Shown here: in pieces, positions 1-64,000 of the stretch
Numbering within the stretch: position 1 is the stretch's first letter
How the letters are laid out: each line of letters opens with the position of its first letter
NCBI GenBank assembly: GCA_013216015.1
Contig: JABSOI010000024.1
Coordinates: 1 to 64,000 of the forward strand
Direction: 5' to 3'
Length of the DNA stretch: 64,000 nucleotides
Origin: Alteromonadaceae bacterium
Lineage (GTDB): Bacteria; Pseudomonadota; Gammaproteobacteria; Enterobacterales; Alteromonadaceae
Program-made: the position numbers and the translations under genes
The notes under the pieces: generated by a model
Database searches by the model: none
What the model saw: the letters and a program-made list of their open reading frames with translations, nothing else
What the model was told of the DNA's origin: nothing

Positions 1-2
1 GC

Positions 3-77
3 TGCCATGTCGGCAACGCAGCTAGTGGTGATTTAGACCATTTGAAGATGATCACTTATTTAGTGCGATTGGTATAA
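3..77 (+). CDS. Possible 3' end of an upstream gene (partial)
   Basis: An open frame enters from the left edge and ends with TAA at 75-77. The visible tail, 24 residues, reads CHVGNAASGDLDHLKMITYL then VRLV, which looks like ordinary protein. A competing frame from position 1 ends at 36. With so little sequence the choice of frame is uncertain and no family can be assigned. Between this stop and position 349 I see only AT-rich DNA without a convincing gene. Confidence 0.25.
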   Translation, partial: CHVGNAASGDLDHLKMITYLVRLV

Positions 78-349
78 TTACAACTTTATTCATTCACCAC
101 TTTTAGAACCTATTTAGTCCCATATTTTATTTCATTAAATTTTATCACTAACCTTTTTTAATTATTATATTTTTTTCTTGGAAAAATAAGAAATTTTGTC
201 CTAAGTTTAAAGTGGCGCTGAATATTAATTAGCACCTGTACGCGAGAATAAACTAGTTGCCTTATTTTTATAACTTTAGGCATGGAACCTTTTTTTTTAC
301 ATTTTAAATGATGTATAGCTTTATAAATTTCAAATCAAGTGAGGTTGAA

Positions 350-445
350 ATGAAAGTTAGTATTTATAGTGTTAAATTCATGCTGATCTATTTGCTGTCA
401 GCTGTTTTATCTATTCTTTTTATTACGATGTTATTTTTGTTGTAA
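350..445 (+). CDS. Candidate small single-pass membrane protein (31 aa)
   Basis: A 31-codon ORF starts at ATG 350 behind a good Shine-Dalgarno-like GAGGT at 341-345, four bases upstream. After a short basic start (MKVSIYSVKF) nearly all the rest is hydrophobic (Leu, Ile, Val, Phe, Ala, Met), enough for one membrane helix. It lies alone between the left edge and the thr leader. No family is recognised. Ribosome-site spacing and composition favour a real small protein, but conservation was not tested. Confidence 0.4.
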   Translation: MKVSIYSVKFMLIYLLSAVLSILFITMLFLL

Positions 446-647
446 TTGGATTAATTTCAGGTATAAGTTAAGAATTACCAATCGAAATAAATATGCCAGT
501 TGGTTTAATTCCTTCTGGTGAAATGCTTGTTTTTTTGATGTATAAAAAAGAGCTTTATACAATTTCGCTCTATTTTATTCATAAATTATTATTTTTTATT
601 CACAATTAAATATTGACAGATTTTAACAATTCAGGCATTTTATTCAT

Positions 648-722
648 ATGAAACTATCAAACAGTCATTTAACCACTATTATTACCACTACCACCCTTAT
701 TGGGATGGTGGTCACTGGCTGA
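648..722 (+). CDS. thrL: thr operon leader peptide ThrL
   Basis: A 24-residue ORF begins MKLSNSHLTTIITTTTLIGM and stops at TGA 720-722. It has seven threonine and three isoleucine codons, mostly clustered in residues 9-18, the hallmark of the threonine/isoleucine attenuator leader of the enterobacterial thr operon. A terminator hairpin follows 21 bases later, and thrA starts 77 bases after the stop codon. Slow translation at Thr/Ile codons would favour an antiterminator, letting polymerase reach thrABC when these amino acids are scarce. The Shine-Dalgarno (AGG at 633-635) is weak. The next possible upstream start in frame (ATT at 642) is less likely. Confidence 0.85.
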   Translation: MKLSNSHLTTIITTTTLIGMVVTG

Positions 723-743
723 TGTGAAACATAAAATTTTAAT

Positions 744-780
744 AAAGCCCGTGACCTAACAAAGGTTTCGGGCTTTTTTT
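744..780 (+). terminator. thr attenuator (rho-independent terminator)
   Basis: The arm AAAGCCCG at 744-751 pairs with CGGGCTTT at 769-776, extended by a CC/GG pair, and the hairpin runs directly into a U tract. Its position between the Thr/Ile-rich leader ORF and thrA makes it the attenuator. Confidence 0.85.
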
Positions 781-799
781 GTTTAATTAGGATGTAAAA

Positions 800-3286
800 A
801 TGCGAGTACTAAAGTTTGGCGGTTCATCACTAGCAACAGCAGAGCGCTTTATTCAAGTTGCAGAGATTGTTAAATCAAATAGCGATTCAACACCGTTAGC
901 TATTGTAGTTTCAGCACCTCAGGGAGTAACTAACCATTTAGTTGCTATGGCTGAAAACATAAGTGATGATAAAAAACTGGAGCAAGATCTAAATCATTTT
1001 AAAAATGCGATAGAGACAATTATTGATGATTTATCAGCCAGTCTGACAGGTTTTGATCGTCAACATTGTGAACAAGCACTGACTAATTGTGAAAATCAGT
1101 TATCAAGATACATGCGGGGAGCAAACATGTTATCTTTTTGCCCCGAACATATTCGTGCTCGTATCATTAGTACTGGTGAGCGTTTAAGTGTCGCTTTACT
1201 TGATTCAGTATTACAGGCATCAGGGAAAAAAGTTTCAATACTTGAACCTGAAAAATTTTTGTACACCAATAACTCTTCTCTAAATGCGGTTGCTGACCTG
1301 GTACTTTGTAAAGAAAAGTTCAACAAGGTTTACCGAGATTTACATTCTATCGCTTTGATGCCGGGTTTTATTGGTGTAAGCCGTTTTGGCGATAACAAAC
1401 AAGAGCAAGTGACTACCCTTGGCCGTAATGGTTCTGATTATTCTGCTGCCGTTTTAGCTGTTTGTACAGAAGCTGAATGTTGTGAAATCTGGACAGATGT
1501 TGATGGCATTTACAATGCTGATCCCCGCGTGATCAAAGATGCAACTTTACTGGATTATTTATCTTATCAGGAAGCCATGGAGCTTTCATATTTTGGTGCC
1601 AGTGTTTTACATCCTAAAACTATTGGTCCAATTGCGCAGTATCACATTCCTTGTTTGATAAAAAATACCGGTAATCCATCGGCACCGGGCACATTAATTG
1701 CGAATAAGAATGATCAGCAGAAAAAGGTAAAAGCAATTTCCAATCTTGATGATTTAACGATGGTTAATGTTTCAGGTCCGGGGATGAAAGGCATGGTTGG
1801 CATGGCTAGTCGGGTGTTTGCCACGATGAGCCGTGAAAATATTTCACTTATTTTAATCAGTCAGTCTTCAAGTGAATATTGCATCAGTTTTTGTATTTAT
1901 TCAGCAGATGCTCTACGTGCAGAGGAAAGTCTAAAGGAAGAGTTTGCACTGGAATTGTTAAATGGATTGCTGGAACCATTAACGCTTAAAGGTAAATTAT
2001 CTATTGTTTCTTTAGTGGGCGATGGCATGCATCATCAACGTGGTGTTGCTGCTAAGTTTTTCAGTTCATTAGCGCAGGCCCGAGTAAATGTTGTGGCAAT
2101 TGCCCAGGATTCTTCTGAACGTAGTATTTCAGTGGTTATTGAAGATCACAAATGTACAGATGCGTTAAAAGTAAGTCACCAGAACTTTTTCTCTCACAAA
2201 CCAACCATTGATGTTTTCTTAGTGGGTTGTGGCGTGGTGGGTAGTGAACTTATTGCTCAAATTTCACGTCAGCAATCTAGTTTGAAAGATCAAAATATTT
2301 CATTAAGGGTTTACGGTATTGCCAATAGTAAAGGTATGGTTTTCGACTGCAATGGTATTGAACTTGAAAATTGGCAAACGGTCATTAAAGAGGGAATTGC
2401 AGCGGGCGATGCTCAAGAGGTTACTGTTGAGAACATCAAGGCTTTTGTTCGCGACAACCATTTGATTAATCCTGTGTTAGTTGATTCAACCTCAAATGAA
2501 GAACTGGCAATGAGTTATGTTGGTTTTCTTGAAGAAGGCTTTCATGTTGTAACACCTAATAAAAAGGCAAATACAGATTCCTGGGATTATTATAAAGCGC
2601 TACGTAGTGCCGCTCAAAAAACCAATAGGCGTTTTTTGTATGAAACCACGGTTGGCGCTGGTTTACCGGTAATTGATACCCTACAGAACTTGATCAAAGC
2701 AGGGGATGAATTACTACGTTTTGAAGGGGTTTTATCTGGCTCGCTTTCTTACATGTTTGGTAAATTAGATGAAGGCATGGCATTATCTGAAGCAACCGCT
2801 ATTGCCAAAGAAAATGGTTTTACTGAACCAGATCCCCGTGATGATTTAAGTGGCATGGATGTGGCGCGTAAATTGTTGATAATGGCTCGGGAAGCAGGTA
2901 TGCAATTAGAATTGTCTGATATTAAAATTGAGTCTGTATTGCCAGCCGATTTTGACGACAGTGGTGATGTAGACACTTTTATGTCTAATCTGACTAAGCT
3001 TGATCAAGATTTCAGTCAACGAATTGAAAAAGCGAAAGCAGAAGGAAAAGTATTACGTTACATAGGTAATATTGTTGACAAACAGTGTCAAGTCTCAATT
3101 GAAGCCGTGTCGGCTGATCATCCGTTATATAGCATAAAAGACGGTGAAAATGCCTTAGCGATCCATAGTCGATATTATCAACCATTACCATTTGTACTAC
3201 GTGGTTATGGAGCCGGTGCAGCGGTTACTGCTGCCGGTGTATTTGGGGATATATTAAGAACTTTAGCATGGGAGCAACAAAACTAA
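800..3286 (+). CDS. thrA: Bifunctional aspartokinase I / homoserine dehydrogenase I
   Basis: ThrA phosphorylates aspartate (first step of the aspartate pathway) and reduces aspartate semialdehyde to homoserine. The 828 residues are close to E. coli ThrA (820). The kinase domain opens with KFGGSS at residues 5-10 and has [12 protein letters not shown] near 207-218 and [13 protein letters not shown] at 231-243. A regulatory region with two ACT-type segments follows (about 315-460). The dehydrogenase starts with the dinucleotide-binding motif VGCGVVG at 475-481 and contains [14 protein letters not shown] further on. It is the first gene of thrABC, and its stop overlaps the thrB start. Control by the upstream attenuator is evident; feedback inhibition by threonine is expected from the family. 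The start at ATG 800 has AGGA upstream. Confidence 0.97.
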
Positions 3287-4257
3287 TGGCAATTTCGGTA
3301 TTTGCACCGGCATCAATTGGTAATGTGAGTGTCGGTTTTGATGTTTTAGGCTTAGCTGTAAAACCTATTGATGGCACTTTATTAGGTGATGTGGTTACAG
3401 TAGAAAAAGCGGAGTCGAATGATCTGACTGTTATCGGTAAATTTGCTGATAAGTTACCATCGGATCCTAAAGACAATATTGTTTGGGATTGTTTGCAATT
3501 ATTTAATAAAGCACTGGAAAAATCCGGCTTTGGTATTGATTCAGTGTTATTGACACTAGATAAAAAAATGCCTGTTGGCAGTGGCTTAGGTTCCAGTGCT
3601 TGTTCTGTTGTTGCAGGTCTTGAAGCATTAAATGCTTATTATAAAGAGGTCCATCAGAAAGGTTTTGATGAACATGAAATGTTGCTGATGATGGGGCAAA
3701 TGGAAGCGAAAATTAGTGGAAGTTTGCATTATGACAATGTAGCTCCGTGTTATTTGGGGGGTTTGCAGTTAATGGTGCCTTGTGAACCATCGAACGAAAG
3801 CAATATCCTTACACGTACGCTTCCCGGTTTTAATGACTGTTACTACGTTATGGCTTATCCGGGCATTGAAGTTTCTACCAAAGCGTCACGGGAAGTTTTG
3901 CCGACGAGTTACTCCCGTCAGGATGTTATTGCTTTTGGTCAAAATTTAGCTACTTTCGTTGATGCTTGTCATCGACAGGATAAGCAACAAGCCTTTTCAG
4001 TAATGACAGATGTTGTTGCTGAACCTTATCGGACTGAATTATTACCAAAATATCAGCAGGCACATGATTATCTGATGTCACAGGGTAGTTTAGCCGTTGG
4101 CATTTCAGGCTCAGGACCAACGTTATTTTGCGTATGCGAAGAGCAAGCGCAAGCGCAAGAATTTGCGCACTGGTTACAGACAAATTATTTACAAACTGAT
4201 CTTGGATTTGTCCATGTTTGCAAAGTTGATGAAGTAGGTGCTTGTACTCTGGATTAA
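3286..4257 (+). CDS. thrB: Homoserine kinase
   Basis: ThrB phosphorylates homoserine with ATP, the step before threonine synthase. The product is a 323-residue GHMP-family kinase. The ATP-binding motif MPVGSGLGSSACS begins at residue 95, and AVGISGSGPTLFCV near the C-terminus is the second GHMP signature. A longer frame opens at 3268, but ATG 3286 is preferred: it shares a base with the thrA stop (TAATG), has GGGAG at 3270-3274, and gives the expected N-terminus [20 protein letters not shown]. The overlap implies translational coupling to thrA. Confidence 0.96.
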   Translation: MAISVFAPASIGNVSVGFDVLGLAVKPIDGTLLGDVVTVEKAESNDLTVIGKFADKLPSDPKDNIVWDCLQLFNKALEKSGFGIDSVLLTLDKKMPVGSGLGSSACSVVAGLEALNAYYKEVHQKGFDEHEMLLMMGQMEAKISGSLHYDNVAPCYLGGLQLMVPCEPSNESNILTRTLPGFNDCYYVMAYPGIEVSTKASREVLPTSYSRQDVIAFGQNLATFVDACHRQDKQQAFSVMTDVVAEPYRTELLPKYQQAHDYLMSQGSLAVGISGSGPTLFCVCEEQAQAQEFAHWLQTNYLQTDLGFVHVCKVDEVGACTLD

Positions 4258-4328
4258 ACCAGCTTAAGTGAAGGTTGCCAAGCTTAAGAGATAACGGTAA
4301 GAAAAAATATATTTACTAGGATTTAATA

Positions 4329-5621
4329 ATGAATTTTTATAATTTAAAAGAGAATGATGAACAGGTCAGTTTTGCTGGCGCAGTAAAGCAGGGATTAGGC
4401 AAAAACCAAGGTTTATTTTTTCCCCGGGAAATTCCTAAATTTGACAACATAGACCAATTGTTATCTATGCCTTTGGTTGAGCGTAGTGTGAAAATATTAC
4501 ATCCATTCGTTGCTGCAGATTTATCAGAAAAGCAACTTACAGCTATAGTAACTTCAGCTTTCAATTTTCCGGCGCAGCTTCAACCTATCAGTGAAAACAG
4601 GGCTATTCTTGAACTTTTTCACGGACCAACATTAGCGTTTAAAGATTTTGGCGCACGTTTTATGGCGAAATGCCTGCAAGCATTTACAACAGATAAACAG
4701 ATCACTATTTTAACGGCAACATCGGGTGATACTGGTGCTGCGGTAGCGCATGCTTTTCATGGTATTGATAATATTCGCGTAGTGATTATGTATCCTAAAG
4801 GCAAAATTAGTTTGTTACAGGAAAAAATGTTTACCACGCTTGGCAGCAATATTGAAACACTTGCTGTTGACGGTACATTTGATGATTGCCAAGCCTTAGT
4901 TAAGCAATCTTTTAATGATAAAGAACTGGCACAGACAATTGGTTTGAATTCTGCAAATTCAATAAATATCAGTCGTTTATTAGCTCAAATTTGTTATTAT
5001 TTTGAAGCGGTTGCACAGCTTTCCCGTCAAAAGAGCATAGGTAAGCTGGGTGATATTGTTTTTTCAGTTCCGAGTGGAAATTTTGGTAATTTAACCGCTG
5101 GTTTATTTGCTAAGGCGATGGGTTTACCGATCAAACGATTTGTAGCGGCAACTAATGCTAATGATACTGTACCTCGTTATTTATCAACAGGGGAATGGTC
5201 ACCCAATGAAACAGTAGCTACCATTTCAAATGCGATGGATGTCAGTAACCCAAACAACTGGCCACGGGTTGAGCACATGCTTAAATCAGGTATCGTTGAT
5301 AAAGACTGTGTAACGTCGGTTTCAATTGATGAAGAGCAGACTCAATCAACGGTTTTACAGTTAAATAAATTAGGTTATATCAGTGAGCCTCATGCTGCCG
5401 TTGCTTATAAAGCACTGCAATACAACACTACTGAAGATGAGTTCGGTGTATTTTTAGGTACTGCACACCCTGCGAAATTTAAAGAAGTTGTTGAAAGCAT
5501 TTTAGGCCAGCCATTAGGTTTACCTAAAGAGCTGGCAGATTGTGCAGGAGAGCCCATTTTATCGCAGGATTTAGCCGCTGATTTTGGTCTGTTACGTGAA
5601 TATTTGTTAGCAAAGAATTAA
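4329..5621 (+). CDS. thrC: Threonine synthase
   Basis: ThrC converts O-phosphohomoserine to L-threonine with pyridoxal phosphate, the last step of the pathway. Its length, 430 residues, matches E. coli ThrC (428). The PLP-binding lysine is in LAFKDFGARFM (K105). The glycine-rich phosphate-binding segment ATSGDTGAAVAHAF follows near 130, with SVPSGNFGNLTAG further on. It starts 71 bases after thrB with AGGA at 4317-4320 and ends before a strong terminator, so it closes the operon. Confidence 0.97.
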   Translation: MNFYNLKENDEQVSFAGAVKQGLGKNQGLFFPREIPKFDNIDQLLSMPLVERSVKILHPFVAADLSEKQLTAIVTSAFNFPAQLQPISENRAILELFHGPTLAFKDFGARFMAKCLQAFTTDKQITILTATSGDTGAAVAHAFHGIDNIRVVIMYPKGKISLLQEKMFTTLGSNIETLAVDGTFDDCQALVKQSFNDKELAQTIGLNSANSINISRLLAQICYYFEAVAQLSRQKSIGKLGDIVFSVPSGNFGNLTAGLFAKAMGLPIKRFVAATNANDTVPRYLSTGEWSPNETVATISNAMDVSNPNNWPRVEHMLKSGIVDKDCVTSVSIDEEQTQSTVLQLNKLGYISEPHAAVAYKALQYNTTEDEFGVFLGTAHPAKFKEVVESILGQPLGLPKELADCAGEPILSQDLAADFGLLREYLLAKN

Positions 5622-5650
5622 AGTATCATTACTTAATGCACAATGAATAA

Positions 5651-5674
5651 AAAGGCAGTTTAACTGCCTTTTTT
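5651..5674 (+). terminator. Rho-independent terminator of thrABC
   Basis: A perfect 10-bp stem (AAAGGCAGTT / AACTGCCTTT) with a very tight turn is followed by a T run, 30 bases after the thrC stop. Confidence 0.9.
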
Positions 5675-5716
5675 CGTTTATACCCTTTGGACCGAAGATA
5701 AATAGCTGGAATAAAG

Positions 5717-6415
5717 ATGAATAAAACACCCCTATGGCAAACGATAATTCAAAAAGAACAACAGCAGGAATATTTCATTCAGCTCAAGGCTGAAATTGAA
5801 CAGAGAAAATCTCAGGGTATTACAGTATTTCCATTAGACGAAGATGTTTTTAAAGCGTTTGAATATACGGATTTAGCTGATGTTAAAGTCGTTATTTTGG
5901 GGCAGGATCCTTACCATGGTACAGGATTTAATAGAAACGGAGAATGTGTACCTCAGGCACACGGATTATCTTTTTCTGTTCAGGACAATATAAAAATACC
6001 ACCGTCATTGGTTAACATTTTTAAAGAATTATCCACCGATGTTGAAGGATTTGTAACCCCAGATAACGGGGGGTTATCTGCTTGGGCTAAACAAGGGGTT
6101 TTATTGCTTAATACTGTTTTAACGGTTGAACAAGCAAAGGCGCACTCCCATGCTAAGCTTGGTTGGGAACAATTTACCGATGTCATTATAGAAAATATTA
6201 ACCGGCATAATCATGGTTGTGTATTTATTTTATGGGGCGCTCATGCTCAGAAAAAAGGGCGTAACATAGATCATCAAAAGCATTGTGTTTTAGCCGGACC
6301 TCATCCGTCTCCGTTATCGGCTTACCGGGGTTTCTTTGGCTGTCAGCACTTTTCAAAAGCGAATTTGTGGTTAGAGCAGCATGATAAATTCCCCGTTGAT
6401 TGGAAACTACCTTAA
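5717..6415 (+). CDS. ung: Uracil-DNA glycosylase (family 1)
   Basis: Ung removes uracil from DNA at the start of base-excision repair. The 232-residue protein has the water-activating motif [11 protein letters not shown] with catalytic Asp64, the same number as in E. coli Ung. It also has [20 protein letters not shown] and the DNA-intercalation loop [16 protein letters not shown] with His196. It lies between the thr terminator and a convergent permease gene as a single gene. The 167-base gap to the permease holds no obvious terminator. Confidence 0.96.
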
Positions 6416-6582
6416 AGTTTTATCTTGGTTTCTGGAGGGGGCCGGAGAATTATTATTTAATTTATATTTCTTCAGCTACTTAACGTGAATTCGTGATCAC
6501 CCAACAATTCATAATGCCTGCTGTAATTGAACAAAATACCTGAGACCCCTTCTTGGCAGATAAACTTATTCATCACCTAAAC

Positions 6583-8130
6583 TTATTCTTCATCTAAACG
6601 TTCGACTTTACAGACCAGCGGATAAATCAACAGGAAGGTGCCAACGATAAGGTAACCACCAGTGATCCCGCTTAGTACTGGTATATGCAGGCTGGCTGAA
6701 TGTATGATGCCAATGGCTGACATAACGCTTGCTGCTATGGCAAAACCACCTGCGTTGCGGAAATTACCGTCAATAACACCCGCTACAATAGCTCCCCAAA
6801 TTAGTCCTGTGATAATTGAACCTTGTGACAGAGCAAGGTGTCCGGAGTAATGCGCACCTTGTTGCAGCAATTCTGCAATCATTTCTGGATCATTTATGTC
6901 TGGCAGGTTAGTTGCTCCGACTTCGCGCAGAGCATTTATCATAGCTCCCCACTTTATTATCAGAAAGTTGGAAATGTGGGGCATCATGGCAACTGCCACG
7001 GCTGCCATATGTGAAGGTTTGATGTTGCTGGCAGTATTGGTGATCATACTGATGGCAACAAATACCAGAATAGGGGCAGCGGCGGCAATTGGAATTAAGT
7101 TACTGAGGAAGGCCAGTAAACCAAAGAAAGCAGCCAGTGGAATAACCACCCCGACACCAATAACGTAACCTGTGTGTGCCCCCATGCGCTTGTAAGCCGG
7201 GTGGCCGATGTAAGCGGTGGTAGGGAATGGGGAACCGAAAAGGGCACCTACCATAGTACCTATACCATCTGTGATCTGACATTTAGCTATCGGATATTTA
7301 TCTCCGGCTGCTTCGGCTGATTCTACATTATTCATGGTTTCTATGAAGTTGTAGATTTGTACCGGAATTAATATAAGAAACAATTCCCAGTGGTTAAACA
7401 GGTGTTGTATACCTACAATAAGATCCCCGAAATAAGGTATTGGAGGATAAAATCCAACGCCTTCAAAACTCACAGATGCTCTATCTAAAAACAGGGCTAA
7501 TGTGGTGCCTGCGACCAACGCCAGCAGCCCGGCGGGTATGTTAAATGGTAATTTAAAACGTCCAATCAGTCCCCATAAAATAATTAGCAGGGAGACGAAA
7601 CCGACTAAGGGATCTTCAAAAACTTCTGCCAGTGGCACAGTACCAATAAATACTAAGGCGATACCGCACAGTGTGCCTAACATAGCCGCACGGGGGGTTA
7701 CCCGTTTCAGAAATGGGCCGATCAAAGCACCTGACGCCGCTACAATTCCTCCGATAAAACCAGCGGCGATCCCAACCTGCCAGGCTAGAAGAGCATCATT
7801 TGTTGACCAGTAAATTGGTCCGATAACACCAAACAGATAGACAAACATCACGGGAGTACTGATGCCATAAGGCAAGGCTGTAACATCATTGCGGCCTGTT
7901 TTAGCTGCAATACTTCGCGCCATCAGGGCATATACCACTACACCTGCCAAAATAGCGATGGCTGCACCAGGAATTATTCGACCATAAACAATCTCTGCCG
8001 GCATGTTGAAGACAAACTGGCAGATGCCTCCAAGTACGATCAGGTTAATTAAATTGTCAGTAAACAGTGCCCAAAATGCGCTAAAGTCGTTACGTGAAAA
8101 TAGCTTGTAATGAGATTGTGTTTTGTTCAT
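6583..8130 (-). CDS. NCS2-family purine (nucleobase) permease
   Basis: This is a very hydrophobic inner-membrane protein of 515 residues with many predicted helices and the signature GRNDVTALPYGISTPVMF, characteristic of the NCS2 xanthine/uracil/adenine permeases. It would import a nucleobase with a coupling ion. The gene lies 118 bases downstream of an adenine-deaminase-type gene on the same strand, which makes adenine or hypoxanthine the likely substrate (inference). The frame opens five codons further upstream at a TTG (8145), but ATG 8130 gives a normal N-terminus, MNKTQSHYKLFSRNDF. Neither start has a strong ribosome-binding site. Confidence 0.85.
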   Translation of the reverse strand: MNKTQSHYKLFSRNDFSAFWALFTDNLINLIVLGGICQFVFNMPAEIVYGRIIPGAAIAILAGVVVYALMARSIAAKTGRNDVTALPYGISTPVMFVYLFGVIGPIYWSTNDALLAWQVGIAAGFIGGIVAASGALIGPFLKRVTPRAAMLGTLCGIALVFIGTVPLAEVFEDPLVGFVSLLIILWGLIGRFKLPFNIPAGLLALVAGTTLALFLDRASVSFEGVGFYPPIPYFGDLIVGIQHLFNHWELFLILIPVQIYNFIETMNNVESAEAAGDKYPIAKCQITDGIGTMVGALFGSPFPTTAYIGHPAYKRMGAHTGYVIGVGVVIPLAAFFGLLAFLSNLIPIAAAAPILVFVAISMITNTASNIKPSHMAAVAVAMMPHISNFLIIKWGAMINALREVGATNLPDINDPEMIAELLQQGAHYSGHLALSQGSIITGLIWGAIVAGVIDGNFRNAGGFAIAASVMSAIGIIHSASLHIPVLSGITGGYLIVGTFLLIYPLVCKVERLDEE

Positions 8131-8248
8131 ATTTGGTGATCTCAAAAATTGTAAATCATTTATTAAGATAAAATAGATAGCGAAAATATTCAGTTTTTAT
8201 TTTTATTTAGATTCAATACACAGGTGATTATATCCAAGTAGATGAGCT

Positions 8249-9247
8249 TTAAGTCAAATAGTTATTAATAATTAGTGTAAGACGATCTTTTTCCTCATCA
8301 GAAATAAAACTAGCTTCAATTGCATTAAATGTAAATTGTGCTATTTCTGTTTTTGTAATGTCGTGAGCTTTAGCAACGGCCAGAAAGTTATCTGTTATAT
8401 ACCCGCCGAAATAGGCAGGATCATCGGAGTTTATCGTGACGCAAAGTCCTTTGCGAAGCAGCTTGACAATATTATGTTCTTCCATTGTTTTGAATACTTT
8501 GAGTTTGATGTTGGATAACGGACAAATGGTGAGAGGGATCCTGTTTAGTGCAAGCAACTCTAATAAATATTCATCTTCTGAACAGGTTACGCCATGGTCA
8601 ATGCGGGAAAGTTCCAGCACCTCCAATGCATCTATGATACTTTTTGGTGGTCCTTCTTCACCTGCATGGGCAACCGTTAAAAATCCATTTTTAATCGCTT
8701 TTTTAAACACTCTTTCAAACTTTCTTGCCGGGTTACCTATTTCTGAAGAATCAAGACCTATAGCCACAATTTTATCTTTATGTGACAATGCCAGCGCTAA
8801 GGTACGAAAAGCATCCTCTTCGTTTAAATGACGCAAGAAACACATAATGAGATTATTGCTGATACCCAGCTCTTCTTTACCCCTTAGAAGCGCTCTGTGA
8901 ATGCCGTTTACTACGGTATCAAAAGATATACCCCGACTTGTATGAGTTTGTGGGTCAAAGAATATTTCGGTGTGCATTACATTGTCTTCTTTACAACGTA
9001 ACAGATAAGCCCAGGTCAGATCAAAAAAGTCTTGCTCTTTAACCAGAACGTTTGCGCCCTGGTAATAAATATCTAAAAATGACTGAAGATTGTAGAAGTC
9101 ATAAGCTGCTTTGATTTCGGTAAATGTATTGAAAGGGATCTTAATATTATTAGACTTTGCCAGCTCAAACATCAGCTCAGGTTCAAGTGTTCCTTCAATG
9201 TGGAGGTGGAGTTCAACTTTGGGCAATGCATGGATGAAATTTTTCAT
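8249..9247 (-). CDS. Adenosine/adenine deaminase-family protein, probably adenine deaminase
   Basis: This is a 332-residue amidohydrolase of the adenosine deaminase family. Metal and catalytic residues are visible: HxH at His14/His16, His194 and Glu197 in VAHAGEEG, His218 in RIDHGV, and Asp275/Asp276 in TINSDDP. The signatures HIEGTLEPELMFELA, FFDPQTHT and TICPLSNIKLKV resemble the bacterial adenine deaminase branch (Pseudomonas PA0148 type), which turns adenine into hypoxanthine, more than classical adenosine deaminase. The adjacent NCS2 permease fits a purine-base salvage pair. The open frame extends 28 codons upstream, but ATG 9247 gives the family N-terminus MKNFIHALPKVELHLH. Confidence 0.85.
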   Translation of the reverse strand: MKNFIHALPKVELHLHIEGTLEPELMFELAKSNNIKIPFNTFTEIKAAYDFYNLQSFLDIYYQGANVLVKEQDFFDLTWAYLLRCKEDNVMHTEIFFDPQTHTSRGISFDTVVNGIHRALLRGKEELGISNNLIMCFLRHLNEEDAFRTLALALSHKDKIVAIGLDSSEIGNPARKFERVFKKAIKNGFLTVAHAGEEGPPKSIIDALEVLELSRIDHGVTCSEDEYLLELLALNRIPLTICPLSNIKLKVFKTMEEHNIVKLLRKGLCVTINSDDPAYFGGYITDNFLAVAKAHDITKTEIAQFTFNAIEASFISDEEKDRLTLIINNYLT

Positions 9248-9689
9248 AATAAAGTTCTTAACAAATAAATTTATTAAGCAATTTCCTTTTGAGTCTAGAG
9301 AAAAGCAAAAACGCAATTCTTTCGTATTCAAAAATTATCGTTTCCTGACAGAGACCTCAAGCTATATTTGTCAGGAAATACAAGAGGTATAAATTCGCAG
9401 GAATTTAAAGTACTAATTACTAATATTCACCTTATTTATTAATAAGTCAAGTTTTTGTCCTGTGACGTTTATTTCTCTGGGGGTAACAACATTCTGAACA
9501 GAATCATTTTGAATCTGGAAAAGTGCAAGTGTTGTGTTACGTATTGTGTCAAGTGTTGCGTAATGAGCAGTTAAGATCTGCTTCGGTTATTTTTCTGTAT
9601 TTACCTATTAACCTTGAGAATACTAACTATTATTTGTTCTGGTATTGTTTTTAAATTATGGCGATTCCAATGCTGGCAATAGTCAATTA

Positions 9690-9740
9690 CATACGTATGC
9701 ATTTATATTTTGCCATAAAATTGCATGCATACGTATGCAT
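9690..9740. promoter_or_regulatory. Two LacI-type operator palindromes upstream of the alpha-glucosidase gene
   Basis: A perfect 16-bp palindrome, ATGCATACGTATGCAT, lies at 9725-9740. A second copy of its core, CATACGTATGCAT, is at 9690-9702, with centres 38 bp apart. A 14-bp TGCATACGTATGCA core with central CG is the typical form of a LacI-family repressor site. The pair lies 104-154 bases before the glucosidase start, so maltodextrin- or glucoside-responsive repression is likely. The rest of 9248-9843 is AT-rich and I see no gene in it. Confidence 0.6.
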
Positions 9741-9843
9741 CGGCATTGCGCTAAAGCCAGTATCTACTTAAGCTGGGGTTTAGGTGACACGAACAAATTT
9801 TGCTCAGAACATAGAGCCGACAACATAGAAAAAGGGCATGTAG

Positions 9844-11466
9844 ATGAATCAACCTTGGTGGCGAGGAGCCGTTATTTATCAAATTTATCCACGTAGTTTC
9901 ATGGATACTAATCAAGATGGTATCGGAGACTTAGCCGGAATTATTGAAAAACTACCCTACGTAAAAAAAATAGGGGTTGATGCAGTATGGATCTCACCAT
10001 TTTTTAAATCTCCAATGAAAGACTTTGGTTACGATATTAGTGATTACCGTGCAATTGATCCCATGTTTGGCACAATGGATGATTTTGATCAATTAATGAC
10101 AAGTGCTAAACAATTAGATCTTAAAATTATTATAGATCAGGTGTTAAGTCATACGTCAGATCAACATGACTGGTTTTTACAAAGCCGTGAAAGTAGAGAT
10201 AATGCTAAGGCTGATTGGTACGTTTGGGCTGATCCTAAAGAAGATGGTACTGCGCCAAATAATTGGTTGTCTATCTTTGGCGGCAGTGCCTGGCAATGGG
10301 AACCACGGCGTCAGCAATATTATCTGCATAATTTTTTATCTTCTCAGCCGGATCTTAATTTTCATAATGATGATGTACGTAATAATGTTTTAGATAATGT
10401 CGAATTCTGGCTAAAACATGGTGTTGATGGCTTTAGACTTGATGCGATTAATTTTTGTTATCACGATAAATTACTCAGGGATAATCCGTGTAAAGCGAAA
10501 GAAGATCGTAAGGGACGAGGATTCAGTGAAGATAATCCATATGCTTATCAATATCATAATTTTGATAATACTCAACCTGAAAATCTTGCTTTTATGGAAG
10601 ATATTCGTGCGTTAATGGATAAGTACCCTGGGGTGGTTTCTTTAGGTGAAATATCTTCTGAAGATTCTTTGTTGTCGATGTCACAATACACACAAGGCAA
10701 TAAACGTTTGCATATGGCGTATAGCTTTGAGTTGTTGACTGAAGAATATAGTCCTGCTTATATCCGTAATACGGTTGAAGAGTTAGAAGCTAATTTAACT
10801 GATGGCTGGCCTTGCTGGGCTATAGGTAATCATGATGTTACCCGGGTTGCAACGCGCTGGGGCAAAGGTTGCAAGAATCAACGTGCAAAAATGCTCAATG
10901 CGATGTTACTGTCATTAAAGGGAAGTGTTTGTAGTTATCAAGGCGAAGAACTTGGCCTTGAAGAAGCTGATGTTGCTTTTGAAGATTTACAAGACCCTTA
11001 TGGCATCACGTTTTGGCCAAAATTTAAAGGTAGGGATGGTTGCCGAACACCAATGCCCTGGGACGATGAACAGAATCAAGCGGGTTTCTCATTGAATGAT
11101 AAAACCTGGTTGCCTATAAGTGAACATCAAAAAGCTCAGTCTGTTAACACACAGGAGAGTGACGATAATTCTGTACTTAATGCTTATAAAACATTTATAC
11201 ATTGGCGTAAAACCCAATCAGAATTGATTTATGGTGATATAGAGTTTATCGATTGTGATGATAATATACTGGCATTCACTCGGAGTTACGAAGGCAAGAA
11301 GCTACTAGCTTGCTTTAATTTTTCTGAACAGGAAATAGAATTCACTTTACCAGAATACAACTCAATTAAGATGATAAACGGATTGGGTTTTGATGATGCG
11401 AGTCTTAATATTAACAAAGTTACTTTGGCTGGTAATCAAGTCATTTTTGCTGAAGTTAATAGTTAA
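9844..11466 (+). CDS. GH13 alpha-glucosidase (oligo-1,6-/alpha-1,4-glucosidase type)
   Basis: This is a 540-residue (beta/alpha)8-barrel hydrolase. It begins NQPWWRGAVIYQIYPRSFMD, typical of GH13 alpha-glucosidases. Catalytic residues are in place: nucleophile Asp200 in DGFRLDAINF, acid/base Glu269 in SLGEIS, and Asp331 in AIGNHDVTR. DTNQDGIGDL near 21-30 is the usual calcium loop. There is no signal peptide, so it should act in the cytoplasm on imported maltose or isomalto-oligosaccharides. AAGGG sits seven bases before the ATG. Two LacI-type palindromes upstream suggest sugar-dependent control. A TonB-dependent receptor follows 754 bases downstream, too far to assume an operon. Confidence 0.93.
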   Translation: MNQPWWRGAVIYQIYPRSFMDTNQDGIGDLAGIIEKLPYVKKIGVDAVWISPFFKSPMKDFGYDISDYRAIDPMFGTMDDFDQLMTSAKQLDLKIIIDQVLSHTSDQHDWFLQSRESRDNAKADWYVWADPKEDGTAPNNWLSIFGGSAWQWEPRRQQYYLHNFLSSQPDLNFHNDDVRNNVLDNVEFWLKHGVDGFRLDAINFCYHDKLLRDNPCKAKEDRKGRGFSEDNPYAYQYHNFDNTQPENLAFMEDIRALMDKYPGVVSLGEISSEDSLLSMSQYTQGNKRLHMAYSFELLTEEYSPAYIRNTVEELEANLTDGWPCWAIGNHDVTRVATRWGKGCKNQRAKMLNAMLLSLKGSVCSYQGEELGLEEADVAFEDLQDPYGITFWPKFKGRDGCRTPMPWDDEQNQAGFSLNDKTWLPISEHQKAQSVNTQESDDNSVLNAYKTFIHWRKTQSELIYGDIEFIDCDDNILAFTRSYEGKKLLACFNFSEQEIEFTLPEYNSIKMINGLGFDDASLNINKVTLAGNQVIFAEVNS

Positions 11467-11565
11467 TGTCCATCTTGAAACGGAAGTCTATTGCGGATGT
11501 GCCACTGGCACAATCTGAACACCATTGGGTCGTCCTCGCTACGACCCCGTTTCTGGACGGACACT
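11467..11565. repeat. Short inverted-repeat element, copy A
   Basis: About 99 bp begin directly after the glucosidase stop codon. The ends are inverted repeats: TGTCCATCTTGAAACGGAAG on the left matches, reverse-complemented, TGTCCGTCCAGAAACGGGGT on the right. The interior is shared with a second copy at 12112-12193. Strong secondary structure could serve as a terminator. It carries no coding potential. Confidence 0.65.
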
Positions 11566-12111
11566 AGTTAACAGAAGTTTGGATTATCCAATAATCAACT
11601 TGAATTATTCAATAATCAACAAGGTCATTTGTCGTATAAATGCAACCATTTGTCGAGAAACGGTCTTTACATTTATTATATTGTATGCAAAGCGGCTTTC
11701 TTTGCCTTGTTTTTACCTTGATATGCTGAACTGAAAATGTAATATGAAAAATAATTAGAATAAATTTAATTTTTTTTCAATGTTAATTGCGTGCGGAAAC
11801 AGGAGCTGGCAACACAAATTTATTACGACGTTTTTCGCACTTCGGTTGTCGTAGGGGGTCCTGTAGCCTTTGTTTATACTAGTTTTTATTTCTATTTATC
11901 TAGCGCGGGATGTTATACTTATTTTCGTAATTTATTGCTGTGATGTCAGGTTTCTTTTGTATAACATACTAAAAACTCATTTTTGCCCACTTGTAAACAT
12001 CTTTGCGCTGTTTTATAAATAGTAGCGCTTATTTTCGTTTTCATTTATTTTGAAAAATTTAATAAGTGAAAAAACAAAAATACATAATTATAAAATATAT
12101 AAATCTAATCA
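11566..12111. other. Non-coding spacer between glucosidase and TonB receptor genes
   Basis: About 550 bases lie between the two inverted-repeat copies. They hold short direct repeats of an AATAATCAA motif near 11590-11620, and long A/T runs. I see no gene with a credible ribosome site, and no second copy of the TGCATACGTATGCA operator. Confidence 0.5.
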
Positions 12112-12193
12112 GTGTCCATCTCTAAACGGATGTCTCTTGCGGACGTGCCATTGGGCGCCTTCGCTACGAGCTCGTTTCAGGACGAATTCTGGT
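12112..12193. repeat. Short inverted-repeat element, copy B
   Basis: This is a second, shorter copy of the element at 11467-11565. Shared blocks are GTGTCCATC, AAACGGA, TTGCGGA.GTGCCA.TGG and TTCGCTACGA followed by CGTTTC.GGACG. Copy B lacks about 20 bases present in the middle of copy A. It ends about 28 bases before the TonB receptor start, so it would lie in that gene's leader. Confidence 0.6.
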
Positions 12194-12220
12194 TAGAATA
12201 AAACTCAGTAAGGAAATAAA

Positions 12221-14785
12221 ATGTCCATTAAATTTCGTACCGGTACGTTAGCTTTAGCAGTAGGCTTGGCGTTAGGCACCACCACAGTATTTGCAGCTGA
12301 AAGTGATTCAGCGGCTAAAGAAAAAGATATTGAAAAAATTGCGGTTGTTGGAACACGCTCAGCCCCTCGTTCAATTGCAGAATCTCCAGTGCCAATTGAT
12401 ATTATTGGTGGTAATGAATTAGGTAAAAATGCCTCAAGTGATATGCTTGATATGTTAGTGGGGGCAATTCCTTCCTTTAACGTACGTGCACAGCCTATCA
12501 GCGATGCTGCATCATTGATCCGCCCTGTAAATTTACGTGGTTTATCATCAGACAGTACTTTAGTATTAGTAAATGGTAAGCGTCGTCATCGTGCATCCGT
12601 TATTGCCTTTCAAGGTGGTGGTGTAAACGATGGTGCTCAGGGTCCAGATATTTCTGTTATTCCAAGTGTTGCATTAAAGCAAGTAGAAGTGTTGCGTGAC
12701 GGCGCTGCAGCTCAATACGGCTCAGATGCTATTGCTGGTGTAATGAACTTTGTCTTGAAAAATGATGCCGATGGTGCTTCATTATCAGTAAGACAAGGCG
12801 AATATATGGAAGGTGATGGTGCATCGACCATTATTGACGGTAATATTGGTATGCCGTTTACTCAGGACGGTTTTGTTAACTTGAGTTTTCAATATAAAAA
12901 CGCTGATGCAACTAGTCGTAGTGTTCAACGCCCAGATGCTCAAGGTTTGATTGATAATGGAAATGTATTCGTTCGTGATCCTGCGCAAATTTGGGGTAAT
13001 CCGGAAATTAAAGATGATATTACCGTTTTTGGTAATGTCGGTTTAGATTTAGGTGACGATAAACAATTTTACATGTTCGGTAACTATTCTGAGCGTGACG
13101 TAACGGGTGGTTTCTACTATCGTAATCCTCATAACCGTGGCAATGTTTATTCTGTTGACGGTGGCGAGACTTTACTTGTTGGTGATTTAGATGGCATAGG
13201 TCAAGGTTCTGAATGTGCTACGGTACCTGCAAATGTTGATAATATATTAGAAACTAGCGAATATTTGTCTATGGTGGCTGATCCAAACTGTATCTCAATG
13301 AACCAAATTTTCCCGGGTGGTTATACTCCGGCGTTTGGTGGTAATATTACCGATAGTTCAATAACTGTGGGTACTAAAGGTGATATCAAATCTGGTGTTC
13401 TAGCTGATTGGAGTTTCGATTTAAGTGCTACTGTTGGTCGTAACGAATCAGCATTTAACTTAAAAAACTCTTTGAACCCATCAATGGGTCTTGATAGCCC
13501 GACTGATTTTGATACAGGTAAATATATTCAGTTGGAAAAAACCTTTAACTTTGATTTAGTGCGTAGCCTGGATCTAGGTATGGCTGAAGATTTAAACTTT
13601 GCAGCGGGTCTTGAGTGGCGTGAAGAAAGCTTCCAAATTGTTGCTGGTGAAGAAGCTTCCTGGAAAGCCGGTCCGTTAGCTGATCAACAGTTTAATATTG
13701 GCTCTCATGGTTTTAAAGGGTTTGGTCCTGAGTCACAGGGTACAAACAGTCGCCGTAATATCGCTGCTTATATTGATGTTGAAGCTTACTTAACGGAAGA
13801 TTTCCTGTTAGGTGGTGCTTTACGTTATGAAGACTTTACATCGTTCGGTTCTACTGTAAACTACAAATTAACTGCTCAATATACTGTAAGTGATGAAGTA
13901 TCACTTCGTGGTTCTCATAGTACTGGTTTCAGAGCGCCTACAGTTGGTCAAGCTAACGTAGTTAATACGCAAACTTCAATTGTTAGTGGTGATTTAATCC
14001 AGACATTCCTGGCTCCACCTACTAATCCGTTATCAGCTTTTTATGGCGGTAAAGAATTAGAACCGGAAGAATCAGTAAGTTTTGCTTTTGGTGGTGTATA
14101 TCAAAGCGGTGACTTATTCTTGACGTTAGATTACTACACCATTGAAGTAACAGACCGTCTTGCGCAATCAAGTCAAATCACTGTAGAACCTGACGATTAT
14201 GCTGCACTTGAAGCTTTAGGTGTTTCTAACCCTAACTTAATTTCAAAAGTAACTTATTTTGCCAATGATTTTGATACCACAACTCAAGGTATTGATCTTG
14301 TTGCAAACTATTCTATGGAATTGCTTAATGGTGATACTGCGTTAAGTTTAGCGTATAACTGGAATGAAACGACTGTTGATTCTTATAATCCAGAAACAAC
14401 TAAGGTTGGTAAAGTGCAACGCTTGGAAGAAGGTATGCCATCGCATCGTGCAACATTTACTGTTGCGCAAACCTGGGAAGATGTAAGCATGTTTGTTCGT
14501 GCTAACTACTTTGGTGAGTACTATGCAACGCATGCTGATGATACTAGTGATTGGGGTTCTGTGAATGCGAGTTCTGCCGTTACACTTGATGCTGAAGTAA
14601 GCTACTTCTACAGTGACGCAATAACGCTTTCAGTTGGTGCTAATAACTTGCTTGATCAAAAAGCAGAGAAGCTAAAAGAAACAGGTGGTTATAAACATGG
14701 TGCACTTGGTGCAATATATTACGAAAGTGGTCCATTTGATTACAATGGTGGTTACTACTACATGAAAGCAACTTATAACTTCTAA
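12221..14785 (+). CDS. TonB-dependent outer-membrane receptor
   Basis: An 854-residue outer-membrane transporter. A signal peptide (MSIKFRTGTLALAVGLALG..., cleavage after VFA about residue 25) is followed by a TonB-box-like IEKIAVVGTR and a plug domain with VNLRGLSSDSTLVLVNGKRR and VEVLRDGAAAQYGSDAIAGV. A long beta-barrel follows, ending in aromatic F as needed for barrel assembly. A TonB-dependent receptor imports a substrate across the outer membrane using TonB energy; the sequence alone does not identify the ligand. Proximity to the alpha-glucosidase suggests an oligosaccharide, but iron chelates are also possible. AAGGA precedes the ATG, and a terminator follows the gene. Confidence 0.92.
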   Translation: MSIKFRTGTLALAVGLALGTTTVFAAESDSAAKEKDIEKIAVVGTRSAPRSIAESPVPIDIIGGNELGKNASSDMLDMLVGAIPSFNVRAQPISDAASLIRPVNLRGLSSDSTLVLVNGKRRHRASVIAFQGGGVNDGAQGPDISVIPSVALKQVEVLRDGAAAQYGSDAIAGVMNFVLKNDADGASLSVRQGEYMEGDGASTIIDGNIGMPFTQDGFVNLSFQYKNADATSRSVQRPDAQGLIDNGNVFVRDPAQIWGNPEIKDDITVFGNVGLDLGDDKQFYMFGNYSERDVTGGFYYRNPHNRGNVYSVDGGETLLVGDLDGIGQGSECATVPANVDNILETSEYLSMVADPNCISMNQIFPGGYTPAFGGNITDSSITVGTKGDIKSGVLADWSFDLSATVGRNESAFNLKNSLNPSMGLDSPTDFDTGKYIQLEKTFNFDLVRSLDLGMAEDLNFAAGLEWREESFQIVAGEEASWKAGPLADQQFNIGSHGFKGFGPESQGTNSRRNIAAYIDVEAYLTEDFLLGGALRYEDFTSFGSTVNYKLTAQYTVSDEVSLRGSHSTGFRAPTVGQANVVNTQTSIVSGDLIQTFLAPPTNPLSAFYGGKELEPEESVSFAFGGVYQSGDLFLTLDYYTIEVTDRLAQSSQITVEPDDYAALEALGVSNPNLISKVTYFANDFDTTTQGIDLVANYSMELLNGDTALSLAYNWNETTVDSYNPETTKVGKVQRLEEGMPSHRATFTVAQTWEDVSMFVRANYFGEYYATHADDTSDWGSVNASSAVTLDAEVSYFYSDAITLSVGANNLLDQKAEKLKETGGYKHGALGAIYYESGPFDYNGGYYYMKATYNF

Positions 14786-14826
14786 GTTTAAAGTTTAAAT
14801 AAACTTAACCGTTTATTGTTTATGAT

Positions 14827-14856
14827 AAAAACCACATCTGATGATGTGGTTTTTTT
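14827..14856 (+). terminator. Rho-independent terminator of the TonB receptor gene
   Basis: The stem AAAACCACATC / GATGTGGTTTT with a short loop is followed by T residues, 41 bases after the stop codon. Confidence 0.88.
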
Positions 14857-14963
14857 ATGCAGATTTTTTATACGGCAAGAAGGTTTTCCAATAAAAAATT
14901 ATACCGATTCACAAATATATCGTAGTTAATTGATGCTCTAAAGTTGAAGTTGAAGTTGAAGTT

Positions 14964-14996
14964 GTAGGGTGGGTTAGCCGCAGGCGTAACCCACCA
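14964..14996. repeat. GTAGGGTGGGTTA-type palindromic repeat
   Basis: Single palindromic unit GTAGGGTGGGTTAGCCG ... GGCGTAACCCACCA. The same family recurs through the window (18977, 33930, 44173, 49884, 52594, 55367, 56709, 59460, 62591). It is preceded by four GAAGTT-type hexamers. Confidence 0.75.
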
Positions 14997-15065
14997 TTTA
15001 AGGGCGACCACTAATATGGTGTTTTTCATAAGACAATTTTTATTAAATAAGAATAGGAAAAAACA

Positions 15066-15488
15066 ATGAAACAGTCGATTGTTCATATCGCCATCGTGGT
15101 AAAAGATTATGATGAAGCCATAGACTTTTATGTTAATAAGTTAAAATTTGAATTAATCGAAGATATTTATCAACCTGAACAAGATAAGCGCTGGGTAGTT
15201 GTCTCACCTCCAGGGTCAAAAGGTGTAACATTATTATTAGCCCGTGCAGCAAAGCCTGAACAGCATGATTTTATCGGGAACCAAGCGGGTGGTAGAGTAT
15301 TTTTGTTTTTGAATACCGATGATTTTTGGCGGGATTATAATAGAATGCTTGCTGAAGGTATTAAGTTTGTCAGACCACCACAAGAACAAGATTACGGAAC
15401 AGTCGCCGTATTTGAAGATTTGTACGGTAATTTATGGGATTTACTGCAATTAAAGGATGACCATCCAATCGCTGTCAGAAGCGTCTGA
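15066..15488 (+). CDS. VOC-superfamily (glyoxalase/bleomycin-resistance fold) protein
   Basis: A 140-residue single-domain protein with the vicinal-oxygen-chelate fold pattern: N-terminal IVHIAIVVKDYDEAIDFYVN, a middle VSPPGSKGVTLLLA, and the C-terminal half ending VAVFEDLYGNLWDLLQL. His7 and the Glu in VFEDLYGN are the usual metal-ligand positions. VOC proteins include glyoxalases, dioxygenases and resistance proteins; the substrate cannot be told. AGGA lies upstream of the ATG. It stands alone, ending at a terminator shared with the convergent protease gene. Confidence 0.85.
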   Translation: MKQSIVHIAIVVKDYDEAIDFYVNKLKFELIEDIYQPEQDKRWVVVSPPGSKGVTLLLARAAKPEQHDFIGNQAGGRVFLFLNTDDFWRDYNRMLAEGIKFVRPPQEQDYGTVAVFEDLYGNLWDLLQLKDDHPIAVRSV

Positions 15489-15570
15489 TATACATTACAT
15501 TGGCAATGTCGCCATTGTTTACTGGTACGTATTATTATTCCAATTGGTATTGTCTTAAAATATGGATAAA

Positions 15571-15597
15571 AAAAAGCGCTGAAATCAGCGCTTTTTT
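15571..15597. terminator. Bidirectional rho-independent terminator
   Basis: The stem AAAAAGCGCTGA / TCAGCGCTTTTTT has an A run on one side and a T run on the other, so it can stop transcription from the VOC gene (plus) and from the M6 protease gene (minus), which converge here. Confidence 0.88.
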
Positions 15598-15616
15598 ATT
15601 TTAAAGCAAGGTAAAT

Positions 15617-17986
15617 CTAATGCGAATGATTAGAAATAGCGATAGCACTTACTTTTTTGTCTTTACTTTGATGTTTAACTTTAAACTTAAGACCATAGTT
15701 AGTTATGTTACGACCTGCGTCAGGCGCATCATCACTGATATACGATTTGGAATCCTTAAATTCTTTTTGTCCTTTAGTATCTTTATCTTCTAAAGTAACA
15801 CCCCAGTTCTCTTCTAAATCCAAGAACATTTTATCGTCTTTGTCTATGTTGAAAGCAGCATCATGTATTTGGTAACGAGTTGAAGCCGCAGCACCATCGC
15901 TCCAAAACAGCGTTTTCTGATCGGCATCAACAACACCTAAGAAACCGTCACCAGGATGCACACCAACATGGTTATCTGAATACTTGTTGTCAACATACCA
16001 AACAATCATACCTTCTTCGAAAACCATGGTTTGACCAGCAACGTTTATGTGAGCTAAGCCACTGTCAGTACCATTGTGTGTACGCCATTCAAGTAGGTAA
16101 TAATGTTCAGTGTAAACAAATCCATCGTTAAGAGTAAAACCAGATAATGTGAATAGATCATTTACAGAGTCTGCGTCGGCTTCTGCAATAACACTACCAT
16201 CAACTTCAATAGACAATTCGTCTATGTACATACCAGGGTTAGATACAGCACCATCGCTTACATAGCTGGTAACTAAAACTATAGTTTCACCGGCAAATGC
16301 TGATAAATCGAACTCTGCATCAACCCAGCCATTAGAGTTACCGGTAATTCCGTTACCAAGGTTGGTTCCAAAAGGATCATCAGTAGTTGTAATGTTACCC
16401 GGAAGGTAAGTTACTTCACCAGTATTCGCATTTTGAACATATACATAGCCATAATCCCAATCGGTCTCAATGTCATACCAGGTTTTAAATTTAACGTTAG
16501 CGGTAGTCGCCGCGGTTAAATCAACTACGGTATACATAATGTTGTCTAAATTATCAGACGAACCACCAAAGTAAGAGTAATCACCGCTAAGAGGAGCCGT
16601 TCCAGCTGTTGCTTTTGGTGGCAAGTTTATACGAATTACATCGTTATTTGTGCCTTTGCTAGCAGCTTCATCCAATAACAATATTGTTTCTTTATGCTCA
16701 ATATCGTCAAATTCCAGCGTTGTACCGCTTTGCCAGTTACCGCCTAATGATGTCTGAAGTTGTTCTTTAGACCAAGCACTGAAACCTGTTGGCTCTGTAC
16801 CGCCTATTGCACCAGCCCAGCTTCCAGATGACATGACTGACCAGGAAGACACCGGCTCACCACGACCAGTATATTGAGTATCGTATTCATCAGGAAGACT
16901 TAGGTCATGACCATATTCATGACTGATAACGCCAACAGCAGCATCAATAGGTGCAATGGTATAGTCATAAGCAGCCATTACGCCGTCCCAATATGGAGCG
17001 TCTGATGGAGTATCAGTTGTGAATATACCACCCAGGTTCCAGCGGTGTGACCAGACAGCATCTTCACCCAGTTGACCACCACCAGCTTCTTCACCTACGC
17101 TTGAATGGAATACCATGATGTGATCTACTAATCCATCTGGTTCCCAATAATTTCCATCACCATCAAGGTCATATCTATCTTCTAAATCGAAGTCAGCTAA
17201 ATTAACTGTTGGATCAGCTGCAACGGCTAAAACGGCTTCCATTACCAAGGCACGTGCATTGCCTCCATCGTTGCCACCGTAGTATACGGCATTTTGGCTA
17301 GCCATATACCAACCGGCAACAGTACCAGTTGTTGAATAACTGCCACCAGACTGTTTTTGGTAATATTGAGTGAAAGAATTAGCATGATAGCCGTTAGGTG
17401 CTACCCAACCGTCGTCACCAAATAATATTTTTTCGTAGTGCGCTTTATTATAATCAGCGTAATACATGCTGGTATCTTCAGGATTAATGGAGTTATGAGG
17501 GAAATCTGGGAATTCCATCAATATTGCCAATACTTTAGCTTCACGAGTTTCACCATCGTAATTTTCAAGTTTTAAATTGCCTGGCTTGCCATGTTTGTGA
17601 TGATCATGTTTATGCTTGTGATGATCATGTTTATGCTTGTCATGATCATGTTTATGTTTGTCATGGCCATGTTTATCATGTTTTTTGCCTTTTTTAACTT
17701 TTTCTTCATTTTGGCCATGATTGTTTGCAGTGTTAGTATTAGCTGCCGCCAATTCTATAGCGGCTTTTTGGCGTTCATTCAAAAAACTATTCAGTGCTTT
17801 TTCAGCATCGCCAATCGATGCATCTTTAGATATTTTGCCTGAAGTCTGTAGCATCTTAATAAGTTGCTGTTCATTAGCAATAATCCGATCAAAACCACCG
17901 GTTGAAGGTGCGTGATCTAAAGCAAATGCTGAACTGGATAAACCAGCTACGGCAAAGGCCAGGGGAAGTGATTTCAAATTAATCAT
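15617..17986 (-). CDS. Secreted M6-family metalloprotease (immune inhibitor A-like)
   Basis: The 789-residue precursor has a signal peptide (MINLKSLPLAFAVAGLSSSAF, cleavage near residue 22). A propeptide-like region follows, then a remarkable insert with 15 histidines between residues 103 and 132 made of HDKHKHDH-type repeats. The M6 catalytic domain then shows the zinc motif HEYGH at 356-360 with the following DLSLPDEYD. Downstream segments contain beta-sandwich-like sequence as in InhA proteins. InhA proteases degrade extracellular proteins and antimicrobial peptides. The gene is monocistronic, with a bidirectional terminator 20 bases past the stop. The His-rich insert may bind zinc or other metals (inference); repeats at the DNA level suggest it expanded by slippage. 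Confidence 0.88.
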   Translation of the reverse strand: MINLKSLPLAFAVAGLSSSAFALDHAPSTGGFDRIIANEQQLIKMLQTSGKISKDASIGDAEKALNSFLNERQKAAIELAAANTNTANNHGQNEEKVKKGKKHDKHGHDKHKHDHDKHKHDHHKHKHDHHKHGKPGNLKLENYDGETREAKVLAILMEFPDFPHNSINPEDTSMYYADYNKAHYEKILFGDDGWVAPNGYHANSFTQYYQKQSGGSYSTTGTVAGWYMASQNAVYYGGNDGGNARALVMEAVLAVAADPTVNLADFDLEDRYDLDGDGNYWEPDGLVDHIMVFHSSVGEEAGGGQLGEDAVWSHRWNLGGIFTTDTPSDAPYWDGVMAAYDYTIAPIDAAVGVISHEYGHDLSLPDEYDTQYTGRGEPVSSWSVMSSGSWAGAIGGTEPTGFSAWSKEQLQTSLGGNWQSGTTLEFDDIEHKETILLLDEAASKGTNNDVIRINLPPKATAGTAPLSGDYSYFGGSSDNLDNIMYTVVDLTAATTANVKFKTWYDIETDWDYGYVYVQNANTGEVTYLPGNITTTDDPFGTNLGNGITGNSNGWVDAEFDLSAFAGETIVLVTSYVSDGAVSNPGMYIDELSIEVDGSVIAEADADSVNDLFTLSGFTLNDGFVYTEHYYLLEWRTHNGTDSGLAHINVAGQTMVFEEGMIVWYVDNKYSDNHVGVHPGDGFLGVVDADQKTLFWSDGAAASTRYQIHDAAFNIDKDDKMFLDLEENWGVTLEDKDTKGQKEFKDSKSYISDDAPDAGRNITNYGLKFKVKHQSKDKKVSAIAISNHSH

Positions 17987-18284
17987 ATTGTCCTCTATTT
18001 GAATTTATTGTTATTTCCATCAATTGAACTTTTTTGTTTTAAATCATTAAACTAAAAAAGGTCAAAAAAAAGTGTATATAATATGAATAATCAATGCAAC
18101 ATTTCTCTAACATTATTTAACATAAATTTAAATATTTAATTTGTTTAATTATGTTATCGACATATCTGTTCGATTCATTTACTGTGTTCTCAACAATAAA
18201 GTTAATTCCTCTGTTAATCATTGCCTTGTTTCTATATTTTTTAAAGTCGGTGGGTTTGAAGAAATTTAAAGTAGGGCTGTTTTT

Positions 18285-18354
18285 ATTCATAAGTAAACAT
18301 TCATAAGTAAACATTCATAAGTAAATATTCATCAGTAAACATTCATCAGTAAAA
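18285..18354. repeat. Five tandem 14-bp repeats upstream of the 185-aa secreted protein
   Basis: Unit ATTCATAAGTAAAC runs head to tail five times. The last two copies carry TCATCAG instead of TCATAAG, and there are single changes at the final base. The array ends 20 bases before the start of the next gene, so copy-number changes would alter its promoter or leader. The remainder of 17987-18374 is AT-rich. A 65-codon minus-strand ORF at 18117-18314 is too weak to call. Confidence 0.85.
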
Positions 18355-18374
18355 TAGTAACAGAAAGGTTATAT

Positions 18375-18932
18375 ATGGACATTAATTATAAAACACTTAC
18401 GCTTTTATTAGTCTCAATGACAGCTGGAATGAGTCAAGCTTATGAGCTTTCAGAGCTGAATAAAGCCCTGTCGAAAAATAAGCCACAACTTATTAAGGAG
18501 ATAACAAAACACAAAATACCTTCTCAGTGCATTAAACCATCACCCGTTGTCGATATTTGGTTATTGGAGCCACTACTCGTTAAAGAAGGACTGATAAAAC
18601 AGTCAATGAGTAGAAATCAGAAACGGGAGGTTATACAGGAATATATCCGAAATAAAATTTCCCAGTACACAAGGTGCATTAAGAGCTTGAAGCCAGCAGG
18701 TGGGTTAGTTGAAAGCTTAGGCAAAGGTCCAGGAAAAGGCTTAGGGAAAAAATGCAGAAAACCAGCACTGATCCTTGATGACCGCATGCTAGAAGCATTA
18801 TTGATTAAAGATAATCAAATAGACAAATCAATGAATAAACAGCAAAGACAAGATGCGCTGCAAGCCTATAAAAACAAAAAAAAGGCGCAATTTCGATTAT
18901 GCAAGTTGAGAGCTAAGCAACTAAGTAACTAA
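18375..18932 (+). CDS. Unknown secreted protein with an internal duplication
   Basis: A 185-residue protein with a signal peptide (MDINYKTLTLLLVSMTAGMS, cleavage after QA about residue 22). Two related units of about 55 residues follow. Unit 1 contains CIKPSPVVDIWLLEPLLVKE and ends near RCIKS. Unit 2 contains CRKPALILDDRMLEALLIKD and ends near LCKLRAK. Each has two cysteines in equivalent places, which suggests a disulfide per unit in the periplasm. The units are joined by a Gly/Lys-rich linker (GKGPGKGLGKK). I recognise no family. Five 14-bp tandem repeats lie directly upstream, and AAAGG precedes the ATG. Confidence 0.7.
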   Translation: MDINYKTLTLLLVSMTAGMSQAYELSELNKALSKNKPQLIKEITKHKIPSQCIKPSPVVDIWLLEPLLVKEGLIKQSMSRNQKREVIQEYIRNKISQYTRCIKSLKPAGGLVESLGKGPGKGLGKKCRKPALILDDRMLEALLIKDNQIDKSMNKQQRQDALQAYKNKKKAQFRLCKLRAKQLSN

Positions 18933-18976
18933 CTTAGATTGTTGGCTATGTAACAGTTAATTGAATCTCAACAGTT

Positions 18977-19009
18977 GTAGGGTGGGTTACCCAACGGCGT
19001 AACCCGCCA
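18977..19009. repeat. GTAGGGTGGGTTA-type palindromic repeat
   Basis: Single palindromic unit GTAGGGTGGGTTACCCA ... GGCGTAACCCGCCA between two convergent genes. Its hairpin could end transcription from the secreted-protein gene and from the permease array. Confidence 0.7.
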
Positions 19010-19083
19010 TTTAATAGCTAACCACTCAATTACTCGGTAAAAAAAACAGTGCGTTAAGGGTTATGTCTTCGGCTACTGGTTTT

Positions 19084-21507
19084 TCAATCCTTACCTTTTA
19101 AAGAAAATATAGCTGGTTGATTGATATATTGACGCAGAGGCAGGTAACACGCAGTAAATGAAATAACACTGATCAAAGCCAGGGTAGCTAAAAATATTGG
19201 CATGAGCTGCAAACCCAGATAATTATTGATGAAATCATCAAAACCTAAATATAATGCGAGCAGCATGATCAGACTTATTGTTAGGCCGCTTATAATAGCA
19301 CTGGTGTTATCTTTTATGATTAAAGCTATCAAGTCTTTGCGTTTTGCGCCAATCGCTAATCTTGTACCAATTTCAAATCGACGCATTCCAATGTTGTAAC
19401 TTAAAATACCATATAGCCCTATTGCAGCCAGAAATAAAGTGAGTATTGCCAGAGAGGCTGAAGTAAAAGCGGTGATCCTTTCGCGAAACAGGCGTTTACT
19501 TTTTAGTTGTTCCAGAAAATCAAAATTAAAGACGGAATAACCACTGTCAATTTCATTAATCAGGTCTGCAATTTGGTCTCTGGTGAGATATATGTCCGTT
19601 TTGTATTTGATTAATAACATTTCGTTGTAAGGATGGTGTGGCACATAAATACGCGGAACAATGCTTGATTCTCCGGGCATTAATACACCTTTAACAACGC
19701 CAGATATTGTGATTTGCTCATTGTTTCTTGTGATTAAATGTTTACCTGTCGCTGAACCTGAAGGGGCAATTTTTTTGGCAAAGACATCATTGATGATCAC
19801 TATTTCGGCATTGTTTTTAATGTCTGCTTTGGTGAAGTTATCACCCTCCATAATGGTTTGATTTATCATTTCGAAATAGTTTTCATCAATATCTTGCACT
19901 GCGGGGCTAAATTTTTCATCGGTTAGCGGGTTAACTAAATAATGACCATGGCTAAAGTTTAAAGGACTTAATGAACGGCTCACCAAAGCAACTTGAGGGT
20001 GTTGGCTAAGTTCGGCTTTGATCAATGCCATAGTGGCATTTCTTTGTTCAATTGAAGGGCCTTTTTCGGTATTGGAAATAATATGTAAAGAATTGATATT
20101 GTTTAGTTCAAAGCCTAACTCTTGATTAATGATATCAGTGGCATTGTTAAATAAACTGAGGTTGACGAAAATAAGTGCTGATGCAATGGCTATTTGACTG
20201 ACAATTAATATTGTTCTCAATCTTTTGGAAACTTGTACCCCTGTACCTTTACCACCAGATTGTAAGTTATGATTTAACTTATGGTAATTGATCATACCAA
20301 CGCTAATGAGAGCAAAAAATATTGACAATATTACTGCGGATATTATAGCTACAGCTAAGGTGAAATAATTCAATGATAATTCATTTACTCTTGGTAAATG
20401 TTGCGCAATGTTATGCTGGAAAATTTCAAAACCCAGTATGGCAATAATTAATGCCACTATTATGGAAAACACCATCAGCAAGCTGGTTTGTGCAAACAAC
20501 ATTTTAAATAGGTCTGATTTTTTAGCACCTATCGCTGCATGAACGGCTAATTGTTGTTGCTGCTGTGCTGTGCGGGAAACAAATAAATTCATCATATTGC
20601 CACTGGCAATGATCACTAACCCAAGCACACCAGCCAGTAATAACCATATTGTAGTTTGGTTATCTCCCAGTATTGCCTGATGAAATGATTGTAACCGCAT
20701 TTTAACTTGCCAGCCTTTAACAAAATCATTATCGAGGTTTATTTCTTGCCAATGCTCATCGACTAAAGTTGTAATGCTTTGTTGTGCCTGAGTTACAGAG
20801 AGTTTGTTTTTTAATTGACCAACAAAGACGAACCATGGAAAAGAATACATTCTCTCTTTAAGATGATTTCGGGTATTGTAATCCCATGGTAGCCATACTT
20901 GGGTTTCACGACCTGTTTCATAAATATCTGGCTCAATAAAGTCTTTGGTCAATACACCAATAATGTTGAAGCTAGTGCCGCTAAAAGTAATTTTTTTTGA
21001 GAGAATATCAGGTGATTTGTCATAATCATTTAACCAGGTATCGTAACTGATAATAGCCACGGGATTATACGTGTCGAGTTCTTCGCTTTTTTCAAAACCT
21101 CTTCCATAGATAAATTGGCTATCTAATAAGTTGAACCAGTTTGGGGTGACATAAGTGGTTGATTTCTTCGGTTGATGCTCAAGTGAAGTACTGACGTCTT
21201 CACCATAAAAAACTATTGCGGCTTGGTCAAAAACTGTTTGTTTCAGGTATAAATTACGTAAGCCTGGAGAGTTAAAGTTGCCCCCCTGAAATTCGTTTTC
21301 AGCATCATAGGTCTGGTGAATAACCTTATATAATTTATCTTCTTTTGGGTAAGGCAATGGCTTCAACAATAATAAATAGGCCAGTGTAACAACACATAAC
21401 AATGCGCCAAGTGTTAAGCCCATGGTAGAAACCACACTGACAACAAAGCCCGGCTTTTGTTTTAAGCTTAAATAAGCTTGTTTCAATCGATAAGAAATTA
21501 AATTCAT
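19084..21507 (-). CDS. Permease P8: duplicated MacB/FtsX-type ABC permease
   Basis: Last of eight paralogous permeases. The 807 residues carry two MacB-like halves. The first has an N-terminal helix (GFVVSVVSTMGLTLGALLCV), a large periplasmic core to about 270, and three helices to about 400. The second has a helix near 430, a periplasmic core, and three more helices from about 690. MRRFEIGTRLAIGAKRKDLI before the last helices is the FtsX-type cytoplasmic coupling segment. There is no ATPase domain. This architecture matches the "duplicated orphan permease" (ADOP-like) class. It is coupled to P7 (one base between stop and start, AAGGA site inside the P7 end). The C-terminus QPAIFSLKGKD follows the array's shared ending. 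The substrate is unknown. Confidence 0.85.
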   Translation of the reverse strand: MNLISYRLKQAYLSLKQKPGFVVSVVSTMGLTLGALLCVVTLAYLLLLKPLPYPKEDKLYKVIHQTYDAENEFQGGNFNSPGLRNLYLKQTVFDQAAIVFYGEDVSTSLEHQPKKSTTYVTPNWFNLLDSQFIYGRGFEKSEELDTYNPVAIISYDTWLNDYDKSPDILSKKITFSGTSFNIIGVLTKDFIEPDIYETGRETQVWLPWDYNTRNHLKERMYSFPWFVFVGQLKNKLSVTQAQQSITTLVDEHWQEINLDNDFVKGWQVKMRLQSFHQAILGDNQTTIWLLLAGVLGLVIIASGNMMNLFVSRTAQQQQQLAVHAAIGAKKSDLFKMLFAQTSLLMVFSIIVALIIAILGFEIFQHNIAQHLPRVNELSLNYFTLAVAIISAVILSIFFALISVGMINYHKLNHNLQSGGKGTGVQVSKRLRTILIVSQIAIASALIFVNLSLFNNATDIINQELGFELNNINSLHIISNTEKGPSIEQRNATMALIKAELSQHPQVALVSRSLSPLNFSHGHYLVNPLTDEKFSPAVQDIDENYFEMINQTIMEGDNFTKADIKNNAEIVIINDVFAKKIAPSGSATGKHLITRNNEQITISGVVKGVLMPGESSIVPRIYVPHHPYNEMLLIKYKTDIYLTRDQIADLINEIDSGYSVFNFDFLEQLKSKRLFRERITAFTSASLAILTLFLAAIGLYGILSYNIGMRRFEIGTRLAIGAKRKDLIALIIKDNTSAIISGLTISLIMLLALYLGFDDFINNYLGLQLMPIFLATLALISVISFTACYLPLRQYINQPAIFSLKGKD

Positions 21508-21508
21508 A

Positions 21509-23944
21509 TTATTTATATCCTTTTAAGGAAAATATGGCGGGTTGGTTAATGTATTGACGCAGAGGCAGGTAACAAGCGGCAAATGAAATAATGCTGATCA
21601 AAGCTAACGTCATAATAAACATTGGCAGTAATTGAAGGGTTAAATACTCGTTCAGCTGTTCACTAAAACCTAGCGTTAAACACAATAAAACACCCACACT
21701 GGCTAATATGCCCAGCAAAATGGCTTTGGCGTTATCTTTTAATACAAGTGAAATTAAATCGCTGCGTTTTGCGCCAATGGCTAACCGTGTACCTATTTCA
21801 AAACGGCGTATTTGGGTGGAATAGCTTAAAATTCCGAACAGACCTATGGCAGACAAGGCCAAGGTTAATAACGCTAACACGGCACTAGTGAGTGCTGTGA
21901 CATATTGAGTAAAAAGCGCTGTTTCTTTTAGTTGATTAAGTGAGGTGTAAGAATAAATAATAATGTCTTTACTTACATCAGCTAAAAGGTGAATTATTTT
22001 CTCACGAGAAAAATACTGATTGTTTTTAAATTGAAGCATTAAATTACCAGAGCTAATTGACCCGGTATAATAAGTTCTCATTGGTTTCTCTGAATTATCA
22101 GGTAAGGTAACTGTGCTGACAATACCTATAACGGTATAAGGTTCTTGACCTGTGTACACTATTATCTTTACGCCTAAAGCACTTCCTTGTGGTGATAAAT
22201 ATTTTGCGTAAACATCGTTAATAATGAGTACTCGACTTTTATCTTTTATATGTGAAGCATTAAAGCCATTGCCTTCAATCAGCGTTTGATTGATCATGTT
22301 AAAATAATTTGGACCAATCCATTTACTGTCTATAACTATACGTTCATTTGTTGCAGCAATTATCTGAGCTGAAATAGAAGTACTTGTAAGCGGAGATTGT
22401 GAATGACTGATTTGTTCAATTTCAGGTAACTGTAATAAGTGTTCACCTACTTGTTCAATGCTGATTGAAATCTCTTCGTTGGTAAGACTTCTTCCTGATG
22501 CCGAACGTGATAATTCAAGTCGATAAATATTATCCGTATTAAAGCCCAACGACTTAGTAATTGCACTGTATGCTTTTTCACATAAGCTTATATTAGTAAA
22601 TACCAATGAGGTAACCACAACTATTTGACTGAAAATAAGGAGCTGACGAATATTTTTTGAGATTTGAATACCAGTGCCTTTACCGGAGGTTTGCAGTCTG
22701 GTATTCAGTGCACGGTAATTGATCATCTTATAACTGATGAAAGCAAAAAAGTAGGTTGAAAATGAAGCAATTAGCGCTGCTGCGAGTAAAGTGAACATAT
22801 TCAAATTTAATTCATTAACTCGTGGCAGATAGCTGGACAAATAATTCTGAAGCAGCAAAAAACCAGCCGAAGAAATACTAAGTGCCAAAATTATAGACAT
22901 AAGCATTAGTAGGCCTGATTCTGCGAGTAGTCCTTTAAATAGCTGACGCTTGTTTGCTCCCATTGCTGCATGAATGGTGAGTTGTGGGAGCTTAGCGGCA
23001 ATATGCGACATAAAGAGATTGGTTATATTGCTACAGGCGATAACGACTAAGCCAATTACAGCACTAAGTAATAATAATACGGTTGTTTCGCTGTTACCTA
23101 TTATTACGGATTTAAGTGATTCTACGGTGATTTGTTTACTCCAGCCTTTATAAAACTCCATACCAACAATTTTTTCTTGCCAGATATTATTTTCTAATGC
23201 CGTAAGCTTTTTTTCCAGTTGACCAGAAGTGGTATTTTCTAAAACTTTTCCGATTAACATTCTGTAAGGACTGACATAAAGCCAATCTTTTCTGGCAGCT
23301 TCATTTAGTCGATTATAATCCCAGGGCATATATAATTGCGTTTTTTGATCTGTGTCACGTAGATTAGGTTCAATATATGATTTGGCTAAAACACCGATAA
23401 CTTGATAACTGGTACCATCGAAAGTTACTTTTTCATTTAAGATGTTAGTGTCGCCGGCAAATTCTTTCTGCCAGGTTTCATACGTTAGAATTATCACCGG
23501 ATTGTTCGTGTCTAACTTTTCGGTTTGCTCAAATTTTCGGCCTAATGCCATTTTTGCATCCAATAAAGTAAACCACTCAGGAGTTACAAATAACATGTTC
23601 ATTCTGGGTTTGGCAGATAATGAAGTTATTACTTCTGCATAATAATATATCAGTGCGGCTTCACTGAAACTATTGTGATTTTTATATACATGTATCAATC
23701 CGGGATAAGAAAAAGCGGGTGCCAGGGGCTCACCTTCGCTGTTGATTGAAGCTGAATTGATTTTATAGAGTTTGTCTTGCTCAGGATAAGGTAAAGGTTT
23801 TATCAGCATCACATAAGCTAACGTTAATACACATAAAAGAGCGCCCAGTGTGAGCCCCATAGTAATGACTACACTGCTCACAAATCCTGGTTTATGCTTT
23901 AAGGTTAAATACGCTTGTTTCAACTGATATAAAAATAAATTCAT
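21509..23944 (-). CDS. Permease P7: duplicated MacB/FtsX-type ABC permease
   Basis: 811 residues with the same eight-helix plan as P8, its closest neighbour: N-terminus MNLFLYQLKQAYLTLKHKPG, first periplasmic core from about 50, IGLVVIACSNITNLFMSHIA at the first FtsX helix, and IRRFEIGTRLAIGAKRSDLI in the second half. It lies 22 bases after P6, with AAAGGATCC just before its start; the same ribosome-site sequence precedes P5, a sign of copying of whole gene units. The central periplasmic part differs most from its paralogues, which is where substrate specificity would be expected (inference). Confidence 0.85.
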   Translation of the reverse strand: MNLFLYQLKQAYLTLKHKPGFVSSVVITMGLTLGALLCVLTLAYVMLIKPLPYPEQDKLYKINSASINSEGEPLAPAFSYPGLIHVYKNHNSFSEAALIYYYAEVITSLSAKPRMNMLFVTPEWFTLLDAKMALGRKFEQTEKLDTNNPVIILTYETWQKEFAGDTNILNEKVTFDGTSYQVIGVLAKSYIEPNLRDTDQKTQLYMPWDYNRLNEAARKDWLYVSPYRMLIGKVLENTTSGQLEKKLTALENNIWQEKIVGMEFYKGWSKQITVESLKSVIIGNSETTVLLLLSAVIGLVVIACSNITNLFMSHIAAKLPQLTIHAAMGANKRQLFKGLLAESGLLMLMSIILALSISSAGFLLLQNYLSSYLPRVNELNLNMFTLLAAALIASFSTYFFAFISYKMINYRALNTRLQTSGKGTGIQISKNIRQLLIFSQIVVVTSLVFTNISLCEKAYSAITKSLGFNTDNIYRLELSRSASGRSLTNEEISISIEQVGEHLLQLPEIEQISHSQSPLTSTSISAQIIAATNERIVIDSKWIGPNYFNMINQTLIEGNGFNASHIKDKSRVLIINDVYAKYLSPQGSALGVKIIVYTGQEPYTVIGIVSTVTLPDNSEKPMRTYYTGSISSGNLMLQFKNNQYFSREKIIHLLADVSKDIIIYSYTSLNQLKETALFTQYVTALTSAVLALLTLALSAIGLFGILSYSTQIRRFEIGTRLAIGAKRSDLISLVLKDNAKAILLGILASVGVLLCLTLGFSEQLNEYLTLQLLPMFIMTLALISIISFAACYLPLRQYINQPAIFSLKGYK

Positions 23945-23966
23945 TCTATTAGGATCCTTTAAACCT

Positions 23967-26432
23967 TTAACCCATGCCTTTTAAACTAAATATAGCGGGA
24001 CGGTTAATGTATTGACGAAGTGGAAGATAACAAGCGGCAAATGAAATAATGAAGATCAAGGCTAACGTTATCATAAACATTGGTAATAATTGGAAGGTTA
24101 AATACTCGTTCAGTTGTTCATTAAAACCTAGCGTTAAACCTAATAGAACACTCATGCTGGTTAATATACCAAACAATATCGACTTGGCATTGTCTTTTAA
24201 AATAAGTGCAATTAAATCTCTGCGTTTTGCACCAACGGCTAACCGCGTACCTATTTCAAAGCGGCGCATTTGAGTGGAATAACTAAGAATTCCGTACAGG
24301 CCAATAGCGGCGAGTGAAAATGTTAATATAGCCAGAGCGCCAGCAGTGAATAATATGGTGAACTGGGTAAAAAGCATTTTGTCTTGTTGAGATTGATTAC
24401 TTTCAAACAAATCGACCCGGTAAGTGCTGGTAACTGTTTTTAATACAGAAACAAAATCTTGGCGTGATAGTGTTGCGTGCCCTTTTAATTGTATTAACAA
24501 ACGAGGGTGTTCGCTAAATCCGGGGAAATAGGCTCGATTTTCACTCTCTCGTTTTCCTGGAGTGGTAAAGTCTTTAACTACACCAACCACGGTAAATGTA
24601 TCGCCATAGACAATGTCTATTCTTTTGCCTATGAGACTATCTGTAGGTGCAAGCTTTTTGGCAAAAGTCTCATTAATAATGATTAAATTTTTGTTATCAC
24701 GAATATCGGCTTGACTAAAATAATCTCCTGCTAATAACTTGTGTTGATAGAGAGAAAAATAATTTTCGTCAACAAGCCTACTACGACCAGAGTAAGTCTT
24801 GTCGTTACCTTCGAGCTTTGCTTCACGAAATCCAGAGCCTGAGCTAAAGGCTGAGCCATTTGATAAACTAACCGCCTTAATTTGTGGCAATAGTAATAAT
24901 GCGGAACGAACTTCTTTGTTGAGTTGAATTTTTTCATCGTCTGCCATGTTTACTGTTGGCGCAGTCGACATTTCAACGCTGATAATGTTATCAATGTTAA
25001 TGCCTAGCGGTGCGTTAATTATTTGCAAGGCATCTTTGAATAAATTGAGATTGATAAACACTAAAACAGTGGCAACACAAATTTGACTAATGATCAATAA
25101 TTGTCGTTTAGTTTTAGATACTTGCTGACCTATACCTTTGCCACCACTTTGCAAATTAGTACTTAATGTTTCGTAGTTTAATGTGTTACTGGATAATTTT
25201 GCAAAAAACAATGAAAACAAACCAACTAATAATAAAGCAATAAGTAGAGTAAAACTATTGAGTGATAATTCATTTACCCGGGGTAATAGCTCTGTAAGGT
25301 TTGTTCTTAGCAGGTTAAAACCAGCTGAGGCTACCAGCAAGGAAAAAATTATCGACAATAACATCAGTAAAGCTGATTCAGTTAACATCAGTTTAAATAT
25401 TTTGTTTTTGCTGGCACCCAATGAGGCATGAATATTGTAGTTACCTTGTTGCTCTGCGGCTCGGGCTATAAACAGGTTAGCAATATTAGTGGCTGCAATA
25501 AGCATAAGACCAACTACACCCGTAATGAGCATCAGCATTATATTTTGGCTATCACCGATAAGAATTTCTTTTAAAGGTGTTAGTTTCATTTTAATGTTCT
25601 TCGTCGTAAAAAAATCGAAATCACTAACCATTTCTTTCCATGGCTGGTTTACTAACGGGGTAATAGTTTGCTCTACTTGTGATGGGGTAATATTTTTAGC
25701 TATTCTGCCTAAAAACATGGTATCGAAAGACATTGAACCTGAACTCTCACGCCTTTTGGTAGAATTATAATTATAGTCCCATGGAAACCAGATATTGGTG
25801 TGTGAATGCTTTACAGAGTATGTTTTTGGTTCGGTAAATGATTTAGCCACCACACCAATAATATTAAAGCTTACCTCGTCTATGACAAGTTTTTGCTTAA
25901 GAATATCTATACTGCCAGCATACTCATTTTGCCAGGTTTCATAGCTTAAAACAGCCACAGGGTTATAAGTATTTAATCCTTCACTTTGTTCAAATCCCCG
26001 GCCGATTGCCATCTCAATATTTAATAGGGAGAATATTTCCGGGGTAACATAAGTTGTTGCTATTGAAGGTTGTGAAGGCTGTGAGGTAAGAATGTTTCTT
26101 CCGTAAGCTATTATTGTTGAATTTTCAAAACTCGTTTGTTTTGAGCTTTTTTGTTTAGAGTAAAAATCAATTAGAGATTGATAGTTAAAAGCAGTAAAAA
26201 TTTGCTTATCGTCTTTATCAACAACGGTAGATTCAACCAGATATAACCTGTCTTGGTCCTCAAATGACAATGGTTTTAATAACATGACGTAGGCTAGTGT
26301 TAAAACACATAATAGCGCGCCAAGTGTTAAACCCATGGTTGTAACTACGCTCAATACAAAAGCTGGTTTGAGTTTTAAACTCGCCCATGCTTGTTTTACC
26401 TGATATGCAATTTGTGAGAAAAACTGATTCAT
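23967..26432 (-). CDS. Permease P6: duplicated MacB/FtsX-type ABC permease, first gene of block 3
   Basis: 821 residues with the same architecture; the coupling segment is MRRFEIGTRLAVGAKRRDLI and the C-terminus RPAIFSLKGMG. The first periplasmic domain has a short extra Ser/Lys-rich stretch (YSKQKSSKQTSFENS). It is the promoter-proximal gene of the third block (P6-P7-P8). A sigma-54-type promoter lies about 145 bases before its ATG and a shared upstream motif 61 bases beyond that. GGAG sits at the ribosome-binding position. Confidence 0.85.
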   Translation of the reverse strand: MNQFFSQIAYQVKQAWASLKLKPAFVLSVVTTMGLTLGALLCVLTLAYVMLLKPLSFEDQDRLYLVESTVVDKDDKQIFTAFNYQSLIDFYSKQKSSKQTSFENSTIIAYGRNILTSQPSQPSIATTYVTPEIFSLLNIEMAIGRGFEQSEGLNTYNPVAVLSYETWQNEYAGSIDILKQKLVIDEVSFNIIGVVAKSFTEPKTYSVKHSHTNIWFPWDYNYNSTKRRESSGSMSFDTMFLGRIAKNITPSQVEQTITPLVNQPWKEMVSDFDFFTTKNIKMKLTPLKEILIGDSQNIMLMLITGVVGLMLIAATNIANLFIARAAEQQGNYNIHASLGASKNKIFKLMLTESALLMLLSIIFSLLVASAGFNLLRTNLTELLPRVNELSLNSFTLLIALLLVGLFSLFFAKLSSNTLNYETLSTNLQSGGKGIGQQVSKTKRQLLIISQICVATVLVFINLNLFKDALQIINAPLGINIDNIISVEMSTAPTVNMADDEKIQLNKEVRSALLLLPQIKAVSLSNGSAFSSGSGFREAKLEGNDKTYSGRSRLVDENYFSLYQHKLLAGDYFSQADIRDNKNLIIINETFAKKLAPTDSLIGKRIDIVYGDTFTVVGVVKDFTTPGKRESENRAYFPGFSEHPRLLIQLKGHATLSRQDFVSVLKTVTSTYRVDLFESNQSQQDKMLFTQFTILFTAGALAILTFSLAAIGLYGILSYSTQMRRFEIGTRLAVGAKRRDLIALILKDNAKSILFGILTSMSVLLGLTLGFNEQLNEYLTFQLLPMFMITLALIFIISFAACYLPLRQYINRPAIFSLKGMG

Positions 26433-26576
26433 GTTTTTTACTCCATATTAAATTGTTTTTTTGCTGTCCTTTAAAACCCTGTTCTCTTTTAAATCTAGAG
26501 AATTTAATTACTGGTTTCAAATCAGTGTTGCGATTTTTTATTTACTACGAAACTATTATTATTTATAAAGAATAAT

Positions 26577-26592
26577 AGCAAAAAGTGAGCCG
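26577..26592 (-). promoter_or_regulatory. Sigma-54 promoter of block 3 (P6-P7-P8)
   Basis: Read on the minus strand, CGGCTC-N5-TTGCT has GG and GC separated by exactly 10 bases as sigma-54 requires (consensus TGGCAC-N5-TTGCA). Equivalent sites lie before P4 and before the adaptor gene. The remainder of 26433-26789 holds the upstream motif and the higBA terminator. Confidence 0.72.
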
Positions 26593-26651
26593 TAAAAAAT
26601 AATCAATAAAAACAGATGGATGGGTTCTTGGTGATGTTTGTTAATATAGGT

Positions 26652-26686
26652 GTGATTCGATAACGAACTCGATAAGTCCGAAAATG
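26652..26686 (-). promoter_or_regulatory. Conserved upstream activator-like sequence of block 3
   Basis: On the plus strand GTGATTCGATAACGAACTC continues as GATAAGTCCGAAAATG. Near-identical sequences occur at 32780-32814 and 44081-44115. In each case the motif begins 61 bp from the GG of the sigma-54 promoter. TTCG and CGAA at its ends give it dyad character, as expected for a sigma-54 activator site. Confidence 0.72.
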
Positions 26687-26737
26687 GAACGGATTATTAT
26701 ACCAATTGGTGCAAATCGATTATAGTTTTTAGGTCAA

Positions 26738-26763
26738 TAAAAAACCTCACAAGGAGGCTTTGG
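26738..26763 (-). terminator. Probable terminator of higBA
   Basis: On the minus strand AAGCCTC and GAGGTTTTTT form a short hairpin with a T run, 27 bases beyond the higA stop codon. Confidence 0.6.
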
Positions 26764-26789
26764 TAGACATTGTTATAAATTAAGGGTGA

Positions 26790-27467
26790 TTATTTAATAA
26801 GCTCGTAGTCAGCGATTAAACTCTCTAAAGGAATGCTTAAATACTTATGAAGATTTCTTATCATGGAAATACTAAGTTTTCGCTTTTTTCCTAATATTTC
26901 AGTTACTCTACTGCGCTGCCCTAAAACTGGTACTAAATCGGAGCGGGACAAGCCTTCTTGCTCCATCCTGAATTTTATGGCTTCTACAGGATCTGGTGCA
27001 TCAATAAAGAAATGCTCTTGTTCATAAGCATCTACCAGTGTTACAAGTACGTTAAGCATGTCTCCTTGTGGAGTGCCTGGTTGCGCGTCCCAAAGTTTCT
27101 CAATGGATATCATGGCATTTCCATGATCCTGCTCAGTTTTGATTGGTTTGATATTCATTTCGACCTCCTGCGTTGTTGAAGCATCAATTTCATCATATTG
27201 TTTGTGAGTCCCGATAAATCGGACGTAAACAATACCGAACTCGTATTTAAGCGCTACAACAAGCCTATTTTTATTACCATGTATATTAAAAATAATGCGG
27301 TTATTTGCTAAAAAACTGGCATTATCATATTTGGCTTTAATATCTTGTGGAGATTGCCAACATGCATGTTTCGCTTCATCATACAACGCCTTTAATGGTT
27401 GTTCGGAATCAAAATATTTGGGAGCTTCCCAAAAATTCTTTAAAGATACTCGTGAAATAATTCTCAT
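26790..27467 (-). CDS. higBA: HigB-HigA toxin-antitoxin as a single in-frame fusion
   Basis: This one 225-residue ORF contains two normally separate proteins. Residues 1 to about 100 are a HigB-type ribosome-dependent mRNA interferase (MRIISRVSLKNFW, NNRIIFNIHGNKNRLVVALK, VYVRFIGTHKQYDEID). From Met104 (MNIKPIKTEQDHGNAM) the sequence is a HigA antitoxin with a C-terminal helix-turn-helix (IKFRMEQEGLSRSDLVPVLG, RSRVTEILGKKRKLSISMIR). No stop codon separates them. A strong AGGAGG lies five bases before Met104, so free HigA can still be made by internal initiation. A 27-bp palindrome upstream is the likely HigA operator. The locus sits on the same strand between permeases P5 and P6. Fusion may neutralise the toxin or be an active joined form. 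Confidence 0.88.
   Translation of the reverse strand: MRIISRVSLKNFWEAPKYFDSEQPLKALYDEAKHACWQSPQDIKAKYDNASFLANNRIIFNIHGNKNRLVVALKYEFGIVYVRFIGTHKQYDEIDASTTQEVEMNIKPIKTEQDHGNAMISIEKLWDAQPGTPQGDMLNVLVTLVDAYEQEHFFIDAPDPVEAIKFRMEQEGLSRSDLVPVLGQRSRVTEILGKKRKLSISMIRNLHKYLSIPLESLIADYELIK
27158..27169 (-). promoter_or_regulatory. Internal ribosome-binding site and start for HigA
   Basis: AGGAGG at 27169-27164 (minus strand) is five bases before ATG 27158-27156 inside the fused higBA frame. Initiation here would give a normal 122-residue HigA ending at 26790. In unfused loci this is where the higA ribosome site sits; here the HigB frame simply reads through it. Confidence 0.75.
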
Positions 27468-27476
27468 ATTTTTCCC

Positions 27477-27503
27477 TATACTTTCCCATTATGGGAAAGT
27501 ATA
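27477..27503. promoter_or_regulatory. Palindromic operator upstream of higBA
   Basis: A perfect 27-bp palindrome has 13-bp arms (TATACTTTCCCAT / ATGGGAAAGTATA) around one base. It lies 10 bases before the HigB start. Antitoxins of this family repress their own promoters by binding such sites, so it is the likely HigA operator. Confidence 0.8.
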
Positions 27504-27614
27504 TGTTTGAGTTCAACGCTAATTATTAAATAAGATATATTAATAATACTTAAAATAAGTATATGAAATTGGAAAAGTTATACCAAATCAGCAAAAACTT
27601 ATTATAAATTAAAA

Positions 27615-30038
27615 CTACCGATCTCCCCGCAAACTGTATATCGCGGGACGATTAATATATTGTCTCAATGGTAAGTAACAAGCACAGAATGAAATCAATG
27701 AAACTAAACCTAAAGTCACTAAAAATATGGGCAATAACTGCAAAGTTAAATAGCTATTAAATTGCTCATTAAAACCAAGTGTTAAAACCAATAAAACAAT
27801 AATGCTGGTTGCTATGCCAAATAAGATCGAGGGTGCATTTTCTTTGAGGATAAGTAAAATTAGTTCTTTGCGTTTAGCGCCAATCGCCATACGGGTTCCA
27901 ATTTCAAAACGGCGTATTTGAGTGCTGTAACTCAGAATACCGTATAAGCCTATGCCTGCCAGAAAGAAAGTGAATAAAGCTAAAACAGCAGCAGTGATTG
28001 CGGTAGTGATTTGACTGAACAGCTGTAGTTGAACTTGTTCTGTTAAAGGGGTTAGATCATAAATGGCGTATAACTTACTGGTAGTGTTTAGTAATGTAGT
28101 TAACTTTTCTCGTGACAATGCCTGGTTGTTTTTAAATTTAATTAAAAATTTGCTGCTGTTCGATAAAGCTGGCTGATAATAACGTAAAGGTATTTTGTCT
28201 TGTTTGGGCATTTTCACCCCTTTGACAATACCTGTCACGGTGAAAACTTTACCCCTGCTGGATAACTTAAGACCTAATGCATTCCCTTGAGGGGATAATT
28301 TTTTCGCAAGCACATCGTTGATTATTATTACTGAATTGTTATCTGAAATATCTGATTTACTGAAATAATTACCCGCTAACAGAGGTTGTCTGATCATTTT
28401 AAAATATTGATGATCAACACTTCTATTTTCAATTCTTAACTTTTCATTGCTTGATACAATAGTGACTTCTGGAGTATAAAACCGATTAAACGGTGATGCA
28501 GACTGACTTACTGATTCAACTTGAGGTAACTGCGCAAGGGCTATTTGTAATTGAGCCATAATTACACTGGTTTCTTCATCTGACGGTGTACTGGATGTTG
28601 AGGCCGATAATGATAAATAGTCAATATTAGTAAAATCAAAGCCTAATGGTTTTCCAATGGTATCTGAGGCTTGTTTAAACAAATTTATATTAATAAATAT
28701 TAGTGCGGTAGCAACAGCAACCTGACTTATAATTAGCCCATGGCGCACTTTTTTTGAAACTTGAGCACCCGTGTTTTTTCCACCGGATTGAAAAACAGAG
28801 TGCAAAGCTTGGTAATTTATCACTTTACTGCCAATGGCAGCAAAGAAAGAAGCAAAACACAAAATTAAGCTAAGTGCACAAATTAAGGTGAATACGTTAA
28901 TCGATAACTCAGCAATGCGTGGTAGCAATTCGGTTAAATATTTTTGCAATAGCCAAAAACCGCCAGTGGCAACACATAAGGCCAGTAGTATTGAAGCCGA
29001 CATCAACAAAGCTGATTCGGCAAATAACTTAAAAAACAATTGCTGTTTTTTAGCCCCCAAAGCCGCATGAATAGCTAATTGTGGTTGTTGCTGTGCAGTG
29101 CGTGACATATATAAGTTAGCAATATTGGCACAAGCAATAGCGAGTAGACCAATAACGCCTGCGAGTAATAAATAAACGATATCTTTACTGTCACCCAAAA
29201 TCACGTTTTTAAAGGTATTAAGCTCCATTTTTATCTGCCAGCCTTTATAAAGCTCAATATTGGCATTTTTACTTTGCCAAATATCGTTTATTAACGGGCT
29301 GATGGTCTGCTCGGCTTGCGTAGTGGTAATGTTATCTTTTAATTTACCAACAAAAACTAAGGTTGGATCTATATTAAACCAAAGTTCACGGGCATAAGTG
29401 GACAGGTTATAATCCCAGGGTAACCAAATGGCTGTTTTTAAACCTGTATTATAAATTTCCGGTTCAATAAATGATTCGGAAAGTACGCCAATAATCCGGT
29501 GGTTTACGCCACTGAAAGTTACTGTTTTTTGTAAAATATCTACATCGCCAGCAAATTGTTTTTGCCATGTCTGGTAGCTGATAACAGCGACAGGTTGGTG
29601 CTGTTCAAGCCCTTCACTTTTCTCAAAACGTCGACCGAGTTGCATAGGAGTATTGAGCAAGTTAAGCCATTCTGGTGTTATGTAAGCTGTAGTGAGCTTA
29701 GGTTGATGCGGCAAGGATGTTAATAGATCTTCACCATAGCTGATCATTGCCACTTCACTAAAAATGGTTTGGTTTTTATAAAGGTGAATTAACCCAGGGT
29801 AAGTAAAAGCTGAATAACTATTTTCACCCAGAGCATTTATTAAAGTGTGTTCAACACGATAGAGTTTTTCCTGATCAGAATAGGGCAAGGGTTTTATCAG
29901 CATCACAAAAGCCAATGTAACTACACACAACAGGGCGCCAAGTGTTAAACCCATAGTGGTTACAACACTTGTGACAAAACCTGGCTTTTGTTTTAAATTT
30001 CCCCATGCTTCTTTTAACTGATAGAAAAACAAATTCAT
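27615..30038 (-). CDS. Permease P5: duplicated MacB/FtsX-type ABC permease
   Basis: 807 residues, N-terminus MNLFFYQLKEAWGNLKQKPG, FtsX helix region IGLLAIACANIANLYMSRTA, coupling segment IRRFEIGTRMAIGAKRKELI, C-terminus RPAIYSLRGDR. It begins three bases after the P4 stop and is the second and last gene of block 2. The higBA locus follows on the same strand, 147 bases beyond its stop codon. Of the eight, its N-terminal half is most like P7, including the same AAAGGATCC ribosome-site sequence. This is consistent with a two-gene duplication (inference). Confidence 0.85.
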   Translation of the reverse strand: MNLFFYQLKEAWGNLKQKPGFVTSVVTTMGLTLGALLCVVTLAFVMLIKPLPYSDQEKLYRVEHTLINALGENSYSAFTYPGLIHLYKNQTIFSEVAMISYGEDLLTSLPHQPKLTTAYITPEWLNLLNTPMQLGRRFEKSEGLEQHQPVAVISYQTWQKQFAGDVDILQKTVTFSGVNHRIIGVLSESFIEPEIYNTGLKTAIWLPWDYNLSTYARELWFNIDPTLVFVGKLKDNITTTQAEQTISPLINDIWQSKNANIELYKGWQIKMELNTFKNVILGDSKDIVYLLLAGVIGLLAIACANIANLYMSRTAQQQPQLAIHAALGAKKQQLFFKLFAESALLMSASILLALCVATGGFWLLQKYLTELLPRIAELSINVFTLICALSLILCFASFFAAIGSKVINYQALHSVFQSGGKNTGAQVSKKVRHGLIISQVAVATALIFININLFKQASDTIGKPLGFDFTNIDYLSLSASTSSTPSDEETSVIMAQLQIALAQLPQVESVSQSASPFNRFYTPEVTIVSSNEKLRIENRSVDHQYFKMIRQPLLAGNYFSKSDISDNNSVIIINDVLAKKLSPQGNALGLKLSSRGKVFTVTGIVKGVKMPKQDKIPLRYYQPALSNSSKFLIKFKNNQALSREKLTTLLNTTSKLYAIYDLTPLTEQVQLQLFSQITTAITAAVLALFTFFLAGIGLYGILSYSTQIRRFEIGTRMAIGAKRKELILLILKENAPSILFGIATSIIVLLVLTLGFNEQFNSYLTLQLLPIFLVTLGLVSLISFCACYLPLRQYINRPAIYSLRGDR

Positions 30039-30041
30039 CTA

Positions 30042-32552
30042 TTAGGATCCTTTCAGGCTATGGATCGCTGGGCGATTAATATATTGTCTCAACGGCAGGT
30101 AACAAGCACAGAATGAAACGATTGAAACCAGTCCTAAAGTCGCTAATAAAATCGGTAACAGTTGCCAGCTTAAATAATGTTTAAGTTCAGTGCTATACCC
30201 TATACTTAAGCTAAGTAATACCAATAAACTAGTGACAATACCTAAAAGTAATACACCAGAATTGTCTTTAAAAATCAGCGCTACAATATCTTTACCTTTA
30301 GCGCCGATTGCCATTCGCGTACCTATTTCAAAACATCGCATACGGGTACTGAAATCAAGCACACCAAATAATCCTATTCCCGCTACAATCAGTACAAGTA
30401 TCGTTACAATTGCAGTGGTAATTACAGTCACTATATTATTTAGCTGTAAGCCTGTGTGTAGTTTGGTTAAATTTTCATAACTAAATACAGAAAAACGTGG
30501 ATCTATGCCGTTAAGCAGCTGCACAATTTGTTCGCGGGTGAGCTTGTTTTGGTTTTTATGTTTGATCATGAAATTAAAATCACGTTCAATTGTAACTGGT
30601 CGGTAAATACGCTGAAGGTTGGCTTCACGGTTAGGTACATGAATATCGTTCACAACACCAATTATGGTTAACAAAACGTCACGACTGGTTTTTATTTTTT
30701 GACCTATTACTTCTCCATGTTCAGTAAGCTGTCTGGCAAAACTTTCGTTAACAATAATCAGGTCTTCTCTGTCATTTATTTCACTTTTGCTGAACGTTCT
30801 ACCTGAGTGCAGCGTTTGATTCATCATTGAAAAATATTGCTCATCAATAAAATTTTGTCTTAAAGATACTTCTTGATCATTGGCATTAATGGAGAAAATA
30901 CGCGTACTGAACTTTGTTATTGGCGAAGAACCTTGGCTAACTTGAGTTGTTTCAGGTAACAGGTGTAATTGTGCTTTTATTTGCCGTAATACATTTAAAC
31001 GTTCTTCTGACGATGCTTGTTGCGGATCGTTATAAGCAAGTTTTAGTTGCTGAATATTTTCGAAGTTAAAACCTGTTGTTTTGGTTATTGCCGTAAATGA
31101 TTCTTTAAATAATACGATATTGGCAAAAATAATCAGTACAGTGAGTAATATTTGACTGGTGATAATTACCTTTTGAAACCTTGAAGATACCTGAGCAGCC
31201 TGGTTTTTATTACCTGATTGCAGCTTGGTTTGTATCTTGTTGAAGTTAATACCCGTGATATTTAATTTAGCAAACATCAACGTGATTAAAGTTACAATAA
31301 AAAGAATAACGAGCAGGGGTGGTAATGATAATTGTAGTTCGTCAACTCGATTAAATAAGTCAGTTAAATAGTGTTGCGACAAGTAGAACCCCGCATTGGC
31401 GACAGCAACGGCGAAACAAACTGACAGTGCCATAAGGCAGGTGATCTCGGTCAGCATATGATTAAAGAGCTGCTTTTTATTTGCGCCCAGGGCGACTCTT
31501 ATTGCTGCTTGGTGTTGTTGCTCGGCCCCACGGGCTACAAATAAATGGCTGATATTGGTGAAAGTCATTATTAATAAACCAATCACGGCACTTAGAAGTA
31601 AAAATATCCCGGTATTATTATCTCCCGAAACTACATCGACAATCGAACGCAGCTTAATAGATAAACTAAGATCCTTAAAACGCGCGTTTCCTACTAATTC
31701 TTGTTTCCATCGAGTATTTAATTGTGGTGTGAGTAATTGCTCGGCTTGATATGGGTTAAATTCATTATTAATCTGACTAAGCATAAATAAGTTTGGCGCA
31801 AAGTGTCCCCAGCCGTTACGACCACGTTCAGGAACTGGATTGAAATCCCAGGGTAACCATATTTGCGTTTCACGTCCTACTTCATATAAAGCTGGTTCGG
31901 AGAAATTTTCATTTGCCACGCCGATAATATTAAAACTAGTGGTGTTTACCCTGATTGTCTGACCAATAATATCGGCTTGTTGATGGTATAAATTTTTCCA
32001 GGTTTTAAAACTGATAATCGCTACGGGTTTATGGGTATTTAAAGCTTCGCTTTGGTCAAAATATCGTCCCATTGCCAGTGGCATATCAAGTAATGTTAAA
32101 TACTCAGGGGTAATATAAGTGGTATTAACTCTGGGGTGAGATGCTATAGAAGTAATATTGGCATTTTCATAAGTGATCATACTGACAAGATTTAATGGTG
32201 TTTGTGTTTCACGTTGTCCCTTAATTTCTCTCTTATTTTCACTATTACTTATATTCTGTTTTTTATTTTGTTGCGGGTTGTTAAGTTGCTTATAAAGCAT
32301 CACAAAAGCAGGATAGGGATACATCGACATTTTAGGCGCCCGTGCATCACCTTGAATTTTACTTTCAACGATATAAAGTTTTTCTTGCTCAGGATAAGGC
32401 AAGGGTTTTATTAACACAACATAAGCTAAAGTAACCACACATAGCAGTGCGCCCATAGTTAGGCCTATGGTAGTTACAACACTCATTACAAAGCCAGGTT
32501 TTTGCTTTAAGCTTAAATAGGCTTGCTTCATACTATAAACTATTTGACTCAT
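30042..32552 (-). CDS. Permease P4: duplicated MacB/FtsX-type ABC permease, first gene of block 2
   Basis: At 836 residues this is the longest paralogue. The first periplasmic domain carries an extra hydrophilic stretch rich in Asn, Gln, Lys and Glu (NNPQQNKKQNISNSENKREI, about residues 90-110). The coupling segment is slightly divergent, MRCFEIGTRMAIGAKGKDIV, and the C-terminus is RPAIHSLKGS. It is first in block 2 (P4-P5), with AGGAT before its ATG, a sigma-54 promoter about 155 bases upstream, and the shared upstream motif beyond. It appears to be the most divergent member overall. Confidence 0.84.
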   Translation of the reverse strand: MSQIVYSMKQAYLSLKQKPGFVMSVVTTIGLTMGALLCVVTLAYVVLIKPLPYPEQEKLYIVESKIQGDARAPKMSMYPYPAFVMLYKQLNNPQQNKKQNISNSENKREIKGQRETQTPLNLVSMITYENANITSIASHPRVNTTYITPEYLTLLDMPLAMGRYFDQSEALNTHKPVAIISFKTWKNLYHQQADIIGQTIRVNTTSFNIIGVANENFSEPALYEVGRETQIWLPWDFNPVPERGRNGWGHFAPNLFMLSQINNEFNPYQAEQLLTPQLNTRWKQELVGNARFKDLSLSIKLRSIVDVVSGDNNTGIFLLLSAVIGLLIMTFTNISHLFVARGAEQQHQAAIRVALGANKKQLFNHMLTEITCLMALSVCFAVAVANAGFYLSQHYLTDLFNRVDELQLSLPPLLVILFIVTLITLMFAKLNITGINFNKIQTKLQSGNKNQAAQVSSRFQKVIITSQILLTVLIIFANIVLFKESFTAITKTTGFNFENIQQLKLAYNDPQQASSEERLNVLRQIKAQLHLLPETTQVSQGSSPITKFSTRIFSINANDQEVSLRQNFIDEQYFSMMNQTLHSGRTFSKSEINDREDLIIVNESFARQLTEHGEVIGQKIKTSRDVLLTIIGVVNDIHVPNREANLQRIYRPVTIERDFNFMIKHKNQNKLTREQIVQLLNGIDPRFSVFSYENLTKLHTGLQLNNIVTVITTAIVTILVLIVAGIGLFGVLDFSTRMRCFEIGTRMAIGAKGKDIVALIFKDNSGVLLLGIVTSLLVLLSLSIGYSTELKHYLSWQLLPILLATLGLVSIVSFCACYLPLRQYINRPAIHSLKGS

Positions 32553-32704
32553 GCTATTTATATCCTGTGGAACGGTTATTATTTTTGTTTTTTTGCAAGT
32601 TAAAATAAATCGTGTGGTTAATTACTTTTTGCTTTAATAATTTATTTTATCTTGTTGTGAAACATATGAGTGATTGTTTCCTTTATATTTATTAGCAAAA
32701 AACC

Positions 32705-32720
32705 TGCAAAAAATGAGCCA
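32705..32720 (-). promoter_or_regulatory. Sigma-54 promoter of block 2 (P4-P5)
   Basis: The minus strand reads TGGCTC-N5-TTGCA, one mismatch from the sigma-54 consensus, with GG-N10-GC spacing. It is the best of the three sites. Confidence 0.78.
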
Positions 32721-32779
32721 ACGTAAATAATCAATAAAAACATGAGGATGAAGTTTTTTAAATGGTTGTTAACATTTTA

Positions 32780-32814
32780 GTGATTCGATAGCGAACTCAA
32801 TAAGTCCGAAAATG
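32780..32814 (-). promoter_or_regulatory. Conserved upstream activator-like sequence of block 2
   Basis: On the plus strand GTGATTCGATAGCGAACTC continues as AATAAGTCCGAAAATG. It differs from the block 3 copy at two positions and also starts 61 bp from the GG of its sigma-54 promoter. Confidence 0.74.
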
Positions 32815-32980
32815 ACACTGATTAATGTAAAACGTTATATGCTTGATCAGATTTATATTTGCATAAACGGTAAACAGAAGGTTGTGATGTGCATATGGGC
32901 TCTGGTAATTATGGAGTTCTTTGGATGGAGTCCTTCATGAATGTTTACTTGTACTATTTATTGCACAACTCGTTTGATTG

Positions 32981-33002
32981 GTAGTACAAAAAGTTGTACT
33001 AC
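32981..33002. promoter_or_regulatory. Inverted repeat, candidate operator upstream of yefM-yoeB
   Basis: Perfect 9-bp arms GTAGTACAA / TTGTACTAC surround four bases. TTGTACAA also occurs at the first codons of yefM. YefM-type antitoxins are known to bind sites with a TGTACA core, but this palindrome is 240 bases from the yefM start and could serve another promoter. I see no gene in 32821-33241. Confidence 0.4.
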
Positions 33003-33241
33003 AATTAAAAAGGTGATTAACCATCTTCTTTAATATTTACGTTTTAGAGGTAAAATCAAATATTATTGTATTTAGATTAACCAGATTAACAATTAAACAA
33101 ATGAGATAGGAATGGTAAAATTCGAGAGTAATCTTACTGGAAATAGATTTAGTAATGACTCACGAATACGGAATGACAAGCCTGAAGGTTGATGCCTTAA
33201 AGGTTACAGTTCGCGCCTAATAAGCGTTACCAAATATTAAA

Positions 33242-33517
33242 ATGATTGTACAAACTTATAGCGAAACGCGAGCTAACTTTAAGGCTGCCATTGAATCTGT
33301 TGCAGATCGACATGAACCCTTGTTAATAACGAGTAAATCCGCTGATGTTGTTATGATGTCACGCGAAGACTTTGACAGTATGCAAGAGACTATGTATTTG
33401 CTAAGTTCAAGAAATAACGCAAGACGTCTTATGGAATCAATTGCCGAATATGAGTCGGGCTCTGTAATTCAAACTGAGATTGACGAAAATGGTAACTATA
33501 AAGAAAAAACTGGATAA
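33242..33517 (+). CDS. yefM: YefM-type antitoxin (Phd/YefM family)
   Basis: The 91-residue antitoxin has the family N-terminus IVQTYSETRANFKAAIESVA (DNA-binding and dimer part). It continues with MSREDFDSMQETMYLLSSRN and NARRLMESIAEYESG, and a polar tail that would wrap the toxin. It overlaps the start of the toxin gene, the usual antitoxin-first order. The pair is on the strand opposite to the permease array, in the gap between blocks 1 and 2. There is no obvious Shine-Dalgarno. Confidence 0.9.
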   Translation: MIVQTYSETRANFKAAIESVADRHEPLLITSKSADVVMMSREDFDSMQETMYLLSSRNNARRLMESIAEYESGSVIQTEIDENGNYKEKTG

Positions 33518-33785
33518 CGAAGAACATAAGAAAAAGGTGATTTTTACCCCTCAAGGATGGGAAGATTATAAATACTGGCGGATTAATAGTCCGTCAAAAT
33601 TTGATAAAATAAATGAGTTGATAAAAGCGTCACAAAGTTCTCTTCATACAGGTATTGGTAAACCCGAAAAGTTGACTAGTAATCTTAAAGGGTATTATTC
33701 TAGAAGAATCGACTTAGAACATCGCCTTATTTATAAAGGTGATGGTGGTAATTTAATTATTTTTGCAGCACGATTTAACTATTAA
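33489..33785 (+). CDS. yoeB: YoeB-type toxin (ribosome-dependent mRNA interferase)
   Basis: The core from VIFTPQGWEDYKYWRINS through RINSPSKFDKINELIKA, GIGKPEKLTSNLKGYYSRR, IDLEHRLIY and the C-terminal AARFNY matches YoeB/Txe toxins, which cut mRNA at the ribosome. The start is uncertain. TTG 33480 or ATG 33489 would overlap yefM and add about 16 Lys-rich residues. GTG 33537, preceded by AAGAAAAAG, would give the usual YoeB length. I list the ATG. The visible catalytic-region residues (Glu and Arg in LEHRLIY, terminal His/Tyr position as FNY) differ slightly: YoeB usually ends in HY, here NY. Confidence 0.87.
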   Translation: MVTIKKKLDNEEHKKKVIFTPQGWEDYKYWRINSPSKFDKINELIKASQSSLHTGIGKPEKLTSNLKGYYSRRIDLEHRLIYKGDGGNLIIFAARFNY

Positions 33786-33929
33786 GCCCGTAGAGTTTTG
33801 TTAGTAATGCTTGGTTAGGTCTTTATTTTAATAGTAAAGAGAGAGGCGGATAAAGTAAGTCTTTGTAAAAACAGACGGGGCGCCTTTTAATATCCTGACA
33901 ATTTCGTCGTTAATTGATACGGTACCGAT

Positions 33930-34044
33930 GTAGGATGGGTTAGCCAACGACGTAACCCATCATTTTTGATGATTATTTAACAGCGTAATTACTCTATAAA
34001 AAACAGCGCATTGATGGGTTACGCCTGAGGCTAACCCATCCTAC
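33930..34044. repeat. Bipartite palindromic repeat (two GTAGGATGGGTTA units, inverted)
   Basis: One unit, GTAGGATGGGTTAGCCA ... CGTAACCCATCA, and an inverted unit, TGATGGGTTACGCCTGAGG ... AACCCATCCTAC, enclose about 45 bases. It follows yoeB and may end its transcript. The remaining bases of 33786-34229 show nothing further. Confidence 0.8.
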
Positions 34045-34229
34045 GCGTACACCAGTCACCTTATTTTATCTATTACCATTGCTCTATTTTCTTAGTGTTA
34101 GATATAAATTAAGAAAATCTCTTACAAATCCCAATTACGACTAATTAACTAAAGACATTCACGTAAATTAGTATTCCATCCGGTCAATCTATATAGCATC
34201 AATTAACTGTGACGTACCCATTCATTAAA

Positions 34230-36701
34230 TTACTCAGCCCCTCGTAAACTATAAATTGCCGGACGATTAATATATTGTCTTAACGGCAAGTAACAAGCGA
34301 ATAATGAAATGAATGAAACTAAGCCTGATGTTGCTAAAAACATGGGTAATAACTGCAATGTTAAATAATGTTCAAGCTGTTCGCTAAAACCAAATGTCAA
34401 CACTGATAAAATGAAGATACTGGTTACTATGCCCAATATTATTGAGCTTGCATTGTCTTTGATGATAAGTGCGATTAGGTCCCGACGTTTAGCACCAATT
34501 GCCATACGGGTTCCAATTTCAAATCTGCGCATTTGCGTGCTGTAACTTAAAATACCGTACAGACCAATTGCTGATAAAATAAAGGTGATCAGTGTTAGTG
34601 CTGCGGTGGTAATAGCCGTAGTATATTGAGTGAATAAGCGATGAGATTTTTGTTTACTGAGGGGAGAAAATTCAAATAAGCTGACTGAGCTGGTGACTTC
34701 TTTTATCACGGCAACTAATTGTGCCCGAGAGATTGTTTGCTGATCTTTAAGCTTTATCAGTAAATTGGAACGGCTGAGGTTTGGCATATAAACTCTTGGT
34801 GGAATAGTATTTCCTCCCGGTAATTTAAAATCATTAACCACACCTATAATCGTGTAGGCATTAGGTCCACCAAAAGAAAGCTGTTTACCTAAAGCCTTGA
34901 TGCTTTCCTGTTTATTAAGTTGCTGAGTAAGCTGTTGTGCTAATACCTGATTAATAACCAGCACAGGTGCACGGTCTTTATAATCATTTTCGCCAAAGTT
35001 ATCACCGGCAATAAAGTCCTGTCCCATTAAATTAAAATAATGACTATCAACGCTTTTACCAAGAGGTAACACTATTTGGTTCGATTGCACTTCGGTTAAT
35101 GACCAGATACCTTCGCTGTCGGTCAGTGGAGAGCTATTTTTACTGACTAATTCAACTTGAGGTAACTGAGCAATTTTTTGTTGAATTTCTTTGCTGATCG
35201 CTAACTGATCGGCTCTTGAAAGCTCGGTACTGGTAGATGGCGCAATAGAAACACTGATTAAATTATCAACATTAAAACCTTCTTCCTGATTGATTGACGT
35301 TATTGCTTCATTAAATAAACTGATGTTGATAAAAATCAGTACAGTAGCCACGGTTACCTGACTGATAATAAGTATTTGTCGAACAAACTTTGATACTTGT
35401 AAGCCAGTTCCCTTACCGCTACTTTGTAAGTTAGTGTTTAATCTTTGGTAGTTAACAACACGCTGGCTTAACGCAGCAAAAAAGAACGCAAGTACTAGTG
35501 GAAACAGCAAAGCACAAATTAAGGTGAATCCACCAAGGTTAAGTTCATTTACCCTTGGTAATACGAGTTGTAATTGACTTTGCATCAGCGAAAAAGCAAA
35601 TTGAGCCACAACTAAGGCAAGCACCATAGCCAGTGTCATTAACAGCAGGGATTCAGTGAATAATAACTGAAAAATATGTTTACGCTTTGCGCCTACGGCT
35701 GCCATTATAGCCAGTAGATTTTGTTTCTCTACCGTTCTTGAAAGTTGTAAATTGGAAATGTTGATACAAGCAATTAACAGCAAACCAATGACACCAATTA
35801 ACGTTAAGTAAGCTTTGTTTTCGTTATCACCCAAAATTACGCTTTTAAATGAACGCAACTGCATTTCAATATGCCAGCCCTTATAAAATCCCTGTCTGTC
35901 GATGTTGTCCTGCCAGGTATCGTTAACTAATGTTGTTATTTGCTGCTCGGCTTGTTTGGCGGTTAGTTCATTTTTTAATTTTCCGATAAAAGTAAGGCTG
36001 TTGCCTCTGTCCCACCAGCGTTCTCGAAATCTCTGTGGAGTGGCATTGAAATCCCACGGTAATAATATTTGAGATTTTCTGCCTAACTGTTCTATTTCAG
36101 GTTCAACAAAAGACGGTGCAATTACTCCAATAATACTAAAACTGACACCTCTAAAAGTGACTTTTTGCTCCAGTATATTTTTATCGGCTGAAAATTCATT
36201 TTGCCAGGTTTCATAGCTGATCACCGCAACAGGGTTATGAGTATTCAATGCTTCCGATTGCTCAAATGCCCGACCAAGTGCCATATCAACCGCTAACAGC
36301 GTAAACCATTGAGGAGTGATATATGTGGTGGTTAGCGTAGGTTGCAGAGCCATTGAAGTTAATACTTCTTCATCGAACAGTATTAAAGCACTGTCGCTGA
36401 AACTTTGCTGATTTTGATAAAAATGGACCAAACCCGGATAGTTAAATGCGGTAACATTTGCCGAACCCGTGGCATCAAATTGAACATTATCTACTTTATA
36501 TAAACGCTCTTGATCCGGGTAAGGTAGCGGCTTAACTAACATTACATAGGCTAAAGTAAGCACTGACAATAATGCTCCTAACGTTAAGCCCATGGTGGAG
36601 ACCACACTGAAAACAAAATCTGGTTTGTTTTTCATACTAGCAAATGCTTGTTTTACTTGGAATTTAAATAGATAAATAATATTAAGGCTCTCGAGTTTCA
36701 T
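34230..36701 (-). CDS. Permease P3: duplicated MacB/FtsX-type ABC permease
   Basis: 823 residues, last gene of block 1. The N-terminus is extended (MKLESLNIIYLFKFQVKQAF) before the shared helix FVFSVVSTMGLTLGALLSV. The segment after the first FtsX helix reads RTVEKQNLLAIMAAVGAKRK, unlike the HAALGA form of most paralogues. The coupling segment is MRRFEIGTRMAIGAKRRDLI and the C-terminus RPAIYSLRGAE. The start follows the P2 stop directly, with AAAAGGA upstream. yefM-yoeB and a bipartite palindrome separate it from block 2. Confidence 0.85.
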   Translation of the reverse strand: MKLESLNIIYLFKFQVKQAFASMKNKPDFVFSVVSTMGLTLGALLSVLTLAYVMLVKPLPYPDQERLYKVDNVQFDATGSANVTAFNYPGLVHFYQNQQSFSDSALILFDEEVLTSMALQPTLTTTYITPQWFTLLAVDMALGRAFEQSEALNTHNPVAVISYETWQNEFSADKNILEQKVTFRGVSFSIIGVIAPSFVEPEIEQLGRKSQILLPWDFNATPQRFRERWWDRGNSLTFIGKLKNELTAKQAEQQITTLVNDTWQDNIDRQGFYKGWHIEMQLRSFKSVILGDNENKAYLTLIGVIGLLLIACINISNLQLSRTVEKQNLLAIMAAVGAKRKHIFQLLFTESLLLMTLAMVLALVVAQFAFSLMQSQLQLVLPRVNELNLGGFTLICALLFPLVLAFFFAALSQRVVNYQRLNTNLQSSGKGTGLQVSKFVRQILIISQVTVATVLIFINISLFNEAITSINQEEGFNVDNLISVSIAPSTSTELSRADQLAISKEIQQKIAQLPQVELVSKNSSPLTDSEGIWSLTEVQSNQIVLPLGKSVDSHYFNLMGQDFIAGDNFGENDYKDRAPVLVINQVLAQQLTQQLNKQESIKALGKQLSFGGPNAYTIIGVVNDFKLPGGNTIPPRVYMPNLSRSNLLIKLKDQQTISRAQLVAVIKEVTSSVSLFEFSPLSKQKSHRLFTQYTTAITTAALTLITFILSAIGLYGILSYSTQMRRFEIGTRMAIGAKRRDLIALIIKDNASSIILGIVTSIFILSVLTFGFSEQLEHYLTLQLLPMFLATSGLVSFISLFACYLPLRQYINRPAIYSLRGAE

Positions 36702-39359
36702 TTATTCACTTCCTTTTAGGCTTTGAATTGCAGGATGATTAATATATTGACGCAATGGCAAGTAACAGGCGAAAAATGAAATAGTACTGATCAATGCCAA
36801 TGTGATTAAAAACATCGAGATAAGTTGTGTACCAACATAATCGGTTAGTGACTCACTAAAACTCAAGTAAAGCGCCAGTATAATAATAACGCTGGTTATT
36901 GCTCCAACCATTAATGCGGCAGAATTATCTTTTAATATCATGGTGATTAAGTCTTTCCGTTTTGCTCCAATTGCCATGCGGGTGCCAATTTCAAAGCGGC
37001 GTGATTGAGTGCTGTAACTTAAAATTCCGTATAAACCAATTGCTGCTAAAAATATGGTTAACAAAGTAAGCACTGTGGTGGTAATAGCTGTTGTGTAATG
37101 GGTAAAAAGTATCTTCTTACGGGTGTCAGCCATGCTTTCAAAATGGAAGAGGGTAAATTTACCGGAAACGCTATTTATCGTACTGATCATTAGTTCGCGA
37201 CTAACTTTCTGGTTGGCTTTAAACTTGATTAAAAAGTCGTTAGATGCGCGCCAGGAAGTTCGGTACGCTTGCATAGGGTTGGCTTTAACATCGGGAATGT
37301 TTGTTCCTTTTACTATACCAACTATTGTGCGCTCGGTACTTGAGCCATCTTTTTCCACTTCACCCATGATATTGATTTTTCTACCAATCACTTTTTTAGC
37401 GATGTTTCCAGTAAAGTTTCCATTAGTGGCAAGACTGTTGGCAATTTTTTTAGCAAAAATATCATTGATGACGACGACATCATGACCATTTTGAATGTCG
37501 TCAGTACTGAAATAGTCACCTTCAAGCAACGTTTGTTCAAGCAAGTTAAAGTAATCTTTATCAACTCCCCCTGAAATTTCTACATCAAAAGCTTGTTCAG
37601 TGCCCAGGTCGGTAAATACTGAAGAGTTTGTTCTCAGTGGCGAGGATGATTGGCTTATAGCCTCAACTTGAGGTAAAAGTAAGAAACTATTTTTTAGTTC
37701 ATTGAGTAACGATATTGTTTCCTCACCTCTTCTTGGCAGCGACGAGTCTGCTGCAATAGTCATACTGAAGATATTATCAACTTTATGGCCAGCGGGAGTG
37801 TTAATTACTGTTGTTGCACTATTGAACAGGCTGATATTAACAAAAACCAAACTGGTTGCGATTGCCACCTGACTGATAATTAAACATTGACGAATACGTT
37901 GTGACACCTGAATGCCTGTACCTTTACCACTACTTTGCAAGGTATGGTTTAACGCTTGATAATTAATCATTCTATTGCTTAATTGGGCAAATAAAATGGC
38001 AAAGAAAAATACAAATAATAATGCGCAGCTAAGGGTAAATACGCTTAACGATAATTCATTAATTCGGGGTAATAATTCTGATAAGTAGTGTTGTAGAATG
38101 AAAAACCCGAATGATGCAACAATAAGTGCAACAATGGCAGACAATGTCATTAATAAACCAGTTTCAACCAACAAGGTTTTAAATAACTGTTTTTTCGTTG
38201 CACCAATAGCAGCATGAATAGCTAATGGTTTTTGCTGTTGAGCCGTACGTGAAATAAACAAGTTACTTATGTTTGCACAAGCGATCACTAATAAACCGGT
38301 AATACTGGCAAGCAGTAAATAGAGTCGATTAGTATTATCACCTAATATGACAGATTTAAATGACTTAAGTGACAATTTGACTTGCCAGCCTTTATAAAAA
38401 TCAAACTGAGTGACATTTTCTTGCCAAAGTTCATTTAAAAAAGGACTAATGCTTTGCTCTGCCTGAACTTGAGAAAAATCAGATTTTAATTTACCGACAA
38501 AGGCAAGTTCCCAGCGTACATATGCCCAACTATCAACATACATGCTACGCAGATTGTTGTAATCCCATGGAAGCCAAACTTGTGTTTGTCTGCCAATTTC
38601 ATGAAGTTCCGGTTCGATAAAAGACTGAGCGGTAACACCAACAATTCGAAAACTGGCATTATTAAAAGTTATCTTATTAGCTAAAATATCCTTGTCACCA
38701 TTAAATTCATTTTTCCAAGTGTCATAACTGATAATAGCAACAGGGTTAAAGCGCTCTTTGGCTTCTGTTTCTTCAAAGCTTCTACCAACTACCATTGGGG
38801 TATTTAACAGTGTGAAAAAGTCAGGTGTAATATAACTCGTGCTCATCATTGGCTGAGTTGGGCTAGAGGTTAAAACGTCAGTATCGTAAGCAATAAGTGC
38901 TGACTGTTCAAAAACAGTTTGCTTTTCATAAAAATGGGTTAAACCCGGATAGCTGAAATTACCTGATTTTAACTCCCCAGTATTATCAGTCATGTTGTGC
39001 TCAACCCAATATATACCCGTAATCATTCAAAATGCAGGTTTTGAAGCGTTTTAAAAGATTATCTACTGCGTTGCTTTCAATCCCAATAGCCCGCTATTGC
39101 TCAATCAAGCGCCTTTTAGATAAACTTTTAAATTCACTTCAAATTCCTGCATCTTGAATGACCACGGGTATAGCTTCTCTTGTTCGGGGTAGGGCAGGGG
39201 TTTTGCCAGCATTAAATAAGCCAGTGTAAGTATGCATAAAAGCGCACCTAAGGTTAACCCCATTGAACTGACAATACTTAATACAAACCACGGCTTGTTT
39301 TTTAAACCAAACCAGGCTTGTTTAACTTGATACGAAAATTGTTGAAAAATATGATTCAT
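36702..39359 (-). pseudogene. Permease P2, split by a MITE insertion
   Basis: An N-terminal piece (39359 to about 39173) encodes MNHIFQQFSYQVKQAWFGLK through PYPEQEKLY. A C-terminal piece (from about 39011 down to 36702) continues with WVEHNMTDNTGELKSGNFSY and runs without a break to HPAIQSLKGSE. Joining the two across the inserted DNA restores KLYWVEH exactly. The 157-bp insert plus its TA duplication (159 bp) keeps the frame but introduces four in-frame stops. An ATG in the insert end (39026) could restart a 774-residue protein lacking the first helix, but no ribosome site precedes it. P3 downstream must still be transcribed through it. Confidence 0.88.
39014..39170. mobile_element. 157-bp MITE with TA target-site duplication
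   Basis: Terminal inverted repeats of about 25 bp begin TACCCGTAATCATTCAAAAT on the left and TACCCGTGGTCATTCAAGAT on the right (reverse complement), both continuing GCAGG. TA is duplicated at 39012-39013 and 39171-39172. There is no transposase, so it would be moved in trans. TA duplication is typical of IS630/Tc1-mariner-like transposases. It interrupts permease P2. Confidence 0.88.
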
Positions 39360-39362
39360 GGA

Positions 39363-41801
39363 TTAATCACTTCCTTTAAGGCTGTTAATTGCTGGTTTAT
39401 TAATGAATGGTCTTAAAGGTAAATAACAAGCAGAAATTGAAATAATACCGATTAACAATAAGGTAAATAAACACACAGGCACCAGTTGAACGTTAATGTA
39501 GCTGATCAGGTATTCACTGAAGCTTAAATACAATGCGAGAAGAAGAAGAACGCTGATACCCAGACCCAATATTAACGATTTAGCATTGTCTTTTATGATC
39601 AACATAATTAAATCTTTACGTTTGGCTCCAATAGCCATGCGGGTACCTAATTCAAACCGGCGCATTTGGGTGCTGTAGCTTAAAATTCCGTACAGGCCAA
39701 CCGCAGCCAGAAATAAGGCAATAATGGCTAATAAACCACTGGTGACGAAGGTGGTATATTGCGTAAATAACCGAGAATTACGTCGTTCATTCAGCGTGGT
39801 TAAACTGAACAGATTAAATTGCTTATTTACGTGTTGCAGCGTGTTAAGGATCTGTTGACGAAGTAATGTTTGGCCAGCCTTAACTTTTACTAACATCATG
39901 TTTCTTGAAGGAGATGAAGGATAATAAAAGCGAGCAGGGATTTCGCTGGTATCAGGAATTTTAATGCCTTTAACTACACCAATTACTCTTGCGCCGCTCT
40001 TAAATTTTATCCCTAATGCACTGCCATTTGGTGCAAGTTGCTTAGCGAATACATCGTTGATGATAAGGATATTATTGTCATCTTTAATATCTGCTTCGCT
40101 GAAATAATTCCCTTCAATTAAAGGCTGGTTGATAAGTTGAAAGTATTGATGGTCTACATCTTTCGCTTTTACGGAGAATCTCTCATTTGTACCAAATACT
40201 GTCGCAGCTAACGTGCTAAAAGCCATAGGAGCACGAGACTGGCTGATCATTTCAACTTGTGGTAAAGCTAATAATTGACTGCGTACTTTGGCAACATCAG
40301 CAATTTTTGATTCTCTATTCAATTCTTTGTCTGATGGTAGTGATAAAACTAACCATGAAATGTTGTCAGTTTCAAAACCTGTTGGTTCATTGATTGTTGT
40401 TATTGCATCTTTAAATAACACTATATTGATAAACACTAAAGCGGTAACAATTGCCACCTGGCTGGTAATTAAACCTTTGCGGATATTCTTTGAAACCTGA
40501 ATACCAGTGCCTTTGCCACTTGATTGTAATGTTGCATTTAACGCATGGTAATTAATCATATTAGTACTTAAGCGGGCAAAAAATAACGCCAGAGCAATAA
40601 CCAACACAATTGCAGAGCTTAAGGTGAATGTGTTGATAGACAGTTCATCAACTCTGGGCAAATAATTCGCTAAAAAGTGTTGTAAAATCAAGAAGCAGCC
40701 ACTTGCAACCATTAAAGCAATAACGATAGAGATAAACATTAATAAGCCTGTTTCAGCCAATAGTGTTTTAAACAGGTGCTTTTTAGATGCACCAAGGGCG
40801 GCATGAATCGCTAATTGTCTTTGTTGCTCGGCGGTACGCGACATAAATAAATTGGCGATATTAGCGCAGGCGATTAAAACCAGACCAACAACCCCGGCCA
40901 AAAGTAAATAAACGGTTTTCTCACTGCCATTGAGGATCACGGACTTTAATGTATGAACCTTGATGCCAATGCCCCAATTAGTAAAAAATTCCCGGCCAGC
41001 AACATTTTCTTGCCAATTATTATTAATTAACGTGGTTAGTGTTTGTTCCAGTTGTTTTGGGCTTCTTTTTGAGCTTGAATTTGAGGTAGAGGCTGAAGGC
41101 AACTTGGCAAGATATAATAGTCCACTATCGTCATTACCCCATGCTTTCCTGTCTCTTTCACTTACAGAGTTATAATCCCAGGGTAGAAATACTGCTGTTT
41201 TTAAACCGGGGCCATATAACAGAGGTTCAGTGAATTCTTCACTCAATACCCCAATAATTTGATAGCTTACGCCACTGAAATTCACTTTCTTTGATAAAAT
41301 ATCTTTTGCAAGCGAAAACTCATTCAGCCAGGTGTTATAACTTAAAACGGCTACAGGGTTATACGTGTCTAACGCTTCACTTTGTTCAAAAGTACGGCCG
41401 ACAGCCATTTTCGCATTTAACAGACTAAACCATTCAGGCGTGATAAAACTAAGCTGCATTTTAGGATGCGTTGGCTGTGAAAGCAGTACATCACCGTCAA
41501 TATAAAGTAATGCTGATAAACTAAAGGCTTTCTGGTTTTTATACAAGTGCATTAAATTGGGATAAGTATATGCCGTCCCGTCAATTTTACCGTTATTATC
41601 AATTAAATTATGCTCTACAGTGTATAAGCTGTCTTGTTCTGGGTAGGGTAAAGGCTTCGACAATAGAACATAAGCTAAAGTGAGCACACATAATAATGCA
41701 CCCATAGTAAAACTCATTGTGGTTACTACACTGGCAACAAAGCCGGGCTTTTTCTTTAAACTTGCCCAGGCTTGTTGTTGTTGATAAATAAATTGACTCA
41801 T
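39363..41801 (-). CDS. Permease P1: duplicated MacB/FtsX-type ABC permease
   Basis: 812 residues, first permease of the array, with its start two bases beyond the ATPase stop. N-terminus MSQFIYQQQQAWASLKKKPG, FtsX helix region VGLVLIACANIANLFMSRTA, then EQQRQLAIHAALGASKKHLF, coupling segment MRRFELGTRMAIGAKRKDLI, C-terminus KPAINSLKGSD. The first periplasmic domain has a Ser-rich insertion (ASTSNSSSKRSPKQ). As the copy next to the single ATPase and adaptor it may be the ancestral partner of the system (inference). Confidence 0.87.
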   Translation of the reverse strand: MSQFIYQQQQAWASLKKKPGFVASVVTTMSFTMGALLCVLTLAYVLLSKPLPYPEQDSLYTVEHNLIDNNGKIDGTAYTYPNLMHLYKNQKAFSLSALLYIDGDVLLSQPTHPKMQLSFITPEWFSLLNAKMAVGRTFEQSEALDTYNPVAVLSYNTWLNEFSLAKDILSKKVNFSGVSYQIIGVLSEEFTEPLLYGPGLKTAVFLPWDYNSVSERDRKAWGNDDSGLLYLAKLPSASTSNSSSKRSPKQLEQTLTTLINNNWQENVAGREFFTNWGIGIKVHTLKSVILNGSEKTVYLLLAGVVGLVLIACANIANLFMSRTAEQQRQLAIHAALGASKKHLFKTLLAETGLLMFISIVIALMVASGCFLILQHFLANYLPRVDELSINTFTLSSAIVLVIALALFFARLSTNMINYHALNATLQSSGKGTGIQVSKNIRKGLITSQVAIVTALVFINIVLFKDAITTINEPTGFETDNISWLVLSLPSDKELNRESKIADVAKVRSQLLALPQVEMISQSRAPMAFSTLAATVFGTNERFSVKAKDVDHQYFQLINQPLIEGNYFSEADIKDDNNILIINDVFAKQLAPNGSALGIKFKSGARVIGVVKGIKIPDTSEIPARFYYPSSPSRNMMLVKVKAGQTLLRQQILNTLQHVNKQFNLFSLTTLNERRNSRLFTQYTTFVTSGLLAIIALFLAAVGLYGILSYSTQMRRFELGTRMAIGAKRKDLIMLIIKDNAKSLILGLGISVLLLLALYLSFSEYLISYINVQLVPVCLFTLLLIGIISISACYLPLRPFINKPAINSLKGSD

Positions 41802-41803
41802 GC

Positions 41804-42553
41804 CTAATCTCTGATACTTTTAGCAACTTTAGGAGACTGTAATATTGCACCATCTAATAATTTAAGCTGTGTTTTAGCCATATCAGCATAACGGGGATCA
41901 TGCGTTACCATACAAATGGTGGTGCCTTTGTTATTCAACTCTTCAAGTACATCCATTACCATATCGCCACTTTTAGAGTCGAGGTTACCGGTTGGCTCAT
42001 CAACTAATAAAATAGCCGGATCTGCCACTAAAGCACGGGCAATGGCGATACGTTGCTGCTGACCACCAGAAAGTTGATTAGGTTTATGACTGGTTCTATG
42101 GCTCATACCAACCATTTCCAGGCATTCATTAACGCGTTTGTTTATTTGTGCATCAGTAGGTTTCTCGCTACTGTAACGAAGCGGAAGGGCAACATTGTCA
42201 AATACTGATAATTCATCAATAAGGTTAAACGACTGGAAAATAAAACCAATTTTACTGTTTCGTATTTCGGCCGCTTCATCTAATGAAAGGCTGGTGACAT
42301 TTACACCTTCAATAAAATATTCACCGCTGGTTGGCATGTCCAACAAACCTAAAATTGATAATAAAGTTGATTTACCACACCCCGATGGCCCGGAAATAGA
42401 AACATAATCACCGGAATAAATTGTCATGTCGATATTTTGCAGCGCATGTGTTTCGAGTTCTTCTGTTTCAAAAACTTTTCCGATGTTTTTCATTTGAATT
42501 TTTATTGCGTTGTTCGGGGTATTGGTTGCCGTATTGCTTTGTGCGTTACTCAT
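41804..42553 (-). CDS. ABC transporter ATP-binding protein (MacB/LolD type)
   Basis: The 249-residue ATPase has Walker A GPSGCGKSTLLSILG, Q-loop FIFQSFNLIDELSV, signature LSGGQQQRIAIARAL, Walker B AILLVDEPTGNLD and a switch histidine in CMVTHDPRY. It is of the type that powers MacB/LolCDE-like mechanotransmission permeases. It is the only ATPase in the 25-kb array and would have to serve all eight permeases unless others exist elsewhere. AAGGG sits seven bases before the ATG. A 14-bp palindrome lies in the 115-base gap to the adaptor gene. Confidence 0.95.
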   Translation of the reverse strand: MSNAQSNTATNTPNNAIKIQMKNIGKVFETEELETHALQNIDMTIYSGDYVSISGPSGCGKSTLLSILGLLDMPTSGEYFIEGVNVTSLSLDEAAEIRNSKIGFIFQSFNLIDELSVFDNVALPLRYSSEKPTDAQINKRVNECLEMVGMSHRTSHKPNQLSGGQQQRIAIARALVADPAILLVDEPTGNLDSKSGDMVMDVLEELNNKGTTICMVTHDPRYADMAKTQLKLLDGAILQSPKVAKSIRD

Positions 42554-42581
42554 AATTTGCCCTTAATTCAGTTATATGTTT

Positions 42582-42595
42582 GCTAAACGTTTAGC
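42582..42595. promoter_or_regulatory. GCTAAACGTTTAGC palindrome between adaptor and ATPase genes
   Basis: A perfect 14-bp palindrome with a central CG, extended by TT...GA on the sides, has the form of a LacI-family operator. It lies 29 bases before the ATPase start and could control an internal promoter, or form a hairpin in the mRNA. Confidence 0.4.
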
Positions 42596-42668
42596 GAATA
42601 AATGTAAAGTTATCTAATGTTAGTTTGTGAATACCAGATAGCTAATGCCAACTAGTTAACGTCTGTTA

Positions 42669-43925
42669 CTAAAATTTTATTTCCAATTCAACATTGGTCT
42701 TTTTCAGGTTCGATAAATCAGAAACAATAAATTTATCTTTGGTTGTTGCGCCTGACAGTATTTGAATAAATTGTCCCGCCTGTTGGCCATATTTAATATC
42801 ATTAAGTGTGGCAGTCTGTTGATCATCATTCAAACGGTACAATTGACCACTTGAAAAAGATTTAACATTCGCAGGGCGTTCAATAAAGTTAATGTTTTTT
42901 AACGTTTCAGCGATAATAACACCGTCTATATTCTGCTGTGGACGAGCACTGGCCGGTAGTTTATTCGGTAATGATATTTCAATATTAACGGTATTATTTT
43001 CAACAATAGGATCTATACGGGCAACAATGCCTTCAATTTTGTCCTGTCGTGTATCGATAATAGTTCGTTGACCTACTTGTATTTGCTGTGCCTGACTCTG
43101 TGGTACACGAATTAATGCAATTAAATCAGTAACACTACCAATTAACGCAATTTCCTGACCTGCCGCCAGGCTTTGCCCTAAATTGACACTAAGACGCTGC
43201 AGAACACCATCAAAGCCTGCGCGTACCGTTAATTTATCAAGACGTTTTTGCGCTATGCCCAGTTGCCCTTTTTGTTGTTTAATGCGTTCTTGTTGAATAT
43301 TAATGGCTTCTTTATGAACCTCAAACAGTTGTTCAGCACGTTCAGACAAAAGTCCAATACGTTCTTTAAGTTGCTTTTCATCGAGTAAACTACCTTTATA
43401 GTCAAGTTGCGAAACAATCCCTTTTTCCACCAACTTTTCTTCCGCAGTACGCTTTAACTTAGCGGTTTCAAATCGAGCTGTTATTTCAGCCAAATTTGCA
43501 CGTTCATTAAGCGTTTCACGTTTCTGGTTAACTATTAATTGACGTAAATTAGCGGTAATTTGAGCAAGCTCTTGCTGAGCATTCTCAACTTGCTGTAATA
43601 GTTCTGGATTTTCCATTTTAATAATAATGCTATCAGCTGAAACCTTAGCTCCGGGTTTCAGTACAATCTCTTTAACCGTAGCTCTTGTTAAGGCGGTAAT
43701 AAGTTGCTGTTTGTCTGATGTTAAAGTGCCATAGCCCTCAATAATCACATCAAGATCGCCAGTTTGTACCGTACCGACAAGAATATCAGTACGCTTTACA
43801 CTGACAGTGCCCAAAGATTGCCTGGCAAAGAAAAACAAAATGATCACTGCACTTATCAAAACCAAAGTGATTTTCATCTGGTTTGATAATTTACCTTGTT
43901 TGGATTTTTTCTTGATAACATCCAT
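42669..43925 (-). CDS. Periplasmic adaptor (HlyD/MacA-type membrane-fusion protein)
   Basis: A 418-residue protein with an N-terminal membrane anchor (about 19-38). A biotinyl-lipoyl-like half follows (VKEIVLKPGAKVSADSIIIK), then a long Gln/Glu/Lys-rich coiled-coil hairpin (about 108-225), the second lipoyl half (VRAGFDGVLQRLSVNLGQSL) and beta-barrel domains. Such adaptors bridge inner-membrane transporters to a TolC-type outer-membrane channel; no TolC gene is in the window. It is the first gene of block 1, with a strong GGAGGT eight bases before ATG and a sigma-54 promoter about 80 bases upstream. Together with the ATPase and permeases it points to export out of the cell or periplasm. Confidence 0.9.
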   Translation of the reverse strand: MDVIKKKSKQGKLSNQMKITLVLISAVIILFFFARQSLGTVSVKRTDILVGTVQTGDLDVIIEGYGTLTSDKQQLITALTRATVKEIVLKPGAKVSADSIIIKMENPELLQQVENAQQELAQITANLRQLIVNQKRETLNERANLAEITARFETAKLKRTAEEKLVEKGIVSQLDYKGSLLDEKQLKERIGLLSERAEQLFEVHKEAINIQQERIKQQKGQLGIAQKRLDKLTVRAGFDGVLQRLSVNLGQSLAAGQEIALIGSVTDLIALIRVPQSQAQQIQVGQRTIIDTRQDKIEGIVARIDPIVENNTVNIEISLPNKLPASARPQQNIDGVIIAETLKNINFIERPANVKSFSSGQLYRLNDDQQTATLNDIKYGQQAGQFIQILSGATTKDKFIVSDLSNLKKTNVELEIKF

Positions 43926-44005
43926 TAATGTAGACCTCCGTAAAGTTGTTCAACAATAATATTGTTAAACTGATAATTATTGATTTAAATTTTATTGATT
44001 TAAAT

Positions 44006-44021
44006 TGCGAGAATCGTGCCA
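44006..44021 (-). promoter_or_regulatory. Sigma-54 promoter of block 1 (adaptor-ATPase-P1-P2-P3)
   Basis: The minus strand reads TGGCAC-N5-TCGCA. The -24 element matches the consensus exactly and GG-N10-GC spacing is kept, with one change (C for T) in the -12 element. Confidence 0.75.
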
Positions 44022-44080
44022 AATAAAATTTAGAGTAAAAACAATTAGTTAGATTGTTGATGGATAGGGTGATGAGTTGA

Positions 44081-44115
44081 TTGATTCGATAGTGAACTCT
44101 GTTAGTCCGAAATCG
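44081..44115 (-). promoter_or_regulatory. Conserved upstream activator-like sequence of block 1
   Basis: On the plus strand TTGATTCGATAGTGAACTC continues as TGTTAGTCCGAAATCG. It is more diverged than the other two copies but keeps GATTCGATA, GAACTC and TAGTCCGAAA and lies at the same 61-bp distance from its promoter. Beyond it, to 44805, the spacer has a degenerate palindromic repeat (44173-44205), AT-rich DNA and the M4 upstream box. Confidence 0.68.
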
Positions 44116-44172
44116 AGTCCTGTATTGAGACGTTTATTTTAAAATTTTGGGTTGGGAGGTAGGAGAATGGGC

Positions 44173-44205
44173 GAGGATGGGGTAGCCGCATGGCGTAACC
44201 TACTT
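44173..44205. repeat. Degenerate palindromic repeat unit
   Basis: GAGGATGGGGTAGCCGCAT ... GGCGTAACCTAC is a worn copy of the GTAGGATGGGTTA family. No partner unit is seen. Confidence 0.5.
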
Positions 44206-44624
44206 AAGCGTTTAAATATTGAAAAATTTATATTGATTGACTAAATACCTTTAACCAAATCACCCATGTTCAAAAGCAAAGCAATCTACTTTAGTATTTA
44301 TTCTTCGTTTGTCTTAGATCTCAGTGTAGAACAAATTGTTCAAATAAACCTGCGAGCTATTCACTTTTAGTCATTTGAATACGCTGTTCTGGAGGTGTTT
44401 AATTATGATTTGTTTGAGCTGTTTTCTGCGTAGTTGCTAAAAACGTGTGGCTTTTTTCTAACAAAAGTCAGGTTTTAATAGAGTGATCCTAATTTCTTTT
44501 TTAGTACCATAAAGCTGTTTGTATAAAGCCTTTTGACCCATTATTGGTGTTACGATTAATGTTGCATATATGTTATTTAAGTAAATAAATTGTAATGCCT
44601 TGGTTAATATTCTATGCTGCTTTT

Positions 44625-44640
44625 TGTAACTAAATGTAAT
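44625..44640 (+). promoter_or_regulatory. TGTAA-N5-TGTAA box upstream of M4 protease 1
   Basis: TGTAACTAAATGTAAT lies 181 bases before the gene start. The same direct repeat, with a 10-bp period, lies upstream of the other five intact M4 genes. The spacing fits a winged-helix (OmpR/PhoB-type) response regulator, which is an inference. Confidence 0.5.
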
Positions 44641-44805
44641 GGGCATTAATTTAATGTATTTGTGATGTTTGTTATATGTTGTTGTTTTGTTGCATTATTG
44701 GTGTATCAGTGTGTCAGTTGTTCGTGTGCTGTGACATTAATAAGATTAGTTGTAAATAACTAAAATACAATAATTAAATCATAATATGGATATAAAAAAA
44801 TAAAT

Positions 44806-46938
44806 ATGAAAATTAATAAAATAACAAAAATATCGGCTGCGCTTGCCTGTATATTAACTATGTCAGCCCATGCGGGTACTGTTCAGAAAGCCTCTACAAT
44901 GAGTGCCGGAATGACTGGTAATGACATTAACCAAGTATTGAGTTTGACTGGCGACAGTCTTATGAGAGAGGTTAAATCGGTTACTCTTGGTATAGGGTTA
45001 ACTAAGATCCGTTTTCAACAGGAATATAAAGGCGTTCCTGTATTTGGGTATAGCTTGACTGGTACACAGACACCTATGGGTTTATACATAGATGTTACCG
45101 GTAAATTTATGAATCTTGACCAGCATGACATTTCAGTTGTGCCGGGTGTTTCATCTACTTCAGCATTTAGTTCGGCGCTGAGCAGTGATAATACAACAAA
45201 GGCATCTATCTACAACCAAGAAAATGACATGTTCATTTATATGGTAAAAGATAAGCCAGTGTTGGCTCACCGTGTTTCTTATGTAATACCTTCAGACAGT
45301 GGTGACACACCTTCACGTCCGGTACATTTCATTGATGCTCAAACGGGTGAAACGCTTTATAGTTATGAAAATATACAGCATGCTGAAGTAGCTACAGGGC
45401 CTGGTGGAAATACTAAAACTGGTGAGTATGAATATGGTACTGACTTTGGTTTTAATGACGTTTCTGTGAGTGGCAATACCTATACTATGAGTAATGCTAA
45501 CGTTAAAACCGTTAACTTAAATCATGGTACTTCGGGTAGCACAGCATATTCTTTTACAGGTCCAAGAAATACTGTTAAATCAATTAATGGTGCTTATGCA
45601 CCGTTGAATGATGCACATTTCTTCGGCGGTGTTGTTTTTGACATGTTCGATGCTTATACGGGTCAAGCTCCGTTAACATTCCAACTAACTATGCGTGTTC
45701 ACTATAGTAACAACTACGAAAATGCATTCTGGGATGGTTCAGCAATGACTTTTGGTGATGGTCAAAGTACTTTCCATCCATTGGTAAGTCTTGACGTTTC
45801 TGCACATGAAGTTAGTCATGGTTTCACTGAGCAAAACTCTGGTCTTGTTTATGCCAATATGTCTGGTGGAATGAATGAAGCTTTCTCTGATATGTCTGGT
45901 GAAGCTGCTGAATACTTTATGAACGGCACTAATGACTTTTGGGTTGGAGAGCAAATATTCAAAAGTAGCGGTGCATTACGTTATATGGATAATCCGCCAC
46001 AAGATGGTAGTTCTATTGATACCTCTTACGACTACTACAATGGCTTAGATGTTCACTACAGCTCTGGTGTATTCAACAAAGCATTCTACAATTTAGCCAC
46101 GACTGCTGGCTGGACCACAGAAACAGCTTTTAAAGCGATGGCATTAGCTAACCAAATGTATTGGACTGCGAACAGCACATTTGACGAAGGTGCTTGTGGT
46201 GTAGTTTCTGCTGCAACTGACTTAGGTTACAATGCAGCTGATGTTGAAGCGGCATTTTTAGCTGTTGATGTTGCTTGTGATGGAGTACCACCACCACCAC
46301 CACCACCAACAACTGAACTTGAGAAAGGTGTTGCTGTATCGATGGCTGATTCTTCAGGTAGTAAAAATTATTACTCCTATGAAACACCTAATGGTGTAGA
46401 AACAGCTTCATTCAATATGAGTGGCGGCGCTGGTGATGCTGATTTGTATGTTAAGTTTGGTGAAATTCCTACGAGCAGTAGTTGGGATTGTCGTCCGTAT
46501 GCAGCAGGTAATACTGAAGTATGTGATTTCCCAGCTGCACAAGCGGGTACTTACTATGTCATGATCCAAGGTTATAGTACATATAGTGGTGCTTCTTTAG
46601 TTGCTGATCACGTTGGTGGTACAACACCTCCTACAGGCGACAGCGGTTCTAAATCAGATATCGATATTGCTGCTAAAGGTTGGGATCGTACAACTGTCGA
46701 AATCCCAGCAGGGGCATCTAACTTTGTCGTCTCTACTGAAGGCGGTACAGGTAATGTTAAATTGTACTTAAGGCTTGGTGCAAATCCTACAGGTAAATTG
46801 TACGACTGTCGTTCAAAAACTTCTGGTAATGATGAGAGTTGTACTATCGCATCTCCTGGAGAAGGTAGTTGGGTTATTGGTATTAAAGCTAATAAAAGTG
46901 CAACTGCTGGCGTAAATATGGCCTGGAGTTACGAATAA
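44806..46938 (+). CDS. M4 metalloprotease 1 (vibriolysin/thermolysin-like), two PPC domains
   Basis: The 710-residue precursor has a signal peptide ending SAHA (about 23) and a propeptide (FTP/PepSY type) to about 195. The mature M4 domain begins near [15 protein letters not shown]. The zinc site is HEVSH 334-338 with Glu358 in NEAFSD, and the active-site His is in DVHYSSGV. A run of seven prolines links to a first PPC domain ([20 protein letters not shown]). The second PPC domain is worn: GTGNVKLYLRLG and YDCRSK replace the usual GDADLY and YDCRPY. It would be secreted and degrade external protein. It is the first gene of the M4 array and divergent from the ABC array. Confidence 0.93.
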   Translation: MKINKITKISAALACILTMSAHAGTVQKASTMSAGMTGNDINQVLSLTGDSLMREVKSVTLGIGLTKIRFQQEYKGVPVFGYSLTGTQTPMGLYIDVTGKFMNLDQHDISVVPGVSSTSAFSSALSSDNTTKASIYNQENDMFIYMVKDKPVLAHRVSYVIPSDSGDTPSRPVHFIDAQTGETLYSYENIQHAEVATGPGGNTKTGEYEYGTDFGFNDVSVSGNTYTMSNANVKTVNLNHGTSGSTAYSFTGPRNTVKSINGAYAPLNDAHFFGGVVFDMFDAYTGQAPLTFQLTMRVHYSNNYENAFWDGSAMTFGDGQSTFHPLVSLDVSAHEVSHGFTEQNSGLVYANMSGGMNEAFSDMSGEAAEYFMNGTNDFWVGEQIFKSSGALRYMDNPPQDGSSIDTSYDYYNGLDVHYSSGVFNKAFYNLATTAGWTTETAFKAMALANQMYWTANSTFDEGACGVVSAATDLGYNAADVEAAFLAVDVACDGVPPPPPPPTTELEKGVAVSMADSSGSKNYYSYETPNGVETASFNMSGGAGDADLYVKFGEIPTSSSWDCRPYAAGNTEVCDFPAAQAGTYYVMIQGYSTYSGASLVADHVGGTTPPTGDSGSKSDIDIAAKGWDRTTVEIPAGASNFVVSTEGGTGNVKLYLRLGANPTGKLYDCRSKTSGNDESCTIASPGEGSWVIGIKANKSATAGVNMAWSYE

Positions 46939-47062
46939 GCTGAGCTGAACAAATGAAATATGTAAAAGAAATATTAAGTTTGTGACAAGTTAATCTCACA
47001 TGGTTAATAATTCAATGCATAGTACATGTTTAGTTCGTGCTTAGTAGCGCAATAGTAAAGCA

Positions 47063-47096
47063 AAAGCTGGTTAACTTAGGTTAGCCAGCTTTTTTT
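47063..47096 (+). terminator. Terminator of M4 protease 1
   Basis: AAAGCTGGTTAAC pairs with GTTAGCCAGCTTT, followed by a T run. Related hairpins with a GTTAGCC(A/G)GC arm follow every intact M4 gene. Confidence 0.88.
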
Positions 47097-47231
47097 GTTT
47101 GCACAGCAAAGCGGGTAAATTCCCCTTTTTAACATTAATAGTTTCAGTGCTTTTTATGCAGGGACTTTAATAAGGTTCAGAACTAAGCAACAAACAACAA
47201 AAAATAATTAAATCACAATATGGAAATAAAG

Positions 47232-47616
47232 ATGAAAATTAATAAAATAACAAAAATAACGGCAGCAATTGCCTGTGCATTAACCCTGTCAACCAATGCG
47301 ACTCATGCGGCTGACATTCTGAGTGCTTCAGTAATGAGCCAGGGATAGCGGTAATGACATTAATCAAGTATTGAGCCTGGCTGCTACTGAAACGGCTATG
47401 GGTTTATTGACCGATGTTTCAGGTCAGTTCTTAAATCTCGAAGATCACGATATATCAGTTACTCCAGGTCTTACAGCTACAGCAGCATTGAACATGGCTT
47501 TGAGCAATGACAATACTTCAAAGGCTACTGTTTACAATAACCAAAATGACCTGTTTATTTTCATGGTGAAAGATTTGCCAGTGCTGGTTCATCGTGTTTC
47601 TTATGTAAGCTGCTAA
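47232..47616 (+). pseudogene. Decayed M4 protease copy (signal peptide and part of propeptide only)
   Basis: The signal peptide [20 protein letters not shown] and the start of the propeptide are intact up to a TAG at about 47347. The sequence then resumes in another frame with GNDINQVLSL joined directly to [15 protein letters not shown]. The roughly 40 residues that separate these two motifs in the intact copies are missing, as if a deletion joined two short similar stretches. The frame ends at 47616 after VHRVSYVSC, before any catalytic sequence. So it has a frameshift, an internal deletion and a 3' truncation. Confidence 0.88.
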
Positions 47617-47840
47617 ACCCATCTTTCCAAAGATATCAAATTCAACTAACTCTTCATCTGTAAAGCACTAATTAACCGCGATATAGTCAATTAAATTAAC
47701 AAATCGGCAACCTTCAAATAACCTAAATCGCCACTATGCTTCAGTGTCTTTTTTACACTCGTCATCGTATTTTTTATTCATTTTATGTAATTTATATGTA
47801 AAATATTTGTATTTTTATAATTAATATATTATGGTTGTTT

Positions 47841-47856
47841 TGTAACAAAGTGTAAT
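47841..47856 (+). promoter_or_regulatory. TGTAA-N5-TGTAA box upstream of M4 protease 2
   Basis: TGTAACAAAGTGTAAT lies 137 bases before the start. Otherwise 47617-47977 is AT-rich and holds no gene. Confidence 0.45.
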
Positions 47857-47950
47857 CAATGTTAATGTAATGTTAATTGTAAACTGTTTTACCAGTTGTT
47901 GTTTAAAACTGGATCAGAAAAAAATTAGTTCCTAAAAACTAAAATAATGA

Positions 47951-49774
<1,824 letters not shown>

Positions 49775-49834
49775 GCTTGTATCTACAAAAAACATTATGC
49801 TGTAAAAAGTTAATGTAACAATCTTAATAAAATT

Positions 49835-49872
49835 AAAAGCCGGTTAACTCATGTTAGCCGGCTTTATTTTTT
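49835..49872 (+). terminator. Terminator of M4 protease 2
   Basis: AAAGCCGGTTAAC / GTTAGCCGGCTTT hairpin followed by T-rich sequence. Confidence 0.85.
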
Positions 49873-49883
49873 TAGGCGAGGTT

Positions 49884-49993
49884 GTAGGATGCGGTTAGCC
49901 GAAGGCGTAACCCATCAAAAGTTCGAATGTAAATATTTGATTATTGTTTTAAAAACAGTGTTTTGATGAGTTACGTTTGCGGCCAATCCATAC
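49884..49993. repeat. Bipartite palindromic repeat, GTAGGATGCGGTTA subtype
   Basis: GTAGGATGCGGTTAGCCGAA ... GGCGTAACCCATCA is followed after about 50 bases by the inverted, worn unit TGATGAGTTACGTTTGCGG. The spacer shares AAAAGTTCG.ATG.AAATATTTGATTATTG with the tandem copies at 59460. The rest of the spacer to 50238 shows no gene. Confidence 0.75.
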
Positions 49994-50238
49994 TGTCATC
50001 CCAAATCTGTCAAGCATCAGATAATTGCGATATTACCAATCCCATTAATCAAATGTTCATTTTCAAATAATCCAAACCATAACCAATGTTGCAACAGACG
50101 TAAACCCGCATATTGCTGACTCTGTTTACCTGAATCTCTGCGTAATATATTCCTCCTGATAGTAACGTAATTGTCAGGATGGTTATGCTACCTCATGTTA
50201 ATTATTTGTAATTATTTAATTAATGTTATATGTTTAAT

Positions 50239-50254
50239 TGTAACTAAATGTAAT
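50239..50254 (+). promoter_or_regulatory. TGTAA-N5-TGTAA box upstream of M4 protease 3
   Basis: TGTAACTAAATGTAAT, identical to the box of protease 1, lies 174 bases before the start. Downstream, TGTGTCAGCC and TTGTGCTGGGGCATTTAAT are also shared with the leaders of copies 1, 4 and 5. Confidence 0.5.
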
Positions 50255-50388
50255 CGGTATTAATTTTTAAGTAGTTATTAACTGTATTGCATGTTGTTGT
50301 GTTACTTCATTTGTGTGTCAGCCATTCTTTTGTGCTGGGGCATTTAATTAATTTTTAAGATTATTGTTAAATAATTTAAACACAATAA

Positions 50389-52209
<1,821 letters not shown>

Positions 52210-52309
52210 GCTAATATCTACGACAGAAACATTAAGATGTAACGAGCAAATGTTATAAGCTTAATAAAAAGCTGCTGAATGAAGCTGTTTATAAAGCTTT
52301 TGATAAAAC

Positions 52310-52342
52310 AAAGCCAGTTAACTTACGTTAGCTGGCTTTTTT
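52310..52342 (+). terminator. Terminator of M4 protease 3
   Basis: AAAGCCAGTTAAC / GTTAGCTGGCTTT hairpin plus T run. Confidence 0.87.
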
Positions 52343-52468
52343 ATATTTATCTTTACTGATAAACTCGTCCTTTAGAAATTCTGTGGAGTTAAACTGACTA
52401 ATACAAATCCCATTGGCTATGGTCCAGTTAAGTGTTGCTGACTCATTAAGTTGTCATTTTTCAGTTTT

Positions 52469-52525
52469 GTAGTTCGCACATTTATGTGCGCCTTAAAGTG
52501 ATGCGTGGATAAATCCACGTTCTAC
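52469..52525. repeat. Second palindromic repeat family (CACATTTATGTG / GTGGATAAATCCAC)
   Basis: Two small palindromes, GCACATTTATGTGCGCC and GCGTGGATAAATCCACG, lie side by side, bounded by GTAG and CTAC. The inverted sequence occurs twice in the tandem repeats at 59460-59887. It is independent of the GGGTTA family but often adjacent to it. Confidence 0.75.
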
Positions 52526-52593
52526 CCAGAAGCAGCTATCAGAGGGCTTGCTAAGTTTTTAAATTTTAACAGCCACACTTAACTGTTCAAAGT

Positions 52594-52706
52594 TGTAGGA
52601 TGGGTTAGCCTACGGCGTAACCCATCACATTTGGTGATCATATATCTGCTAACCATTTGATAAATATATATTTTGATGGGTTACGCCTGCGGCTAACCCA
52701 TCCTAC
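52594..52706. repeat. Bipartite palindromic repeat
   Basis: GTAGGATGGGTTAGCCTA ... GGCGTAACCCATCA and its inverted partner TGATGGGTTACGCCTGCGG ... AACCCATCCTAC enclose about 45 bases. It is a complete copy, similar to the one at 33930. Elsewhere in 52343-53064 I see no gene. Confidence 0.82.
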
Positions 52707-52867
52707 GCGGTAAAATTTCGATTTTAAAAAATTGATTTACTTCTAACGACTCTTACCAGATTTCCCGTATATGTCTTTCTATGCTTTAGTAATGTTAGCC
52801 TTACGTTACAAAGATTAAATAAATGTCAATTATTTGTATTAATTTGATTAATGATCTATGTTTAATT

Positions 52868-52883
52868 TGTAACTAAGTGTGAT
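52868..52883 (+). promoter_or_regulatory. TGTAA-N5-TGTRA box upstream of M4 protease 4
   Basis: TGTAACTAAGTGTGAT lies 197 bases before the start and has two changes from the copy 1 box. The shared GTGTGTCAGTCG and TTTTGTGCTGAGGCATG follow. Confidence 0.45.
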
Positions 52884-53064
52884 AATGATTGATCTGTAAG
52901 CATTTATTATATTTATCGCATGTTGTTGTTTTGTTACTTCGTTGGTGTGTCAGTCGTGTTTTGTGCTGAGGCATGTAATTAATAATATTAGTTTTAAATA
53001 ATTATTTAAATAATAATAATTAAATTAAATTGAATTAAATTAAATTGAAAATATGGATGTATAA

Positions 53065-55191
<2,127 letters not shown>

Positions 55192-55311
55192 GAAGCTATT
55201 ATTTGTAAGTAGTGTAAGTAATTGCAACTATCTGCAAATAAAACATTAAGCTTTTAACAGGCTATTGTTACAACAAAAGTTACAAGTAAATGTAACAATC
55301 TTAATGAAATC

Positions 55312-55345
55312 AAAGCCGGCTAATTTACGTTAGCCGGTTTTTTTG
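55312..55345 (+). terminator. Terminator of M4 protease 4
   Basis: AAAGCCGGCTAA and TTAGCCGGTTTTTTT form the hairpin and T run. Confidence 0.87.
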
Positions 55346-55366
55346 TATTTGTAGGTTTGTAGGTTT

Positions 55367-55400
55367 GTAGGATGCGGTTAGCCGAAGTGTAGCCGACCAA
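55367..55400. repeat. Truncated palindromic repeat unit
   Basis: GTAGGATGCGGTTAGCCGAAG is followed by unrelated sequence. A complementary end fragment is at 56709-56730, so the DNA between may be an insertion in one former repeat (inference). The rest of 55192-55602 holds no gene. Confidence 0.55.
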
Positions 55401-55602
55401 TTTCCTGTCGTACTTTTTACCAAATTATCTATCATACAATTTGGCAATATTAAGGCTATATTCCCGATTTCACATCATACAATTTTGGCGCTTTATCAAA
55501 ATAAAATAATACAACAAACCAAATAACATCATAACTTTTCCCAAACACCTTATTATTGATGTTTAAGCATTAGTTTCTACCGGCTTATGATCGTTTTAGC
55601 CC

Positions 55603-56007
55603 TTAAAAAATATCATCATGATCATCTTCTGACGAGTTGGTTATGATCAAACTGGCACGTTGGGGGTCTTGCCCAGTTGCTTGTTGATAGGCACAACAAA
55701 CAGACAGATGAGATAGTAACAATAAAATAAATACATTCAATTGCGTTACCGTGTAACGTTTTGAGGGTAATTGTTCGCTCAACATTAACTGATAGGTTTT
55801 CCCGCAACCCGTATGCCCATAACTATTTGAACAAACGATACGTTTACCGACAGCTTGTTTATTAGCACTAGAATATTGTTTATAAACAAACCCATGAGAA
55901 ATAAAATGTCCTTGCTCAGAGCAGTGGTGACATTTATAACAATGATGGCTGTTAAGTGAAGCAACAAACTGTTCGATATCATCCAATGATTGAAAAAATT
56001 TCTGCAT
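55603..56007 (-). CDS. Zinc-ribbon protein, probably a truncated mobile-element remnant
   Basis: A 134-residue ORF beginning MQKFFQSLDDIEQFVASLNS. CYKCHHCSEQGHFISHG and CSNSYGHTGCG form a Cys-rich zinc-ribbon-like part (residues about 23-70). A short hydrophobic stretch and AYQQATGQDPQR follow, then a poorly conserved acidic tail (SSEDDHDDIF). The first 115 residues look like proteins often found with insertion elements; the family is not firmly recognised. The abrupt change after ATGQD suggests truncation. It lies next to a group II intron fragment on the same strand. Confidence 0.5.
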   Translation of the reverse strand: MQKFFQSLDDIEQFVASLNSHHCYKCHHCSEQGHFISHGFVYKQYSSANKQAVGKRIVCSNSYGHTGCGKTYQLMLSEQLPSKRYTVTQLNVFILLLLSHLSVCCAYQQATGQDPQRASLIITNSSEDDHDDIF

Positions 56008-56149
56008 TAATCTATTAAATATAAATTTACACAGACCTTCAATAAAATTTTTTTATTTATTGCACAAATTTATTTTTTCATATTAACGTTATAGTGGGTT
56101 AACCAATGGTTGATGGGAAAATGGTTTAGATTAACTGGATCGGCTGATA

Positions 56150-56708
56150 TTAAGTTGGGAAGTTACAGTCAAGACCAGTCGGACGTTGGCTCACTTTCGT
56201 GCTGAGTAACATTTAAACCCATATTCGTACCATTACAGTACGACATTCGCTTTTTCCGACCTCCTAAACCCGCATACCCATCAGTGATCCTCACGAATGA
56301 CCTACCCATATGGGAGGTATACGGGGTTTCCACGTTCCGCTATAGAAGTACATCGGGTTAGGCTCCTGCTGTCGACCGGGCAGTATATTGTTTGCGAAGC
56401 CGTAACGGGCAGACGACCTACCTACCACCAGTGCTATTTTTTTTAGCTCATGCGCATTAACCACTTCCGCATGTTGTTAGTGACGATCTTTATCACAGGT
56501 TCAGTTAATTTAGCCTTACCAATTATCTAGCGCTCACCCAGTTGTGGTTACCAGGAGGGTATGCCTCTCGCGATTTATACCCCGTGCCTTACGACACTTC
56601 ACTCCATTGTCCAAGCTGCTCTTTATTCAAGCTTGTACATTCATCCGGCAAAACGGATGGTCTTCTCCTATACGGGAAGACAACTTCTATAGCAACATCG
56701 TGTCGCAC
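56150..56708 (-). mobile_element. 5' fragment of a group II intron (no reverse transcriptase)
   Basis: Read on the minus strand from 56708 the sequence begins GTGCGACACG, the GUGYG start of group II introns. It continues with blocks I associate with group II domain I and the region before the intron-encoded protein: GGAACGTGGAAACCCCGTAT, GGAGCCTAACCCGATGTAC, GGAGGTCGGAAAAAGCGAAT and AGTGAGCCAACGTCCGACTG. The G+C content is clearly above that of the flanks. No reverse transcriptase ORF or 3' domain V/VI is present; the left limit is approximate. The 5' splice junction lies inside a GTAGGATGGGTTA palindrome. A 76-codon ORF on the plus strand here is chance. Confidence 0.65.
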
Positions 56709-56730
56709 GCCTGTGTCTAACCCATCCTAC
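56709..56730. repeat. Palindromic repeat half interrupted by the intron
   Basis: On the minus strand GTAGGATGGGTTAGACACAGGC matches the left arm and loop of the repeat family and stops exactly where the intron begins. From 56731 to 57011 I see no gene. Confidence 0.6.
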
Positions 56731-57011
56731 GATGAAAAATTTATTTTGTTCATTATTAAGTCTTTGCTTTAAGGGAGATTCTGGACAGTGTCTGATTTTT
56801 TAGAAGGTTAATGATTATATGCTGTTAAATGAAGGATTACGTCGTTGGCTAAGTCATCTATCCTATCACTAAACCATTCGCTTACTTCTGATGCCGCTCA
56901 CCTGAATTTTCGTATACGTCATTTTATGTGTGAGTAATGTAATAATCACAATACAAATATCAAATAATTGTTAAAACTTGTGTTAAATAAGTTAATGGTA
57001 TATGTTTTATT

Positions 57012-57027
57012 TGTAACTAAATGTAAT
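57012..57027 (+). promoter_or_regulatory. TGTAA-N5-TGTAA box upstream of M4 protease 5
   Basis: TGTAACTAAATGTAAT, identical to copies 1 and 3, lies 199 bases before the start. The leader also has the direct repeat TTTAAAAGTACT(G/A)AT at about 57160-57190. Confidence 0.5.
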
Positions 57028-57210
57028 AGGGATTAATTTTCAAGTAGTCATTAGTGTTGTTGCATGTTGTTGTTGTGTTACTTCGTTAGTGTGTCAGCCG
57101 TTTTTGTGCTGGGGCATTTAATTAATAATATAAGTTTTAAATAATTTAAACTTTTTAATTTAAAAGTACTGATTTAAAAGTACTAATTAAATTGTAATAT
57201 GGATATATAA

Positions 57211-59340
<2,130 letters not shown>

Positions 59341-59414
59341 GCTTTAATCTGCAAAATAACATTAAGCTTTTAACAATCTAATATTAAAAGTAAATGTAAC
59401 AATCGTAAAGAAAA

Positions 59415-59454
59415 CAAAGTCGACTAATTCACGTTAGCCGGCTTTATTTTTTTT
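59415..59454 (+). terminator. Terminator of M4 protease 5
   Basis: AAAGTCGACTAA with GTTAGCCGGCTTTATTTTTTTT. The left arm has a mismatch compared with the other M4 terminators (TCGAC for CCGGC), so it may be weaker. Confidence 0.7.
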
Positions 59455-59459
59455 GCTGA

Positions 59460-60003
59460 GTTGTAGGATGCGGTTAGCCGAAGGCGTAACCCATCAAAAG
59501 TTCGGATGCAAATATTTGATTATTGTAAAAAATAGAGTGTTTTTTTTTGATTACACCTGCAGATAAACCATCCATGTAGATTTATTCGAGCAATCCGTAT
59601 AACGTGGATTTATCCACGCATCACTTTAAGGCGCACATAAATGTGCGTTCTACGAGATTTTTCATTTTTTTTGGGGTTGTAGGATGCGGTTAGCCGAAGG
59701 CGTAACCCGTCAAAAGTTCGGATACAAACATTTGATTAATGTAAAAATAGAGTGTTTTGTGATGGATTACACCTGCGGATAACCCATGTAGATTTATTCG
59801 AGCAATCCGTAGAACGTGGATTTATCCATGCATCACTTTAAGGCGCACATAAATGTGCGATCTACGAGATTTTTCATTTTTTTTGGGATTGTAGGATGCG
59901 GTTAGCCGAAGGCGTAACCCATCAAAAGTTCAGATACAAATGTTTGATTATTGTAAAAAACAGAGTGTTTTTTCTGGATTACACCTGCGGATAACTCATA
60001 CTG
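59460..60003. repeat. Tandem array of 2.5 copies of a ~214-bp compound repeat
   Basis: Copies start at 59460 (216 bp), 59676 (212 bp) and 59888 (116 bp, partial). Each begins with GTAGGATGCGGTTAGCCGAA ... GGCGTAACCC, continues through a worn inverted unit (ATTACACCTGC.GATAA), and full copies end with the GTGGATTTATCCA / GCACATAAATGTGCG palindromes and TTTTCATTTTTTTTGGG. So two palindrome families were amplified together as one unit. 60004-60165 shows no gene. Confidence 0.85.
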
Positions 60004-60165
60004 GGCAATTATTTTAATTTCATTTATTAATAAGTTTTTTAGTGAGAACCCCGCTTCAAATAGTTGATACGTACAAATATTTTATAGAATAAAAACAATT
60101 AATTATGACCATAAGCACAATTAACACAAACATAACCGATAACCATAAAAGACAATGTCTTTTCG

Positions 60166-60181
60166 ATTACATTTAGATACA
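60166..60181 (-). promoter_or_regulatory. Inverted TGTAA-type box upstream of M4 protease 6
   Basis: ATTACATTTAGATACA is the reverse complement of TGTATCTAAATGTAAT, one base from the box of copies 1, 3 and 5, 153 bases before the start. The rest of this leader differs from the other copies. Confidence 0.4.
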
Positions 60182-60333
60182 TATATTAACAATATGAAAT
60201 ATACGTTAAATATAAGTTAACAAATCATGATCATTATGTAATCATGTTGCACGTTTGTTATACAACAAACACGAATAAGATTAGTTATAACTAACAAAAA
60301 TGTAATTATAAAATTAATAATATTGGAATATAA

Positions 60334-62463
<2,130 letters not shown>

Positions 62464-62550
62464 GCTTTAATTTGCAAAAGAAACATTAAGTCTGTAACAA
62501 GGTTATGTGCAAAGGAATGTAACAAAGAAATGTAACAATCTTAATGAAAA

Positions 62551-62585
62551 CAAAACCGGCTAATTTACGTTAGCCGGTTTTTTTG
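62551..62585 (+). terminator. Terminator of M4 protease 6
   Basis: AAAACCGGCTAA / TTAGCCGGTTTT hairpin with a T run. Confidence 0.87.
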
Positions 62586-62590
62586 TTTTT

Positions 62591-62687
62591 GTAGGATGGG
62601 TTAGCCTCTGCTTTTTATGCAATAATTTAATGTTTGTATGTGTTATCAAATTGGTGATGGGTTACGCTTGAAGCTAACCCATCCTAC
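62591..62687. repeat. Bipartite palindromic repeat
   Basis: GTAGGATGGGTTAGCCTCTG and the inverted TGATGGGTTACGCTTGAAG ... AACCCATCCTAC flank about 50 bases. The right arm of the first unit is lost. It lies between the M4 array and the GTPase gene. Confidence 0.75.
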
Positions 62688-62775
62688 GGATTGCCATAAT
62701 TTCTAGTGTTTATCTACGTTTAAATTGTTAAACTCCTGCCCCATATTACCAATCCTAAATAATGATGAAATTTTA

Positions 62776-63708
62776 ATGGCAATTAACTGGTTTCCTGGGC
62801 ACATGAATAAAGCCCAAAAAGAAATTAAAGATATTCTTCCGCAAATTGACGTAGTAATTGAGGTTTGCGATGCCAGATTACCTTTTAGCAGTGAAAACCC
62901 TATGATCACTGAGATCAGAGGGGATAAACCACTGATTAAAATTCTGAATAAAAGCGATTTAGCCGACCCTGAAGTAACTCAGATGTGGTTAGACTATTTA
63001 GAGTCTCAGCATAATGTAAAAGCGATTGCATTAACGACTGAAAACCCAAGTATCGCCAAAACAATCCCAGGTTTAATTAAAAAATTGGTGCCTAATAAAG
63101 ACGAAACAGGTAAACAAATTAATGCCGTTATTGTGGGTATACCCAATGTGGGCAAATCTACCTTAATAAATACGCTGGTGGGCAAAGCCAAAGCAAAAGT
63201 GGGTAATGAACCTGCGGTAACTAAAGGCCAGCAAAGAATAAGGCTGGAAGAAGGTTTATATCTTTTTGATACGCCGGGCATGTTGTGGCCAAAGATTATT
63301 AATGGCAACAGCGGTTATCGTCTGGCTGTTTCCGGCGGGGTTAAAGATACCGCCTTTGATCATGACGATATCGCTTTTTTTGCCGCAGAATTTTTACTGA
63401 AAAACTATCCACAAAGTGTGCTTGAACGATACAAGCTCAAGGAATTACCTGAGCATGAAATTGATCTTATTGAAGCTATCGGTAAAAAACGCGGCTGTGT
63501 TAGAAGTGGTGGCAGAATTGATATGCATAAGGCGTCTGTTATTTTAATTAATGAAATACGGGATAAAACATTGGGCGCAATGACTTTTGAAACGCCAGAT
63601 ATTATCGAAGCAGAAGAAGTTTATTTCACCAAGCTTGACGAAGATAAAGTAGCGGCCCGTGAGGCTAAGAAAGCGGCAAGAGGCCGTGGTAGAAAGAATA
63701 AACGTTAA
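62776..63708 (+). CDS. ylqF: Ribosome biogenesis GTPase (YlqF/RbgA type)
   Basis: A 310-residue circularly permuted GTPase. The order is G4 first (NKSDLAD, about residue 60), then the P-loop GIPNVGKSTLIN and DTPGMLWPKI (G3). The N-terminus MAINWFPGHMNKAQKEIKDI is the YlqF signature, and a C-terminal domain ends in a Lys/Arg-rich tail (ARGRGRKNKR). RbgA acts late in 50S subunit assembly. The frame is open 17 codons further upstream, but ATG 62776 gives the conserved start. A HIT-family gene follows 44 bases later, so the two may be co-transcribed. Confidence 0.93.
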   Translation: MAINWFPGHMNKAQKEIKDILPQIDVVIEVCDARLPFSSENPMITEIRGDKPLIKILNKSDLADPEVTQMWLDYLESQHNVKAIALTTENPSIAKTIPGLIKKLVPNKDETGKQINAVIVGIPNVGKSTLINTLVGKAKAKVGNEPAVTKGQQRIRLEEGLYLFDTPGMLWPKIINGNSGYRLAVSGGVKDTAFDHDDIAFFAAEFLLKNYPQSVLERYKLKELPEHEIDLIEAIGKKRGCVRSGGRIDMHKASVILINEIRDKTLGAMTFETPDIIEAEEVYFTKLDEDKVAAREAKKAARGRGRKNKR

Positions 63709-63752
63709 AGTTTTAGACTAAATATGACTCCAGACTAAATAAGAGAATTGCT

Positions 63753-64000
63753 ATGACATTTGAAACGTTTGATCATTTTAAATTACATGCTCAATTACAG
63801 AAAGACTGTATTGAAATAGTCGATTTACCTTTATGTAAATTATTGCTTTGTAATGATAGCGCTTATCCCTGGTTTATTCTGGTGCCCAGAGTGGAAGAAG
63901 TTCAGGATATTTATCAGTTAGACTGGCAGCAGCAGCAACAGTTTTTGAATGAGTCCAGCATGCTAAGTGAGTTGCTGATGGCTGAGTATCAGGGAGATAA
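63753..64000 (+). CDS. HIT-family nucleotide hydrolase (partial, runs off the window)
   Basis: The first 82 codons of an open frame start at ATG 63753 with AAGAGA upstream. FKLHAQLQKDCIEIVDLPLC, LLLCNDSAYPWFILVPRVEE and the following Tyr/Gln-rich stretch match the N-terminal half of Gammaproteobacterial HIT-domain proteins, which hydrolyse dinucleoside polyphosphates or related nucleotides. The HxHxH catalytic motif would lie beyond the right edge. Confidence 0.8.
   Translation, partial: MTFETFDHFKLHAQLQKDCIEIVDLPLCKLLLCNDSAYPWFILVPRVEEVQDIYQLDWQQQQQFLNESSMLSELLMAEYQGD

Follow-up and report, generated by a model that had tools for sequence, protein, structure and literature searches.

Three blocks of export genes in one Alteromonadaceae genome are each preceded by a sigma-54 site with a common motif upstream, which raises the question of whether one activator controls all three and where it is encoded. 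The window, i.e., the whole stretch of 64,000 nucleotides that was analyzed, carried all of these features on the minus strand. Site 1 (CGGCTCACTTTTTGCT, 26577–26592) preceded the permease genes at 23967–26432, 21509–23944, and 19084–21507, of which the first was recognized by domain and NCBIfam searches and the other two as ORFs included in the permease profile. Site 2 (TGGCTCATTTTTTGCA, 32705–32720) preceded the permeases at 30042–32552 (domain search) and 27615–30038 (ORF, permease profile). Site 3 (TGGCACGATTCTCGCA, 44006–44021) preceded hlyD, the ATPase gene and three permease genes. The 16-mers read at all three sites confirmed the GG-N10-GC pattern and the near-consensus -24/-12 elements of the preliminary description, and each pair of motif and sigma-54 site was indeed located before one permease block, the blocks being MacB/FtsX-type export genes. 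The sigma-54 pattern alone, with up to two mismatches, gave 49 matches against 52.7 expected from shuffles. This was no excess, and the evidence therefore rests on the pairing with the motif. An intact-looking sigma-54 gene (rpoN) was found in the same genome.

The block behind site 3 began with a HlyD-type periplasmic adaptor (42669–43925; Pfam HlyD_3 and HlyD_D23) and the only ABC ATPase of the cluster (41804–42553; ABC_tran, ORF list). A duplicated MacB/FtsX permease was located at 39363–41801, with MacB_PCD and FtsX in two stretches each and about eight hydrophobic segments by hydropathy. The frame of the permease at 36702–39026 was broken near its start by a repeated 156-bp element (39012–39167), and the permease at 34230–36701 (ORF, permease profile) closed the block.

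The motif copies at 26654, 32782, and 44083 matched exactly in all specified letters, and no match was obtained in 100 shuffles of the window. In the whole 6.45-Mb genome, only these three copies were detected with up to three mismatches (reversed control, 0), which completed the genome-wide scan proposed earlier. The distance from the motif to the T of TGG (C at site 1) was 61 bases at all three sites; the identical spacing thus stood, although the motif started 2 bp away from the positions first given for it. The composite element was real and exact, but a reading as two elements fits it better: a 16-bp dyad, AGTYCGNTATCGRACT, and, 21 bp upstream of it, one half of another dyad. The proximal dyads were AGTTCGTTATCGAATC (26654–26669) and AGTTCGCTATCGAATC (32782–32797), both identified by exact motif match, and AGTTCACTATCGAATC (44083–44098), identified by exact match and by the relatives. 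Distal half-dyads were located at 26675–26683 (TTTCGGACT), where relatives show distal dyads, and at 32803–32811 (motif search and alignment). Promoter 3 had a distal dyad with a weak left half (GACTCGATTTCGGACT, 44104–44119), whose start precedes that of the proximal dyad by 21 bp.

The spacers shared 40/61 (sites 1 and 2), 32/61 (1 and 3), and 28/61 (2 and 3) bases, and the corresponding values directly upstream of the motif were 23/60, 17/60, and 18/60. A duplication seems to connect sites 1 and 2, and the constant spacing within the window therefore does not amount to three independent observations. The spacing was as described, but the spacers had only partly diverged (28–40/61), and the independent evidence has to come from other genomes. 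A looser scan of the same genome (dyad edge plus sigma-54 site at 58–68 bp) gave nine matches vs. four in the reversed control, and two of the nine were window sites. The match on contig C205 (dyad 11/15, gap 58), with no downstream ORF start in range, was judged to have arisen by chance inside a gene. No further regulon members were found in the scans of this genome, in which C205 was the only match closely inspected and diverged sites would escape. The window promoter region had no match in the plasmid collection.

In G001, a genome of the same genus, the same motif and the 61-base gap preceded the two matching genes: the orthologue of site 1 was present on contig C129, and site 3 was kept on contig C461. 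The exact 24-letter motif was absent from 38 of the 40 relatives searched and was thus limited to the genus. For the comparison outside the genus, 101 HlyD-like rows gave 73 distinct promoters; 69 remained after the window, L031, L097, and L098 were set aside, and 56 after 13 promoters with a sigma-54 score below 13 were dropped. The best dyad was located 59–63 bp before the sigma-54 site in 48 of these 56 HlyD promoters, a descriptive count because the consensus was drawn after the relatives' promoters had been viewed. The independent test was that of the motif derived from the window before the consensus, which had its best spot at a gap of 57–65 in 24 of the 56 promoters, compared with 1.8 from shuffles. 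An inverted-repeat pairing test that used no motif peaked at gap 62 (3.77 of 8; mean 2.15, sd 0.33). Across the roughly 2.2 Mb of loci retrieved, pairs of dyad and sigma-54 site numbered 64 at gaps of 57–65, compared with 5, 1, 2, and 3 when the gap was shifted to four other ranges, and a second dyad was located 20–22 bp upstream of the first in 47 of 57 cases.

The occurrence of the pair followed the type of linked regulator. Among the rows with a HlyD score of at least 350 (n = 67), the promoters linked to an enhancer-binding protein (EBP) of this type carried the pair in 50 of 56 cases, those not so linked in 5 of 11. Both dyad and sigma-54 site were absent from all six promoters that had neither linked regulator nor pair, and four of these six genomes contained no close regulator anywhere. 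Six of the 56 promoters with a linked regulator did not obey the 56–65 bp rule; five of them had tandem dyads 147–233 bp away, before a permease placed first, and the clean arrangement was absent from the sixth (L083). This suggests that the exact distance between dyad and promoter is a habit and not a rule: relatives kept the dyad and the usual spacing, but exactly 61 bp was not required. In six relatives' loci, the EBP gene itself was preceded by the same dyad at the same spacing. Among 295 family genomes, a tally made by hand from the listings gave a close HlyD in 44, a close EBP in 39, and both in 37. The conservation of the dyad in the relatives' exporter promoters, together with the linked regulator type, supports the EBP regulon first suggested.

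The activator had been described as lying outside the window, and the best candidate was encoded on contig C82. The suggested search for a sigma-54 response regulator recovered there an NtrC-family protein (2527–3879) with Response_reg (80.8 bits), Sigma54_activat (214.0 bits), and HTH_8 (35.9 bits) domains, all above cut-off, though not near the cluster in the present assembly. Its paired kinase (3860–5200) had two close hydrophobic segments (15–30 and 38–63, simple hydropathy) with almost no loop between them. By the same simple hydropathy, two segments were found in 60 of 99 kinase ORFs, one merged segment in 30, and three in 9. C82 is a 5.6-kb contig that ends 431 bases past the kinase. 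The stretch at 44237–44368 (minus strand) of the window was unique in its own genome and shared 72% identity over 132 bp with the DNA just 3′ of the G001 kinase gene; it is possibly a relic of a former linkage of kinase and hlyD.

The regulator on C82 was assessed within the set of EBPs of its own genome, 17 of which, itself included, were retained from 24 PF00158 matches after the five weakest, L009, and L021 were left out. All 32 exporter-linked EBPs from other genomes (first 40 loci) had it as their best match among these 17. In a tree that included the first 45 linked EBPs (of 55) and 13 of the 17 own EBPs, it fell within the linked group with 98/94 support, and the 12 other own EBPs fell outside. 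Of 59 foreign EBPs, 52 carried the recognition-helix motif LG[LI]xK[SA]S[ML]YRR, as did the C82 regulator and its G001 ortholog, and none of eight other own paralogues had it. The remaining seven foreign EBPs departed from the strict pattern; read by eye, the departure amounted to one residue in six of these. These comparisons indicate that the activator of the three promoters is very probably the response regulator on C82. No dyad was found upstream of its gene in this genome or in G001, and autoregulation was rejected on this ground.

Another activator of the same genome might bind the sites instead. The C23 paralogue L012 was the second-best match for most linked EBPs (about 50% identity), and L013, which we take to be a TyrR-like EBP, was the nearest EBP gene, on the same contig and 2.4 kb beyond the end of the window. 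However, the C23 protein is linked to an exporter of its own, which is preceded by another inverted repeat, and the recognition helix of this protein differs. L013 was rejected, since it lacks the domain layout of a response regulator and carries a helix that does not resemble the helices of the linked EBPs. We therefore regard such a substitute activator as unlikely. Many regulator families use dyad motifs, so a repressor or other factor might occupy them while a regulator bound elsewhere drives the sigma-54 promoter. This is very unlikely in view of the position of the dyads, their tandem array at 20–22 bp, and the dyad before the EBP gene, which all fit NtrC-family enhancers. In five relatives, the dyads were 85–170 bp farther from the promoter and still formed tandem pairs, a shift that enhancer action at a distance allows.

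The 40/61 spacer bases common to sites 1 and 2, and the paralogy of the permeases, would also agree with a shared element that was copied with the permease blocks in a recent duplication and has no function of its own. However, the motif was kept at 25–28/30 within the window, far above the flanks or spacer, and the dyad occupied an equal position in the relatives' promoters. It was also gone, with the sigma-54 site, from the six promoters that had neither linked regulator nor pair. The relatives thus largely refute a mere by-product of duplication, which we consider very improbable.

Control by the regulator on C82 remains the preferred reading, and it is highly probable that a two-component pair encoded outside the window controls the whole cluster via sigma-54. 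This reading draws on sequence, namely the conserved sites and the way they pair with the regulator type, the kinship of the regulator, and the sigma-54 gene. A signal would lead the kinase to phosphorylate the C82 regulator, dimers of which would bind both dyads, the proximal one and the weaker distal one, and then assemble. ATP hydrolysis by the regulator would open sigma-54 RNA polymerase at the three promoters simultaneously, the C82 pair and no other presumably doing the activating. The output would be one stimulon, in which eight duplicated MacB-type permease genes, one of them interrupted, are expressed together with a single adaptor and a single ATPase. Because the kinase has almost no loop, the signal may come from the transporter itself or from a membrane-active compound, as in BceRS-BceAB.

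As in other NtrC-family sigma-54 regulons, a regulator with receiver, Sigma54_activat, and HTH_8 domains and a paired kinase was combined with dyads upstream of the -24/-12 elements; here, however, the regulator gene lies apart from its targets, and three promoters lie in one cluster. The permeases shared the double FtsX/MacB_PCD layout of ADOP permeases (TIGR03434, the best NCBIfam match) and MacAB-type efflux, but an adaptor and a separate ATPase were associated with them, and three permeases scored 431.3, 452.1, and 404.3, below the curated TIGR03434 cut-off of 622.3, and hence do not formally belong to this family. Weak-to-moderate matches to the adaptor, ATPase, and permease of the darobactin exporter DarBCD were all below cut-off (55.5/450, 247.1/375, and 30–45/700, respectively), and a darobactin-type exporter was rejected.

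Bce-type modules use an OmpR-type regulator, whereas a sigma-54 EBP is found here, and a HlyD adaptor is present in addition. In the sections consulted of the literature on Gram-positive peptide detoxification, BceRS-BceAB combines a near-loopless kinase with a linked MacB-superfamily ABC transporter (PMC7828314, PMC5985334), and the transporter genes are the regulated genes, as would be the case here. The C82 kinase, by simple hydropathy only, had the two close membrane segments without a sensor domain that mark Bce-type kinases. The permeases were not of the BceB type: BceB has ten helices and one large extracellular domain in the sections consulted (PMC5985334), whereas the double MacB permease here has about eight segments and two periplasmic domains. 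By analogy, and with modest confidence, the cluster may serve in detoxification or envelope stress, as a module similar to BceRS-BceAB but driven by sigma-54.

Five paralogous systems in this genome had different operators, as read by eye from the sequence without statistics, and no sigma-54 site scoring at least 15 was found in the systems L134, L135, and L136. A tentative wider reading is that the genome holds nine paralogous and mutually insulated sigma-54 modules of short-loop kinase, NtrC-family regulator, and MacB-type exporter, each with its own operator; eight loci would be intact and one split between C82 and the window. They might form a Gram-negative sigma-54 counterpart of Bce flux-sensing, in which the window copy would combine a single adaptor and a single ATPase with as many as eight alternative permeases and so cover a wider substrate range.

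For other bacteria, a review-type survey (PMC12316311) predicts, in the part consulted, that FtsX-like permeases and COG1136 ATPases are under sigma-54 control, so a link between sigma-54 and FtsX-like exporters is not new in general. No description of this regulator–operator pair, or of this operator with its target set, was found in the literature searched, and a text search with the operator sequence string gave, among the matches listed, none on such an operator by title. The present analysis assigns, from sequence alone, a candidate regulator, operator, and regulon to a widespread unnamed exporter type of marine gammaproteobacteria, and thereby opens its control to tests in cultured relatives. 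A further suggestion is that the sense-and-export logic of Gram-positive peptide resistance may operate there with another transcription machine and one ATPase for many permeases.

All three promoters face along the minus strand, and each predicted sigma-54 site with its upstream motif lies before a permease block, as the preliminary description had proposed. Promoter 3 (sigma-54 site 44006-44021) precedes hlyD (42669-43925), an ABC ATPase gene (41804-42553) and three permease genes (39363-41801, 36702-39026 and 34230-36701); promoter 2 (32705-32720) precedes two permease genes (30042-32552 and 27615-30038) and promoter 1 (26577-26592) another three (23967-26432, 21509-23944 and 19084-21507). 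All of these genes are on the minus strand, and the cluster holds eight permease genes versus one adaptor and one ATPase. The four permeases scanned against Pfam, full-length or shortened, all carried MacB_PCD and FtsX in two stretches each, and about eight hydrophobic segments were found in both permeases tested. The start of one permease gene is interrupted by a 156-bp element (39012-39167), a MITE-like repeat that is present in about 40 near-identical copies genome-wide (46 match rows overall) and whose fold is a single long, imperfect hairpin (z-score against shuffles -9.0). Between two of the permease blocks lies a gene of the same orientation (26790-27467) whose 225-aa product has a HigB-type toxin domain by Pfam and a C-terminal stretch resembling a helix-turn-helix. 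The divergent neighbours of the cluster are six paralogous secreted metalloprotease genes (44806-62463) with related upstream DNA, which we take by eye to be M4-type.

The sites and motifs were recovered within 2 bp of the positions first reported. The motif was exact at all three promoters, with 61 bases between it and the sigma-54 site each time. It had no match in shuffled windows and no further copy in the whole genome at up to three mismatches; the sigma-54 pattern taken alone was not enriched. The divergence of the spacers was only partial: 28 to 40 of the 61 spacer bases are shared, so the regularity partly reflects common descent.

In the same-genus genome G001, the motif occurred upstream of the orthologous hlyD (contig C461, no mismatches) and likewise of the gene orthologous to the first promoter-1 permease (contig C129, three mismatches), each with the 61-base gap. 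The exact pattern was absent from the 38 other relatives searched. A 132-bp stretch upstream of promoter 3 (44237-44368), which occurs once in its own genome, was 72% identical to the DNA directly after the G001 kinase gene. This suggests that the regulator-kinase pair may formerly have stood immediately before hlyD, the arrangement seen in relatives, although we give the likeness little weight because the G001 contig ends soon after and without dyads.

A search at E 1e-50 detected HlyD relatives in 110 of the 295 family genomes, and 73 distinct promoters were taken from 40 loci fetched first and others fetched later. In most of the first 40, the HlyD-ATPase-permease cluster has genes for a kinase and for a response regulator of the sigma-54 type next to it. 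The palindrome AGTCCGATATCGGACT and its variants were visible by eye in these promoters, often in two copies. Outside the genus, the best dyad lay 59-63 bp before the TGG in 48 of the 56 promoters whose sigma-54 site scored 13 or more; the motif drawn from the window alone matched best at a distance of 57-65 bp in 24 of the 56 (1.8 expected), and in a motif-free test the mean inverted-repeat pairing peaked at a gap of 62. The fetched loci contained 64 distinct dyad and sigma-54 pairs at gaps of 57-65, whereas four shifted gaps gave 5, 1, 2 and 3. The gene downstream was HlyD in 54, an enhancer-binding protein (EBP) in six and a permease in one (window site 2), with no ORF start in range in three; the HlyD share is partly by design because the loci were chosen by HlyD, which leaves the gap contrast unaffected. 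In 47 of 57 promoters the first dyad was preceded by a second that started 20-22 bp farther upstream (median score 11, versus 8 for the best spacer match); therefore, the window motif is read as the proximal dyad together with the stronger half of its distal partner. The spacing is not absolute: in five permease-first loci (L070, L072, L073, L145 and L156) the tandem dyads were 147, 181, 174, 197 and 233 bp from the sigma-54 site, which was weak in two of them. Locus L083 has the regulator without a clean arrangement, and L157 has neither regulator nor pair. In six loci with divergent regulator and exporter genes (L091, L093, L178, L179, L181 and L183), the regulator gene is preceded by a dyad and a sigma-54 site of its own, 60-63 bp apart.

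Regulator and site tend to occur together. Among 67 distinct promoters, 50 had both a regulator of the type on contig C82 of the window's genome and a dyad/sigma-54 pair, six the regulator only, five the pair only and six neither. One pair-only locus (L089) stops inside the kinase gene and others are on short pieces. Locus L068 has no regulator in its 19.5 kb, although a close one is encoded on a different contig of its genome (G064), the same split as in the window's genome. In four of the six promoters with neither (G217, G018, G079 and G211), a close regulator was absent genome-wide. By hand tally of the 295 genomes, HlyD (at least 357 bits) occurred in 44, the regulator (at least 557 bits) in 39 and both in 37, counts that are not independent events because the genomes are related.

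The activator had been placed outside the window, and indeed no regulator occurs in the window cluster. The genome contains a single sigma-54 gene match and 24 PF00158 matches. Of the 34 regulators in the first loci, two were its own and 32 foreign; when 17 own EBPs were compared, the C82 regulator (L019) was the best match for all 32 (58-68% identity). It comprises receiver, sigma-54 AAA+ and HTH_8 domains, its gene overlaps a kinase gene, and it ends in LGLTKSSMYRRLEKY. The form LG[LI]xK[SA]S[ML]YRR was present in 52 of 59 foreign EBPs, C82 and its G001 ortholog, and in none of eight own paralogues. The maximum-likelihood tree placed C82 in a 14-row branch (support 98/94) within the linked group of 46 rows (94/88), outside which 12 other own EBPs fell. 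Nine own regulators share a helix end, and eight of them adjoin HlyD and permease genes; such genes are absent from the 5.6-kb contig of the ninth, C82. Since C82 is without exporter genes and the window cluster without a regulator, elimination also makes C82 the candidate activator of the window promoters. The contig ends 431 bases past the kinase, and its last 75-80 or so bases (L131:5554-5631) are repeated about 50 times genome-wide, so the end is probably an assembly breakpoint at a mobile repeat. Five own paralogous exporters, L132 (C100), L133 (C12), L137 (C181), L098 (C23) and L099 (C178), have sigma-54 sites with inverted or iterated repeats of quite dissimilar sequence upstream of them, as if each system had its own operator.

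NtrC-family two-component regulons are well known as a kind, and sigma-54 control of FtsX-like permeases has been proposed in PMC12316311; PMC3162934 contained none of the six terms looked for. The literature searched, which covered few subscription papers, yielded no account of this regulator-operator pair. In the kinases, two hydrophobic segments lie close together, which resembles BceS, described in PMC7828314 and PMC5985334 as an intramembrane-sensing kinase linked to a MacB-superfamily transporter. However, the system differs from Bce in regulator type, permease layout and adaptor, and a signal of the Bce kind would be a guess. From the sites, their conservation and the kinship of the regulator, we infer that the phosphorylated regulator would bind the two dyads, whose centres lie very roughly 95 and 116 bp ahead of the transcript start, and would activate all three operons jointly.
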